From: Utricularia gibba
Taxonomy: Eukaryota > Streptophyta > Magnoliopsida > Lamiales > Lentibulariaceae
Assembly (NCBI GenBank): GCA_002189035.1
Contig: NEEC01000008.1
Span: 3,382,357 to 3,446,356, forward strand
Direction: 5' to 3'
DNA length: 64,000 bases
Shown here: positions 1-64,000 of the stretch, piece by piece
Layout of the letters: the number at the start of each line of letters is the position of its first letter
Position numbering within the stretch: position 1 is the first letter of the stretch
Notes under the pieces: model-generated
What the model was told of the DNA's origin: nothing
Seen by the model: only the letters and a program-made list of their open reading frames with translations
The model's database searches: none
Position numbers and translations under genes: made by a program

Positions 1-1114
1 AGGCAGGGATGGCCTGACACACAATATGTTGAATGATATTCATAACCACTGGAAAAACTCTGAAGCCGTAAGGATAAAGTGCATGGGGGTTCCAACTGTT
101 GATATGAAGAATGTTTGTGCTCAGTTGGAGGTAACATTCCCTCTGAATGCTCTTATTGTGTCTTAAGGTGATAATCTTCATGTCTAGCATAAAAACCATG
201 TGCCCTCTTGAAGTGGGAGTTACATTTCTTGAATGATATCCATTTCATTCTGTTGTTATGGAAAAGGGGATTGAAGATACATGTACATCCAGGAAAAAGC
301 ATGTGGAAAAATAATACATAGACAAGGAGGTCTTCTTGTGCTATACCGCGGTCGATATTATGATCCACGGCAAAGGCCAATAATCCCTCTGATGTTATGG
401 AAGCCTCAGGAACCTGTGTATCCAAAGCTCATAAAAACTACCATTGAAGGCTTGAGCATTGATGAAACTAAAGCCCTTCGGAAGAGGGGGCTCTCCGTCC
501 CTGCTTTAACTAGGCTTGGTATAAGCTCCACTCCATGCTCCTTGACTCTCAACTGTTATTGTGATTTATAGAAATCTTCTTCCTCCTTGCAGCAAAAAAT
601 GGTTATTATGGTAGTCTTGTTCCCATGATCCGTGATGCTTTTCTATGTGATGAGCTAGTCCGGATCGACTGCAGAGGCCTCCCAATAAGTGATTACAAGA
701 AAATTGGATGCAAGTTGAGGGTAAGCTTCATTCTAGCTCAATCTTAGATTTTCCCTTTGCAAAATCACCACCACATACATTTCGAGCGTTTCACGTGGTG
801 TGCGGTTGAACTTTGTCATTCCCAGTTCAAATACAAGATGCTTTTCCATTGCCTACTGAGTTTATTCCGTGAATTTGTGTTATGCCATTCAGGATCTAGT
901 TCCATGTATCCTTGTTACCTTTGAGAAGGAGCAGATAGTGGTGTGGAGGGGGAAGAACTATGAACCCGTGGAAGGGGATCACTTCCTCTTCACCGTGGGT
1001 GGCAGATTTCATGAGTCAGATGCTGCTTCATCTCAAGATGCCGTCGAAGAGAATTTCTCCGGCCGCCCGGAATCTCATGAGTCCGATGAGAAGCAACTTG
1101 GCACTGTGCTATAG
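1..1114 (+). CDS. CRS2-associated-factor-like CRM-domain protein, mitochondrial type (3' part)
   Basis: 3' end of a gene that begins left of the window. Exons I can join: 1-130, 293-518, 593-720, 893-1114, all GT-AG and all keeping frame, with stop TAG at 1112-1114. The product carries a CRM (CRS1/YhbY) RNA-binding domain with the usual CAF landmarks: a LYRGRYYDP strand, the linker [15 protein letters not shown], the segment [18 protein letters not shown], and a second CRM core with [20 protein letters not shown] and VWRGKNYEP. Proteins of this family bind group II intron RNA and promote splicing in organelles. The wording of the linker and of the [12 protein letters not shown] stretch fits the mitochondrial CAF-like group (Arabidopsis At4g31010/mCSF1) better than chloroplast CAF1/CAF2. 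The acidic serine-rich tail is poorly conserved in the family. The N-terminus and transit peptide are outside the window. Confidence 0.85.
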
Positions 1115-1579
1115 AGCAGGTCAGAAGATCCCAGATGAGAAAATCATTTTAAGAATTAAAATGATTTATTTAATATGAGTGGATTAAAAAAATAGTAATT
1201 TAATTATTTTAAATATTGCAAATTAATGCGCTATAATTACAATTAAATGGTTTTGGACAATGAAATATTATTTTAAGTGGTTTATGATTTTTAATTATTT
1301 AAAATAATGAAAATACAATTAATTAATTATTTGATATCGACATTTCGGAATTATTGAATAAATTAAATATTTCACTCTCATTATCATTATATTAATGATG
1401 TTCTTATTTTCTAAATGTGATTAAAATAATTTAATATTTTGAAGATATTACAACGCGGCCACGCAAAAGGGGGTTACACTGTTTTGCTTTGCGACAACTT
1501 CTTTTTCCCTCGCACCCCACGCGACCTTCTGTCAACGTTTTCCGCCATTTCCGATCCAAGCTTTTTCCCTTTCTTGGCG
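1115..1579. other. AT-rich intergenic region / LPEAT2 upstream region
   Basis: Mostly A+T between the CAF-like stop codon and the LPEAT2 start codon. It should hold the 3' UTR of the first gene and the promoter and 5' leader of LPEAT2. The last 140 bases (from about 1439) are less AT-rich and open in the LPEAT2 frame, but the conserved start is the ATG at 1580. I see no other element. Confidence 0.5.
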
Positions 1580-4500
1580 ATGGGGGCGGCGGACGCTCAT
1601 TTCCTTTCTACTCCATTGCTGAACTCTGACGTCATAATCGCTGTGAAGGAAGACCCCAACAGTTTGGTTGAAGCGGTTTCCACAATCGACGACGACTTCG
1701 AGCAGCAGTTCCCCTCCCGCGCTGATGGAATTGACAATCCTTACGCTTTTATCGGAGTTCGCGAAGGGTTTGAGTTGCCTCCGTCGAGCACCCTGGATCC
1801 GTTCAGGAACCGTACGCCGGAAATCGAGGGGTTTTACGAGTGGGTGAAGATTTTGGTCTGTTTGCCGATTGCAGCCGTGAGACTAGTGCTGTTTGGGCTG
1901 TTTTTGGCGGTGGGTTACCTGGCGACGCGGCTGGCTTTGTTGGGGTGGAATGACAAGCAGAATCCGATGCCCAAATGGCGGACTCGTGTCATGTGGATCA
2001 CCCGGTTTTGTGGCCGGGGGATCCTTTTCTCGTTCGGGTAAGTCTTCTTCTTCTCCTTCAATTTGTAATAATCTTGAATTGCCGTCCTTTCGTTTTCCGT
2101 ATGTTTACCTTTCTTTACTGCCAGTCATTTGATTTGTGCTTGCACCGAAACGTAATGATATTCTTTAAGTTGTGAATCGATGTTTTTGGGACAGCGCAAT
2201 GTGAAAATGCAGAGATCCTGCCATGTTGATTGTCAAGTTGTTTTCAAATTAAATTGTTTATTTGACTCTGCAGCTACCAGTGGATAAAGAAGAAAGGAAA
2301 ACCTGCTCCAAGGGAAATTGCTCCTATAGTTGTCTCTAATCATGTATCGTATGTTGAACCCATTTTCTTTTTCTACGACTTATGTCCCACCATAGTCTCT
2401 TCAGACTCCCATGATTCCATGCCTTTTGTTGGAACCATCATCAGAGCAATGCAGGTAGAATGCAGGGGTCAGGGGTGTGTCATTCTTCATATGTACCCTT
2501 GATGCAAAAAAATGATGGTGCTCCTTTCTGCAGGTCATTTACGTTGATAGATTCTCAAAGGCATCGAGAAAGAATGCCGTAAATGAAATAAAGGTAAAGT
2601 AGGATATATATCTGCTAGAATACTAATCGAGGAAGTGAAAAAAAATGAGGCTAGAAATCTAAAACTTGAATCTTCTAGACACATGTTAGACATCTGATAC
2701 AGAACTCTGCCTTCAAGGATCTGAAAAACAGAGAAAAGCTTCATGCGATCAGTTTCCCCATTTGCTTTTATTTCCGGAGGGGACGACAACCAATGGAAGA
2801 GCTATTATTTCCTTCCAACTTGGTGCATTCATTCCTGGTTATCCCATTCAGCCTGTCGTTGTTCGTTATCCCTATGTCCACTTTGATCAATCATGGTATT
2901 ACAGTCTTGATGCCATATACACTTTCCCTGATTTTAGTTATCAGGGGCTTCATGCTGATAAAATCTTGTGCTTCTTGCAGGGGGGATATCTCCCTTGGAA
3001 AGTTGATGTTCAGAATGTTTACACAGTTCCACAACTTCATGGAGGTAGTGTCAATGTTCTTGGTTCATTTCATTTCCTCCTGCGTCTCATGATTTCAAGA
3101 AACTTTCTCCATATACTGTAACCACATCCTTATGCCCCAATTTTCTTCTGCTGATAATTTGAAGCATAACAGTCAATTACCACACTATCTTCAGGTTGAG
3201 TATCTCCCAGTCATCCTTCCTCATGTTAACAGGAAAGAGAACGCCAACCAATTCTCTGAAAGGGTGAGGCTTTGTTGGATATCCCATAGACAAAACTATT
3301 GCCATAGCTTTTTTTTTTCTTCTTACTTGATGCCGCTCTCCCATCTCAGACTGGTCGTATCATTGCAAGCGTTCTCAACGTTGTCCAGACATCACATTCA
3401 TATGGAGACTACATGCTTCTGGAGAGGGCGGTTGAGTTGAAACAGGTTTGAGTAGAGCCAACTTCGTTTAATTTTCTTCCATCTTTCTATTTATTGTTTT
3501 TGGCGCCTATGAAAATTTGCACTAGCAGTGAGCTGAAGGTCTATTTTTGCGTTCCAACAACATTTTTTTTTTTATTTTCAGGAAAATCCATCTCTCTACC
3601 TTGTCGAAACGGCCAGCATTCAATCTGTAAGTCACGCCCCCTTTTGCAGAAGCATTGTCCAGAACAACATATTTTCTATCTCAAGTTTCATCCCTTCACC
3701 GCAAACCTTCAGAAATGCCTTTTTATTTTTGCAGTCTCTGAATCTAAGTGCTTCAGAAGCTGTTGATTTCTTGGATATTTTTCTTTCTATGGATCCTGAT
3801 TCAAGGTACACTTAGCAGAGAACTAGTGTTTTCGAGTGCATCAACCCAGCATATCAATGGATCTGACTCGGTCTGATTTTTAAAACCCGTTGTTCCACCT
3901 GCCGATGATATACATCTGATTTTTCATATCATAGCTGCATCACTTGTTGATTAGATGAACCCAGTGATTTTTCTGGGTCAATCAAAAACCTAAACCAGTA
4001 ACACTACATCATGATTTTTGCAGCGGACATGCCACATTCCATGGTTTTCTCAAGGCTTTAAGACTGAAGCCCTGCGGCCCTTCTGAAAAGGTTAGTGCCA
4101 AAACACCTCATGTTCAGCCTCCCATTGCATGAAAATTTCCCTTCATATCCATCTTTTTCAACAGATTTTCAATTTCCTCGATACACAGAAGACCGGAAAA
4201 ATAACATTTAAGCAGGTCTCTTACAGAGTTATTGAGGCTTTTTTTTTTCTTTGGCAGATAGAAATTTTCCCTCCCTTACACTGTCTTCATTTCAGTTCTT
4301 GATCGGATCAGCGCGGGTCTTGAAGCAACCCGGATTCCAACAAGCCTCGGAGCTTGCGTACAGCCTATGCGATATCCAGCAGAAAGGCCATGTTCTTAGC
4401 CAAGAGGTTATCTCTGGTTCACCTCATTTCATACCCCACAATCCATTCCTATTTCATCTGAAGCTCCCCCTCCCCTGTCAACAGATACTCGATGCAGTCC

Positions 4501-4742
4501 CGAACTTCACCGAGGTGAGTCACTGGCCGGCCAGCCCCTGATCTCATTGCTCATTTCTCCCTCCCATGTTGTCTCATGGCCCCCCTCCTGTGCAGGTTCA
4601 TCATCTGTTTGCGTTGTCCAACGCGGAGGGAGCCGACCGAATCAGCAAGACTAACTTCATCTCGTGCCTCAGAAGGTACCCCTTGCTTATAGCTCTCTTT
4701 GCACCTAAGCCGGCCATCATCGTCGCCCCTAATGGACACTAG
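1580..4742 (+). CDS. LPEAT2: Lysophospholipid acyltransferase LPEAT2
   Basis: Fourteen exons: 1580-2037, 2274-2454, 2534-2593, 2732-2895, 2981-3044, 3195-3263, 3350-3445, 3582-3626, 3735-3805, 4024-4090, 4165-4215, 4296-4406, 4485-4514, 4596-4742. They give a 537-residue protein, close to Arabidopsis LPEAT2. The enzyme re-acylates lysophosphatidylethanolamine and related lysolipids in endomembranes. A hydrophobic segment (about residues 90-122) precedes the acyltransferase domain. That domain has the NHVSYVEP block near residue 175, where Glu replaces the Asp of HX4D as is usual for this clade, and FPEGTTTNG at about 247-255. The C-terminus aligns with the EF-hand region of LPEAT2, but the Ca-ligand positions are degenerate. 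I chose ATG 1580 (MGAADAHF) over upstream in-frame codons because upstream sequence has no family similarity. The reading frame is intact throughout. Confidence 0.92.
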
Positions 4743-6561
4743 CCCTCCTGCATAGACTTGGTTCCCATTCATTCCCCTTTGCAGTGAGCATCCATCGCAT
4801 ATCTTGATGCTCTGTTTTTGTTTTGTTTTGTTTTTTTTGTTTTTCCATCGGAGGATGTAATAAATACATCGACGTCTTCATATAAACTATTTACCCCGTT
4901 AAAAAAAAAGGAGACAATTTAATTTAGGATTTAATAATATTAGAGTTTATAATTTAAAATATTCGATCTTCGTCAAATATCACAAAATTCTCCTTTTTTT
5001 TTGTTTGAGCAACAAAGATACCTTGGAGTACGCTACAGTTTTCCTGTCGTGATTTGACACTAACTCAGGCAAAGTGATTTATTTTAATATTGATACAGTA
5101 ATATAAATATAATTTATATGAACTTTTTTATTTTGTAACAGCAATTAAATATTAAATAAATATTACGCGCTCGAAATTTAATAATATTTTCATAATTCCA
5201 GCTGATTAGTGATTACCACCGCCGTTTAATTAAGTATGAGCGTGGGACAGCGTGGCACTGCACTGGGAAAACTGAAATTATTATATTAAAAAAAGTAAAT
5301 GAAAAGTGGGCCCAGTGAAATGAGTGGAGTCTTGTCTACTACCCCGGAGAGCGTCCCGAGTTGTCGAATGCCTATTCGTTGAGACCCGACAACGGTACGG
5401 GCCTAAGCCCCCGATGGGACGGGTCTGTACGGATGAATCCGACCCATTAGTGAAAACAAACGATCAATTATTTTTTTTCTTAAAAAAAATGAGTCTTCTA
5501 GATTTCTCTCTCTTGATTTCTGTAAGTTATATGTTTGTTGGTGTTTCACTTTCAAAAAAAAGGATCCACTTTCAAAAGCAAAAATTGTGGAACTCTCTAA
5601 TTTTTTTTCTAAGAATTCTTCTACTAATTTTGAAAGCGTTTCTGGATTGTGAATACTTAAAAATAAACATTTATTTTGAAACTATTTTCTTGATACTGTA
5701 CGTACGAAGCATGGCTCCATGGTACGTACATGGCCATTCTTCCTTACAATCTTCATGTAGAAAAATCGTACTCTACCATAACATCATGTGTTTCCTTGTG
5801 ACATCGATCTGAATATTAGATTACCAAATCCCTCGAAACCCAGTTTGGGATTTGTGTGCACGTGAAAGAAATAACCCTAGGGTTTGGGGTTTACCAATTA
5901 GAAGGTAGGGTTTGTTTTGGGGTTTAGGGTTTCAGTATTTTAGAATTTAGAATGAAGATGGGGTGGGAGTTCTACTCTTATGATGTTACTATTCGAATGG
6001 TATTATACTTGTGTGAAAATGATCAAATGAAAACAGTTTCGTCAATGCGAATTATTTATGTTTTCAAAAAAAATAAAAAATCAAAAAATATTTTTTTATT
6101 TGTAACAAAATGTATAGTCTATACTATTACTGTATTAGAAGCACTTCTTGAAAATTGATTTTTGAAAAATTATATCAGATACACAAACTTAAATTTCTAA
6201 CCCTTCTCCAGTCTCAAGGGTTGGATGTTCTTGTATCCTCTCAGAAAGTTTTTTTTGTGTGTGTGTTTCAAATCAATCACCATGTCTGCAACAAACCTTT
6301 CCAAGTTTAGAGAAATAGCCTCTAGGCTTTTCCTTGTCCATTTTTTCCCTAATGTATCTCTCCCTATTCCGTGGCTTTCTTTGTTTCCCCTTTACTCCAC
6401 CTACCTCCCTTCACCACAAAAGCCTCATTTGCTTTTTGCCAAATTTGTTGGGATCCCTTCTTGTGTTCCTCTTTAAAAAGGTCAAGAAGTCCATCAAGCT
6501 CTCCCTTACTATTTCCATTACCTTCTGCTGCTCAAGATCTCTGTGTTCTTTTCAGACAAAC
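4743..6561. other. Intergenic region, SOC1-like promoter and 5' leader
   Basis: AT-rich with poly-T tracts and no convincing coding sequence; open frames here (for example around 5324-5812) match nothing and have no coding character. The part from about 6200 to 6561 is pyrimidine-rich and should contain the MADS-box 5' UTR. A good acceptor (ttcttttcag, ending 6555) lies just before the ATG, suggesting a 5'-UTR intron, which SOC1-type genes commonly have. Telomere-like repeats at 5871-5935 are listed separately. Confidence 0.5.
5871..5935. repeat. Short interstitial telomere-like / telo-box-rich patch
   Basis: Contains several degenerate copies of the plant telomere unit (ACCCTAGGGTTTGGGG, TAGGGTTT, GGGGTTTAGGGTTTC) in both senses within 65 bases. 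Such interstitial telobox clusters occur in plant promoters and, in some genomes, recruit Polycomb. Its position about 630 bp upstream of the SOC1-like ATG could be regulatory, but that is inference. Confidence 0.5.
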
Positions 6562-9267
6562 ATGGTGCGAGGCAAAACCCAGATGCGGCGCATCGAAAAT
6601 GCTACCAGCCGACAGGTTACCTTCTCCAAGAGAAGAAACGGGCTCCTCAAGAAAGCTTTCGAGCTTTCAGTCCTCTGTGATGCTGAAGTTGCACTCATCA
6701 TCTTTTCTCCTCGAGGGAAGCTGTATGAATTCGCTAGCTCCAGGTATCCACCCCTTCGTACTCCTCCCAATCCACTCCAAATGTTAAATTAGGTATAGAT
6801 CTGTGGATCAGACGACTCGGGTTGGCTCCGATTCTTCTCTTACAGATAGAAATCTAAACACAAAGAGATGCTAACCTCTCTGTGAGCAGCAGAGGCAGCA
6901 TGTCTTGTGTCTCTGCCCAGCGTATTTTTGACTGGAGGCAGCTTAAAATAAAACCCTGTAGGAGAATCCTGAAGCAGTAAATGCCACACTGTGGAAGTCA
7001 CCTGTCATAGCTTCGTTACCTGGTTTTATGTGCCACTGTTAGTTCTCTCACAACTCTCATAGGGTTTTTTTAATAATTGAACCAAAGCATAGCATTGGGA
7101 TTGGGAATTGAAATAGCTAGGGTTTTTTTTTTGTCAAAAAAGGTGGGAATTTTCAGGGTTTAAAGTTGGGAAATATTTAGGGTTTTATGGGTGTTGAAGA
7201 CTTTTGGAGGTGTCTGTTTGTATATTCTAAAAACTTCGATACAGTTTCACATTATGGGAAGTTGTGCACTGGATCAAATTCAAAACTCCTGCAATCACAT
7301 CGTGGGATTGTCTGAAAATACTGATCATTACTTGTCTTTTTAAGACCACCATTTTCTTACTGCAACGACTTGGTCTAAGAGGTAATAAGCAAAACAGAAC
7401 TGTAGTATCCCACCTTGTCCCCTCATCTCTTATGTCTGAAACTCCAATTCAACCAAGTCTTTCATCAAATTCTGAACAAGGGAGTCTGCATTTTAACTCC
7501 AGAATGATCCTCCTAAAACATTCACAATCGAAATCAAAACAAGAAATATAGTGTGTATTCTGGGGAACCATTTTCAGTATATTTGATTTTAGTGCTGATG
7601 ATGATGATTTGCTTCTCAGCATGCTGGAGACAATAGATCGGTACCAGAAGCATGGCAGGGAGGTTCAGGCAGGCAACCCTCCCCAAGAGAACGATATGCA
7701 GGTAATTTTCATTGCTTTCACTAACTTGGAACTTGTCGTGCTCCCGACCAGCGGTCCGACGGGGTCCGAGTCGCTGCCATGTTGACTCGATTCGATCCGG
7801 TCCGGATATCATATGCATGTCGTTCATATGTTAGACTGAGCAAATAATGCACATCAAATTGAACATAAATCATGGATAGGTGTACAGTAATAAAGCATGC
7901 TCATGTAATTGACTCAAAAAAATCTCTTTTATTGTGTCTTTATGCTTTTTCTGGAATTTCTCCCTATTTTTTAATGTAGTTTTTTTTTTTTTGTTTTTGC
8001 ACTGTCGAAATTGCTATTTGATTTGATAGAAGTCATTTAGTCGAGGATCATTTTTTTAATATAAAACTCAAGTATTTATCTCTTTTTTTTTTTCGAATCA
8101 TTACGGTAAGAGGAATCAAGATGCATGAGATCACATTCTCTGTGTTACTTGATCCTGCAGCAGATGAAGGTCGAAGCAGCAAGCATGATGAGAAAGATAG
8201 AGCAGCTGGAAGCATCGAAGAGGTCTGTAAGAAGTTAAGAGCTGGGGTGTCTCCTGTTTATTTGTAATCATGATGAGCCATTGCGTGGTTACTGTTACTC
8301 TACAGGAAGCTATTGGGGGAAGGTTTGGGAGCCTGCGCCATAGAAGAGTTGCAGCAGATTGAAAAGCAGCTGGAACTCAGCGTTCATACAATTCGTGCAA
8401 GAAAGGTGATTATCTCTGCTTGCCCTTGAGACATGAAGTAAAATCAGTATCGTTGCTCTTTCGATTTACGCCGTTTTCTGTGTCACTCCACATGCGCTCA
8501 GTGATCTTGGAAGCACCCTTATTTTAAACTTACAATTCGTGCAAGAAAGGTGATGGATCTTGTGAGTTTGAATATTCATTGCGTTTTTTGATCCATTGGA
8601 CTCGTATTTCAACTAAGGGGCTTCTTGTGAAGATGATGTGAGCTTGTTTGGACATTTTAAAGGGTATTTGGTACACAAATAGTGACCCTGAGTAAAGGAG
8701 AAACGATTCTTTGCATCTTCCTCATGTTTGGAACTTAATTGATTCTGGGATATTGCTTGCAGATGCAACTCTACAAGCAGCAGATTGAACAGTTGAAGGA
8801 GAAGGTGAGTCTGGATTTAATTTCCAATGAGAGTTTTCAAGCTATTCTTTTCTTCGAGTCGCATTTAGTACAGGGTTTTAATCAAAAGTGGGAGTATACT
8901 GCTTAACATGAGAAAAAGCTCCATGAATACGGTGTCACCAAGCACTTTTCATGTCAATTTAGGTTTAGTTTTCGCATGAACGTGCAATCGATCTAAGCTG
9001 TCCAAAATCGCGCTGTGCAGGGCAAATCCATAGCTGCTGAGAACGCCATGCTGCGTGACAAGGTGAATGCCTGTGACTGTTGCTGGCTTTTTTTTCATGA
9101 ACTGGTGAGTAATGGCCTGATGTGGGCGTATGTAGTTCGGAGGGTGGAAGGAGGACAAGGAGCCGGCGGTGGCGAGGGAGGCAAGTGAAATCTCCGATGT
9201 GGAGACGGACTTGTTCATCGGACCGCCGGAGGGCAGGAGCCGGCCGCCGACCACCCTGTTTCTGTGA
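6562..9267 (+). CDS. SOC1: SOC1/AGL20-type MIKC MADS-box transcription factor
   Basis: Seven coding exons: 6562-6743, 7620-7701, 8161-8222, 8306-8405, 8763-8804, 9021-9062, 9136-9267; 213 residues, frame intact. Exon 1 encodes the MADS domain ([40 protein letters not shown]), which binds CArG boxes. The following exons encode the I and K regions with the TM3-clade wording [18 protein letters not shown]. The tail carries the diagnostic SOC1 motif as [11 protein letters not shown], normally EVETxLFIGLP, so one Leu is changed to Pro. Proteins of this clade integrate flowering signals. The large first intron (876 bp) and probable 5'-UTR intron are typical. Intron 4 contains a 24-base duplicate of the exon 4 splice junction (8531-8554). 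The closest alternative is another TM3-clade gene such as AGL42. Confidence 0.9.
8531..8554 (+). repeat. Duplicated exon 4/5'-splice-site sequence inside SOC1-like intron 4
   Basis: The 24 bases here are identical to 8387-8410, which span the last 19 bases of exon 4 and the first five of intron 4 (core TTCGTGCAAGAAAGGTGAT). The second copy lies 144 bp downstream inside the intron and so presents an exact second donor site. Confidence 0.85.
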
Positions 9268-9924
9268 AGGCGTGCACGCCCATATGATACGATGCTTGTG
9301 GCTATTTACACTGGTGGGCCTTTAATGGGCTTGCGTTACTTCGGCCCACTTGTTCCATATGTTATCACTTGTGTGTCGCAGCCGGTCTAGTAATAATGCT
9401 TGTGGCTTATACTAATCAATTATCATATATCGAAATTAAAAAATATTTTTAAATTCTGCAATCAGTTTATTTAAATATTTTATCATGTGTATTATTTTGA
9501 TAAATTTAATTTCATGTGATTCAATAATACTAGCATGATTACGATGCATGTTACTTTTATACAATATTATTCATTCTCTAGTATTTCAATTAGCATGATT
9601 TCATGTTTTTCTCTAGTATAATTATTTTAATTTAAAACCATTCATTCTCGTTTCTAATCCTAATAATTAACTTAAAAAGTAAATCCCTTTGTATCAATTT
9701 AATTTAAACCCAAGTAAATTAAACTTATTTTATCATATTTACATTATTCAAACGACATAAATATAAAAAAAAATGAATGTATTTTTATGTCATTTTTAAT
9801 ATTAAATTTTTAAATAGTTTATAATTATAGTTATATTCTAGTTTTTTTTGAAAATATAATCCAATTATATTATAAATTTTTGAAATGTAATGTGCTCTAC
9901 TGCTTCCATGTCGATTGCTAATTT
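9268..9924. other. AT-rich intergenic spacer
   Basis: Very AT-rich spacer between the SOC1-like stop codon and the stop codon of the convergent carboxylesterase. It should hold both 3' UTRs. I see no gene, RNA gene or repeat family. Confidence 0.5.
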
Positions 9925-10958
9925 TTAACCTGCATAACCAATGAACTCCTTGATGAAGTTGAGAATGGCGGAGGCTCTCCTGGCGTCAATCATGTCAATC
10001 ATATGGAACCCGGCGTCGTCGAAACGCGCCTCCACGAGCACGCCGTGCTCCACCAACATCTGGACGAAGCTCTGGTTCCGATCGATCAACAAGTCGCCGC
10101 CGAACCCGATGACCAGACACCTGCCAAGTTTCCTTAGTCGGCTCCTCATGGGCTTATCCACGAACGGGTTGCAGAATCGGTGATCGCGATCAGTTCCAGG
10201 CGGAAGGGCCAATTCCCACACTAAATCGAGCACTGGAAGGGGCAGATATTGATCGGCGGCCATTTTCAGCTCGCTCTTCGTCCGCTGCTTGGACCCGAAC
10301 AGCGGCTGATTGAGAATAGTGCCGACGAACTTAAGCGGCTGGATGTCGTCTTCCAGGCGAAGCGCCACATTGAACGCGATGTTCGCGCCGGAGCTTAAGC
10401 CGTTGAGGAAGCACTGGGAAAAGTCGCCGTAGTCGCGAATCCACTTGTCACCGTTATTCGCATCCCTGGCTTGGTCGCGTACCCAATGCACGGCGTCGAC
10501 CGCGTCATCGTATTGAGCCGGGAGGCGATGCTCCGGCGCCAGGCGGTACTCAACCGATACAACAATCGCAGGCACTTCCGCGGCTAGGCGGTTTCCAGAT
10601 TCATGGACATAGGCGTCGGAGACACTCATCATGATAAACACCCGGGGTGAAAGAAGAATACGATTGGTATACGGGCTGCCGGAGATCAAAACTTCAGACA
10701 AATTGCTCGTATAAAATCAACGAATGCTAGCAATAGCGTCTCACCATTTTCGTGAGGCATCTGCGCGGGTCGGTATATTCGGAGCCATGTCTTCTTATTT
10801 TCGTCAAGGGTGACATCCTTGCTTAAAACCGTCACGCCGGGGGTCCGGGGGTCCTCTCCGGTGGCCGGAACGGAGGGCATCTGGAGGTACCGTGTGAGAG
10901 TTCCATCGGGGTTGAGCGCGACCTTGAGATGCTCGTAAGGATCGAACTTGGAATGCAT
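9925..10958 (-). CDS. Plant carboxylesterase (CXE/GID1-like alpha/beta hydrolase), frameshifted
   Basis: Two exons on the minus strand: 10745-10958 (ATG at 10958) and 9925-10675, split by a 69 bp GT-AG intron (10676-10744). With one base added at a CCCCGGG run near 10641-10647 the protein is 321 residues, normal for CXE enzymes. As given, translation stops five codons after the shift. Motifs: IPIVFFFHPG where the family has the HGGG oxyanion loop, then EVPAIVVSVEYRLAPEHRLP, the nucleophile elbow GLSSG, the acid region GGDLLIDR and the catalytic His in AGFHMID. Ser, Asp and His of the triad are all present. The family hydrolyses small esters, and relatives include gibberellin receptors and hydroxyisoflavanone dehydratases. 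The substrate is unknown. The shift may be an assembly error or a real lesion in an otherwise well-kept gene. Confidence 0.8.
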
Positions 10959-11209
10959 TTTTGCAGATGAAAACGCCTTCTCCGCATGAAGATGTGATGG
11001 AGTCGTATGCTTATTACAAGGAGACGGTGAAGACACAACGCCGGTTGTCCGCAAACCTCGCCGCCAACGACGAGCTCTCCTCAAGTTTTAAATGGCGAAT
11101 ACCCATGTGGTTAGTTTTAATCGGGTCGGGTTTACTCGATTTGAGAAATGTAGTAGGAATCCAATCAAGCAAACCCGAATTTACAGGAAAGAAGAGCAAC
11201 TCGCCGGCG

Positions 11210-13730
11210 TTAAGATGCTTTCTCGACAGCGCCGTTGTCTAAGGATGCTGCCGGTGTCGAACCACCACCGGAGTTCGGGATATTCTTAGAGGAGGCGGAC
11301 TTTGCAGTAATAGAGCGGCCCATGAACTTCCCAGCCTTACTCAGGCCACTTCCAACTGCTCCTATACCTGTTCCGACCATGCCAGCCCCAGCCCCGAGCC
11401 CTGTTCCGACCAGTCCGACTCCAGCTCCGATTCCGGTCCCCACCAACCCAACACCGGAGCCCACGATGGAGGCTGCGCCATCAAGGGCGTCCATAGTGCT
11501 CCCAATCACCCCTGCCTCCTTTAGCTTCTTTCTTGCTTCCAGGATCTTCTTCTCCTCTTCAAGAGCCCGTAGTTGCTCTTCCTCGTTGAACTCATAGTAA
11601 AGCACCTACATCAGCAATGGCAAGTCTTACCAGAGACCGTCTCATATACCAGAAATCGAAGTATAAATTCACCTGAATCGTCAATGTCCCTCGATCCTTC
11701 TTGTCCTTGATCTTTAGCATATCAAGCGCAGGAAGCAGCTGAAGCACGATTTCTTTAGAAGTCCCAGCTTCCAGCTCGATCAAAGGCAGCTTTGCGATGC
11801 CCAGAAGCTTGTCCTGGCTGATGTCCTTATCGAACACCTGAAACAGATGGCATATACATGATACATCATTAGGCCATTGCGCTCAAATGCACAATATCCA
11901 TGAGACGACTGCATACCTCAAAAATGAGGGACTGTGTCTCCTTGTCTTCTGCAATCACCTCAAATGTCTGATCCCACACAGGGTTCAAGTTGTTGTCAAC
12001 AACCTTTGTTTTCACTTTGAAGAGAGGCCGAACGTATAAGACAACATACGGATCCGACTTTCCGATCATCTCCATGTTTTTCAGGGCAGTTGCTTTAACA
12101 ACGGTTACTGTCACCTTCCCCACAGGCTTAAGCTCCAGTTCACTGTAAACTCCCAGAGTTTAAAGCATCAGACATTCATTCTACTTCGTGTTTCTGTTAT
12201 GGGATTTTAAAGCGACTCGCCTTGTATCATTAGGCACTCCCCGAGAGGGACAACTATCCTATGAGGCCATTGTAGCATATCTGTTACAATGGTGTTAACA
12301 GTGCTCTTGTAAACAGAAACAAAATGTCAATAAGCTGACAGGAATTATGCACACTTCATAGGGATAAAGAAACATTAGATCTTACATCAATCATGTCTGA
12401 AAGACCAGGTACGGCTGTTAAACTTCCACCGATGGCCTTCAGAGTGTAGTCGATGCGTGGCTTTGGCTGCACCATTGAGATTAAATGAAGGTTTCATGGA
12501 ATATAGCAGTCGTTTTTATCAATGGATTGCAACAGACCTCAGCCAGGAGAGCAACAACTACTGCAGAAATGCAAGGAATTTCCTCAGAGAGTTGGAATAT
12601 CACCCGGATCACTGTGAAAACTTTTAGATCCTTCAGCTGCAACAAACAAAGGGACATAAACATCTCCATTAAAATGTATGGAATGAGATAGAACGAAGTG
12701 AGTGTTTTCTGAGTTAGAGAATTTGACAGCAACCTGAATCGGTAAGGAGGCAACAAAAGCAGCCTCGATGCCGAGGATAATGCTCGGATCACCACCCCAT
12801 CTGAGATCAATATCCATAGTGATCTGACCCTTTTTTAGACTCTGAACTCGGATCCCTGAAAAAGTAGTGTTCTGACTCAATGATGATGCCGGTATCTTGT
12901 AAGACCACCATCTTAGAAGAGATGATTGTATTGACCTTCAATCTTTGGAGCCACAGTTCCAAGAGACAATTTCTTGAACTTCATAGAAGTAATCCCCGGT
13001 GGACGATATTCTTCCAACAATGGCTCAACAGATTCTTTTATAACAACCTCTGCTGCCTAAGAAAACAGATTAAGCAATACATAAACCTTAAGCGGAAGGG
13101 AAAACAATACAACCACAAAACCATTGCCCAGCCTCAAGATCTCAAAATAGGTGCGCCACTACGGAATCTTGGTAACACTAAAGGGAGAGGATGATGAAGA
13201 ATTACATCTGCTACGTATGGCCATAACTTGCTTAGCATTTTATTCAGCCATTTCACCTGAAACGGTTCATAAAGAAACACTCAGACAGGTTAAAAAACGA
13301 TCCTTTGTCTCAATCCATTGAGAGAAAGCAAAAGAGAAAAATACACAAACCTGTTCATAAACAGGAAAAGATATCCATTCTGGAAAGCTTTCTCCGCATA
13401 ATTTCTTTAAATCATCTCGATTCAGACCGCTTAGAAGTTTAATATCAACTGCCTGTTAATCCCCAAAAGAATGGACAACCAAACATCACACTAAATGAAC
13501 CCAAGAAGATAAAAGAAGTTCAAGTGATCGTAAATTACAAGAGATCTAGTCAAAAGAAATGCCCAGATCACAAAACAAACCATTTCCAGTATCAAACAAG
13601 AAACAATAGCACATGGAAAAAGAACCTTGCAACCACGCTTGTTGCTTCTATAACGCATCATGTAGTTCCAACCCGCCATTAACGCGATACCTAACGAAAT
13701 CCCCAACAACATTCCTGAAACCAGACCCAT
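11210..13730 (-). CDS. CLB1: CLB1/SYT7-type SMP-C2 membrane-contact protein (NTMC2T4)
   Basis: Eleven exons: 13626-13730, 13351-13452, 13206-13256, 12936-13056, 12734-12855, 12538-12636, 12386-12466, 12221-12305, 11917-12142, 11673-11837, 11210-11605. The product starts with a membrane anchor (MGLVSGMLLGISLGIALMAG), then an SMP lipid-transfer domain (GITSMKF, KIEGIRVQSLKKGQITMDID, PCISAVVVALLAEPKPRIDY). One C2 domain follows (MIGKSDPYVVLYV, NNLNPVWDQTFEV, FDKDISQDK), then a helical stretch and a Gly-rich repeat tail (GVGLVGTGLGAG). This matches Arabidopsis CLB1/SYT7, a Ca-dependent lipid-binding protein at ER contact sites. Exon 8 is problematic. The conserved GVPNDTSELELKP reading needs one extra G in a G4 run (12239-12242) and a GC donor at 12219-12220. 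Alternatively a GT donor at 12236-12237 keeps frame and skips that segment. Length is 517 or 511 residues accordingly. Confidence 0.88.
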
Positions 13731-15601
13731 CTTCTTGAATCACACTCCCAATTACCACCACCGAAAAGGCAGACTTTTAACAAACTAGACTTCAGAACAC
13801 AATGGGCTTGCTACTCGACCAAGCAAAACGCCCCAGCTATTTGGCATTATCTTCTTCCACAAGTGGACTCGTGAAGAGGGTTTGTCCCCAAGACGAGGAA
13901 TTTATGGCTTGAGAAAGAAAGCAATAGTGAGGAAAATGACGTTGTAAGATAATTAATTATTTCTATCAATCAATGATACCCGGAAGCGGAGCGGCAGTGC
14001 CTACTGCACAGCACATCCACAAGTAACGAACCGTCGGAATCTCTACTTTTCCCTTCAGAAATACAATTCTCCGACTTCCCCATCCCCGTTTTCATTTCAA
14101 GTGAAGAACTTGCCGCCCAAAAACAAAACCCAGGATATTAATCGCTTCCCCCAACAAGAGAAACTGAACACTCGATTGTTTGAGTACATAAAGAAAGAAT
14201 CTTTGCAATCAAGAGACATGCAACGCTCCCCTTCACTCCATTCGATTCGATTCGGCGGATGTCGGTATTCACTGTTAAATAAGTAACCGCCGTTGACTTC
14301 CCTTTATTATAATTATAATTATTTTTTGAAAATCAATTAACCAATCACAAACCATTATTCAAATTAGTTATCATAAAATATTAAACCATTAACATTGTGT
14401 TTTATTTTATCAAGTGTAAAATGCGATAAATAGATTCCAAAATTTTTTTTATCATCAAATAACTTCTATGTGAAAATGAATAGGAATCGATAATCGTTTT
14501 TCTAATTTTTTAAATAAAAGTAGTTTTCAAAAACATATTTCCATAAATAGAACACAAAACAAATTAAAACTTAAAAAAAATGTCAGTTCATGGTCTCACA
14601 TCACCCTTCCAAAGGCAAATATCAATGGATCCATATCATCAACGGGTCCGCAAATTGACCCTGCTACAAAAACAATTTTTTACCTTCCGTAAAGTGAAAA
14701 AAAATGCCACGTTAAAAATCGTAATTAAGACACTTTTCTATTTTATTTTTACAAAATTTATACTGATTATTATTCTAATTATCTATTTTGATTCGGAGTA
14801 GCAATTATAGACATGGGTTGGAGTTGGGGGATTAGGGGCATTGAAGGAATTTCACGGTTACCAATCCACATGGGGGCACATGCACTCGCCATTTTGGGGA
14901 TGTGATGTTTAGGATTGAGGTGGTGGGGTTATGGGTCACATAAACATGCTTACTAATTAATGGGAAGATTCTTAATATAGGGAACCTTTTTTCGGAGGCT
15001 GACAGTTTGATGAGTTAGAAATTTAATCATATGTTACATATTGTGAAAAAAATAATTATATCATATGTATTTTTTATGTAAATATATAAAATCGGATATG
15101 ACAGTGATTATTTTTATAAATGATCTCTTGTTTGGTTTATAAATTATATCTTGTCTAATAAATCCAATTATGAGCGTTCAACTTGTTTGAATCTTATTTT
15201 ATCTTAGTTTGCGATGAGGTCCGATTCAAAATTAATAATATTTTGATGGAATTCAATTTGATTGATATATAAAGTCTACCTCAAATAACTCGTTTAGGGC
15301 AATGGTCGCCGGCGGTGTACCCGGGGAGGCTCGCCGGCCGGACGGCGGCGGCGGGGGCGGCGGCATGTTAGATACTTTCGAGGAAATGACAACGCCGGAG
15401 TGCACCAGTAGGAGAGGAGGTAAGTAACGAGGAGTGAAGAGATGGTCATTCTCCGAGATAATGGGCTTGGCCCAAATGAAATCTATGGGCTGGAGGAATT
15501 TTTTTTTTCCTCTTTTAGATTTGTAAGTCTTTTTTTAATTTAAGAATGCTCTAGAATACAAAGAAACCGGCGGATGTCAAATATGGTACGTCAACCCACC
15601 T
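13731..15601. other. Intergenic region between CLB1 and BAHD genes
   Basis: Upstream DNA of two divergent genes. The first 300 bases are moderately GC-rich and should hold the CLB1 5' leader. Most of the rest is AT-rich with poly-A/T runs and no coding sequence. A short GC-rich island at 15300-15430 is listed separately. Confidence 0.5.
15300..15430. other. Isolated GC-rich island of unknown origin
   Basis: About 130 bases of CGG-rich sequence embedded in AT-rich DNA. The minus strand has a short open stretch with a run of seven prolines starting at about 15364. The plus strand would encode Gly-rich sequence. Neither resembles a known protein to me. It could be a remnant of a captured or broken gene, or a promoter CpG-rich patch of the BAHD gene 170 bp downstream. 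Confidence 0.3.
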
Positions 15602-16956
15602 ATGACATCTAACATGAAAAGAGTGGTGGTACTGCACGCCGCCGCCGTCACGCCGTTGGACGAGTCGGCGGAGCTCCGCCTACACCTCACTTTCTTCGAC
15701 GTGGTATGGGTATTCTTTCACCCAATCCAACGTCTCCTCTTCTTCAACTACAGCATCTCCTCGCTGGAATTCCTCCAAACCGTCGTTCCTCGCCTGAAAA
15801 CATCGCTCTCCAGAACTCTATCCCGATACCTTCCCTTGGCCGGAAACTTAGTTCAACCCTTCAACTCCGATCCCCCGAGATACTCTACACTCCGGGAGAC
15901 TCTGTTTCGATCACTTTCACAGAAGCCGATGATTCTCTAGATTTTAATCATCTTACGTCACACCAAATCCGCGAAGCCGACGAATTCTACAACCTCCTTC
16001 CAGATTTGCCGACGGGATCCGAAGAAGGATTCAGCAAAACAGCGGTTTTAGCTCTGCAGGTGACGCTTTTCCCTAAAGCCGGTATATGCATCGGCTTCAC
16101 CAACCACCACGCCGTCGGAGACGCAAGCTCGATTGTTGGATTTATCAAAGCCTGGAGCTCAGACACGAAGCTAGGCGGGAATCAGTTTCAAGTTCCAAAC
16201 TTTGACCGGAGTTTGGTCGCCGACCCATCCCTTCGGCGAGCAAATATGTTCTGGAATCAGATAAAAAGCTTCAACATTGGAGTACCACCACCGAAATTCC
16301 CCACCAACAAATTCCGGGCAACCTTCGTTTTAAAGAAAACCCATATCCAATTTCTCAAAAACAGGGCACTGGAGATAAACCCCAATACCAAACATTTATC
16401 CTCTTTCACTGTAGCCCTTGGTTACTCATGGGTTTCCTGGGTGAAGTCCGCCTCCGAATCCGGGGAAACAGTCGATGATAACGAATCTGAGTTCTTCGGA
16501 TTTGCAGTTGATGTTCGAAATCGCGTTGACCCACCTCTCCCGGAAACATATTTCGGCAATTGCCTAGCTTTCGTGGTCGTCGAATCCACCCACGGAAATC
16601 TGAAATCCAAAGATGGGTTCTTCGAGGCGGTCGATTTGATCGGAGAATGCATCAGCGAGAAGGTGAATAAGAAGGATGAGATATTGAAAGATGCAGATGA
16701 TTGGCTGGTGAAATACGGACCTATATTGGGTATGCGTGTTTTTGGGGTGGCGGGTTCTCCGCGATTCGATTTGTACGAGGCTGATTTCGGTTGGGGAAAA
16801 GCTAGCAAGCTGGAGGCGGTATCGATTGATGCAGAGGAAAGCATTTCGCTGGCGAAGTCGCCGGAGTTTGAAGGAGGACTGGAAATTGGGTTATCTGCTA
16901 CCGAGAAGAAGATTGAAGCTTTTGCACGCCTCTTTCACGCCGGCCTCATTGCCTGA
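15602..16956 (+). CDS. BAHD acyltransferase, phenolic/anthocyanin glucoside malonyltransferase type (frameshifted)
   Basis: Single-exon gene, as is usual for this BAHD clade. ATG at 15602 or 15614. The first frame runs through LTFFDVVWVFFHPIQRLLFF and RYLPLAGNLVQP. The frame then changes at a C5 run (15872-15876), and the next frame continues directly with ILYTPGDSVSITFTEADDSL. One added C joins them into a 451-residue protein, normal for the family. Motifs: HXXXD as TNHHAVGDASS, the malonyltransferase-clade YFGNC, and DFGWG as YEADFGWGKASK. These enzymes move malonyl (or another acyl) from CoA to sugar hydroxyls of flavonoid or phenolic glucosides in the cytosol. The exact acceptor cannot be read from sequence. 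Both active-site motifs lie after the frameshift, so the gene is either functional with a sequence error, or very recently broken. Confidence 0.88.
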
Positions 16957-17184
16957 AATATGGATCAAAGAAACGGTACCCAGACACCGTGGTTCACTTC
17001 CGGTGTTTCTTCAAGATACTACTTAACCTTCGTGTCTGAAATTCCAAGTTCCCACCTTTTCCCAAGCCTCCCGTTTCCAGTGAATGATCTTCCGGGTTCT
17101 CTACAATCAGAATAAAATTTCACTTTCAGTCTCTAATGTATCTATAGCCATCTCTTCAACAGGCGAGAAGCCTTTTCATGGACT

Positions 17185-18845
17185 TCAAGGATAGAAAAGT
17201 TTAGCGAACAGAAGCTCGTTCCAAGTGTCTTGAAGCCCCGGCAAACACCAGTGCACGCAGTCGGCATAGCTCACCGGATCAGCGAGCTGTTGTGGAGTTA
17301 AGGGGCCCCATTGCTTCTTGTAGATCGATGTGTGGGCATCTTTTCTGTAACTCGAGAGCTGAGTGATGTTGAGAACGGCTATAGGAATTTGAGATTTGCT
17401 CAACTCCTCGTCCACCACTCGCATTATGCTCTTTCGACAGTCTGATCCCCAGTACGCAGGATCCTGAATCATGGTCGTCTCGTTGTAGCAGTTGCCGCCC
17501 ATTTCACCACCCCAATCAACGCTTCTGTAATTTGCAAACATGAGCTCCATTAGAGGAATTGTAAGAACAACTAGAAGCTTTCTTTTGCTGTTGCAGGGGC
17601 CTTACTTTCCATGGGAAGGGGACATGGTGGTGAAAAAGACTCGGGTTACTGCAGGATCCATGTTTTTTCCAACCCATCTCAGCATGCTCTTCATTGCCAT
17701 GCGATAAGCTTCCTCTGTCGTCACCTCCACAATGTCCTTTTCATCATCGAAGGATCCTTCTTGTCTGCCCACAATGCTGATCAGATACAGCTGTACAAGT
17801 TACAGTAAATAAATGGAGCAGTATTTCGCTTACAGTATCTTGAAACTAAGGCCAGTCATCCACCACAGATAGGTATTGAAAACTATGAGGTCCGCTCCCT
17901 TCCAGTGCCTCCCGTGCTTGTTTATTGATCCTTTCCGCACGACTCTGTCGCTTATCCTGTGCACGATTGCATCATCTGAGTTGGACTCCAGGAGAAATGG
18001 AGCCCAGTAGAACTGCAGAGTGGCGTTGTAGTCCTGGGGAAAAGCTTCATCTGATCAGCTTTCATCAGCATTTTTGGGTATACGCTCATTGTTCGTCACC
18101 TTGGCTGTGAAGACTGATAAGGAGCCAACGGTCTCCATGGATGAGGCATTCTCAGGGATACTCTTGTGAAGAAGACAGAGCATGGAGGTGAACTGGCCTC
18201 GGTTCAGAGAGTCGCCGACGAACAGCATTCGCTTACCTCGAAGACTTTCCAGCATTAACGTCGCGTTGAAACTGCAAGGCGAGTGAATACGCTTGGTTTG
18301 GCGTCGCATTGGATTGAAGTATACAGTGAGGAAAGAGTTGCAGAGAAGAACCTCGGCAGAGAGCAATCTCGAGGCTGCCATCTCCATTTCTGGTAGCCCC
18401 TGTCTGGTCGACCGTGTTCCTGGCACGTCAGCTGGGGCTGAATGTACGGACACTCCGACTCCTCGTACAGTGGGCGAACCTCGTCCCACACCCAGTCCCC
18501 CCTGAAAAGGTCGCATCTTCGTCCGCCGCGGGCTTCAATGGCGAAAGGAAGCTTTTCAAGTTTCTTCTGCCCTCTACCTTGAGGTCGCAATCCAGCAATA
18601 TGAATATCAAGCTATGCGTATTCAGGCAAACAAGCTAACTTACCGGAAGCCGAGAATGAGGTTTCCGGCTGATCATAACCAAGATCAAGCGAATCAAAGA
18701 GGCTACCGGCTCCGCACCTAAGGTCGTCCCAGTAAAGAAAGGTGACCAGAACGATGAAACCCAACAGGGGCAGGAGATAACGGGAGAGGCTGGCCTGCCG
18801 GAGAACCGCGGCCGGCGAGGAAGAAGAGAACAGCCGCGGCTTCAT
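17185..18845 (-). CDS. Trichome-birefringence-like (TBL) xylan O-acetyltransferase-like protein
   Basis: Six exons: 18644-18845, 18352-18577, 18100-18271, 17834-18033, 17606-17776, 17185-17524; 436 residues, frame intact. I use ATG 18845; the in-frame GTG nine bases upstream is not needed. The N-terminus has one signal-anchor segment ([19 protein letters not shown]), then the TBL domain ([23 protein letters not shown]), the GDS motif in [11 protein letters not shown], and the C-terminal DXXH motif in [16 protein letters not shown]. This is a Golgi type II membrane protein layout. Members of the ESK1/TBL28-35 group acetylate xylan, and the ending [13 protein letters not shown] is typical of that group. 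Substrate assignment within the TBL family is inference. Confidence 0.88.
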
Positions 18846-20563
18846 CCTTTTCACCGCTTTATCGTACCTCCCCCTCTTCCTTATGCCGTTGGAGTTGAGC
18901 TGAGCCCTGGCTATGGAGGTGCACAGTCAGTCAGGTGTCATGGAGGAGCTGTCACGTGGTCGTTGAGCAACGTAACCATTCAGCAACCAATTACGTGTCT
19001 ATTAATTAATATTCCTATCACAAAAAAAAAAAAACACAGATTGTTTGTTCTTCTCATTCTTCATTCCCAGGAATAAATAATTGTATTTTTTTTATAATAT
19101 TATATATAAAAGGAAATAGCTTCCTTATAAAGCAACCTTTGTTAGGCACCATCTACCATCATCATTATTCTTATTTCCCAAGATAGCACTTTGGTGGAGT
19201 TATCACAAAATATTATAGTTTAATGTTCAACAATCAACTTACAATACTTAAATGTTTCAAATAAGTTGAATTTCATCATTATAATTATTAAAAAATTAAC
19301 TTGTAAAATTAGACTAGGCTCGAGTTAGTTTCATGGGCTTTTTTGGTGGGCAGGAGAACTGATATGGGTCGTTGGCATATTCTATTTCGGGAGGAGTTGG
19401 GCCTTATTGGGCCGGATTTGATCCAGCCCGTGTTCGCGATTTGTAGTAGGACCACTCTGCGGTGGAAATCGGCATGGGGGCTACGTTTTAGGCATGTTCT
19501 ATTTACTGAGCGTCGTGGGCGGTGGGGGTAAGCTCCCGTGCGACTCGTGTTCCTGAGCCCCTCCCTCCACCCCCACAATAAGCAGGCTGGTGACACGAGG
19601 TTTTTTTTTTTTTGAAAATATTGTGTATTATTATTAATTCGTTAGATCTAATTTTTAAATGTGATTTATATTTATTATGTATTTAGACTTCAAACATGTA
19701 CTTATTTAACTCATTAAATTTTAAATTTTGATATAAAATTTTAAAGATTGGATGTTGAAATTGACGTCCGTCTCCAGGAGGAAGAAGGGTTGCCACATTG
19801 CTGCTAGAAGATTCTGGATTAGTCGTTACTCAACAACCAATCATTAAAAAATGAAATAAAATCATTAACGAAGAGGCAATTAGGGCAACTCGGATGGCAT
19901 TAAATGAGGATACCACTTTTGTTATCTATTCCAACTGTCCAAAATAATATCCACTTTTAAAAAATACCTAAATCACATTAAAATATTGAGATATTTCAAT
20001 GTCGGAAATCGCACATTCATAATACTTCCCTTTAAATTTCAACCTCAGAAACCATGTTCGAAATTCTTAAAATTTTTTATTTTATTCTAAATTTTGTAAA
20101 TATAAAAATAATAAACGGTAAAATTTTATAGCATTAGCAAATGTTGGTATAATAGACTTCCAAATCTAATAAATTGTTCTGTCTCGCGTGAAAAAAATTA
20201 AGAGTGTTTTTTAATGAAATATATAATCGTTTCTTGTCAAAAAGAATTATTTTTTAAAACATAATTAAAAAGTTAATATTGAGGGCATGCCCCACAACCT
20301 AAGAAGCTTGTTTGACAAACCCGTCGCTGTGGGGTCCACATGTTTACAATTTGGAAATTTGCGCTTGTCCTCAACCATTTTTTTTTTTTTTTTATCGTGG
20401 GGGCAGTAAGGCATGCGGGAAAAGACATAAAGGCCCTCCGGGTCACTTTTCCTTTTTACCCTTGCCCTCGTCTTCTCGCTTTTCGCCATTATTATTTCTT
20501 TTATTGCAGATCAGTTTTGTGGCGGAGTGAGTGGGAAGTAGAACTGCTGCTGAGGACAAGGAA
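18846..20563. other. Intergenic region between TBL and kinesin genes
   Basis: Promoter side of both the TBL gene (minus) and the kinesin (plus). Largely AT-rich, with poly-A at about 19021 and poly-T at about 19600 and 20380. A GC-richer stretch at 19310-19590 contains TGGGCC-type elements and an open frame, but the translation is not protein-like and matches no transposase I can recognise. The last 100 bases are the probable kinesin 5' leader. Confidence 0.45.
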
Positions 20564-23500
20564 ATGGCATCGAGCATAAAAAATGGCGGCACGAAGGCGA
20601 CAAGTCTTCGATCCTCCTTTCCCAAGCCTAAGCTTCATTCAACCAGTACTACTCGCCGGAGTTTGCCGGTTCAGAACGGCGCTGAAGCCGGTGAGCTTCA
20701 CTATTTTAGCGATTTTGTTTTCATGATAATGTGTAATGTAATTGCATTTCGGATTGTGTTGCATTGTGTTTTGGATGGCTGATTGTTGTTGTTTCTTGTG
20801 CTGTGATGGTGCAGTTTCGGGAAGAGTTCGTGTCGCGGTTAGGTTGAGACCTCGAAATCCGGAAGAAATGGCGGCCGATGCTGATTTTGCGGATTGTGTG
20901 GAGTTGCAACCAGAGGTTACCGTTAATGCTGTGATTTGACCTAAGTTATCATTGGGGATTGATATTGATTTTTTTTTTTTTTTTTTTGCAATTGTATATT
21001 TTTTATTCGCAGCTTAACAGACTAAAATTGCGGAAAAACAATTGGGACTCGGATACGTATGAGTTTGATGAGGTTCTTACTGAAATTGCTTCGCAGAAGC
21101 GTGTTTATGAAGTTGTTGCCAAGCCTGTTGTTGAGGTGATAAAACTCGTTTTAAGTCGTGGGTGGCATTGCCGCAATTCACGTTTGTTTTCCTTTAAACA
21201 AGAATGTCGAATGATGTGATATTCCCGCTTGGTTTTTTTTTCCCCAGTCAACATCCTGTTCATTTTCTAAATTCTTCATTCCAAATTGGTAATGTACCAG
21301 TAAGTTTACCTCTACCTTTTATTTCCCAGAGTGTTTTAGATGGATACAATGGCACTGTGATGGCATACGGTCAAACAGGTACTGGGAAGACTTATACACT
21401 TGGACGACTAGGTGACGAAGATACATCAGCTCGTGGTATAATGGTTCGATCAATGGAAGAGATACTTTCGAGTGTGTCCCCCAATCGTGATTCTGTCTCT
21501 GTTTCATACCTTCAGGTTGTTGATTTTGATCCTTTTACAGTCTGCTTTTGATTATATTTAGAGTAGCTCTATGATTGGTATAAGTAGCAGACAATAATCT
21601 CATGGATGAAGATTTCTTCGTTGTAGCTCTATATGGAAACCATCCAGGATCTTCTGAATCCTGCAAATGATAACATTTCAATAGTTGAGGACCAAAGAAC
21701 TGGCGATGTTTCTTTGCCTGGGGCAACCCTAGTGGAGATACGAGACCAGCAAACGTTTCTTGAACTCTTACGGCTGGGGGAAGCTCATAGGATTGCAGCC
21801 AACACCAAACTTAATACTGAGTCTTCTCGTAGCCATGCAATTCTTATGGTGAGTGTCTGGTTATATAAATTTCTGCACCTTTTTTTTCTTTTTTTTGTGG
21901 TTTTTAGGCATAAAAATCATTGTTTGTGACCCAGGTGCATGTGAAGAGGTCCATATCAAACTCAGATGATGATTTTTCACTTGAAAGCCAAGATCGGTGT
22001 AATTTGGCTCCACCATTGTTACGTAAGGGCAAGCTGATAGTTGTGGATCTTGCTGGTTCTGAACGCATTCATAAATCAGGTTTTCTATTCTTAAACACTA
22101 GATTATTTGAAAATTTTTTTAATTGCAACCTTGCTCTACTTTCAGTGGTATTATCTTAACAGTGCAACCTTATCTGTTGATGTTCTTGATTCACTGCTTG
22201 CTCTGGTGCAATTTTTTTCGCTTTCTTAGATTTCTTTTTCTCTTCCTGAAGGAAGTGAGGGACACATGTTGGAAGAAGCCAAGTCTATAAATCTTTCACT
22301 TAGCGCTTTGGGAAAATGCATAAATGCCTTAGCAGAAAATAGTCCTCATGTTCCCGTTCGTGACTCAAAGCTTACTAGGCTACTAAAAGATTCATTTGGA
22401 GGTAGCCTTTTGCCTTTTTTGTTCCGTATTTTCATATCTTTTTTTGTGAAATCTGATGTGTAATGCTCTCGTATATGGCCTGCTCAATTTTTGTATCAGG
22501 CACATCTAGAACTTCATTGGTTATCACAATTGGTCCATCCCCGCGTCATCGTGCTGAGACTGCTAGTACTATATTGTTTGGGCAAAGGGTGAGCAGCTAG
22601 CTAGGCAGGAAATGTATTTTCCAACAATTGCAATAGGAGTTAGATATCATATGGGAATTTATTATGTTTAATTTGGTATGATGATAGGCGATGAAAGTGG
22701 AGAACATGCTAAAAATCAAGGAGGAATTCGATTATAAGAGCTTATCCAAGCGACTTCAAATGGAGATAGATAGATTGATAGCTGAAAATGAAAGGCAGCA
22801 AAAGCATTATCAAAATGAGATTGAGAGAATTAGATTAGAAGCACAGAAACGTGTTGCTGAGGCTGAAAGAAACTATGTGGAAGCCTTGGAGGTACTTTTT
22901 TCTTTATATTTCTGGAGTTCAGTATGTTTCTTGCACTAGAAAAACTTCGTGTAAGCTGATGTCTGCCGGAACAGCTATACGATAATATCCATAAAAAAAC
23001 TAATCCGATGACAATTCAATCAGACCTGTAATTGTCCGACATTTTCTTTCTCATGTAATCAGGAGGAGAAAACCAAATGTCAAATGGATTATATGGAATC
23101 AATTCAGAAGCTGGAGGAGAAGTGGGCAGTCAGTCACCAAAAGCATGCCATGAATGGAGAGGTAATTACTTTTTTATTGTCTTCAGATGCACTGTGCCTG
23201 CCTAAACCTATGCTTTTATATATATATATATATATATATTTTGCAACGTGTTTTAGTGTTCTTAATCTTTTCAGGTTCACAAGGATGCTGGTAGTGATGA
23301 GCTCCGTGAACTGCAAGCATTGCTTCAAAAAGAAATTAATCAACGGAAGGCTGCAGAAGAAGAAAATCAAAACTCAAATAACAAGTTAATCAAGTTCTTA
23401 AAGGTAGAGATTGTCTACTTTTCGTATGTTGGATGCCAAACTTTTCCATTCGTTTTAACTCTTTCATGGTGCCACTAATAACTCTGGTGCAGATGATGGA

Positions 23501-25368
23501 TGGGAACTCTAATGGCTTTAGCCTTCAAGAAATTTTTGAAGAGGAGTCTCATCAAAAGAAGAAGCTTGAAGAAGAAGTTAGAATTTTGCGAAATCAGTTG
23601 GCACAGTTATCCGTGGAAGCTAATCAGGTATGTTTTCGATACATTACATCATATGCAAAACATGAACATATCATCGTTTCATTAGCTAGGAAAAAGTATT
23701 CCAACTATGCTAGGTATTTCTCCAGCAGAAAGAGGATGCTCATTCTTCTCAGTTAAGATGAATTTTTGTATTCAAGTTTAACTGATTTGTCTCAATATGC
23801 ATTCTCACAGACCAGAAGTTACCCTGACAGAGGCAACAATGGGAAATCCCTAGGCATGATGAATTGTTCCTCGCCACTAAATTATGGGCAATACAGAGAT
23901 AATGATACCAGAGAAAGTGCATCAATTTCTAACCTTCATGAACAGGGTGATGATTATTATTATACTGATTCTATTCCTTTTCTTTGTTTCTCAGTTATAA
24001 TATAAACACATTTTGAACCCTTGTATGCTTACAAATTTCTTTATCTAACAGTTGGATTGCAAAAGATATTGTCGCTGCTGGAATCCGAAGACCCGAATGT
24101 GCAGATTCATGCGGTGAAAGTTGTAGCCAACTTAGCTGCAGAAGGTAATTCAGCCTTTTCACACTTGCATATTATCTGCATTCAAGTCCAATCTTATTAA
24201 GGTAACCCTATTATTTTAGAGAAGTGAAGTTTTTTTATAACTTACATTGCAGAAGCAAATCAGGAAAAGATAGTTGAAGCCGGGGGTCTCACTTCATTAC
24301 TGATGCTTCTGCGAAAGTACGAGGATGAAACAATTCGTAGGATTGCAGCGGGTGCAATCGCCAATCTTGCAATGAATGGTGACTACTTAATCATTTTGTT
24401 GTTGTATTTTGCAATCGTATCTGCTTCATGCCTTTTTCCTTCAAAAAATTTAGGCTTCGAAGATGGCAGCATCTTCCTTCCCCTTATTATTTCCCTTGAA
24501 ACATGAAAAATTTTCAGAGTCCAACCAAGAACTCATAATGGCTCAAGGTGGGGTGCCTCTCTTGGCGATGACTGGTACTAACGCTGAAGATCCTCAGACG
24601 CTTCGAATGGTTGCTGGAGCAATAGCCAATTTATGTGGCAATGGTATTAATTTCCAATGCTCTGCTCTAATACTCCCCATGTTCGCTATTTCTTCCCCAC
24701 TCGCCATCTTTTATTCCTTATTCATGCAATGCATTCGGTTTCCCAGATAAACTGCAAACAAGGCTGAGATCAGAGGGTGGCATCAAAGCTCTGTTAGGGA
24801 TGGTGAGATGCAGGCATCCAGATGTTCTTTCTCAAGTAGCTCGCGGCATCGCCAATTTCGCAAAATGTGAATCCAGGGTAGCAACCCAAGGTAAAAAGAT
24901 CTCCACCCACTTCAAGTGCATCTAAATATTTCCACAAAATAGTGAATCCTTTCTGTATCCCCGAATGATGTTCCAAGATGGCTCCTTTTTGCAGGCATCA
25001 GACCTGGTCGTTCCCTGCTTGTGGAAGACGGAGCCTTGCCATGGATAGTACAGAACGCCAACAATGAAGCATCACTAATCAGACGCCATGTCGAGCTCGC
25101 CCTTTGCCACCTCGCGCAGCACGGTAACATATACTTGAAACCACTCGCTCGTCCCCCCCATTTTTACTCCTCAAGATGCACAACATTACATGATCTCCCC
25201 CCTTGCAGAAGTGAACGCCAAGGACTTGATCAGCGGAGGCGCACTCTGGGAGCTCCTTCGCATCTCTCGTGACTGTTCCGGGACGACATCAAGGCGCTTG
25301 CCCGTCGAACTCTAACATCGAGCTCCATCTTCCAGGCCGAGATGCGAAGACTAAGGATAGAGGTGTAA
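20564..25368 (+). CDS. ARK: Armadillo-repeat kinesin (ARK family), frameshifted near the C-terminus
   Basis: Nineteen exons: 20564-20690, 20815-20915, 21013-21135, 21330-21515, 21627-21848, 21935-22079, 22252-22401, 22500-22588, 22688-22891, 23063-23161, 23275-23403, 23493-23627, 23811-23946, 24052-24144, 24253-24378, 24518-24643, 24747-24890, 24995-25123, 25209-25368. N-terminal motor: [13 protein letters not shown]-loop [10 protein letters not shown], switch [12 protein letters not shown], switch [18 protein letters not shown], and [14 protein letters not shown] coiled coil follows, then ARM repeats ([50 protein letters not shown]). ARK kinesins are plus-end motors that control root-hair and microtubule dynamics. 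In the last exon the frame breaks after SRDCS; one extra C at CCGGG (25278-25282) restores [20 protein letters not shown], ending at 25368 (874 residues). As given, translation stops at 25313-25315. Confidence 0.92.
23219..23240. repeat. (TA)n microsatellite in kinesin intron 10
   Basis: About eleven TA units in the intron between exons 10 and 11, directly upstream of the polypyrimidine tract. Likely length-variable; no functional claim. Confidence 0.8.
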
Positions 25369-25999
25369 ATGGTACGGTACAATAACCCCCCTCTTTTACC
25401 TCTTCTAACCGGTAAAAAGCTCCGAAGAAATGAGAAATGTGATTTTCACCTATTTTTGTTTCAACAGCAGAAATGGGGTCGTGGTGTTTAGACCCATCAG
25501 CACGACCTGCTTCCTGAGAAGCTGGCCGGCGGGCTTTGTAGCTAAGCGTTGATTATCCACCTTAAAAATCAATCAGTCTTCCTAAATTTGCTTTCAATAT
25601 TTTGCTCAACTTCATTAAAATAAAAATAATCACGTGTTACAAAAATGCCTCCTCTTAATGAAGAAAGTTCCTTAGAAACCGGGTCAGATTTTGATTAACT
25701 AATTTCACATTAATCAAGACACGTCATTGGCTATTTAATATGATGGTGACCATACTCTTTGTTCGTTTTAAATAAATATTTTATTTATTATTAAATTATT
25801 ATCAAATATATTTTTAATGTTAATCATATAATTTATTTAAATATAAATAATTCAATATATGGTTAATGAATTAATTTACCAAACGCTATTTTATTATATT
25901 AAATTAAGACCAACTCTCCAACACAAAGTTAAATTATTCTAAATGAATGTAATTTGAATTTCATGTATGTACATGTAAAGTTCACTTAATTACACAAAG
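25369..25999. other. Intergenic spacer (kinesin and CML 3' ends)
   Basis: Convergent 3' regions. The first 200 bases should be kinesin 3' UTR. The rest is AT-rich with no recognisable gene or repeat. Confidence 0.5.
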
Positions 26000-26545
26000 C
26001 TAAGCTCCAGCTGTCATCATAAGCCTGAACTCTTCCAAGCTGACGAACCCATCGCCATCTCTATCAACTGCTCGAATCATCTTCTTGCATTCCTTGAGGC
26101 TGCTCTTCCTCCCGCAGCACCCAAGTCTCCTCAGCACCCTCTGCACCTCCTCCGCCGAGATTAGCCCGTCTCCGTTCACATCGAATACCCGAAAAGCGGC
26201 AACGTAATCCCCATCTTCCTGCTCATCCATCGCACTCATGAATTCCTGCAAGTCCACGAATCCATCGCCGTCGAAATCCAGCACCCGCACCATCACCTCG
26301 GCTTCGTTCGCCGCATTAGTACTTTCATATCCCATATTCAGTAGAAGCTGCTTCACCTCGACGGGGGATAGCTTCCCATCTCCGTTGGAGTCGATTGCCT
26401 CGAAGACGTGTCGCATTTGAGACGAGATCGCCATCGTCGCGAAGGAAGCATCCAGTTTGGGGCTTCTTCTCGGGCTCCTGGGAAACTCTATCTTGCGGAG
26501 CAGTTGCTTCAGGTGTGAAGAGCAGAGATTTAGGACATCTAGCAT
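26000..26545 (-). CDS. Calmodulin-like protein (CML) with four EF-hands
   Basis: Intronless, 181 residues from ATG 26545 (MLDVLNLCSSHLKQLL) to the TAG at 26000-26002. Four canonical 12-residue Ca-binding loops: DSNGDGKLSPVE, DFDGDGFVDLQE, DVNGDGLISAEE and DRDGDGFVSLEE, all with Asp at position 1, Gly at 6 and Glu at 12. An N-terminal extension of about 40 basic, Ser-rich residues precedes the first hand. CMLs sense cytosolic Ca2+ and relay it to targets. An internal ATG before ISSQMRHVF would give a shorter calmodulin-like core, but I prefer the first ATG because it gives a normal CML length. The subgroup is not determined. Confidence 0.88.
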   Translation of the reverse strand: MLDVLNLCSSHLKQLLRKIEFPRSPRRSPKLDASFATMAISSQMRHVFEAIDSNGDGKLSPVEVKQLLLNMGYESTNAANEAEVMVRVLDFDGDGFVDLQEFMSAMDEQEDGDYVAAFRVFDVNGDGLISAEEVQRVLRRLGCCGRKSSLKECKKMIRAVDRDGDGFVSLEEFRLMMTAGA

Positions 26546-26966
26546 TGTGGGAAAGGAGAGAACACAAGTGAGAAATGAAGTAACAGAATGAAACGCGAAC
26601 AGACGACACGTGGGAGGGTAATAAGATAAGAGAAATTCCTCATGAGTTAAGATAAGCAACAAGAGGAAAAATTGGATTGGATTATCGTATTCTAGCAGCT
26701 TGTCCTGTCAGGCCCTACACGGAAAGACAGGGACTTTTCATCAAATAGTTAGTCATTGGACAGCCCCTTGGTTCTGTCTTCCCGTGTGCACAAACATAGC
26801 CAACGGTATTCCAAAGATCGAGTCTTTTTCTTCTTAGTGTTGTTCTTCTGTAGGAGGACTTGGAGGGTTTCACGTTAAAACAATATACAAGCTCATTGAT
26901 TGAAAACAAAAGCAAACAAGTTTTTTTTCTGGTTCTTGCCCTGCCTCATGGAAAATCCGGGAGTCT
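26546..26966. other. Spacer between CML and DUF247 genes
   Basis: Holds the CML promoter/5' leader and, next to 26966, the 3' UTR of the DUF247 gene. Both are on the minus strand. Nothing else recognised. Confidence 0.45.
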
Positions 26967-29524
26967 TCAATGAGGATGATGATAACTATACATGGCGTAA
27001 AAGGTCTGCAGAAATGTGAGAACCAGAAGCATGACAGCAGTGACGATGGACATGGTGGTCCATGGATTTCTCAAGTGTTCTTCCACCAGCGCCTTGCCCC
27101 AAGCATTGATTTTGTTCTTGCAGAAATTATCAACGTCCCTTGCAACATCCAGAAGCAAGGGATTGAAGCGGCCGTAAACCACAGACTCGCATGCACGATT
27201 GAAGAAGTGGGCTATATCAGAATCGGCTTCCAAGCTATTCATAATGATCCCGCGTTCCCGGAGGCATCTCACGTCCTCCGCCGTGTCTATTAAACGGTCC
27301 ATGAAGATCATATAAGAGGTGACGTCGTTGTTGTTGAGTTGGTGTGAATGCAGTTGCTCGTAGGCGATGAGGTTGATTACAAGAGATTTCATTCTCATGT
27401 CCAGCAAAACATGCGGAATCTTGAGGCACCCCCTTTTGAGTTTTATGCCAGAGGATATGCTGGAGCTTCCCCTTCTGAACCTGATTCCATGTTCTTTAAG
27501 ATAACTCACAGGGCGCATCATGAGCAACGGGCTGAGGTCCGAACCTGAGTCTGCACTCACGGCAGGCTCCCTTGAGCTGATTCTTTTGGTTTCGGGATCA
27601 AAACTAATGACTCTGAGCATCCAGTGTACAAGTCCCAGTAAATGGGGAACTTCTTCTGGTACACTCGGTGAATTGGTAAAGACGTTCCGGAGGTTTTCAT
27701 TCAGGAATGGCTCGCCCCCGCGAATCAAGGGATAGAAGAATTCTAGTGCAAGACCCCGAACTTGTTTTCCATCAGACGAAGTGTTGATTCCATGAAGTGC
27801 TTCAAGGATGAAGATGGGGATTTGGTTCTCCAGCAGGATGAAATCTTGTCTGATCATGTCTATAAACCCGGAAATGGAGAAAACAGGATCCATAACCGAG
27901 TAACCGCACTTCTTGAATCCTATTTTGGCACCCATAAGAAACTCAAGAATGAAGCAGCCATCGAGGATCATCGTCTCCGTGAAATCATCGCTGTCAACAA
28001 GGCCGTCATAGCAAGCACGAGCTTTCTTCTCGTGCTCTTTCACCACATTGATATAATCCCCGATTCGCATGGAATTTCTCTTAAGCAAATTATGAACAGC
28101 TTTCCATTTATGAATTTCCATGGGTCTCAGCTGCGAGGACTGGCGGTGATATGGACCTATCGACACCACCTGCGGATAGGGAGCTTTGATCTTGAACTTT
28201 GTGAGGAATGCCGGGATTCTGTATATGCAGATTTGATTAGAAGTGGCTTCTCTGATCTCTATAGCTTGATGCATCTTCCTGTGCATGTCGAAAGCAAGAA
28301 GCCCTGAAGGTAGGTTGGATGGATCGTTGCAATAGACTTTGAAATCAATAGCAACTTCCAAGAGCGCGGGATTGAGGCGACCATAAACCACAGCTTGATT
28401 CACGCCTTTGAAGAACTCCACCACCTTGGAGTCGCTTCCAAGGTCATTCCTCAGGATCCCGGAATCCCTGAGGTGCTCCACATCGGCGGCGGAATCAATC
28501 AGGAAGTTCATGAAGATCATGAAGGACGTGACATAATTCTTCCTCTCTGGAGACGAACAGCGTTGCTCAAAGGCACATAAGTTGAGCATAAGAGACTTCA
28601 TGTTCATGTCAAGTGAGACGTACGAGATCCCAAAGGTTCCACCTTGGAATTTCACATCCCATAGCAACTCCTGAGGCTCAAACTCCCTCTTGAACTTGAT
28701 TACATCTTTAACAGCACTAATGGGGCGCATCTCGAGCAGGGGGCCGAAGTCGTTCTCCCAGTACATATTCGAGAATTTGTTGCTGTAAGCGTTGTCAATG
28801 AGCTTGCTGTGTAGAAGATCAAGTAAATGAAAGGTCTTTCCTTGAATCTGGGAAGAGTTCATAAACCGTTCCCAACAATTCTTCGCCGATGGGTCACCAC
28901 GAATCAAACGCAAGAAGAGCCTTCCAGCAAGATAAGTAACATCAAAGTCACACTCCTCCTTCCCCATTCCGTGAAGTTTGTCGAGGATAAACATGGGAAT
29001 CTGATTCTCCAACAGAATAAGATCTCGTTGAATGTTCAACATTGTCCCAGAATGTGAGAAAACGGGATCCATTTCCGAGTATCCAAGATTCTGGAATCCT
29101 CTTACGGCTCCATTAAGGACCTCTAGGATGAAGCACCCATCAACGACCATCATCTCAAGAAATTCCTCACTGGTGAGTCTAATGTTTCCCTCATAACAGT
29201 GACGCGCCTCCATCTCAAGTTCTCTTACCGCTTGAAGATAAGCCTGGATTCCCTGACCTTTTCTAGAGAGTGCCCTGTCAAGAGCACGGCGTTTGTGAGT
29301 TTCCATGGGTTGCAGGTACTTGGCGCCACGGTGGTACGGACCCAGAGATACAATCTGGGATGACATGCTTTTTTATCGATCCCAAGGAGGGATTTGGGGA
29401 TTTGGCATATCCAAGGCGCTCGAGAAGTCCCCTGCCTGGCTTTCTTCATCTTCTCGTTCATCGCATCTCCAAGACGTTGGAGATCGACGGTCAGTCTCGA
29501 GTTTCCCGTCTCTTTGTCGTCCAT
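26967..29524 (-). CDS. Double DUF247 (UPF0481) protein, in-frame tandem fusion, frameshifted near the N-terminus
   Basis: Intronless. One frame runs unbroken from 29366 to 26967. The natural start is upstream at ATG 29524 (MDDKETGNSR) in another frame; one extra base at the GGG (plus strand 29357-29359) joins SLLGIDKKACHP to QIVSLGPYHRG, giving 852 residues. The protein has two complete DUF247 units. Unit 1: VSLGPYHRGAKYLQP, MMVVDGCFILEVLNG, RDLILLENQIPMFILDKL. Unit 2 starts near plus-strand 28290: ICIYRIPAFL, VVSIGPYHRQSSQLRP, MILDGCFILEFLMG, RQDFILLENQIPIFILEAL. Only unit 2 has the usual C-terminal membrane segment (MSIVTAVMLLVLTFLQTFYA); unit 1 stops short of it. Single DUF247 proteins are usually 400-500 residues. 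The molecular function is largely unknown, though grass DUF247 genes act in self-incompatibility. Unit 1 probably fused to its neighbour by a deletion between tandem copies. Confidence 0.85.
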
Positions 29525-29975
29525 TTTTGCTAAAATCAAGTCACTGAAGTTGTAGTTGAACAGAGGCAAGAACTACTCAACCAGGTTCAATTTTTCATAT
29601 GAAAATTCCAAAACACAGCTGGAAGACTGGTCACGCCGCCATGGAAGACCAGTGCTGGCCGCGATGGAACACAGGCAACTGACGCTGGCAGAAGTAAATC
29701 ATGGATGACGGCAAACAAACAGGATTCATAACCACTGGGGGAGAACCACCATTCCATCGCGGCAACCTGCTTGAGATCAGGCACCCCTCAAAAAGCCCCT
29801 TTTCTTTACATTTTAGGTCCTTGGCCTGCAAATTCTTACAATCAAACGTGTATGTATTGCTGTTTGGTTGGAGTTTTTGATACTTGGGAATCTGGGTTTG
29901 AGTTTTCTGACCATTCTAATCATTTATCTTGTGCTTTATTAAACAGAAGCGAACAACCACGCCCCGGATTTGTCA
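29525..29975. promoter_or_regulatory. Shared upstream region of divergent DUF247 and CNL genes
   Basis: About 450 bases separate the start codons of two divergently transcribed genes, so both promoters must lie here unless leader introns extend further. A good acceptor-like site (ttaaacag, ending about 29946) lies 30 bases before the CNL start and may end a leader intron. I see no clear TATA or W-box cluster that I would assign with confidence. Confidence 0.4.
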
Positions 29976-32900
29976 ATGGATGCTGTATATTCATTGCTGG
30001 ATAGCTTGGATTCTCTAATAGCATATGCCCTCCCTGGGAGACTGAGAGGACAGTTTCTCCAGATACGTAGAGAGTTATTTCTTATCCTCGCAAACCTTGA
30101 GTTCGCTGAAGAGTCCCATGACAGAGATCGCGCTGCGGCATTGAAAGATTATTTGGACTCACATAGGGACGATGTCAACGACATCAATCTTTTTCTAGAA
30201 AAGATGGTTGATCGAGCGAAGCATCCCATTAGGCAGGTGATGCCGAAACTTTTCCCTATTGCTGAGCCCTGTATTTTTAATCGTAGAACGATGCGGGAAA
30301 TGAAAGAAATCGAAAGTAGGATGGACAAATTCCTCAACCAGATACCTCCGAGAAGTGAGTTGCGCCTTGAGAACCGTGGGAGGTCAAGTAGTCAAGTCTC
30401 AACTCTTGAAAGCGTAGATTCTTTTGTTAATGGCGATATTGTGGGAAGAGGCGAACATGAAGTTGCATTGATGTTCCTTCTTGAACGTGGGACGACGGTG
30501 GTTTCGATACTTGGCGTGGCCGGCATTGGGAAAACTGTTCTTGCTCAACTTGTTTATTACAACCAGTCTGTCCAAAGCATGTTTCCTGTGAGGGCTTGGG
30601 TGCATGTTTCTCGAAACTTCAGTACGTCTGCGTCCTTGGAGAATATTCGCATGCTGGTGTCGAGGAATGGTGTAGATGACATTCTTTCTACGTGGGGACT
30701 TCTGCAGATAGCGTTAGGCATGCAAGGGTTCCCCAAGGTCCTCATTGTTCTGGACGATGTTTGGGAAGCTTCGACTTTGAAATCGCTGATCAGGGAGTTT
30801 AAAAAAGGTGCAATTGTATGTGGATTTGTCGTCACTACTCGTTTCGAGAGTGTTGCATTGGCGTGCGAGTCCGAGGTGGAGCGCGAGGTCCATTTCAATG
30901 TCTTTCGCCCACCGCGTTGGAGTCGTGAAGATTGCGTTACCCTACTGTTTAAGATAGCCGGCCCGCCTGCTGAAGCTGTGTATGGCCTCAGGGAAGTTGC
31001 TCTTCAGCTGGCGGACAAATGTGAAGGCTTACCCTCGGCGGTTTCATCCATTGCTCACGGCTTACGCAGTAGAGCCACAAGAGAAGAGTGGGAGAAGGTA
31101 CTGTCGGATCTAAACGATGCAGAACAAGTGCTTCCCTCACACTTGAAGCGCATGTTTGCTTATTGTGCTATACTTCCGAGAAAATACGCTTTCACTAAGG
31201 ATGAGCTTCTGCGTTTGTGGATTTCAGAAGGTTTTCTTGATCATCGCAAATCACGGTGGCAAGGTGTGAAGGAATTGGGTTTCGAATACTTCGACAAGTT
31301 GGTGTCGATGTCTTATTTTCGACGTCGAAGTAACAGTGAATCACTCTTTGAGATTTGTGAGGATTACTTGGAGCCACTTGAATCTCTGGGGGCATACCAT
31401 GTATACAACGAAATTACTCTCAACCAATTGCCTGAGGAAGTACGCTACCTTTCTCTTCGTTTTAGTGATTATGATGAGGGATTCCGGAGTCACTGGACTG
31501 TCGGCGTGCCAAAAAAGTTGAGAACTCTCTTATTAATGCATCCTTCTGATGGGTCGCCGGCGAAGTTATCAAATAGGGCTTTAGCTGAGTTGTTGACTAA
31601 GCTGAGTGGCTTAAGGGTGCTATCTTTGATGGGTTGTCCCATCACAGAGCTTCCAACCTCGATTGGTGAGTTAAAAATTTTACGTTATCTGGATCTCTCT
31701 GCAACTGATATTAGTACACTGCCGGATTCTATAGTTCTTCTTGTCTGCCTGGAAACTCTCTCTATAAGGCACTGTAAGAAGATGATCAGGTTGCCAACAG
31801 CATTGGGTGACTTACCAAACCTACGTCATCTTGAGAACTCAGGCACTTCATGCGAACTGCCATCTTCCATCCCCAAGCTGAAGCGGCTTGAAACGTTATC
31901 AGAAGTTCACATAGTGAAAAGAGGAGGGGGCTTTGGGTTAAGAGAGTTGCGTATTTTGGAGCATTTGGGTGATTCATTAACCATAAATGGTTTGCACAAT
32001 GGAATTGTCAGAGATGCTTACTTTTGTCTTGAAAATAAAAGTGACCTTCACAGCCTGACCCTTCTATGGGGAGGTGATGGTAATGGTGCCGGGATACAGG
32101 AAGATGTTGCAGATGTATTGCAACCTCATCGGAACTTGAAGAAATTGGAGGTAATGGGCTACTCAGGCTCGAGATTTCCAAGTTGGATTGGGGACGGTAT
32201 GCGGAACCCCATTCTAACAAGTCTAACCATAAGTGAGTGCTGGAATTGCACATCTTTACCATGTCTTGGAGAACTTCCGTGCCTTAAACACCTAAAGATA
32301 AGCTACCTGCCAGAAGTTCAAAGCATTGGAGATGAGTTCTTTGGAAGTTCTGGCAATCAATTTTCAATGCTGAAGACTCTGACATTTGATTCTATGGAGA
32401 AATGGAAGAAGTGGACTGTTTCTAGAGAAAAAGGAGGTGTTGCCCTCTTCTCTCGTCTTGAAATGCTGAAAATTTATCATTGTGAAAAATTAGAAGAAGT
32501 GTTCCCGATTTCCTTGCCCTCTCTACGTGATTTGAACCTTCGTGAGTGTGGAGTGTTAATGGGAAGTATCAAAGCCCCTCTTGAATCCTTGGAAAGCTTT
32601 CGGATGGTCGAGATTTCAGCTGTGCGTAATTTGGATGTTCTGCGGGCCTCCTCAAAACTCCGAAGCATAGATGTTTATGGTTGCAGGGATCTAAAACTGT
32701 TATGGACTGAAGGGATCACCCGCAGTGATCTTAGCAATCTAAGGAGCATCAAGATCGACTTTTGCGCTTCACTAAGGTTCTTGGTACCGAAAGATCAACT
32801 TCTACCATGCAACATCGAAGACCTCGAACTGGTAAACTGTCCGAATCTTGTTTCCCTTCCCCATGATTTGGTTAATCTCGAAAATTGCAAGAGATTGGAG

Positions 32901-33005
32901 ATTCGAATGTGTGGTAAACTGGTCTCCTTTCCTGAGAACGGCATTCCTTCAAAGCTCGAGTTTCTTGTGATACAAAATTATTGCGCCTTGGAGTCGTTTC
33001 CTTGA
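29976..33005 (+). CDS. CC-NBS-LRR (CNL) disease-resistance protein, RPP13-like
   Basis: Intronless, 1009 residues from ATG 29976 (MDAVYSLLDSLDSLI); the TTG two codons upstream is not needed. An N-terminal Rx-type coiled coil is followed by an NB-ARC with P-loop GVAGIGKT (about residue 180), kinase-2 VLIVLDDVW (about 255), RNBS-B GFVVTTR, a GLPL block reading GLPSAV, and RNBS-D-like HLKRMFAYCAILPRKYAF. About 18 leucine-rich repeats follow (LSGLRVLSLMGCPITELP, LRYLDLSATDISTLP). These receptors bind ADP/ATP and trigger immunity on sensing pathogen effectors. The MHD motif expected before the LRRs is not recognisable: the equivalent place reads LFEICEDYLEPLE. The frame is open for 3 kb, so the gene is not obviously dead, but loss of MHD and the altered GLPL suggest an atypical or non-signalling NB-LRR. 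Confidence 0.92.
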   Translation: MDAVYSLLDSLDSLIAYALPGRLRGQFLQIRRELFLILANLEFAEESHDRDRAAALKDYLDSHRDDVNDINLFLEKMVDRAKHPIRQVMPKLFPIAEPCIFNRRTMREMKEIESRMDKFLNQIPPRSELRLENRGRSSSQVSTLESVDSFVNGDIVGRGEHEVALMFLLERGTTVVSILGVAGIGKTVLAQLVYYNQSVQSMFPVRAWVHVSRNFSTSASLENIRMLVSRNGVDDILSTWGLLQIALGMQGFPKVLIVLDDVWEASTLKSLIREFKKGAIVCGFVVTTRFESVALACESEVEREVHFNVFRPPRWSREDCVTLLFKIAGPPAEAVYGLREVALQLADKCEGLPSAVSSIAHGLRSRATREEWEKVLSDLNDAEQVLPSHLKRMFAYCAILPRKYAFTKDELLRLWISEGFLDHRKSRWQGVKELGFEYFDKLVSMSYFRRRSNSESLFEICEDYLEPLESLGAYHVYNEITLNQLPEEVRYLSLRFSDYDEGFRSHWTVGVPKKLRTLLLMHPSDGSPAKLSNRALAELLTKLSGLRVLSLMGCPITELPTSIGELKILRYLDLSATDISTLPDSIVLLVCLETLSIRHCKKMIRLPTALGDLPNLRHLENSGTSCELPSSIPKLKRLETLSEVHIVKRGGGFGLRELRILEHLGDSLTINGLHNGIVRDAYFCLENKSDLHSLTLLWGGDGNGAGIQEDVADVLQPHRNLKKLEVMGYSGSRFPSWIGDGMRNPILTSLTISECWNCTSLPCLGELPCLKHLKISYLPEVQSIGDEFFGSSGNQFSMLKTLTFDSMEKWKKWTVSREKGGVALFSRLEMLKIYHCEKLEEVFPISLPSLRDLNLRECGVLMGSIKAPLESLESFRMVEISAVRNLDVLRASSKLRSIDVYGCRDLKLLWTEGITRSDLSNLRSIKIDFCASLRFLVPKDQLLPCNIEDLELVNCPNLVSLPHDLVNLENCKRLEIRMCGKLVSFPENGIPSKLEFLVIQNYCALESFP

Positions 33006-34458
33006 AATGTCTCTCATATACGGAGGTTAACCAAAGATGATTACTTGAAGAACAAAAGTGGAATTTCCGAGGTGAAGACAAATGAAGTTTCTTTTTTGTT
33101 CTTGAATACATTCGAGCCTTATGTCTTTGTGTTCTTGCTTCTTATTGTTTTCGTCGATCCAAACACTGTAATCTTATGAATGTACAAATCAATCGATATG
33201 CTGGTTGTTTTGCTGAACTCTAATTGCTTCATCTGCATGTTTAAGAAGCTCTCTTCTACTGGTTCAAGTGGTATCAGTTGTACTGCAGTGTACACAGCAG
33301 CAGTAGCTTATGCCCAGTGGCATATTTTGTAATTGGTTTGAAGTGTTGGGGCGTTTACAGGCACACGTAACTTTCACATCTGGATTAAAGGCAGACAAGG
33401 TTGAGGGAAGGTCATCGACAGGGGGAAAGGACTTTGACAAAATGTTTTTTCCTCTGAAGCTGGGCCGGCGGTCCCCTACAAGACCCACTTTTTTTTTTCT
33501 TCCTCTTTCAAATTGCGTTTCTTTACAACAAGAAAGTGTCTCTGCACACCCCACAAATTCATTGAACTTAAACTCCGTTAATGTAGTTTATTCCCTGCTC
33601 ATCACAGGTTCACATGTGAAAAATCTTCTTCATATCCCTCTTTTGTGTGTGGGTTTTAGACCTTTATGCAGCTTGTATTGAAAATTTGAGTTTTCACCCA
33701 CAAGCAAAAGCGAAATGGGGGAAATTGCTGTCGTTTTCTGTGACCAAGTAATTTTTCTTGTAGCTGCTGCAAACTGAGTTTGCTGCAGAGGTATACAGAT
33801 ATATTTATTGTGTATGTATGCTTTTTTCTTGCTGTTTTTCATCCCTTAAGCAACTTCAAAAAGAACAACATGATCTGTCGTTCGGGATTTTGCATGGAAA
33901 GATGGAGCGTTTAGTTTGAACAGAACCTTCTCTTTTTCAGGTGAACCTTGCTTCTTTTTTTCCTTGTTTTCTTTTTTTTTTTCACATAGTTATACGAAGT
34001 GTAGAGAAGATCAGGGTTTGAATTATGCAGCAAGGCGAGAACAATGCTGTCGATGAGATAAAATTTATTTTAGCTTATAAATGTGCTACCCCTTTGTTGT
34101 TTCCCTCTTTTTTTTTGGTGGAGTTTAGATTTTACGAGAATCTGCCTGCTCAAGATTCTGTTTGAATCAGTATCATGCCTTGTCTTGCTTAGTTGCCTTG
34201 TAGTGATATGCTTGGATGAAGTTTACTTACCCCTAGCAGTGCTTAGTTCGTTCTACTATTATATAAGTGATCTTGGAGCTGAATTCCTGATTTATAACCT
34301 GTGCTTTGCTTGATTATGGCTGGCACATGTACAAGTGATTTAACCTCAACTGTCACACATTATCGTGGCCTTTTTTCTTGTGAATATGGCTCTTATCACT
34401 TCTGCAGCTCAGTAAGAGGTTTTTTCGTTTGCAGGATAGCAAGCTTTGATTTTCCCAG
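33006..34458. other. CNL 3' region and AHL 5' leader
   Basis: The first part is CNL 3' UTR and spacer. From about 33600 onward the strand-specific T-rich sequence with scattered good splice signals looks like the leader and leader intron of the AHL gene: an acceptor (ttcgtttgcag) ends at 34434, 24 bases before the AHL start codon. No protein-coding sequence is supported here. Confidence 0.45.
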
Positions 34459-35863
34459 ATGATGGATGCTGGGAATCATATTTCCTCCAGGGTCACAGTA
34501 GTTACTCCTGGGCAGCATCAAGCTACCATCCAAGAGCTGATTCGGAAATTGGAAAACCGGACATGAATTCGCCATTTTCTGAGAAGAAAAAGAGGGGCAG
34601 ACCGAGGAAGTATAAACCTGATGGACAATCAAACCGAATGCTGTCCCCGGTGCAACTGTCATCATCAGCTCCACCGGTCGCAGGCAAGCCATACATGGAT
34701 GTAGAGAAGATGCCAACCACTGGTCGAACAGTGAACTCAGAGAGAAAGCAGAAGAGTAAGATCGGATCAGAAAATCTAGGTAATACAAATGATCTGAACG
34801 GTGTAATATGTTACCTTTACTATCTGCTCCTTGATGACTCTTTCCGTTTTCCCCTCTTTATCTATGGTCTGTTAAAAAATGTCTGTCAATAGAGCTTGCC
34901 TCTTCATGCATTCTGAATGCAAGGAAACTGTCTTCCTCCCATGGAACTAGTGAAGGGCCTTCATTGTACTATGAATCATATTCATTCTGATGACTTAGTT
35001 TTCCACCTGCATATGATTTGTTAGTTCATACTGTTCTGTAGACCACTGGCTTGATTGTTCGACGGGTTCGAGTTTCCTGCCGCATGTGATCACTATCAAT
35101 GCTGGTGAGGTACTGTTTGTTAGTAGGAGTGAGCTTGATCCTTTCCCCATCAAACATGTCGAGTTCTTCACTGGTTTCTAATGTTCTCCAGGATATCTCA
35201 GCTAAGATCATGGAATTTGCACAACAAGGGCCTCGGTCTGTTTGTGTTGTATCCGGAAGTGGATCAGTGCTGAGTGTAACTCTTCGCCTTCCAAGTTCTT
35301 CTGGAGGAACTGTTACTTACGAGGTATATCACCCAACACTTCCAAACTGTTGATGTTTTCTGTTTTGATGTTGCTTGGATCTCTAGCTGACCTGAATGCT
35401 GCTGCTCCATGCTTCATCTCTAGGGCCTGTTTGAAATCCTCTCTCTTACTGGATCATTTTCTCCATCGGATTCCCAGAGCTCCAAATCCGGCGGTTCTGG
35501 CACGATGACCATGACTCTCTCAGGCCCTGATGGGCGTGTGGTTGGAGGCTTGATAGCTGGCCGAACAACTGCAGCCACCACAGTAAAAGTAAGCCCTTTT
35601 GCTCTGCTGGTTCTTGCATTTTCCCATGTCTAAAGCACACCACTGAGTTCCCAACTCGCCAGGTTGTTGTCACGAGTTTTCTGTTGAGCAGTCCAAGTGA
35701 GCTCAAGTCAAAGAAGCAATGCGCACTCACCACATCAGGAACGGGTGGTCTCCCCGATTCAAGGAATGTTCATGGGTTTAGCTATACTGATTCTGAGAGT
35801 CCCAGTGACTGGTCATCAGCAGAGAAGATGAGGCAGGACATCAACATATCCTTACAGGGGTAG
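34459..35863 (+). CDS. AHL: AT-hook motif nuclear-localized (AHL) protein, frameshifted in exon 1
   Basis: Five exons: 34459-34779, 35042-35109, 35192-35323, 35424-35588, 35663-35863. Exon 1 begins MMDAGNHISSRVTVVTP. At the GGG of 34510-34512 one G seems missing, because the next frame continues ASSYHPRADSEIGKPDMNSP and then the AT-hook in EKKKRGRPRKYKPDG. With that base the protein is 295 residues. The rest encodes the PPC/DUF296 domain: SSFLPHVITINAGED, IMEFAQQGPRSVCVVSGSG, GLFEILSLTGSF, LSGPDGRVVGGLIAGRT. AHL proteins bind AT-rich DNA in the minor groove, form trimers through the PPC domain and tune growth and flowering genes. There is one recognisable AT-hook, of the RGRPRKY type. Without the correction translation would end after 35 codons. 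Confidence 0.88.
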
Positions 35864-36284
35864 CTAATCTGTTAGTGATAAGATGTAAGTTCATGGTACC
35901 TGAGTTACTGTTGGAACGACATAATTGTACTTCTAATTGGAAATGCGGCCGTGTGATATGTTTTCTTTGGTAACTTTGCATTTGGAGGATGGACATCATC
36001 AGCAGAAATCAAACTCAATTTTTTTTCAAGATAAAAAAACCATCAATAGAAGTGAAAAGAAATACAACAGCAGCGAGGTTCAAAATTGCGATTGGAGGCA
36101 AACCAAAGGGAATTGGCCAGCCAGCAGATATGGAGCCGACAAGCTTTGTATCATGTCATTCAAGGGTTGCCAGAATTAAGGTGAATAAAGATTACCTAGC
36201 GAAATAGAGGTTTCTACTGAGGATTGGAGTGTTAAGATGAGGTCATCGCAGCATGTGTCGCAACGTGATCCAGGGTAGCTACAT
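35864..36284. other. Convergent 3' spacer (AHL and WD40 genes)
   Basis: Should contain the 3' UTRs of the two convergent genes. No other feature recognised. Confidence 0.45.
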
Positions 36285-38965
36285 TCAGGATTGTTGAAAT
36301 GATGGTGCAATCCAGAGCTTCACCTTCTTGTCTGTGCTGGCTGTGGCAAGCATCAGCACCCTTTTGTTTTCTACATTAACAGAAGATTTTTGCAGTGTGG
36401 GTCAGAGGAATGCATCAAACATGAGCTTGAAAGTTCAAAAGTACTGAAGGTACATACCAAAAGGAATGGGGGTAGGTGACCATTTGATGTCTGTAATGTC
36501 ACCTGCACAACATATGCGCGCTCTTTTAATTGTGCACTGAGGGAAAAAAGGATTCGGGAAAGCAATTACATACCATCATGAGCCTTGTGGGCAGTGTCCA
36601 AAACTTGTCCTGTCTCAGGGGAGAGCCACTGTAGCATTGAACCATGCGTTACTGCCAGTATCTTCTGATCCGGGGATAGACTGAGACGATCATAGTGCAA
36701 AGCGTTTCCATTTTCATCGCGGAGTGGGATGGGAAAGGATTTTATTGTTTTTGGGTCTTCATCCAGATGATAGCGAACTTCATGAAGTAAGCAATGTCAG
36801 AAAACCCATATCATGTTGTAACGCAAGATTATGCATGGATTTTTGAAATTCTAAGCATTAGACAAAGAAGTCCAGTCCAGAATTCCTGAAACATATTCCC
36901 ACCTTCGAAAAGTATATAGCGTTAAAAATTGCTCCTACCCTCAGCCATCAGTCCACGGGAAACTTACAAATGAAAAGCCAAGTGGATAATCATACCATTA
37001 ATATTCCATATTCTTATTGAGCCATCCCTTGAGGCTGTGATGATCTGCTCTGAATTTGAACTGAAGCAAAGCCATGTAACAGCACTCTGCTCACATACAC
37101 AAATGCAACTTTAGATTGGAAGAACAAGGAGAATAGGAGGGTGAGGCTGATGAAGAAAAAGATGAACATTTCATTGCCCACAGCATACGTTAAGTCAACA
37201 AGTAACTAGAATTTCTAAACCGATAAAACAGCAAAAAAAAATTAGTAACGTATTTCCTTCATTTCATGCAAAAGTGAGAAAAATCGCATGACATGGATGA
37301 AGAGACAACCTTATGACCTTTGAGTTGCATAACTTTTGAGATCTCTTTCACAGTACCATCCTTAGAGTACAGAATTTCCCAAATCTGTGAAAATAAATGA
37401 TGCCGGCAAATAAGCCACGCTTTTATCTCGAAATTTAATAGCAGAAAACAGCGAGCCTATCATCGTGATGGCATAATTTTGCAATTGAATCAGAAGTACG
37501 AAGCCAATGCAACCTTCACATCAGCAGTAAATGCAGCTGCTGCGATGAAACGTCCATCAGGAGATATTGCGGCCATAGTATTTTTTAGCTGATTTGTGTC
37601 AACATTCCCCAATGATTTTCCTGATTTTCCATGCCACAATCTAATGTCAGTACCTGAGAAGAAACAGTAAAAAAATGTTAATAGGACTTCATGATCCTGC
37701 AGCCTCCACTAAACGAGGAAAGTATCACATTCTACAACCACACTTGGAAGAAGTTCCAAAGTTTGATAAACTAAAGTTATCACTTACGATGGGTTAATCT
37801 GAGCATTACAGTTCATGCATAATGCACATAAAGAGTGAAGATCAGAAAAAAAAAAAAAAACTGCAAGTTAAACCATGAAAGCTTGAATAAGAAATATGAA
37901 TAACAAAAACCTTCAGAGCATGATGCAAAAAGTGTACTTCCATCTGCACTGCCATAAGTTGCCCTCGCTCCAACAAGAGTAAGAATGGCTCTCTGGTCAT
38001 GCACTTTATGATGCTCCCATTTGATCTCAGGGAGCGGGAGTTTAGTTTGCTGCTTCTGGTCCGCGGTTGATTTAGGCTTTTCCTCCCCGTACATGTATAA
38101 GGATGACCCTGTAAGTGTCTGTGAAGCTACTACCACGCTGGAATCATCATCCGCAAAAGAAATTGCTGTCGGATGATGACCAGGTGGTAAATTGATTCTG
38201 AGGAACCTAAAACGAAATTATAAATTGTAAAGATATGTATTGGCACTAATTGAAGAGAGACAGAAATATTGGAATAGTACTTGAAGCTTCTACTGGAAGC
38301 ATCATCCAACTTGAAAACTCTGACAACACCATCTCCACAAGCTGCAATTACAAAGTTCCAACATGATCAGGACAATACGATTGCTTGTCTGGGTTCCCAA
38401 ACGTATTGCGTTGTTAGTGTAAAGAGAAAAAAAACATGCAATATCTTCAAGAAATGAAAAAAGAACACCTTTGGAGATAAACAGCTGCCTACTGCATACT
38501 AAACTGCATTCCAAAAAGATCAGAATCTTAACAACAGAGAAGATATAGAAAGTTACCAGTCGCTAAACTACGCCCATCAAGCGAGAAGCAAATCCCGTAC
38601 ACAGAATCACCATGCCCCTTCAATGTATTGACATCCAGCGGATGGTGCTTCTTATTGGCATCCTATAGTAAAAGAAAGGGATCTCATTTCATCTGTATAA
38701 GCGGCTCCACCATTAAACCCCCAAAACAAGAAATCTTGCGGTTTACTTTATCACCAGAGGCATGGGAATGTGCATGAGATTTGTGCTGCAGCTTCTTGGC
38801 ACCCGGTGGCTTATTTCCCGATTTAAGGTTCGAATCCGCAACTTCAGGTTTGATGATTGATTGGATTTCCAATTTCCTCTTCCGCACGTAAGTTCCGAAC
38901 ACCATGAAAGCGATCAGCGCTCCAATGATCGCTGAAACCACCAGCACCGGAAAAGTCACATCCAT
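36285..38965 (-). CDS. Transducin-beta-like 2 (TBL2-type) WD40 membrane protein
   Basis: Ten exons: 38747-38965, 38557-38662, 38281-38341, 37911-38206, 37514-37653, 37310-37384, 36996-37089, 36574-36777, 36458-36502, 36285-36370; 441 residues, frame intact. An N-terminal signal anchor (VLVVSAIIGALIAFMVFGTY) is followed by a basic His/Lys-rich linker and WD40 repeats: LKGHGDSVYGICFSLDGRS, ATACGDGVVRVF, AISPDGRFIAAAAF, LKGHKSAVTWLCFSSNSEQI, TASRDGSIRIWNIN, LATASTDKKVKLW. The layout (N-terminal ER anchor plus propeller) matches transducin beta-like protein 2, an ER membrane WD40 protein in animals; the role of the plant protein is not established. Start ATG 38965 is chosen because it directly precedes the anchor. 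Not to be confused with the TBL acetyltransferase at 17185-18845. Confidence 0.88.
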
Positions 38966-39744
38966 TTCTTCCGAAAGTTCAGAGGCTGAATCTCTCGCTC
39001 GAAATTGAGACACTCCGTCACAGCGGTTTTTCCAACTCTTACACCAAATTATATATAAAACAATTTCTTCCTACCGGACCGTCGGTTCTGAGATTGAGAC
39101 ATGGACCATGGCGCCGGGTTGGATTCAATGCTATTTTTTTAAAAAAAACTAAAACTTATGTATTTATTTGAAATTTCGTTCAAAATTGTAATAAACCGGC
39201 CAATTTTCAGTAGCCGAACCGGCCAAGGCATCCTTCCAACCGGCGATTGCTAATTCTTCCCGCAAGCGAGAGAAGGGAAGAAGACACTGGAAGGATCCAG
39301 CACCATTGATTAAAATAACAAACGGTGTAGCGATGACACGTGTAAGCCTGATATTTATCCTCCTACGTGAAGTAAATAGAAAAGCTTTGAATCACAGATT
39401 CTGGAGCGCGGAAGGGTGAGGGAAGGCCTGGATCAATTGCTTGATTGCCGGGGTTTCAGGTTCTTACTGCAAGAATTGCTTGATGTAATAGTTTTATTCC
39501 ATTCGTTTAGGTTGAAGCCTCAATTGCTTGTTTTTTTGGGGGGTTGAAAGGCGTTTGCCTATGTTCTGGCTTCACGAATTTCGTTGGAAGGAGTTGATCT
39601 CGGTCAATTGTTGGTCATAAATGCGTTTCGTTGTTTTAATAGCTCGCAGTTCCCATTTGTGTATGGAAAGTGCCGTTTTGTCTGTTGTGTTATCGGTAAG
39701 CTTATTCATGGATTGTTCTGTTGTTTGATGGAGGCACAGTAGAA
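38966..39744. other. Divergent upstream region (WD40 and MLF-like genes)
   Basis: Promoters and leaders of two divergent genes. A GC-mixed part at 39180-39470 and a T-rich part at 39470-39744, which looks like the leader or leader intron of the MLF-like gene. No coding sequence supported. Confidence 0.45.
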
Positions 39745-41063
39745 ATGCAAGGGCGTAGAGAAATCGGCGATGCATCGAAGAGCGGGCGGACCATATTTGA
39801 TCATTTTGGTTCCAGGACGAGCATGTTTCAGCATTCTTTTGGTGGAAGGGTTCCGTTTGATGACCCTTTCTTCACCAGCCCCTTTGGCCGTGCCTCCAGG
39901 TCTGATATATTCCGCACTGATAACCATAGCCATTTGCACAAGATGCAGGGGCCTGTAATCGAAGAGATGGATGGGGATAACGAACAGGATTCGGACAGAA
40001 CCGAGGGAAATGGAGGTGGTAATGATGGAGTTGCTGACAGCCATCCAATTATTGAGCATCCAGATGATCAGGAAGATCGTAAGTTGAACCTTCTCTGCAC
40101 CTTGACAAGTTTTTGAGCTATTCAGGATTAGCCTCACTATTCCTCTGATTTCAGATGCGGCAGTTCCTGGGGCTAAAGATAGCAACCACAGAAGAGCCCC
40201 AAACAGCATGCATGACAACAAGGTCGATGTAGCGGAATCCAGGACTCGTAGCATGAGCTTCCAGAGGGTGACATATGGTGGTATCAACGGAACATATTAC
40301 ACAGCGACAACATCTCGTACCACAGGGAACGACGGGGCATGTTCCTACTTATCTGAATTTTTTTTTTTTTTGTTGCATATTAGCTGTGCTATTAGATTTA
40401 TAACGCTGTGCATGAACATTTTAGCAGATGACATTCGAGGAGAGCAGAGAGGCTAACAGAACAACTGGTGAAGCAACACATAAGATATCCAGGGGAATTC
40501 ACCAAAAGGTGCCAAAACGAATGTTATCTTTTTCTTCCTTCTGTTTCTTTTTGTTTCACGTCAAGAAGGCAAGAAGCGAATGGTGTAATACTGCTCCTTC
40601 AACAGGGGCATTCAGTTACCAGGAAGCTAGATTCCAGTGGTAAGGTGGACACAATGCAGACTCTTCACAACATAAATGAAGGTCAGCTGGTCTATGAACC
40701 CCAAGAATCATGGATTTGTGAAGCATCAGTTTCCAGCGACTGTATAATGAGATGCATCTTCGTTGTGGGCAGATGAACTTGTTGGCTTTGATCAAGCTTG
40801 GGAGGGGCGCACCGGCAAATATTTCCCAGGTTTCGCAAGCCCCTTTGGCTCTCAAACAAACTCAGGTAAATCTGTCAGGTAATACGATCAAACAAGCTCT
40901 TATTTACAATGGTGAGTCAATCGGTGACAGAGAACGCAGGTGGCCGGCTTGGAGCACCTACAGCATGGGTGGGTTTCAGGATCCTCTTTTCAGGGAGGGT
41001 TCCGGTGGGGGGCAGTCACAGAGAGGAAAAGCAAAGAAGGTTGTGACAATCAACATTGAATAA
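39745..41063 (+). CDS. Myeloid leukemia factor (MLF) family protein
   Basis: Exons: 39745-40078, 40155-40336, 40428-40508, 40606-40681, 40773-40865, and a last exon ending at TAA 41061-41063. Sequence hallmarks of plant MLF proteins: GGRVPFDDPFFTSPFG, PVIEEMDGD, IIEHPDD, VTYGGINGTYYTATTSRTTG, MTFEESREANRTTGEATHKI, SRGIH, GHSVTRKLDSSGKVDTMQTL, LVGFDQAWEG, and the terminal KKVVTINIE. Animal MLFs act in the nucleus with chaperones and transcription regulators; the plant role is little studied. Intron 2 seems to use a GC donor (GGG|GCATGT at 40337). The last junction is uncertain: reading straight through 40865 meets a stop, while a 67 bp intron (40866-40932) keeps frame into RRWPAWSTYSMGG. The start at 39745 is the first ATG of the conserved frame. 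Confidence 0.8.
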
Positions 41064-41208
41064 TTAGGTTGTATGCTAAGCAGATTTTGTAACGAAAGGA
41101 CAAAAGCAAACCTCAAAGATTGAGTACCAAATATCAACACCAATGTAGCTTCTAAAAGAGCTTAAAACAAACATAGCAAAGTAGGGAGAACACTTCAATT
41201 CATGAGCT

Positions 41209-42255
<1,047 letters not shown>

Positions 42256-42698
42256 GGCGGCGACGGACGGTAATTGGATACCTCACAACTGATCAAGCTC
42301 TGGCTTTCCAACACTCCCGATGTGAGAGGAAACCCTAACATACTTCAGGGACCCAAATCACTAACAGGCCTATGCCCAATTAAATCCATGACCCGAAATA
42401 ATTAATGGGTCTTCCTGGACCGTTATATTATGGACTAGGCCCATTCCAAATAACGGGCCAAACCCAGTTGCATTGAGGGTAACTCTCGGCCCAGGGTCAT
42501 TCGTCTTCGCCATGGCCCAGGTGGTGCCAGGCCCGCGCCACCTTCATCTTTGCTCTCTCTTCTGCTCGATCCAGGAATGGTGTTCAAATTTACTGGCATA
42601 TCTGTGCGTGATAACTTCTTGCAAGGGCGGGAGATGCTGAAGCCTAGTATTTCACGGTAGAAATTTCGTTTTTTGAATCTCAATTTGGAGATCGAGGT
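42256..42698. promoter_or_regulatory. Bidirectional promoter region of RPS13 and GT-like gene
   Basis: The 443 bases between two divergent start codons contain a perfect telo-box (AAACCCTAA, 42330-42338) 75 bases upstream of the RPS13 ATG. They also contain at least three GGCCCA/TGGGCC site II elements (42438-42443, 42488-42493, 42515-42520). Telo-box plus site II is the known signature of plant translation-related promoters (TCP and Trb binding). Confidence 0.65.
42330..42338. promoter_or_regulatory. Telo-box
   Basis: AAACCCTAA on the plus strand, in the RPS13 upstream region; the classic element of plant ribosomal protein genes. Confidence 0.7.
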
Positions 42699-44839
42699 AT
42701 GATGGGCAGAAGATTTTGTATCGGATGGAATCGGTTGCTCTTTACTCTGCCTGCGGTTGTTTTGTTCATCCACTTACTTTCAGGTTGGCGATTTTTCGCT
42801 TTCTGATGAATGTACAGCATCTTCGCTTTAGTTCTGAGTAATACGTGAATTTCTCAGTTAAGGAGCTTTATAGCAAAACGGAATCAAGGAATGTTCGCAA
42901 GGTAAAGTTGAAGAAACCTGATCACCTTGTCCTTGGGCTTGCTGCTGGTGAAGGGCGACCTGATCGTTTGCACTGCCGAGGTTTGTTACTTATCTGTTGG
43001 TAGTTGGTTATATATGATTTGCTTCATAAACTCATTTATTTTTTCAGCTAATAAGTACTTGTTCCTTTGCGGCTTATGGTGTTCAATCAGTCTTGATGTG
43101 CCGTTGGCGCTGTGTCAACTCACATATCTGTGTTTTTGGCATGCTTTGAATTACTTTTTCATGATTGTTTCCCGTGTTGCCCTTTTCTGAGCCGTCCCGA
43201 ACCCGGTGAATCAAAGGATCATGCTACCCTGTGGTGTGTCATGCGGATATTTATGTGTTTTGGAACCTTTCAGCCTTTAGCGAGTCTATAACTTCCAGTG
43301 GATGTCTGCAGGAACGAAGGCCCTCAACATAACCCGTGCTGAGAGTTTGAACCGAAATTCTTTCTCATTTGATCCTGTGGCGTTTGTGACAGTGTTTACT
43401 GTGTACAATTCTAGCACTGAGGATCGGCAAGCTGATATGATTACAGTAGGAAATATTTCATACAGCAAAGTGGAGAGATCCATGGCGATCTTGAACATTT
43501 TCGTAAATTTCATAAGGGTAATTAGCTGTAGTCACGCACACGCTTTTTTGTATTTATTATGTCTGTGCATCTCTTCTAGTTATCTCTTGGACAAGTTGTT
43601 ATCTGACCATGCATTGTAGGTTTCAATGCCTCAAAGCAGAGTCATCATTCTCAGTGATCCAAATTCTAAGTTTGACCTCCAGAGAGACATGGTCACGCTT
43701 CAGCCAATACAAGGTGAATACTCGCGTGACAAGTTGATGCTACAAAGAATCAGGTCTTACATTGTAAGAGCAAAAAGCATTGTTGAGAATCCTATTTTTG
43801 TTCTCCATAGTCTCTTTTTACCTATCCTCGTTATAATGTTCGGTTTTGGTAGCTGTGACATTAACCTGATTCACGAAATTGGTCTCAGATTCTATACTAC
43901 AATTGAAGCTCAATTACTTGATATAAATGCATAATTGGGGTTCTCATGGTCTCAAGAAATGACCTAGATAAAATATTCCTGCTATCTGCCATTCTGCTTT
44001 CAGAGAAGGACCATCCCTGTATATTGCCTTATTAGTTTCTTATTTTTCTTGTCATGGTAAGGCCTTCCTAGAAATGCAATCAAAGAATGTCATCCAGAAA
44101 GAGGAGCGAGTTACACACTACATTTTCACAGACTCTGATATAGCGGTTTTGGCTGATCTTGGGCAAATATTTACAGAGTATCAAAATTTTGACCTTGCGG
44201 TTACATTCCGGAATAACAAAGAACAACCACTAAATTCAGGATTCATTGCAGTAAGGGGAACAGCTGATGGCATTCACAGGTTCTTTTTAGTTTCTTCCAT
44301 TTTTCGTCATGTAATGCTACTTACTGATTGTCTTCATCTGAGCTTCTCCTTTTTCCACAGGGCCATTTCTTTTTTGGAGGAAGTGCTGAAGGTGTACAGT
44401 TCAAAATTTGCAAGGGCCTCTAGAATGCTTGGGGATCAGTTGGCTCTTGCATGGGTCATCAGATCTAACCCCAAGTTCGATGCTAGCAGGTTTTCTGGAA
44501 GGAACGCATTTATCGATCAAATTGGTGCCGCCACTGTTCTTTTTCTTCCATGCTCCAGCTATAACTGGACACCTCCAGAAGGGGCAGGGCAATTTCATGG
44601 GATGCCTTTGGATGTCAAGGTAAAATAGGGTGTTGTCGGATTTATAATGACGAAAAAACATCTGCCGTTCCTTTGGTGGCGTTTTCACTAGACATGGTTT
44701 CTTCATGCAGGTGGTTCATTTCAAAGGGTCGAGGAAGCGACTCATGCTTGAATCATGGAATTTCTTTTCGTCTTCCTCTAACCTCTCAGACACTCTTTGC
44801 CTTATATTGGGAAGCGGCAGAACGAAGTATGACTTCTGA
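42699..44839 (+). CDS. Golgi-type single-pass membrane protein, glycosyltransferase-like (uncharacterised plant family)
   Basis: Seven exons: 42699-42783, 42858-42980, 43312-43517, 43620-43763, 44062-44279, 44361-44619, 44711-44839; 387 residues, frame intact. The N-terminus (MMGRRFCIGWNRLL) leads straight into a signal-anchor segment (FTLPAVVLFIHLLS), giving a type II membrane topology. The lumenal part has VAFVTVFTVYN, MAILNIFVNFIRVSMPQSRV, LMLQRIRSYIAFLEMQ, a DxD-like motif in HYIFTDSDIAVL, DLAVTFRNNKEQPLNSGFIA, ARASRMLGDQLALAWVIRS, and VVHFKGSRKRLMLESWNF. The fold pattern (DSD followed by a GDQ block and HFKGSRK near the end) resembles nucleotide-sugar-dependent glycosyltransferases such as GT8 or GT77. 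I recognise it as a conserved plant family without an assigned reaction. The sugar donor and acceptor are unknown. Confidence 0.75.
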
Positions 44840-45192
44840 CAACCCAAATAGCTAGTCTCCAATGAGTAAATTGTCAGCAACCACTTTTCCAAGTTGGCTC
44901 AGAGAGCTTCTCTAGGCTTGTTGTGAGTTCTAAGATGCCTCTCGAAATTGTTCATAATCATTCATTCATTGTTTGCTATACCTCTGGATCTTCATATGGG
45001 AAGCTTTCATTCCCTATAAGTGTATAAACTTATTTCGTTTGTTAAGATATGAACATTTCTGTAGCTCAAAACAAATTGTAATGTGGCGATTCGGCGACAT
45101 GGTTGTGTCCAGTACTCAAAATTTGAGCATGTTTATTGTCTCATTACAGGGGACAAAAGAAACTCCAAAGCTTTTAGTGGAGGATACCGCCT
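44840..45192. other. Convergent 3' spacer (GT-like and EPSPS genes)
   Basis: 3' UTRs of both genes; nothing else seen. Confidence 0.45.
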
Positions 45193-47691
<2,499 letters not shown>

Positions 47692-48056
47692 TCCTTGCGA
47701 GGATGCGGGATTCTGCAAATTCAGACTGGTGGGTTTGGTTCGGTAGACGGGCTTTTTTCAGGCCGCATGGGTTTGAAAATTCCAACCAAATTGTTGGTGA
47801 GAAATGGTGGGTAGAAGGTTGTTAGTTTTGGGGGTTGAATTGAAGTGGAGCTCCTCAGGATCCCACCAACCTCCCTTCGCCTAACACTACACTGCAACCA
47901 TCACTTTCATGTCACATGAAGAAAAAATGTTGGTAAGTCTTGAAATATAGTTGTTGTGCACAGATGTAATGAAGTTCTCAAATGAAAAATTGAGGGTAGA
48001 ACGACGATACTGGAAGACATTCATATGGTCTCTTCACATGAATCCAATAGGCGAGA
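47692..48056. promoter_or_regulatory. EPSPS upstream region / METAP1A 3' region
   Basis: Only 365 bases lie between the EPSPS start codon and the stop codon of the upstream METAP1A gene on the same strand, so the EPSPS promoter and leader are compact or overlap the METAP1A 3' UTR. No specific element assigned. Confidence 0.4.
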
Positions 48057-51000
48057 TCATGAATTCAGCCAGGGGAAGACCTTGGGAGATGATGGCAGTC
48101 GTGCCGTGAGCACTTCGACTCCGGTATCAGTCACCTGAGTAGGGTATTCAGCAAATATAAGATCAATATGCGGGCAACAGAAATTGGGAGGTTGCTGTTG
48201 AATACAACGCATTACCAGGAGGGTGTGCTCAAATTGGGCACTTCGTTTCCCATCAGCTGTTACGGCTGTCCAGCCATCCGGCCACATTCGGTCACGCCAC
48301 ACTCCTACCAAGAGGTGATAAAGGAGATGAATGGAGACATCAAGAAGCACTTTCTCAATATGAATTGGATTCGATTCTGATATGAAAACCGAGAACAAAG
48401 CGTGAAACTATGAGGAAGTACCAGAATTAATCATTGGTTCTATCGTAAATGTCTGGCCAGCCTTCATCACTCCGGCAGCTTTATTTCCTATTTGCGTGTT
48501 AAGTTCCGACATTGCAAGTTAAAGCAAAGATCATATAAATCGGAATTCATAAGAACAATTTTCATCAAAGAAAGTGAGATTATTCAGCGGATACGTGCAT
48601 AATGTGGTATATTAGGCGCGCAATGGAAAAGCTCCCCAATACCATGGCCGCAGTATGATTTCACCTGAATTTTAAAACAAAGGATGTGATTATACGATGG
48701 CAATAATTAAACAAGCAATGGGAAATAAAGAAGCCGGTGAAATGTTTACCACTGAGAACCCAGACATAGTAGCATGGCGGTTAATAACCTCCCCTACTTC
48801 CCGAAATCGCACTCCAGGTTTGACTGATAAGTGCAGAATACAAATGATAGGATTGAATGTTCAGAATTATTGCTTTTGGAGAGAAATATTGAAAATTCAA
48901 GGGTGGTGGAAGGAGTAGAACTTAAGAGGTATTGAATCTGCACACTCACCAATTGCTATTGCTTTCTCTAAGCATTCATAAGTACATTGGACCAATCGTA
49001 AAGATTCTTCATCCACATTACCCACGAAGAAAGTCTCATTCAAGTCACCTGGATATCCATACGACAAAAGAAGCAAATATCAAACTTTAAGCCATACACA
49101 TCCCAAAATGACTTCCAAGTTATGATTACCATGCACCCCTTTGTAACACACAGTAACATCAACATTGACAATGTCACCATCCTCCAATTTCCTGATTAAT
49201 TAATGAGACGCAAGGGGTTACAGCTATCATCAAGGGTGTTAATGCACATAAATGGATTCCTATACCAAACTTTTTACTTGAAATCATGCAAGAAAATAAA
49301 AATGTTCATTCAACATTAACTTGAGGGAAAACCAACAGCTTCATACATCATTACAAGTCACGGGCTTGTGTTTATAAGATACCTTGCATCCGGAATCCCA
49401 TGGCAAATGACTTCATTTACTGACCTGAAAAGAAACAAGAACATTTTCTCAAATTACGCGATGATAGAAGAAACAATAAAAAGATAAGAAAAAAATTAAC
49501 GAGTACCTACGTGCAGCAAGATTTTGGGAAAAAGTGATAATTCAGTGGAGATGGATATCCTCCTGCCAGATTTCAAATTGAAAATAAAAATCAACATATT
49601 GCACAACAAAATTACCTATCCTATGTCCTTCATGTCCATCACTATTATTAGCAGTTAGTTCATCACGACTCCAATATCATAATTTCTTCATGATCATCTC
49701 AATGCATCACAAACCAGATTCTCTTAGCAATGTTTCACCCAAACCCATTTCGTAAACTACTTCATGATGCTAAATAAAAACAGCCTAGACTATATCTGAA
49801 ATAGTAAGGAATGAGATACCAGCAGCTATTGTTGCATCATGTACCACAGCATCAATTTCATCTGTAGTAATTCCAGGACGAATAATACGAGCTGCAGCGT
49901 CCAAAACTTCCCTTGCAATCTGGAAGAATCAATACAATCATATTTAAAGTAAAAATCATATGCCGGTTGAAAAAGAAACGAAAACAAATCTCATATTTCT
50001 ATTGCAAATCTACGGGACATTCAAACTACTTTGTGTAAGGAGCAGTAGGTAGCTCACTCTGCAAGTTTCACGCATTCTTTGAATTTGCTCCGGAGTTTTA
50101 ATCTTCCAGAAGGGAGGAAAACAGGTTTTAGGTAACAGTCTTTCACAACGAAAAAAATAAAGTATATCATGTTCATAAAAACAACGGTACCTCAACAACA
50201 TGCTGCAAGTCACTGTTTGGTTCAATTTTCGGAATTCCCTGATTGACACAAAGAAATAGCTAGGTATTGAACACCATATCCAAGCAGACAGAATAATCGA
50301 ACAATCTTGTATTCCCACATTCTCAATTATTCCTTCAATGCCTTTTAGAGATGAATACTCACATCAATTGCCCAGTCAGGGCGCTCAATGTGATCTGGTA
50401 CCAGCCGCCCTTTTGATATTGGATACGGTCTTAATGATCTGCAGTAACAACAGTGCAAAAAAAATATAGATCAAATGAAAAAGGATAGAATGGCACGTAT
50501 GCATACGAAAGAAATTTAAACATCAGAATTTTTGCAAAAGAATAAATTAACTGAAGGAAACTCTAACTTACAGCCACTGAAAAATGTGATTTCATTTACA
50601 TGTAGACACTACTGAAGAGAAAGAAGGCAAGAACAACCAATATAGAAGTGGCTAGTACCCTGTCCAATCAAACTGCGGAAGTTTAGCTGTGCGGGCCTGT
50701 CCCTTCCTTAAGCAATATAACCACCCATCGTTGGGATTGCTTATATTCTGATCTCCTTGACTTTCAGATACAGTGGAAGATTTTGGCTTCACGTGAACAG
50801 ATTTATGTGAAGTCCAAGACTCCTTGAAGCAATCTTGAGAACTGCACGATAAAACCTTGGCATCAAGAGGTGCTAGGAGCATCTATTATACATCAATGTT
50901 GATTTCGACTTAGTTGTTAACCAAGAATAAGTTTCAGTGGTATACCTTTGACTTAAAATTCAACAATAAAATGCAGTCTACTCATATTTACACGAATGAA

Positions 51001-51273
51001 TTCATAGCAATGTACCAGAAAGCAGCATCTTCACGGGGCAGCTTTAGTTCAACGCACTTCGGGCATCTGTAAAGAAAATAACATTAAATATTAGAAGTTT
51101 CCACTTCTTTCATAGGAAACGCAAGTTTCTAACTTGCATTGACCTGCTGAAGAACCGCAAAGAATCACACACAAAAGAAAGAACGCAACAAATACATACT
51201 GAAGATGAGCAGGTTTGCCGCATTTAGCACACGCCAGCGTTGCACTCTGCGCTGAACCGGATTCACCCGCCAT
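48057..51273 (-). CDS. MAP1A: Methionine aminopeptidase 1A (cytosolic MetAP1)
   Basis: Sixteen exons: 51200-51273, 51016-51066, 50659-50841, 50363-50438, 50191-50238, 50058-50102, 49820-49919, 49511-49562, 49383-49424, 49130-49191, 48950-49048, 48750-48823, 48595-48664, 48422-48487, 48216-48304, 48057-48134; 402 residues, frame intact. The N-terminal zinc-finger region has [20 protein letters not shown] and [18 protein letters not shown] (a C6H2-type, ribosome-associating domain). The pita-bread catalytic core follows: [39 protein letters not shown] (the two Asp metal ligands), [19 protein letters not shown] (His), TFTIEPMI (Glu) and [10 protein letters not shown] (Glu). It removes initiator Met from nascent cytosolic proteins. 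All five metal ligands are present. Start ATG 51273 gives [19 protein letters not shown], normal for MAP1A. Confidence 0.93.
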
Positions 51274-52186
51274 CTCTTCAAGAAATGATTGAAATTACGA
51301 ATAAGAGACATTATTACCAAACATCAAAATGTCCCCAAGCTTGACACGCACACCGCCCATCACCAGTAAAAAGAACACCACCAATTAGAAAAGCGCCATA
51401 GCCCGTACCTGGATTCGTAGTAATTCAAGCGGATGTCTGAGAATTAGGGTTCTCCTGCGAGCTCTGCGGGGCAGAAAAATTACACGTCCGGAGTATTTGC
51501 TACTTCCACTCCTAGTTTCCTCTTTACCACTACTCTCTTTTTTTATTCCTTTTTTAATATTAAAAAGCATTACAACTCTCCCCTCCAATAAAATTAGTAA
51601 ATCAATTTTAACACGCAACTGTACGGAAAACGTGTTGGCAAATTAATAATAGTGATCAAATTTCTAACTTTAATAGAATCAGAAATTATTAAAAAACTGT
51701 AATTCATAAAAATTATCAACAAATACAATATATGAGTAATTAAAATATTCAATAGATTAAATTAGTATGAGGAGAAGTGATCCATCTAATCCACTAAATA
51801 CCAACAAATAATATAAAATAAATATCACAAAAATTTTATAATCATCGTTAATCAAACTCGTCATATGGACAGGGTTTGGACTCGGGTTGCGCTTGTCGGG
51901 TTTGCCCCAAATCCATTTCACTCATGATGCAATATAAATTTGATTTCTAACTGATATTGCAATTCGATTTTTCATATAATTAATTCCAAATTTATTTTCC
52001 ATTTCAAATTCATTTTTGAAAGGTTGAAGGAGGGGTTTAGTGATTTTGGATTTGCACGCCTACGGTGCGCCATGACTCATCCTCGCCGTCTCCCACTTTT
52101 CTTGTAATTCTTCTTCTCCTTTTAACAAGAAATGGTCTGCGACACGAGGGATTGAATTGACAGGTATACCAAAAAGCGAACTATTT
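51274..52186. other. METAP1A upstream region and AT-rich spacer
   Basis: METAP1A promoter and leader (first 250 bases), then AT-rich spacer and the SAUR 3' region. No gene or repeat recognised. Confidence 0.45.
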
Positions 52187-52696
52187 TCAAACGTTTTCGA
52201 TGGTCGTCTTCTTCGTGCATATCCTCTTCCATCTCCAGGCCTTGTGGCAGCTCTGCACCGCCCGGATCCGGCTTCGCACCGATTCGAACTCGGAGATCCG
52301 GCAGGGTATCGTTATCCCGCCCGGATGATTATACCCGAATTCCTTTTCGGATTCCTTGAGCAGGTCCCAGAAGAAGGGGTGGTTGAAGTACACAACCGGC
52401 ACGAAAACTTTCTGGAAGTCGTCATCCTCCTCCCCAACGTAAACTGCTATTTGCCCTTTTGGGGCTGGAGGAGGTAACCCGATCCGGCTATATTTCGGGC
52501 CGGGTAGATGTTTCCCGGTCAGGACTGCTTTAAACCTGGCTCTCAGGCGATTGATGAGCTCTGAAAAGGCGTTGCGGTGTGACTCCTGCGCAGGCTCTAG
52601 ACGGCGATAGCCTTTCGAGGAGCATCCGCGTCGGGAAAATCGCCGGAGAAGAGTGGAGATGCGGCGTTTAATGAAAAAGACCCGTGTCCTTCCCAT
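52187..52696 (-). CDS. SAUR (small auxin-up RNA) family protein
   Basis: Intronless, 169 residues, ATG 52696. The conserved SAUR domain reads GQIAVYVGEEDDDFQKVFVP, VVYFNHPFFWDLLKESEKEF and GYNHPGGITIPCRISEFESV. The 80-residue N-terminal extension rich in Arg and Ser (MGRTRVFFIKRRISTLLRRF) is typical of the longer SAUR36/SAUR32-like group. SAUR proteins promote cell expansion by inhibiting PP2C.D phosphatases and so activating plasma-membrane proton pumps; some longer members affect senescence. Which subgroup this is cannot be settled from one sequence. Frame intact. Confidence 0.88.
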   Translation of the reverse strand: MGRTRVFFIKRRISTLLRRFSRRGCSSKGYRRLEPAQESHRNAFSELINRLRARFKAVLTGKHLPGPKYSRIGLPPPAPKGQIAVYVGEEDDDFQKVFVPVVYFNHPFFWDLLKESEKEFGYNHPGGITIPCRISEFESVRSRIRAVQSCHKAWRWKRICTKKTTIENV

Positions 52697-54837
52697 GGTT
52701 CCCGGCGCCGCTGTGGACGTGGTTTCTGTTGTCCCTCGCCGGAAAACTCTCTAAAACAGAGCTCCCTTTGGTCCAACCACAGGGTAGCACCAAAGGCGGG
52801 TTGTGAGACGCCGGGAGAATGGCTGAGACTGAAGCTGCAGATAAACAGGGGCGTGTGGACTTGAAGAATTCAGTAACGAGAAATAACGTGGAAATTTCCG
52901 AAATTGCGGAAATTCATAGCCACGCGTGACCTTCTGATTGGCCGGGTGGACCTACGCCAATTACAAATGATCGATACGTTTTATCATTCTTATAATATAA
53001 ACTAAATGCTCATGTGTGCCAATGTATGATTTAATAATTGATTATTTGATAATATATATGTAAAAAATATATAAATCAATTTCCTTTGGATAAGACGAAA
53101 ATCAAATAGGGCATTCGTACCCCGTTCTTGAATGTTGAAAAAAACCAACACGTGCGTTGAAGCCGTACGCACACCTTGAGGGCCCCACATGAGTACGGAT
53201 CGCGATGCTTTAGCGGAACGAGACACGGCTCTAGATTTTTTCATATCCTCAAAAAAAGGAAAAATCTCCAGCTTCATGTCGGAAAAGTCAACACTCAATA
53301 AGGGAAAATTTGTCGTACGGAAGCGAAATCGTCAACACACGAGTCAATGCGAGGTCTCGCGTCTGGGCTTGTTTAAAAGCCCACCACATCTGGGTCAATT
53401 GATGGGCCACGGCCCACGCACGAGTTTTAATCTTTATTTTATTAATTTTTTAAAAAATGAGGGCCCATTCTGTTTTCTAAATTTTCTGAATTATTTTATT
53501 TAATTTTTGAAAATTTTAATGTTTAACCATTCTGTAGTAAAATCAAAAAAAATTCAAATTCTGTAATTCAAGACATGATCCAATGCATGAAAGAGTTTGG
53601 ACACCATTTCGAGTGTTTTTTAAGAAAAAAAACACTAAAAAAAGGGGAGCAGGTTGGTACCCACTAAGGTACTACACGAAAATTGAATTCGAAAGAGGAG
53701 ACACGGGGAAACCAAAAGGACAATCTGTAAAAGGTGTCGGACACGGCAACATATGCAGTCGCATTCTCAACTTAACACCCTACACCAACTCTTCTGCAAA
53801 TTTGATCAATCCCGTTTTCATATTTTTTTAGATGCGATGTTCATGTCACAACATAAGTGTTCAGTTTCTTTTTCGGACTGCAATGTATAAGATTCGAGCC
53901 GAAGGAACACTAAACTTGCAGCAAGAATCAGTAATGGGGTTCTTGTGTATAAGAGAGGGAGTGACACATAATGAGAGGCCCATGCACACGTCGGTTTCCG
54001 GTTCTCTTTCCGGGCGGCTCTGCGGCGTCTGCTCCTCTGACTGAGTCTCCTCCGATCTCCCATTTCCCGCTGATCCATTCAATCAGTTCCCATTTCCATT
54101 TCCTCCCCAGTATAATTAAATAAATCTCCATGAAATCGGTCCCCACTTGCAGCAACCTTCTCATCATATATAGATACAACCAAGTTTTAAAATCGAAAAT
54201 AAAATGAATTATACAGAAGAAAGTATTATCCAGACAAGCACAGGGTTGAAATCTGAATCTGAGATGTGAGTTTGGAAAGAAAAATCCTAGGAAATAATAC
54301 AAATGAATGGCATTTTAGATTCTGAGGCTTGTTTGAGTGTTGTTGGGTAGCGTGTTTGAGTACAAAAGGATGGATAGGCGAGTTATGTCACTTTGGAAGT
54401 ATTCGCTTTATAATCTTTATTTATTTCCCAGTTGCAGCAAAAGGCTCCAAACCCGGTCGTCGCTTTTCAAAGAAAATGTCTTCCCGGCGGCGGGAGGTGA
54501 ATACAGTTAACTAAGTAACGAAACCAGAGGAACGGACGAAAGAGGGTAATAAGGAAGCTAAACTCGAATTAGGAACATGCACTAGATCTTGTATTTCAAT
54601 GGACAAAGGAGGCTTCTGTTTTCCTTGACTGTCTTGTTGTTCTGCCGCCTGTCTTTTGGTAAACAGAAGCCCAAACACAAAAAACATTCGAAGGAAGATC
54701 AGTGAAAACCCTCATGATTCACACACAGACAGACAAGAAAGAGAAAAACTCTTTCTTTTCAATCTCTGTATATAATCACTTTACTCGCATGCTGTTCCTC
54801 TATCAATCAGTCAAGCCTTCAGGCGTCACACAGCAGA
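52697..54837. promoter_or_regulatory. SAUR / YABBY divergent upstream region
   Basis: Upstream DNA of the SAUR (minus) and of the YABBY gene (plus). It is AT-rich at 52980-53060 and 53430-53570, with moderately complex sequence elsewhere. Some open frames exist (for example 53928-54302 minus) but have no protein similarity and sit in what should be the YABBY promoter. Nothing else assigned. Confidence 0.4.
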
Positions 54838-57429
54838 ATGTCCACTTCTTCTTGTTTTCAACCCGAACAGCTCCCTACCCATCTCCAAGAGAAGCTCTGC
54901 TACGTCAAGTGCACTCTCTGCCAAACCGTCCTCGCGGTAAAGTGTAAACTCCCACCTTAAGATTCTGAGTAGAAGAGTGATAAATTTTTCCTGTCTCTTG
55001 ATGGCTTACGAGATATTCCCAGGTCAGTTAATTGATTTACTTCATAGGTGAGTGTTCCTTGTGTGAGCTTGTTGAAGACGGCGGCGGTTCGTTGCGGCCA
55101 TTGCAGCAACCTATTCTCTTTGAACATGCGGGGAGTTCTTCTTCCTGCTACTCCTAACAATCAGCTCCAGTTTGGGAACTCCTTCCTCACTCCTCACAAC
55201 ATTCCGGTAGAACTAGGGTTTTCAGAGCCCAGAGAAACCTTCACTTTCTTTTTTTATTAAAACAACTCCATTACAGGGGGATTTTCTCACTGCACCGGTG
55301 AACCAGCAGGGTATCCATCAGCAGATCCCCACCCACACGCCGACACCGTTCCGGGGAATCAACGACCAGCTTCCCAAGCCACCCTTGGTTCACAGACGTA
55401 AGCTTCTTTTCCGTTCTCCAGCCATGGCTAAACTTTAAGCTAAACGCACACTTACCGCTGTGATATCTACCTCATTGGCATGTGCTATCTGATGGTTCTT
55501 TCACCATCAAGACACTTCCCTTTATCAAAGCAGTTAATTGGTTCCCAGACAAGAAGATAAAAACTGCTCTTTTTTACTCATCAGCAGTTTTGCCCCATCC
55601 TCAGAAATGGGAGTTTCAATCCTATTCTTCTGATACCCAGATTGTTCATCAACACTTCAGCGTGTCATGACAGCCCTTACAGAAAAAAAAAACCCCTATA
55701 TTTGCTGTTTTTCTCACTAGGGGTTATTTTATGAAGGTGGAATCATAAAATAATGATGGAGAAATGATGGGAAGATGGTAATGACAGTAAACAGTGAAAC
55801 AATAAAAAAAGTGAAAAAAGACAGTGAATTTATTGCTCTTCATAATTTCTTCACTTGTCCCATTTTTTTTTTTTCTGTTTCAGCTCTGGAGAAACGACAA
55901 AGAGTGCCTTCTGCTTACAATCGCTTCATCAAGTAAGCTTCACTCTAACCCAGTTTTGTAACGATTTTCTGAATTCTAAATGAATGAATGTTCATGATAG
56001 GAGCACACTTAAGTGGTATGAAATTCCAAAACCCTAATTTCAAGTTTTTAGAATAATTCTCCAATAATAATTTAGTATCATTTATGCTAAAGAAATCGAA
56101 TGGATTCAGAAAAAACAGTAGAATGCTAAATCCCACCAAGTGTCCTGGGGTGTGGAATGGCAGCCTTAGGAGCGTCTTTTCAGGCTCCTTGATGCAATGA
56201 AAGCCCGAGTGTTGGGAGAGGAAAAAATTAGTGAAATACATCTTTATGTATTTTTATTTGCAAAATACATCCTTTTGTATTGAGTTAGGAAAATACATCA
56301 TTTTACATTAATTGCACCGGTCGACACTCGCCGCTGATCTCCGCCTTGTAATACTGAATCAAATCTCGGAGTTGGCTCACTTTCGTGAAGTAATGCACAC
56401 CGTAGACTTCGACTGACGGGTGCCTCTACGGCCCCCAAAGTTGAGAGAACTCCAGAGGAACATTTCGTGGTCATCCCAAAACCAATAGATTGCACGGCGT
56501 CGCCGGAGAACTTCGGCGGTGTACCTCACTTCCGAAGCAGACATACGGCTACTGACAGCGGTGAAATTCTACGACGCATAGTATAAAAGGCATGGGCAAC
56601 AGATCCAGGAAGCGACGAATCATCTCGTATGACGGACGTCGCAGGTCTGGCTTAAACATAAAGCCTGGCCGAAGAAGATGATAACCTTCAGCACCGCGTG
56701 GTGCTAGGCGGCAATGGTGGGGCCAGATTTCTGGACCGGCGGGTGAATGACGATGAACTTGGCGGACTTCATTCCAAATACGACGGAGTCAACAGCAATC
56801 GCAGTCGATTTAGTAAAATTATGTATTTTACTAACTTAATACAAGAAGATGTATTTTGCAAACAAAAAATGCAAAAAGATGTATATCACCAACTCAGCCG
56901 TTGGGAGAGAAAGGTTTCAGACAGGTGAACCCTAAAGGCGTCTGTTGACAAAAGAACCCTTTTTCGACTTTTTGCAGAGAGGAGATTCAACGAATCAAAG
57001 CTGGAAACCCAGATATCAGTCACAGAGAAGCTTTCAGCGCCGCTGCCAAAAACGTACGCCACCACTCCATTTAACAACAACAGTCGCCCTACTAAACCCT
57101 AGGGCTTCCTTTTCGTTTTCTCCTAACCCTGATTCGCCCTTTCCCGTGCTCATCTGTTCTAACCATGATTAGTTTGGAATATTCGTGTTCTTCTCCATTG
57201 TTGCTGCAGTGGGCTCATTTCCCTCACATTCAGTTCGGTGGCACGCCCGATCCGCCAGTGAAGAAGCCGGATGTCTGCCAACAGGTACCTATACATCTCG
57301 TAACAATGCGACTTCCGATCGATCGGTATCCGAATTATCCGACGTGCAAATGCTGTGCAGGATGGAGATGATGCGATGGCGAAAGGAGGTATCCTCGCCC
57401 CCGAAACCAACATCGGAATATCACCGTAG
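54838..57429 (+). CDS. FIL: YABBY transcription factor of the FIL/YAB3 group
   Basis: Seven exons: 54838-54936, 55048-55206, 55277-55397, 55884-55932, 56978-57053, 57210-57284, 57361-57429; 215 residues, frame intact. The N-terminal C2C2 zinc finger is formed by [18 protein letters not shown] and [17 protein letters not shown] variable linker follows ([27 protein letters not shown]), then the HMG-like YABBY domain [51 protein letters not shown]. The ending [20 protein letters not shown] matches FIL/YAB1-type C-termini better than YAB2, YAB5, CRC or INO. FIL-type YABBYs specify abaxial identity of leaves and floral organs. Intron 4 (55933-56977) is enlarged by a Mutator-like element (56221-56899), which lies cleanly between splice sites. 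Confidence 0.92.
56211..56220. repeat. Target-site duplication, left, of MULE copy 1
   Basis: GTTGGGAGAG, identical to 56900-56909. Confidence 0.85.
56221..56899 (-). mobile_element. Non-autonomous Mutator-like element (MULE), copy 1, in YABBY intron 4
   Basis: 679 bp element flanked by perfect 10 bp target-site duplications (GTTGGGAGAG at 56211-56220 and 56900-56909). Terminal inverted repeats of 86-87 bp (56221-56306 and 56813-56899) share blocks such as ATACATCTTT, TTTGCAAAATACATC and AAAATACAT. The interior is GC-richer and lacks a transposase; it holds an open frame (minus strand 56298-56495 reversed relative to copy 2) also found in copy 2. Long TIRs and a duplication of 10 bp (usual range 8-11) are the marks of Mutator-superfamily elements. 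The strand given is relative to copy 2. Confidence 0.85.
56900..56909. repeat. Target-site duplication, right, of MULE copy 1
   Basis: GTTGGGAGAG, identical to 56211-56220. Confidence 0.85.
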
Positions 57430-59598
57430 AAAATTTCGACTCGTGTTGTTGCTAATGTGGTTAGGGTTTCTTCTTAGTCAACTACCTTGTCAACTTCCCA
57501 TATCGTCCCTAATCAGACGTTTGTTTTGTCTCTCAAATTGCATAAGGATTGCGGGGAGTAAAAAGTTGAGGAGATTGGGCTGTTCCTTTTGGGCCAAGCC
57601 CAGAAATGGGTTAGCCCATGCACGTCAATCCATGTAATGATTTTAAATACATTTCACTTCATTGAATGCTTGGTTGATGAAGCAGGAAAAAATAAGTTTA
57701 ATTTATTTGAATTTAAGTAAATATGATGTATAAGAATTAGTTTTTTAGATTGTATTTAGTTAATATTAGTATAAATAATATTAAATAAAATAAAGTAAAG
57801 TGTAGTTTTACATAAACTATTGTATAAAGATTTTTTTTTAAAAAAAAAAACCTCATAATTCAAGTTTAATTTAAACACATGAAGTAAACATGGTACAATT
57901 TGGAATTTTACCTTTAAACCCCTATCACTACCATAAATCAAATATTACCATAGGGTAACTATGACTTTGGGATGAGAATTGGAAAGGAGGAAGAATCCTT
58001 TCATTTTTATTATAATAATGTTGCATTGAATTGAAGTTAGGTTATATAGCATAGACTAGTTGTTTAAGCATCAAAGTACAATGAACTAGTAACTAATTTA
58101 TTCTTGCCTACCGCTTACTAGTTTGCATTCCAACACTTTGTTTTTGTTACATATTCGTTTCATATTATTTGCAGCAAAATAACTAGTTAACTTAGCCAAG
58201 CGATAGCATCATGCGTTTAGAAAAGGCATCAAGTGTAACATTGCTAGCATTCATAGCGGATCAAGTCAATACAAACAATGTATCATTTTACCTTGATTAA
58301 AATATTGAAAAATCGAATCTGAGACTAATTTTACCATGGCCCGACCCATCGGTTATTGATGAAGAATAAGATGAGATTGATTAAAATGACTATTTAAATC
58401 TTGTACGAAGTCTTTTCTTAAATATGATGGAGTATTTTTATAGTAATTCTAAAATTAAATATGTTTGATCTAGAATAATCCAAGGATATATGATCTTATG
58501 GGAATGCAGAACAAAAATGAAAAAAAATGTAAAATTATGTAATATCGTGCAAGGTGGGTATAAGTCATTACATTAATAATCTAAAAATTATTGAAACGAA
58601 TTTTAAAAAGTTTTTGATTTAAAACGAACTAGATCTAATCTCAAATCTTAAAACATTGGGCATTGAAATGGACATGTCAATTTTTTATTTCAAAAATTTG
58701 AGTTTTTGTTTCTTTTTATTGAGATAATATAAAAGAATAAACAGATTTTATTTTTTTGCATCTTTATAAAAGACAATAATAATAAAAAAGAATTTATTAT
58801 TTTATATACAATTACATTTATGCCCCTGAAAATGTTTAAAGCGATGTGCACGTCCCTCCGAATTGACCAAAGAGTCCCCCCACCCTCCCGGCCCCAGCAC
58901 TCCTTTTATTGCCTTTTCTGGAGCTTTTACTCTGGTGCTCGAGCGACCGAAAGAGACGTTGAAATAAGTAATCATTTGGAAAATAAAAAATCATTATTTG
59001 AATTTTCCCTAAAATAAAAAATCAATTGTATTGTTTCTAATTTGACGCATTAAAAAACCACCCAATATTAATACAAATATTTGTTACTTAATTCAAATAA
59101 ATAATATAGTTAAATAATTCCCTTGATATTTTTAAATAACGAAAACCAAAACCAAGGCCTTCCCTTTCGCTTTCTTGCCGTCAGAATCGGAGAAGCACCA
59201 GGACAGCAGTGTGTAATTATCAGAATACCCCTGAGGCGATGCGCAGTGTGTTGCGGAGAGACCGAGGGGTAGTTTCGGGAGCCCGGGGGTTCGATTCTTC
59301 CTGCCAGTTCAGGGCTCCGATGCAGCGTTGGTCTCTGTAGAAAACTACAGTCGAAAAGCAACCATCTCCCTGGGGCAACGCCCCTTCCACGCGTGCACCC
59401 CACGACCCTTTTTCTTGAAAAATGAAGTTTGAATTCCAGAACGTTGCGGATTGGATTTGAAAGCCCAGTACTGTGGAGCAAGAAAAGATCCGGTGAGCCT
59501 GGGGGAGCGAGTGTTCGAAAAAAAATGGAGAGAATCGCGTGGGAGCACGGTAGAGAGATGCGTGTGGGCCTGCGAGGAGATAATGAAGAAGTCTAGCA
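57430..59598. other. AT-rich intergenic region between YABBY and GRAS loci
   Basis: YABBY 3' UTR, then about 1.2 kb of AT-rich DNA without coding sequence. From about 58840 to 59598 base composition rises, and the stretch 59400-59598 could be distal GRAS leader or promoter now separated from the gene by the second MULE. Open frames on the minus strand here (59110-59651) run into the MULE and show no family similarity. Confidence 0.4.
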
Positions 59599-59608
59599 GG
59601 AGGATAAG
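59599..59608. repeat. Target-site duplication, left, of MULE copy 2
   Basis: GGAGGATAAG, identical to 60296-60305. Confidence 0.85.
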
Positions 59609-60295
59609 GGCTGAGTTGGTGATATACATCTTTTTGCATTTTTGTTTGCAAAATACATCTTATTGTATTAAGTTAGTAAAATACATAATTTTACTAAATC
59701 GACTGCGATTGCTGTTGACTCCGTCGCATTTGGAATGAAGTCCGCCAAGTTCATCGTCATTCACCCGCCGGTCCAGAAATCTGGCCCCACCATTGCCGCC
59801 TAGCACCACGCGGTGCTGAAGGTTATCATCTTCTTCGGCCAGGCTTTATGTTTAAGCCAGACCTGCGACGTCCGTCATACGAGATGATTCGTCGCTTCCT
59901 GGATCTGTTGCCCATGCCCTTTTATACTATGCGTCGTAGAATTTCACCGCTGTCAGTAGCCGTATGTCTGCTTCGGAAGTGAGGTACACCGCCGAAGTTC
60001 TCCGGCGACGCCCGCCGCCGTGCAATCTATTGGTTTTTGGGATGACCCACGAAATGTTCCTCTGGAGTTCTCTCAACTTTGGGGCCGTAGAGGCACCCGT
60101 CAGTCGAAGTCTACGGTGTGCATTACTTCACGAAAGTGAGCCAACTCCGAGATTTGATTCAGTATTACAAGGCGGAGATCAGCGGCGAGTGTCGACCGGT
60201 GCAATTAATGTAAAATGATGTATTTTACTAACTCAATACAAAAGGATGTATTTTGCAAATAAAAAATACATAAAGATGTATTTCACTAATTTTTC
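59609..60295 (+). mobile_element. Non-autonomous Mutator-like element (MULE), copy 2, upstream of the GRAS gene
   Basis: 687 bp, inverted with respect to copy 1 and highly similar along its whole length, with a few small indels (for example one extra C in GATGACCCACG). It has 86 bp terminal inverted repeats (59609-59694 and 60210-60295) and perfect 10 bp target-site duplications. The right end is about 250 bp from the GRAS start codon. No transposase inside. The open frame 59964-60218 shares its last 55 or so residues with the frame in copy 1, including [20 protein letters not shown]. Confidence 0.85.
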
Positions 60296-60305
60296 GGAGG
60301 ATAAG
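60296..60305. repeat. Target-site duplication, right, of MULE copy 2
   Basis: GGAGGATAAG, identical to 59599-59608. Confidence 0.85.
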
Positions 60306-60547
60306 TGGGGAAGCCAGACAAACTTAGAAGGGCGAGGTGAAGAACAAGAACTTGGGTTTTTCACGGAAGGAAGCTTCTTTCTTTGTTTTTCTTACTTTTT
60401 TGATGTCGCACTCATCCACCCGATTTCTTCTGAATCTGCCATTGCAGGAAGGGTGCATGTTTATGTGGTGTTCTTGAGGTTCTTGCATTGTGGATGGTGT
60501 TTTCTGGGGTGTGGTCTTTGCTGTTTCGGTTGGAGTTTGATTTTTAG
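60306..60547 (+). promoter_or_regulatory. GRAS gene 5' leader
   Basis: The 242 bases between the second MULE and the GRAS ATG. The sequence is of leader type (G/T-rich, no long ORF in frame with the gene). Anything upstream that normally drives the gene must lie beyond the MULE. Confidence 0.4.
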
Positions 60548-62685
60548 ATGAAGGGGATGCCCTTGCCCTTAGATTTTGAGGGGAAAGAGGTGTTGGACTT
60601 GGATTTGATCGTGAAAAATCGAACCTTTTTCTCGGACAGTGGCGGTGAGTTGTTGCAGCTGAGTAATTGCAGTGGTTTTGGTGAGCCTACGTCTGTGCTG
60701 GAGTCTGCTTCTACTCCGAGCAGACCCACATCGTCGTCAACACTGTCTTCATCTCTCGGCGAGGAGGGGGGAGCACCGTTGCCGGTAGTGCTTCTACTGA
60801 CACGGCGGCGAAATGGCAACGGGGCTCTACTGCTACAAGCTCCAATGCCGTTGGAAAAGCTCTTATCGCATCTCCCCGTTCTATGGAATTTGAAGGCGTC
60901 GGCTGTGGGGGGACGGAGAAATTTACGATGGAGGATTGGGAGAGCGTGCTGTCGGCGTCGACTGCGGTTTCTCCCAATCACGAAGAGTCCATTCTTCGGT
61001 GGATTATGGCTGACGCTGAAGACGCAGCTCTGGTTATGAACAAGGCTCCTCAGATTGGGGCCGGCGGCGTGTTTCCGGCGGCGGAGTTCGACTTTAGCAG
61101 TGGGTTCGCGGCTGTGCATCAGACGCCCACGCTTCCAGTCTTCCTCGATAACGACAGACCCAGTTCTCAAAGGATTTCTTCTTTGTCCCCTATCCTGATC
61201 AACCTACATGTTTCAAGTTTTCCCCCATTTCCCAAGGCATTCTTCATCCCTGTCCCGAAACGAAGCCCTCCATTTTAAATTCTCACATTCTGATCAATCA
61301 GCAGTCCCAAAATCCCTCCTTTTTCTTCCCCGTCCCATCCTCGGTGCAGCAAGAACAGAGCATCTTTGTCCACCCACCGGCGAAAAGACAAAACTTCGGT
61401 CGCTTCGCTGACGTCGGCCTTGACTCTGCCGGCCAGATCTCTAAAGGGCCTTTCATGGATTCTGGGCAACATACAGTGTTTCTTCAGCAGCAATTTTCCC
61501 CTCAGCTTCAGTTTCTTCCTAGTTGTCAACACCAATGGCAGAAGGAGAAGCCAAAGTTAACTGTTTGTGATGATTTCGGACAGCAGGCGACGAGTGATCT
61601 GCTTTACCAGGCGGCGGAGCTCGTCCAAACAGGGAACTTTGTACTCGCGCACGGGATATTGGCGCGGCTCAATCATCAGCTCTCTCCCAATGGAATTCCT
61701 TTCCAGAGGGCTGCTTTTTATTCCAAGGAGGCATTGCAGTTGCTCCTCCAATCCACCAGCAACAACGTCGATGATCCCTTGATGACGACGGTGAGGAAGA
61801 CGCCGCCATTTAGCATCATTTCTCGGATTGGAGCATACAAAGCCTTCTCTGAGATATCCCCACTTCTGCACTTCCAAAACTTGACTTCCAATCAAGCCAT
61901 TCTCGAGTCTCTGGAGGGGTTCAACCGGATCCACATTATCGACTTCGATATTGGTTATGGCGGACAGTGGGCTTCTCTTATCCAAGAACTTGCATTACGA
62001 AGTGGCCGATCTACTTCCATGAAGATCACTGCTATCGTCTCGCCATTGATCAACAATCACCTCGAACTCGGCTTGATCCGGGAAAACTTGACTCAGTTCG
62101 CGAATGATGTCAATATATCGTTCGAGTTCGAAGCTACGAGCATCGATTCATTGAGCTCTGGTTCATGGTCAGAGGCTGGCGCAGTTGCTGTGAATCTCCC
62201 AGTTGGATCCGTAGCCAATTATCAGTTCTCAATGCCTTTGATTCTCAGGTTGGTGAAGCAGCTACGGCCCAGAATCGTCGTCTCCACAGACCAAGGATGC
62301 GATCGGACTGATCTCTCGTTCCCTGACCATCTGATCCATGCTCTGCATTCCCTCACCACCGTATTGGACTCCATTTATGCTGCTAATCCCCATCTTGATA
62401 CCCTGCAGAAGATCGAAAGCTTCTTGATTCAACCGCACTCGAACGAATCGTGACGATTCCGTTCCCTGAAGAAGACTCAGCATTGGAGGTCCATGTTGTT
62501 GTCATCCGGCTCTCCCCGTGGCATTCAGCAACTTGGCAGAATCGCAGGCAGAGTGCGTCATCAACAGGACTCCGGTTCAGGGATTTCAGGTCGAAAAGAG
62601 GCAGTCGTCGCTGGTTCTTTGCTGGAGAGGGCAGGAGCTCACTGCTGTCTCCGCCTGGAGGTGCAGATTCCGATCAAGTCCGTGA
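60548..62685 (+). CDS. SCL6: GRAS protein of the SCL6/SCL22/SCL27 (HAM) group, miR171 target; several frameshifts
   Basis: Intronless. It starts MKGMPLPLDFEGKEVLDLDL as HAM/SCL6 proteins do. Frames used in order: 60548 to about 60770 (GEPTSVLESASTPS); then, after one lost G in the G6 run 60766-60771, GSTVAGSASTDTAAKW and FTMEDWESVLSAS. After one lost C at 61159-61161 it continues KDFFFVPYPDQPTCFKFSPI, HPPAKRQN and the GRAS domain. The LHR I region reads LLYQAAELVQTGNFVLAHGI. The VHIID motif reads HIIDFDIGYGGQWASLIQEL, and later motifs include QLRPRIVVSTDQGC. An in-frame TGA stands at 62451-62453, yet coding similarity continues in two further frames: KKTQHWRSMLLSSG, then VAFSNLAESQAECVINRTPV and the SAW end SLVLCWRGQELTAVSAWRC, to 62685. 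HAM proteins maintain meristems. Sequence error or real decay cannot be separated here. Confidence 0.85.
61655..61675 (+). promoter_or_regulatory. miR171 target site in the GRAS coding sequence
   Basis: The 21 bases (core ATATTGGCGCGGCTCAATC) are fully complementary to mature miR171 of the SCL6-targeting type. They encode ILARLNH inside the GRAS domain, the same place where SCL6/22/27 are cleaved in Arabidopsis. This explains post-transcriptional control of the gene and supports the HAM assignment. Confidence 0.92.
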
Positions 62686-63863
62686 TCATCGTCGTCTAAC
62701 GTGTGCCTGTTCATCGGTGGGGTTGCACTAACTCTTTCTTTGGCAATGTTTCGCTCCTTGTCGCTAAAGACACGTGTCCTTCTCTTTCGTGTTCGAAATT
62801 TATGCATTATTTTAGTTCACTTTTTTTCCAAAAATATGTTAATCGAAGGTGATACTATATTTATATATAACATATATTAACAACAAAATTAAATTTATAT
62901 GTATATGTATTCAAATTCAGGGGTTCGGTTTTGAATTATTTTGTTACTTAATGGTGTAATTAATTAAAATTGTGGTAATTAGCTTGAGGTAATTAATGAA
63001 GAGGTAACACCATCATGGCGCATGGGGACTACTCCTATTATACTGGGCCCCACACCCATCTAATTATTTTTTAATCCTACAAAAGTATAATATACATGAA
63101 ATTCATCCGGTCTCGTCCACTTATTTTGATGCTAATTAATGTACGGATTAGGTGTAAGTTCCTTTAATGCCCTTAATCCTCTTTTATTATGGAATGGATG
63201 GACATCATCTCCGTACCAATAAATACAAGTTGACACTAATACCCCTCGGTGCTCTACGCGGTGAAAGGCCTTGAACAAGAGCAATAACTGCGGGTTGACG
63301 AAGCTGGTGGCGAATAAGGTTAGATTTGGAATTGGATTCTTGGATGAAGTTTTGCTCTAAATGACAGACTTATCCTTGGGGTAGAGTGCATTGACGTGGG
63401 ACAAGGACACGACGCCACGAAGCGAGACATGTGGCAGAGAAAGGAGTCTCGCACATTCCGTGACTCTGCATCCTGTTTCCTTCAACGTCCGTCCCTGTCT
63501 CCATGGATTAAACAGATGGACAAACCAAGGAAGATTGATCCCTTCACAACACAACTCGAGACCAACAACGAAGGGAACAACACATGATGGTAAACTGTTT
63601 TCCACTGTTTAAACCCACTGTAAAAAGCCGTCAGACGGTAGATAAACCAAGTCAAAGGAGACACATTGATAGTGAATCACGATGTGAATCCTTTCTGTGC
63701 CACTTTTTACAAGATGCTAGTTATGAATTAACATGGATTCAGAAACAAAAAAGAGCATGACTTGAAAGTAAGAAAATTACCGTAGTCAGTAGAAAAAAAA
63801 CAATGAAGCAACAAACGGCGTTTTTACTGACAGTGGAAAGACCAATTCTCACGAGGTTCCAAC
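62686..63863. other. GRAS 3' region and AT-rich spacer
   Basis: GRAS 3' UTR, then AT-rich DNA (62830-63200), then mixed sequence that should include the 3' UTR of the minus-strand gene ending at 63864. Open frames at 63357-63664 are not protein-like. Confidence 0.4.
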
Positions 63864-63971
63864 TCACCCCCTCTTGAGGAGATAGCCCGTGAGGATACCT
63901 ACCAACGCAACAAAGACAAGAAGCACAAAGGGTGGGCCCTTGCTTCTACGAGCTTGGCGTTGTAAAATCGC
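63864..63971 (-). CDS. Last exon of a tail-anchored membrane protein, probably VAP27-like (partial)
   Basis: One exon with an acceptor (tgcag) at its upstream end (63972 side) and 36 codons including the TGA at 63864-63866. It encodes AILQRQARRSKGPPF followed by a single membrane segment VLLVFVALVGILTGYLL and KRG. A C-terminal anchor with this length and a basic end is what plant VAP27 proteins (ER membrane, FFAT-binding) carry, and the preceding helical Arg/Gln-rich stretch also fits. Other tail-anchored proteins remain possible. The rest of the gene is beyond the right edge. Confidence 0.5.
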   Translation of the reverse strand, partial: AILQRQARRSKGPPFVLLVFVALVGILTGYLLKRG

Positions 63972-64000
63972 CTGCAAAGATGTAAGGAAATGATTTAGAA

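What the first reader, a model, noticed from the sequence alone, without database searches (positions are those of the whole stretch)
10641..62520. Eight genes each broken by apparent one-base losses in short G or C runs
Joining exons by frame shows at least nine positions where two perfectly conserved reading frames meet at a run of G or C, and where adding exactly one base restores the family sequence: carboxylesterase (10641-10647), CLB1 (12239-12242), BAHD (15872-15876), kinesin (25278-25282), DUF247 (29357-29359), AHL (34510-34512), EPSPS (45841-45844) and GRAS (60766-60771, 61159-61161). All nine have the same sign (a loss) and all are at G/C runs. Essential genes such as EPSPS are included, while eleven other genes here are perfectly intact. 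Natural pseudogenes would show mixed insertions, deletions, stops and A/T sites. A systematic homopolymer contraction in the sequencing or assembly is the best explanation. Gene callers would either truncate these genes or invent small introns.
Basis: partly seen in the sequence, partly recalled or inferred. Interest (0 to 1): 0.85.

Follow-up and report, generated by a model that had tools for sequence, protein, structure and literature searches.

The report
Assembly lost bases in G/C runs
Genes in this plant contig look broken because the genome assembly dropped single bases, mostly inside short runs of G or C; intact copies elsewhere in the same assembly show most of the genes are fine, so this is a technical error rather than biology.

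Summary
All nine frame breaks are present and all are net one-base losses at G/C runs. The window is the last 64 kb of contig C414. A second contig, C422, covers window 25750-64000 at about 99.9% identity and carries exactly one more base at AHL, EPSPS and both GRAS breaks. Paralogs on contig C3 carry exactly one more base at CLB1, BAHD, kinesin and EPSPS. So seven of nine sites have a copy with the longer run. Carboxylesterase rests on homologs only. DUF247 is shared by both contigs and is unresolved.

C422 is broken where the window is intact (DUF247 twice, GRAS once). The contigs differ by 31 single-base indels but few isolated substitutions. Discordance is far higher at G/C runs of 3-6 than at A/T runs of equal length. 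The artefact is assembly-wide: of 27 clean frame junctions in four families, 24 are net -1 and three fit two or more losses; no single-base gain was seen.

The species is probably Utricularia gibba (PacBio), by inference.

The parts
10641..10647 (-). Frame break in a CXE carboxylesterase (Abhydrolase_3)
   Evidence: Pfam profile 9-207 downstream; upstream frame ends at residue 89 of 8vce_A and downstream frame starts at residue 90; no second copy found
12239..12242 (-). Frame break in a C2-domain (CLB1-like) gene
   Evidence: C3 and C451 paralogs have one more base at this run; C2 domain just downstream
15872..15876 (+). Frame break in a BAHD acyltransferase
   Evidence: Pfam 5-78 and 93-429 in frames differing by -1; C3 paralog has one more base and an open 457-aa frame
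25278..25282 (+). Frame break near the C-terminus of an armadillo-repeat kinesin-like gene
   Evidence: C3 paralog (82% identical) has one more base here; the Arm repeat match upstream is weak
29357..29359 (-). Frame break near the N-terminus of a double-DUF247 gene; unresolved
   Evidence: C422 has the same run but lacks two further bases (29374, 29385) and so reads open; spacing matches the second DUF247 unit only if one base is missing
34510..34512 (+). Frame break in an AT-hook (AHL) gene
   Evidence: C422 has a run longer by one; the AT_hook match is weak
45841..45844 (-). Frame break at an exon start in EPSP synthase
   Evidence: C422 has one more C; C3 copy has one more base; Pfam EPSP_synthase on both sides
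60763..60771 (+). First frame break in the GRAS gene
   Evidence: C422 has one more G, at 60765, and is open
61187..61190 (+). Second frame break in the GRAS gene (reader placed it at 61159-61161)
   Evidence: C422 has one more C, at 61191
62433..62514 (+).
   Evidence: C422 and C416 agree against the window at 62433, 62454, 62511 and 62514
25750..64000 (.). Stretch duplicated in contig C422 (reverse complement), about 99.9% identical; C416 also covers 61801-64000

Best explanation
The breaks are consensus errors of a long-read assembly. Short runs, above all G/C runs of 3-6 bases, were called one base too short. The genes themselves are intact. The error occurs across the whole assembly and is denser in the last 2 kb of the contig, probably because few reads cover the end. 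Shown: the missing bases are present in another contig or in paralogs at seven of nine sites, losses are reciprocal between contigs, and the sign is the same on many other contigs. Inferred: the platform (PacBio continuous long reads assembled with HGAP, probably Utricularia gibba) and the cause of the end effect.
For: Second contig with one more base at AHL, EPSPS and both GRAS breaks. Paralogs with one more base at CLB1, kinesin, EPSPS and BAHD. C422 broken where the window is intact: DUF247 at 27383 and 28873, GRAS at 61375. Over 36.9 kb the contigs differ by 31 single-base indels and few isolated SNPs; discordance per run for G/C lengths 3, 4, 5, 6 is 1.4, 4.8, 18.9 and 22.2%, against 0, 0.36, 0.56 and 3.0% for A/T. 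Three-way comparison in the last 2.2 kb: C416 and C422 agree against the window at about a dozen places, nearly all of them losses in the window. Assembly-wide: 24 of 27 clean junctions in GRAS, BAHD, KCS and DUF247 are net -1; the three others fit two or more losses. Four GRAS paralogs are broken at the same GC-rich RxGGPP codons. Long-read assemblies are reported to keep mostly homopolymer-length errors (PMC8812927, abstract), mostly false deletions in one nanopore example (PMC12007338).
Against: No reads or transcripts were available. DUF247 29357 is shared by both contigs, so it could be real or a repeated systematic error. Carboxylesterase has no second copy, and its oxyanion-hole motif would be non-canonical even with the frame followed across. 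C414 and C422 also differ by real transposon insertions, so they are not simply the same molecule read twice.
Confidence: 0.96

Rival explanations
1. The breaks are real: the C414 haplotype carries a set of young pseudogene alleles while C422 carries functional ones.
For: C414 and C422 appear to be two real haplotypes, with a copia element only in C422 and two small elements only in C414.
Against: Indels outnumber isolated substitutions several-fold, the reverse of natural variation; losses are reciprocal; nearly all are one base. Families on many other contigs show the same one-signed pattern.
Confidence: 0.02
2. The errors are confined to a low-coverage contig end.
For: Window-only losses cluster in the last 2 kb.
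Against: Seven of the nine sites lie 18-53 kb from the end, and the same breaks occur far inside other contigs.
Confidence: 0.03
3. Some sites (DUF247, carboxylesterase) are real frameshifts in diverging genes within a background of errors.
For: DUF247 loss is shared by both contigs; carboxylesterase has a non-canonical oxyanion motif even when the frame is followed across.
Against: The rest of both reading frames is long and conserved, and the spacing of the first DUF247 unit equals that of the second only with one more base than the window has.
Confidence: 0.12

Closest known systems
Residual homopolymer-length errors of long-read-only assemblies (PMC8812927, PMC12007338)
   Same: Single-base losses in short runs that fragment reading frames; deletions prevail
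   Different: Here G/C runs are much more affected than A/T runs of the same length; the nanopore example in PMC12007338 found more A/T errors
PacBio HGAP assembly of Utricularia gibba (described in PMC5793159: 581 contigs, N50 3.4 Mb, 88x)
   Same: Several hundred contigs, similar lengths of the large contigs; total size about 100 Mb fits my recollection of that assembly
   Different: 516 contigs are held here, not 581; PMC5793159 gives a genome size of 82 Mb; species identity was not proven

Membership tests
Long-read consensus indel artefact | Independent copy of the same locus has the longer run | tested here: met
   Seven of nine sites: contig C422 and/or C3 and C451 paralogs
Long-read consensus indel artefact | Indels far outnumber substitutions between overlapping contigs | tested here: met
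   31 single-base indels against few isolated SNPs in 36.9 kb; C416 vs C422: 16 against 6, five of the six being one 5-bp inversion
Long-read consensus indel artefact | Rate rises with run length | tested here: met
   G/C: 1.4% at 3, 4.8% at 4, 18.9% at 5, 22.2% at 6; A/T rises from 6 on
Long-read consensus indel artefact | One sign across the whole assembly | tested here: met
   24 of 27 clean junctions net -1; three others fit two or more losses
Long-read consensus indel artefact | Raw or short reads contradict the consensus | not testable with these tools
   No reads held
Real pseudogenes | Mixed insertions, deletions and stop codons within one gene | tested here: not met
   Losses only; frames otherwise long and conserved

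The most novel reading that the evidence does not exclude
The shorter G/C runs are real in the DNA of some genes and the plant makes up for them by editing or frameshifting during expression. DNA contigs alone cannot exclude this at carboxylesterase and DUF247, but the other sites argue strongly against it.
Probability: 0.005. Interest if true: 0.85.

Novelty: not a real feature. Interest (0 to 1): 0.1.

Why it matters
Gene models from this assembly will be truncated, split or given false small introns, most of all in genes with G/C runs. In the GRAS family well over a quarter of the loci look broken. Counts of gene loss or pseudogenes taken from this assembly without short-read correction would be inflated, which would matter if, as seems likely, the species is one studied for its small genome.

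Tried and rejected
Real heterozygous pseudogenes: rejected by the ratio of indels to substitutions and by reciprocal losses. Contig-end effect alone: rejected, since interior genes of other contigs show the same breaks. Missed introns: junctions departing by more than 30 nt from the profile expectation were set aside; 13 of the clean junctions are exactly one nt short. UDPGT family search gave matches too short to judge frames. A further possible break at 39730 was seen, but no Pfam family matched, so it is not counted. No Rfam match in the window. The one search I made for papers on frameshifts in this genome found nothing relevant.

Full report
Setting. The window is G000:C414:3382357-3446356, the last 64 kb of a 3.45-Mb contig in a 100-Mb plant assembly of 516 contigs. 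The lengths of the large contigs seen, mostly 2.6 to 8.5 Mb, resemble the PacBio HGAP assembly of Utricularia gibba described in PMC5793159 (581 contigs, N50 3.4 Mb, 88x). This identification is an inference.

A second copy. Contig C422 (59.5 kb) overlaps window 25750-64000 in reverse orientation at 99.0-99.96% identity. It continues into contig C416, which covers window 61801-64000 a third time. The right part of the window can therefore be checked against the same assembly.

Site by site. C422 has one more base at AHL 34513, EPSPS 45845, GRAS 60765 and GRAS 61191. Its GRAS frame is open through the first two breaks and, in a second open frame after its own break at 61375, through the C-terminus. 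For the sites left of 25750, paralogous copies on C3 have one more base at CLB1 and kinesin and at BAHD, where the C3 gene has an unbroken 457-aa frame. CLB1 also has a C451 copy with the extra base, and EPSPS has a C3 copy with it. In carboxylesterase the upstream frame ends at residue 89 of 8vce_A and the downstream frame resumes at residue 90, so the frame break is real in the sequence; following the frame across would not give the canonical HGGG, which makes this the weakest case. At DUF247 both contigs share the run at 29357. C422 lacks two further bases nearby and so returns to frame. The spacing from IP to GP is 22 residues in the second DUF247 unit of the same protein, which fits the first unit only with one more base than the window has (sequences). 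That is suggestive, not proof.

Reciprocity. C422 is broken at 27383 and 28873 in DUF247 and at 61375 in GRAS, where the window reads open. Over 36.9 kb there are 18 single-base losses in the window and 13 in C422, against 16 mismatched positions, of which ten sit in the last 2 kb and five of those form a 5-bp inversion. Natural variation shows the opposite ratio (general knowledge).

Run dependence. Per homopolymer run, discordance between contigs is 1.4, 4.8, 18.9 and 22.2% at G/C lengths 3, 4, 5 and 6, and 0, 0.36, 0.56 and 3.0% at A/T lengths 3-6, rising to about 17-20% at A/T lengths of 8 and above. Counts at the longest runs are small, and the figures include contig ends.

Assembly-wide test. 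The GRAS family (intron-poor) has many split loci far inside other contigs. Four paralogs on C244, C375, C142 and C2 break at the same G/C-rich codons, RxGGPP. Seventeen GRAS junctions located with a profile built from intact members are all -1; I chose these from the list, leaving aside those with large gaps and two net +1 cases, so their sign is not an independent result. The count over GRAS, BAHD, KCS and DUF247 applies one rule to neighbouring partial matches that I copied from the tables, and gives 27 clean junctions: 24 net -1 and three in the +1 frame. Of these three, two have exactly two nucleotides missing and one (C3) contains several -1 breaks. Thirteen junctions, eight of them GRAS, have exactly one nucleotide missing. 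Two of the counted junctions are C422's own DUF247 breaks, and two come from the window. No junction shows a single-base gain.

Contig end. In the last 2.2 kb the window disagrees with both other contigs at about a dozen places, nearly all of them losses in the window.

Verdict. The corrections are that A/T runs of six or more are affected too, that one coordinate is about 30 bp off, that the list is incomplete, and that two sites lack independent proof. Nothing new about biology follows, but gene models from this assembly need short-read correction.

Noticed in passing
39881-39885: C422 carries a 6.2-kb copia-like LTR element here with identical 446-bp LTRs and a 5-bp target duplication (CCTTT), apparently inside an exon; the window has the empty site. 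A recent, polymorphic insertion. The copia label is from reading its open frames, not from a family search.
   Followed up: partly
56223-56900 and 59608-60296: Two 97.5% identical ~690-bp elements in opposite orientation, with ~80-bp terminal inverted repeats and 9-10-bp target duplications (Mutator-like); both sites are empty in C422.
   Followed up: partly
25750-64000: C414 and C422 differ by three transposon insertions but very few SNPs, which suggests two haplotypes separated recently with active transposition, or a mixture of clones.
   Followed up: no
63006-63010: A 5-bp inversion: AACAC in window and C416, GTGTT in C422.
   Followed up: no
26970-29372: One 801-aa open frame with two tandem DUF247 domains.
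   Followed up: no
39730: C422 has one more G here, within open frames of a gene that matched no Pfam family; possibly another broken gene.
   Followed up: partly
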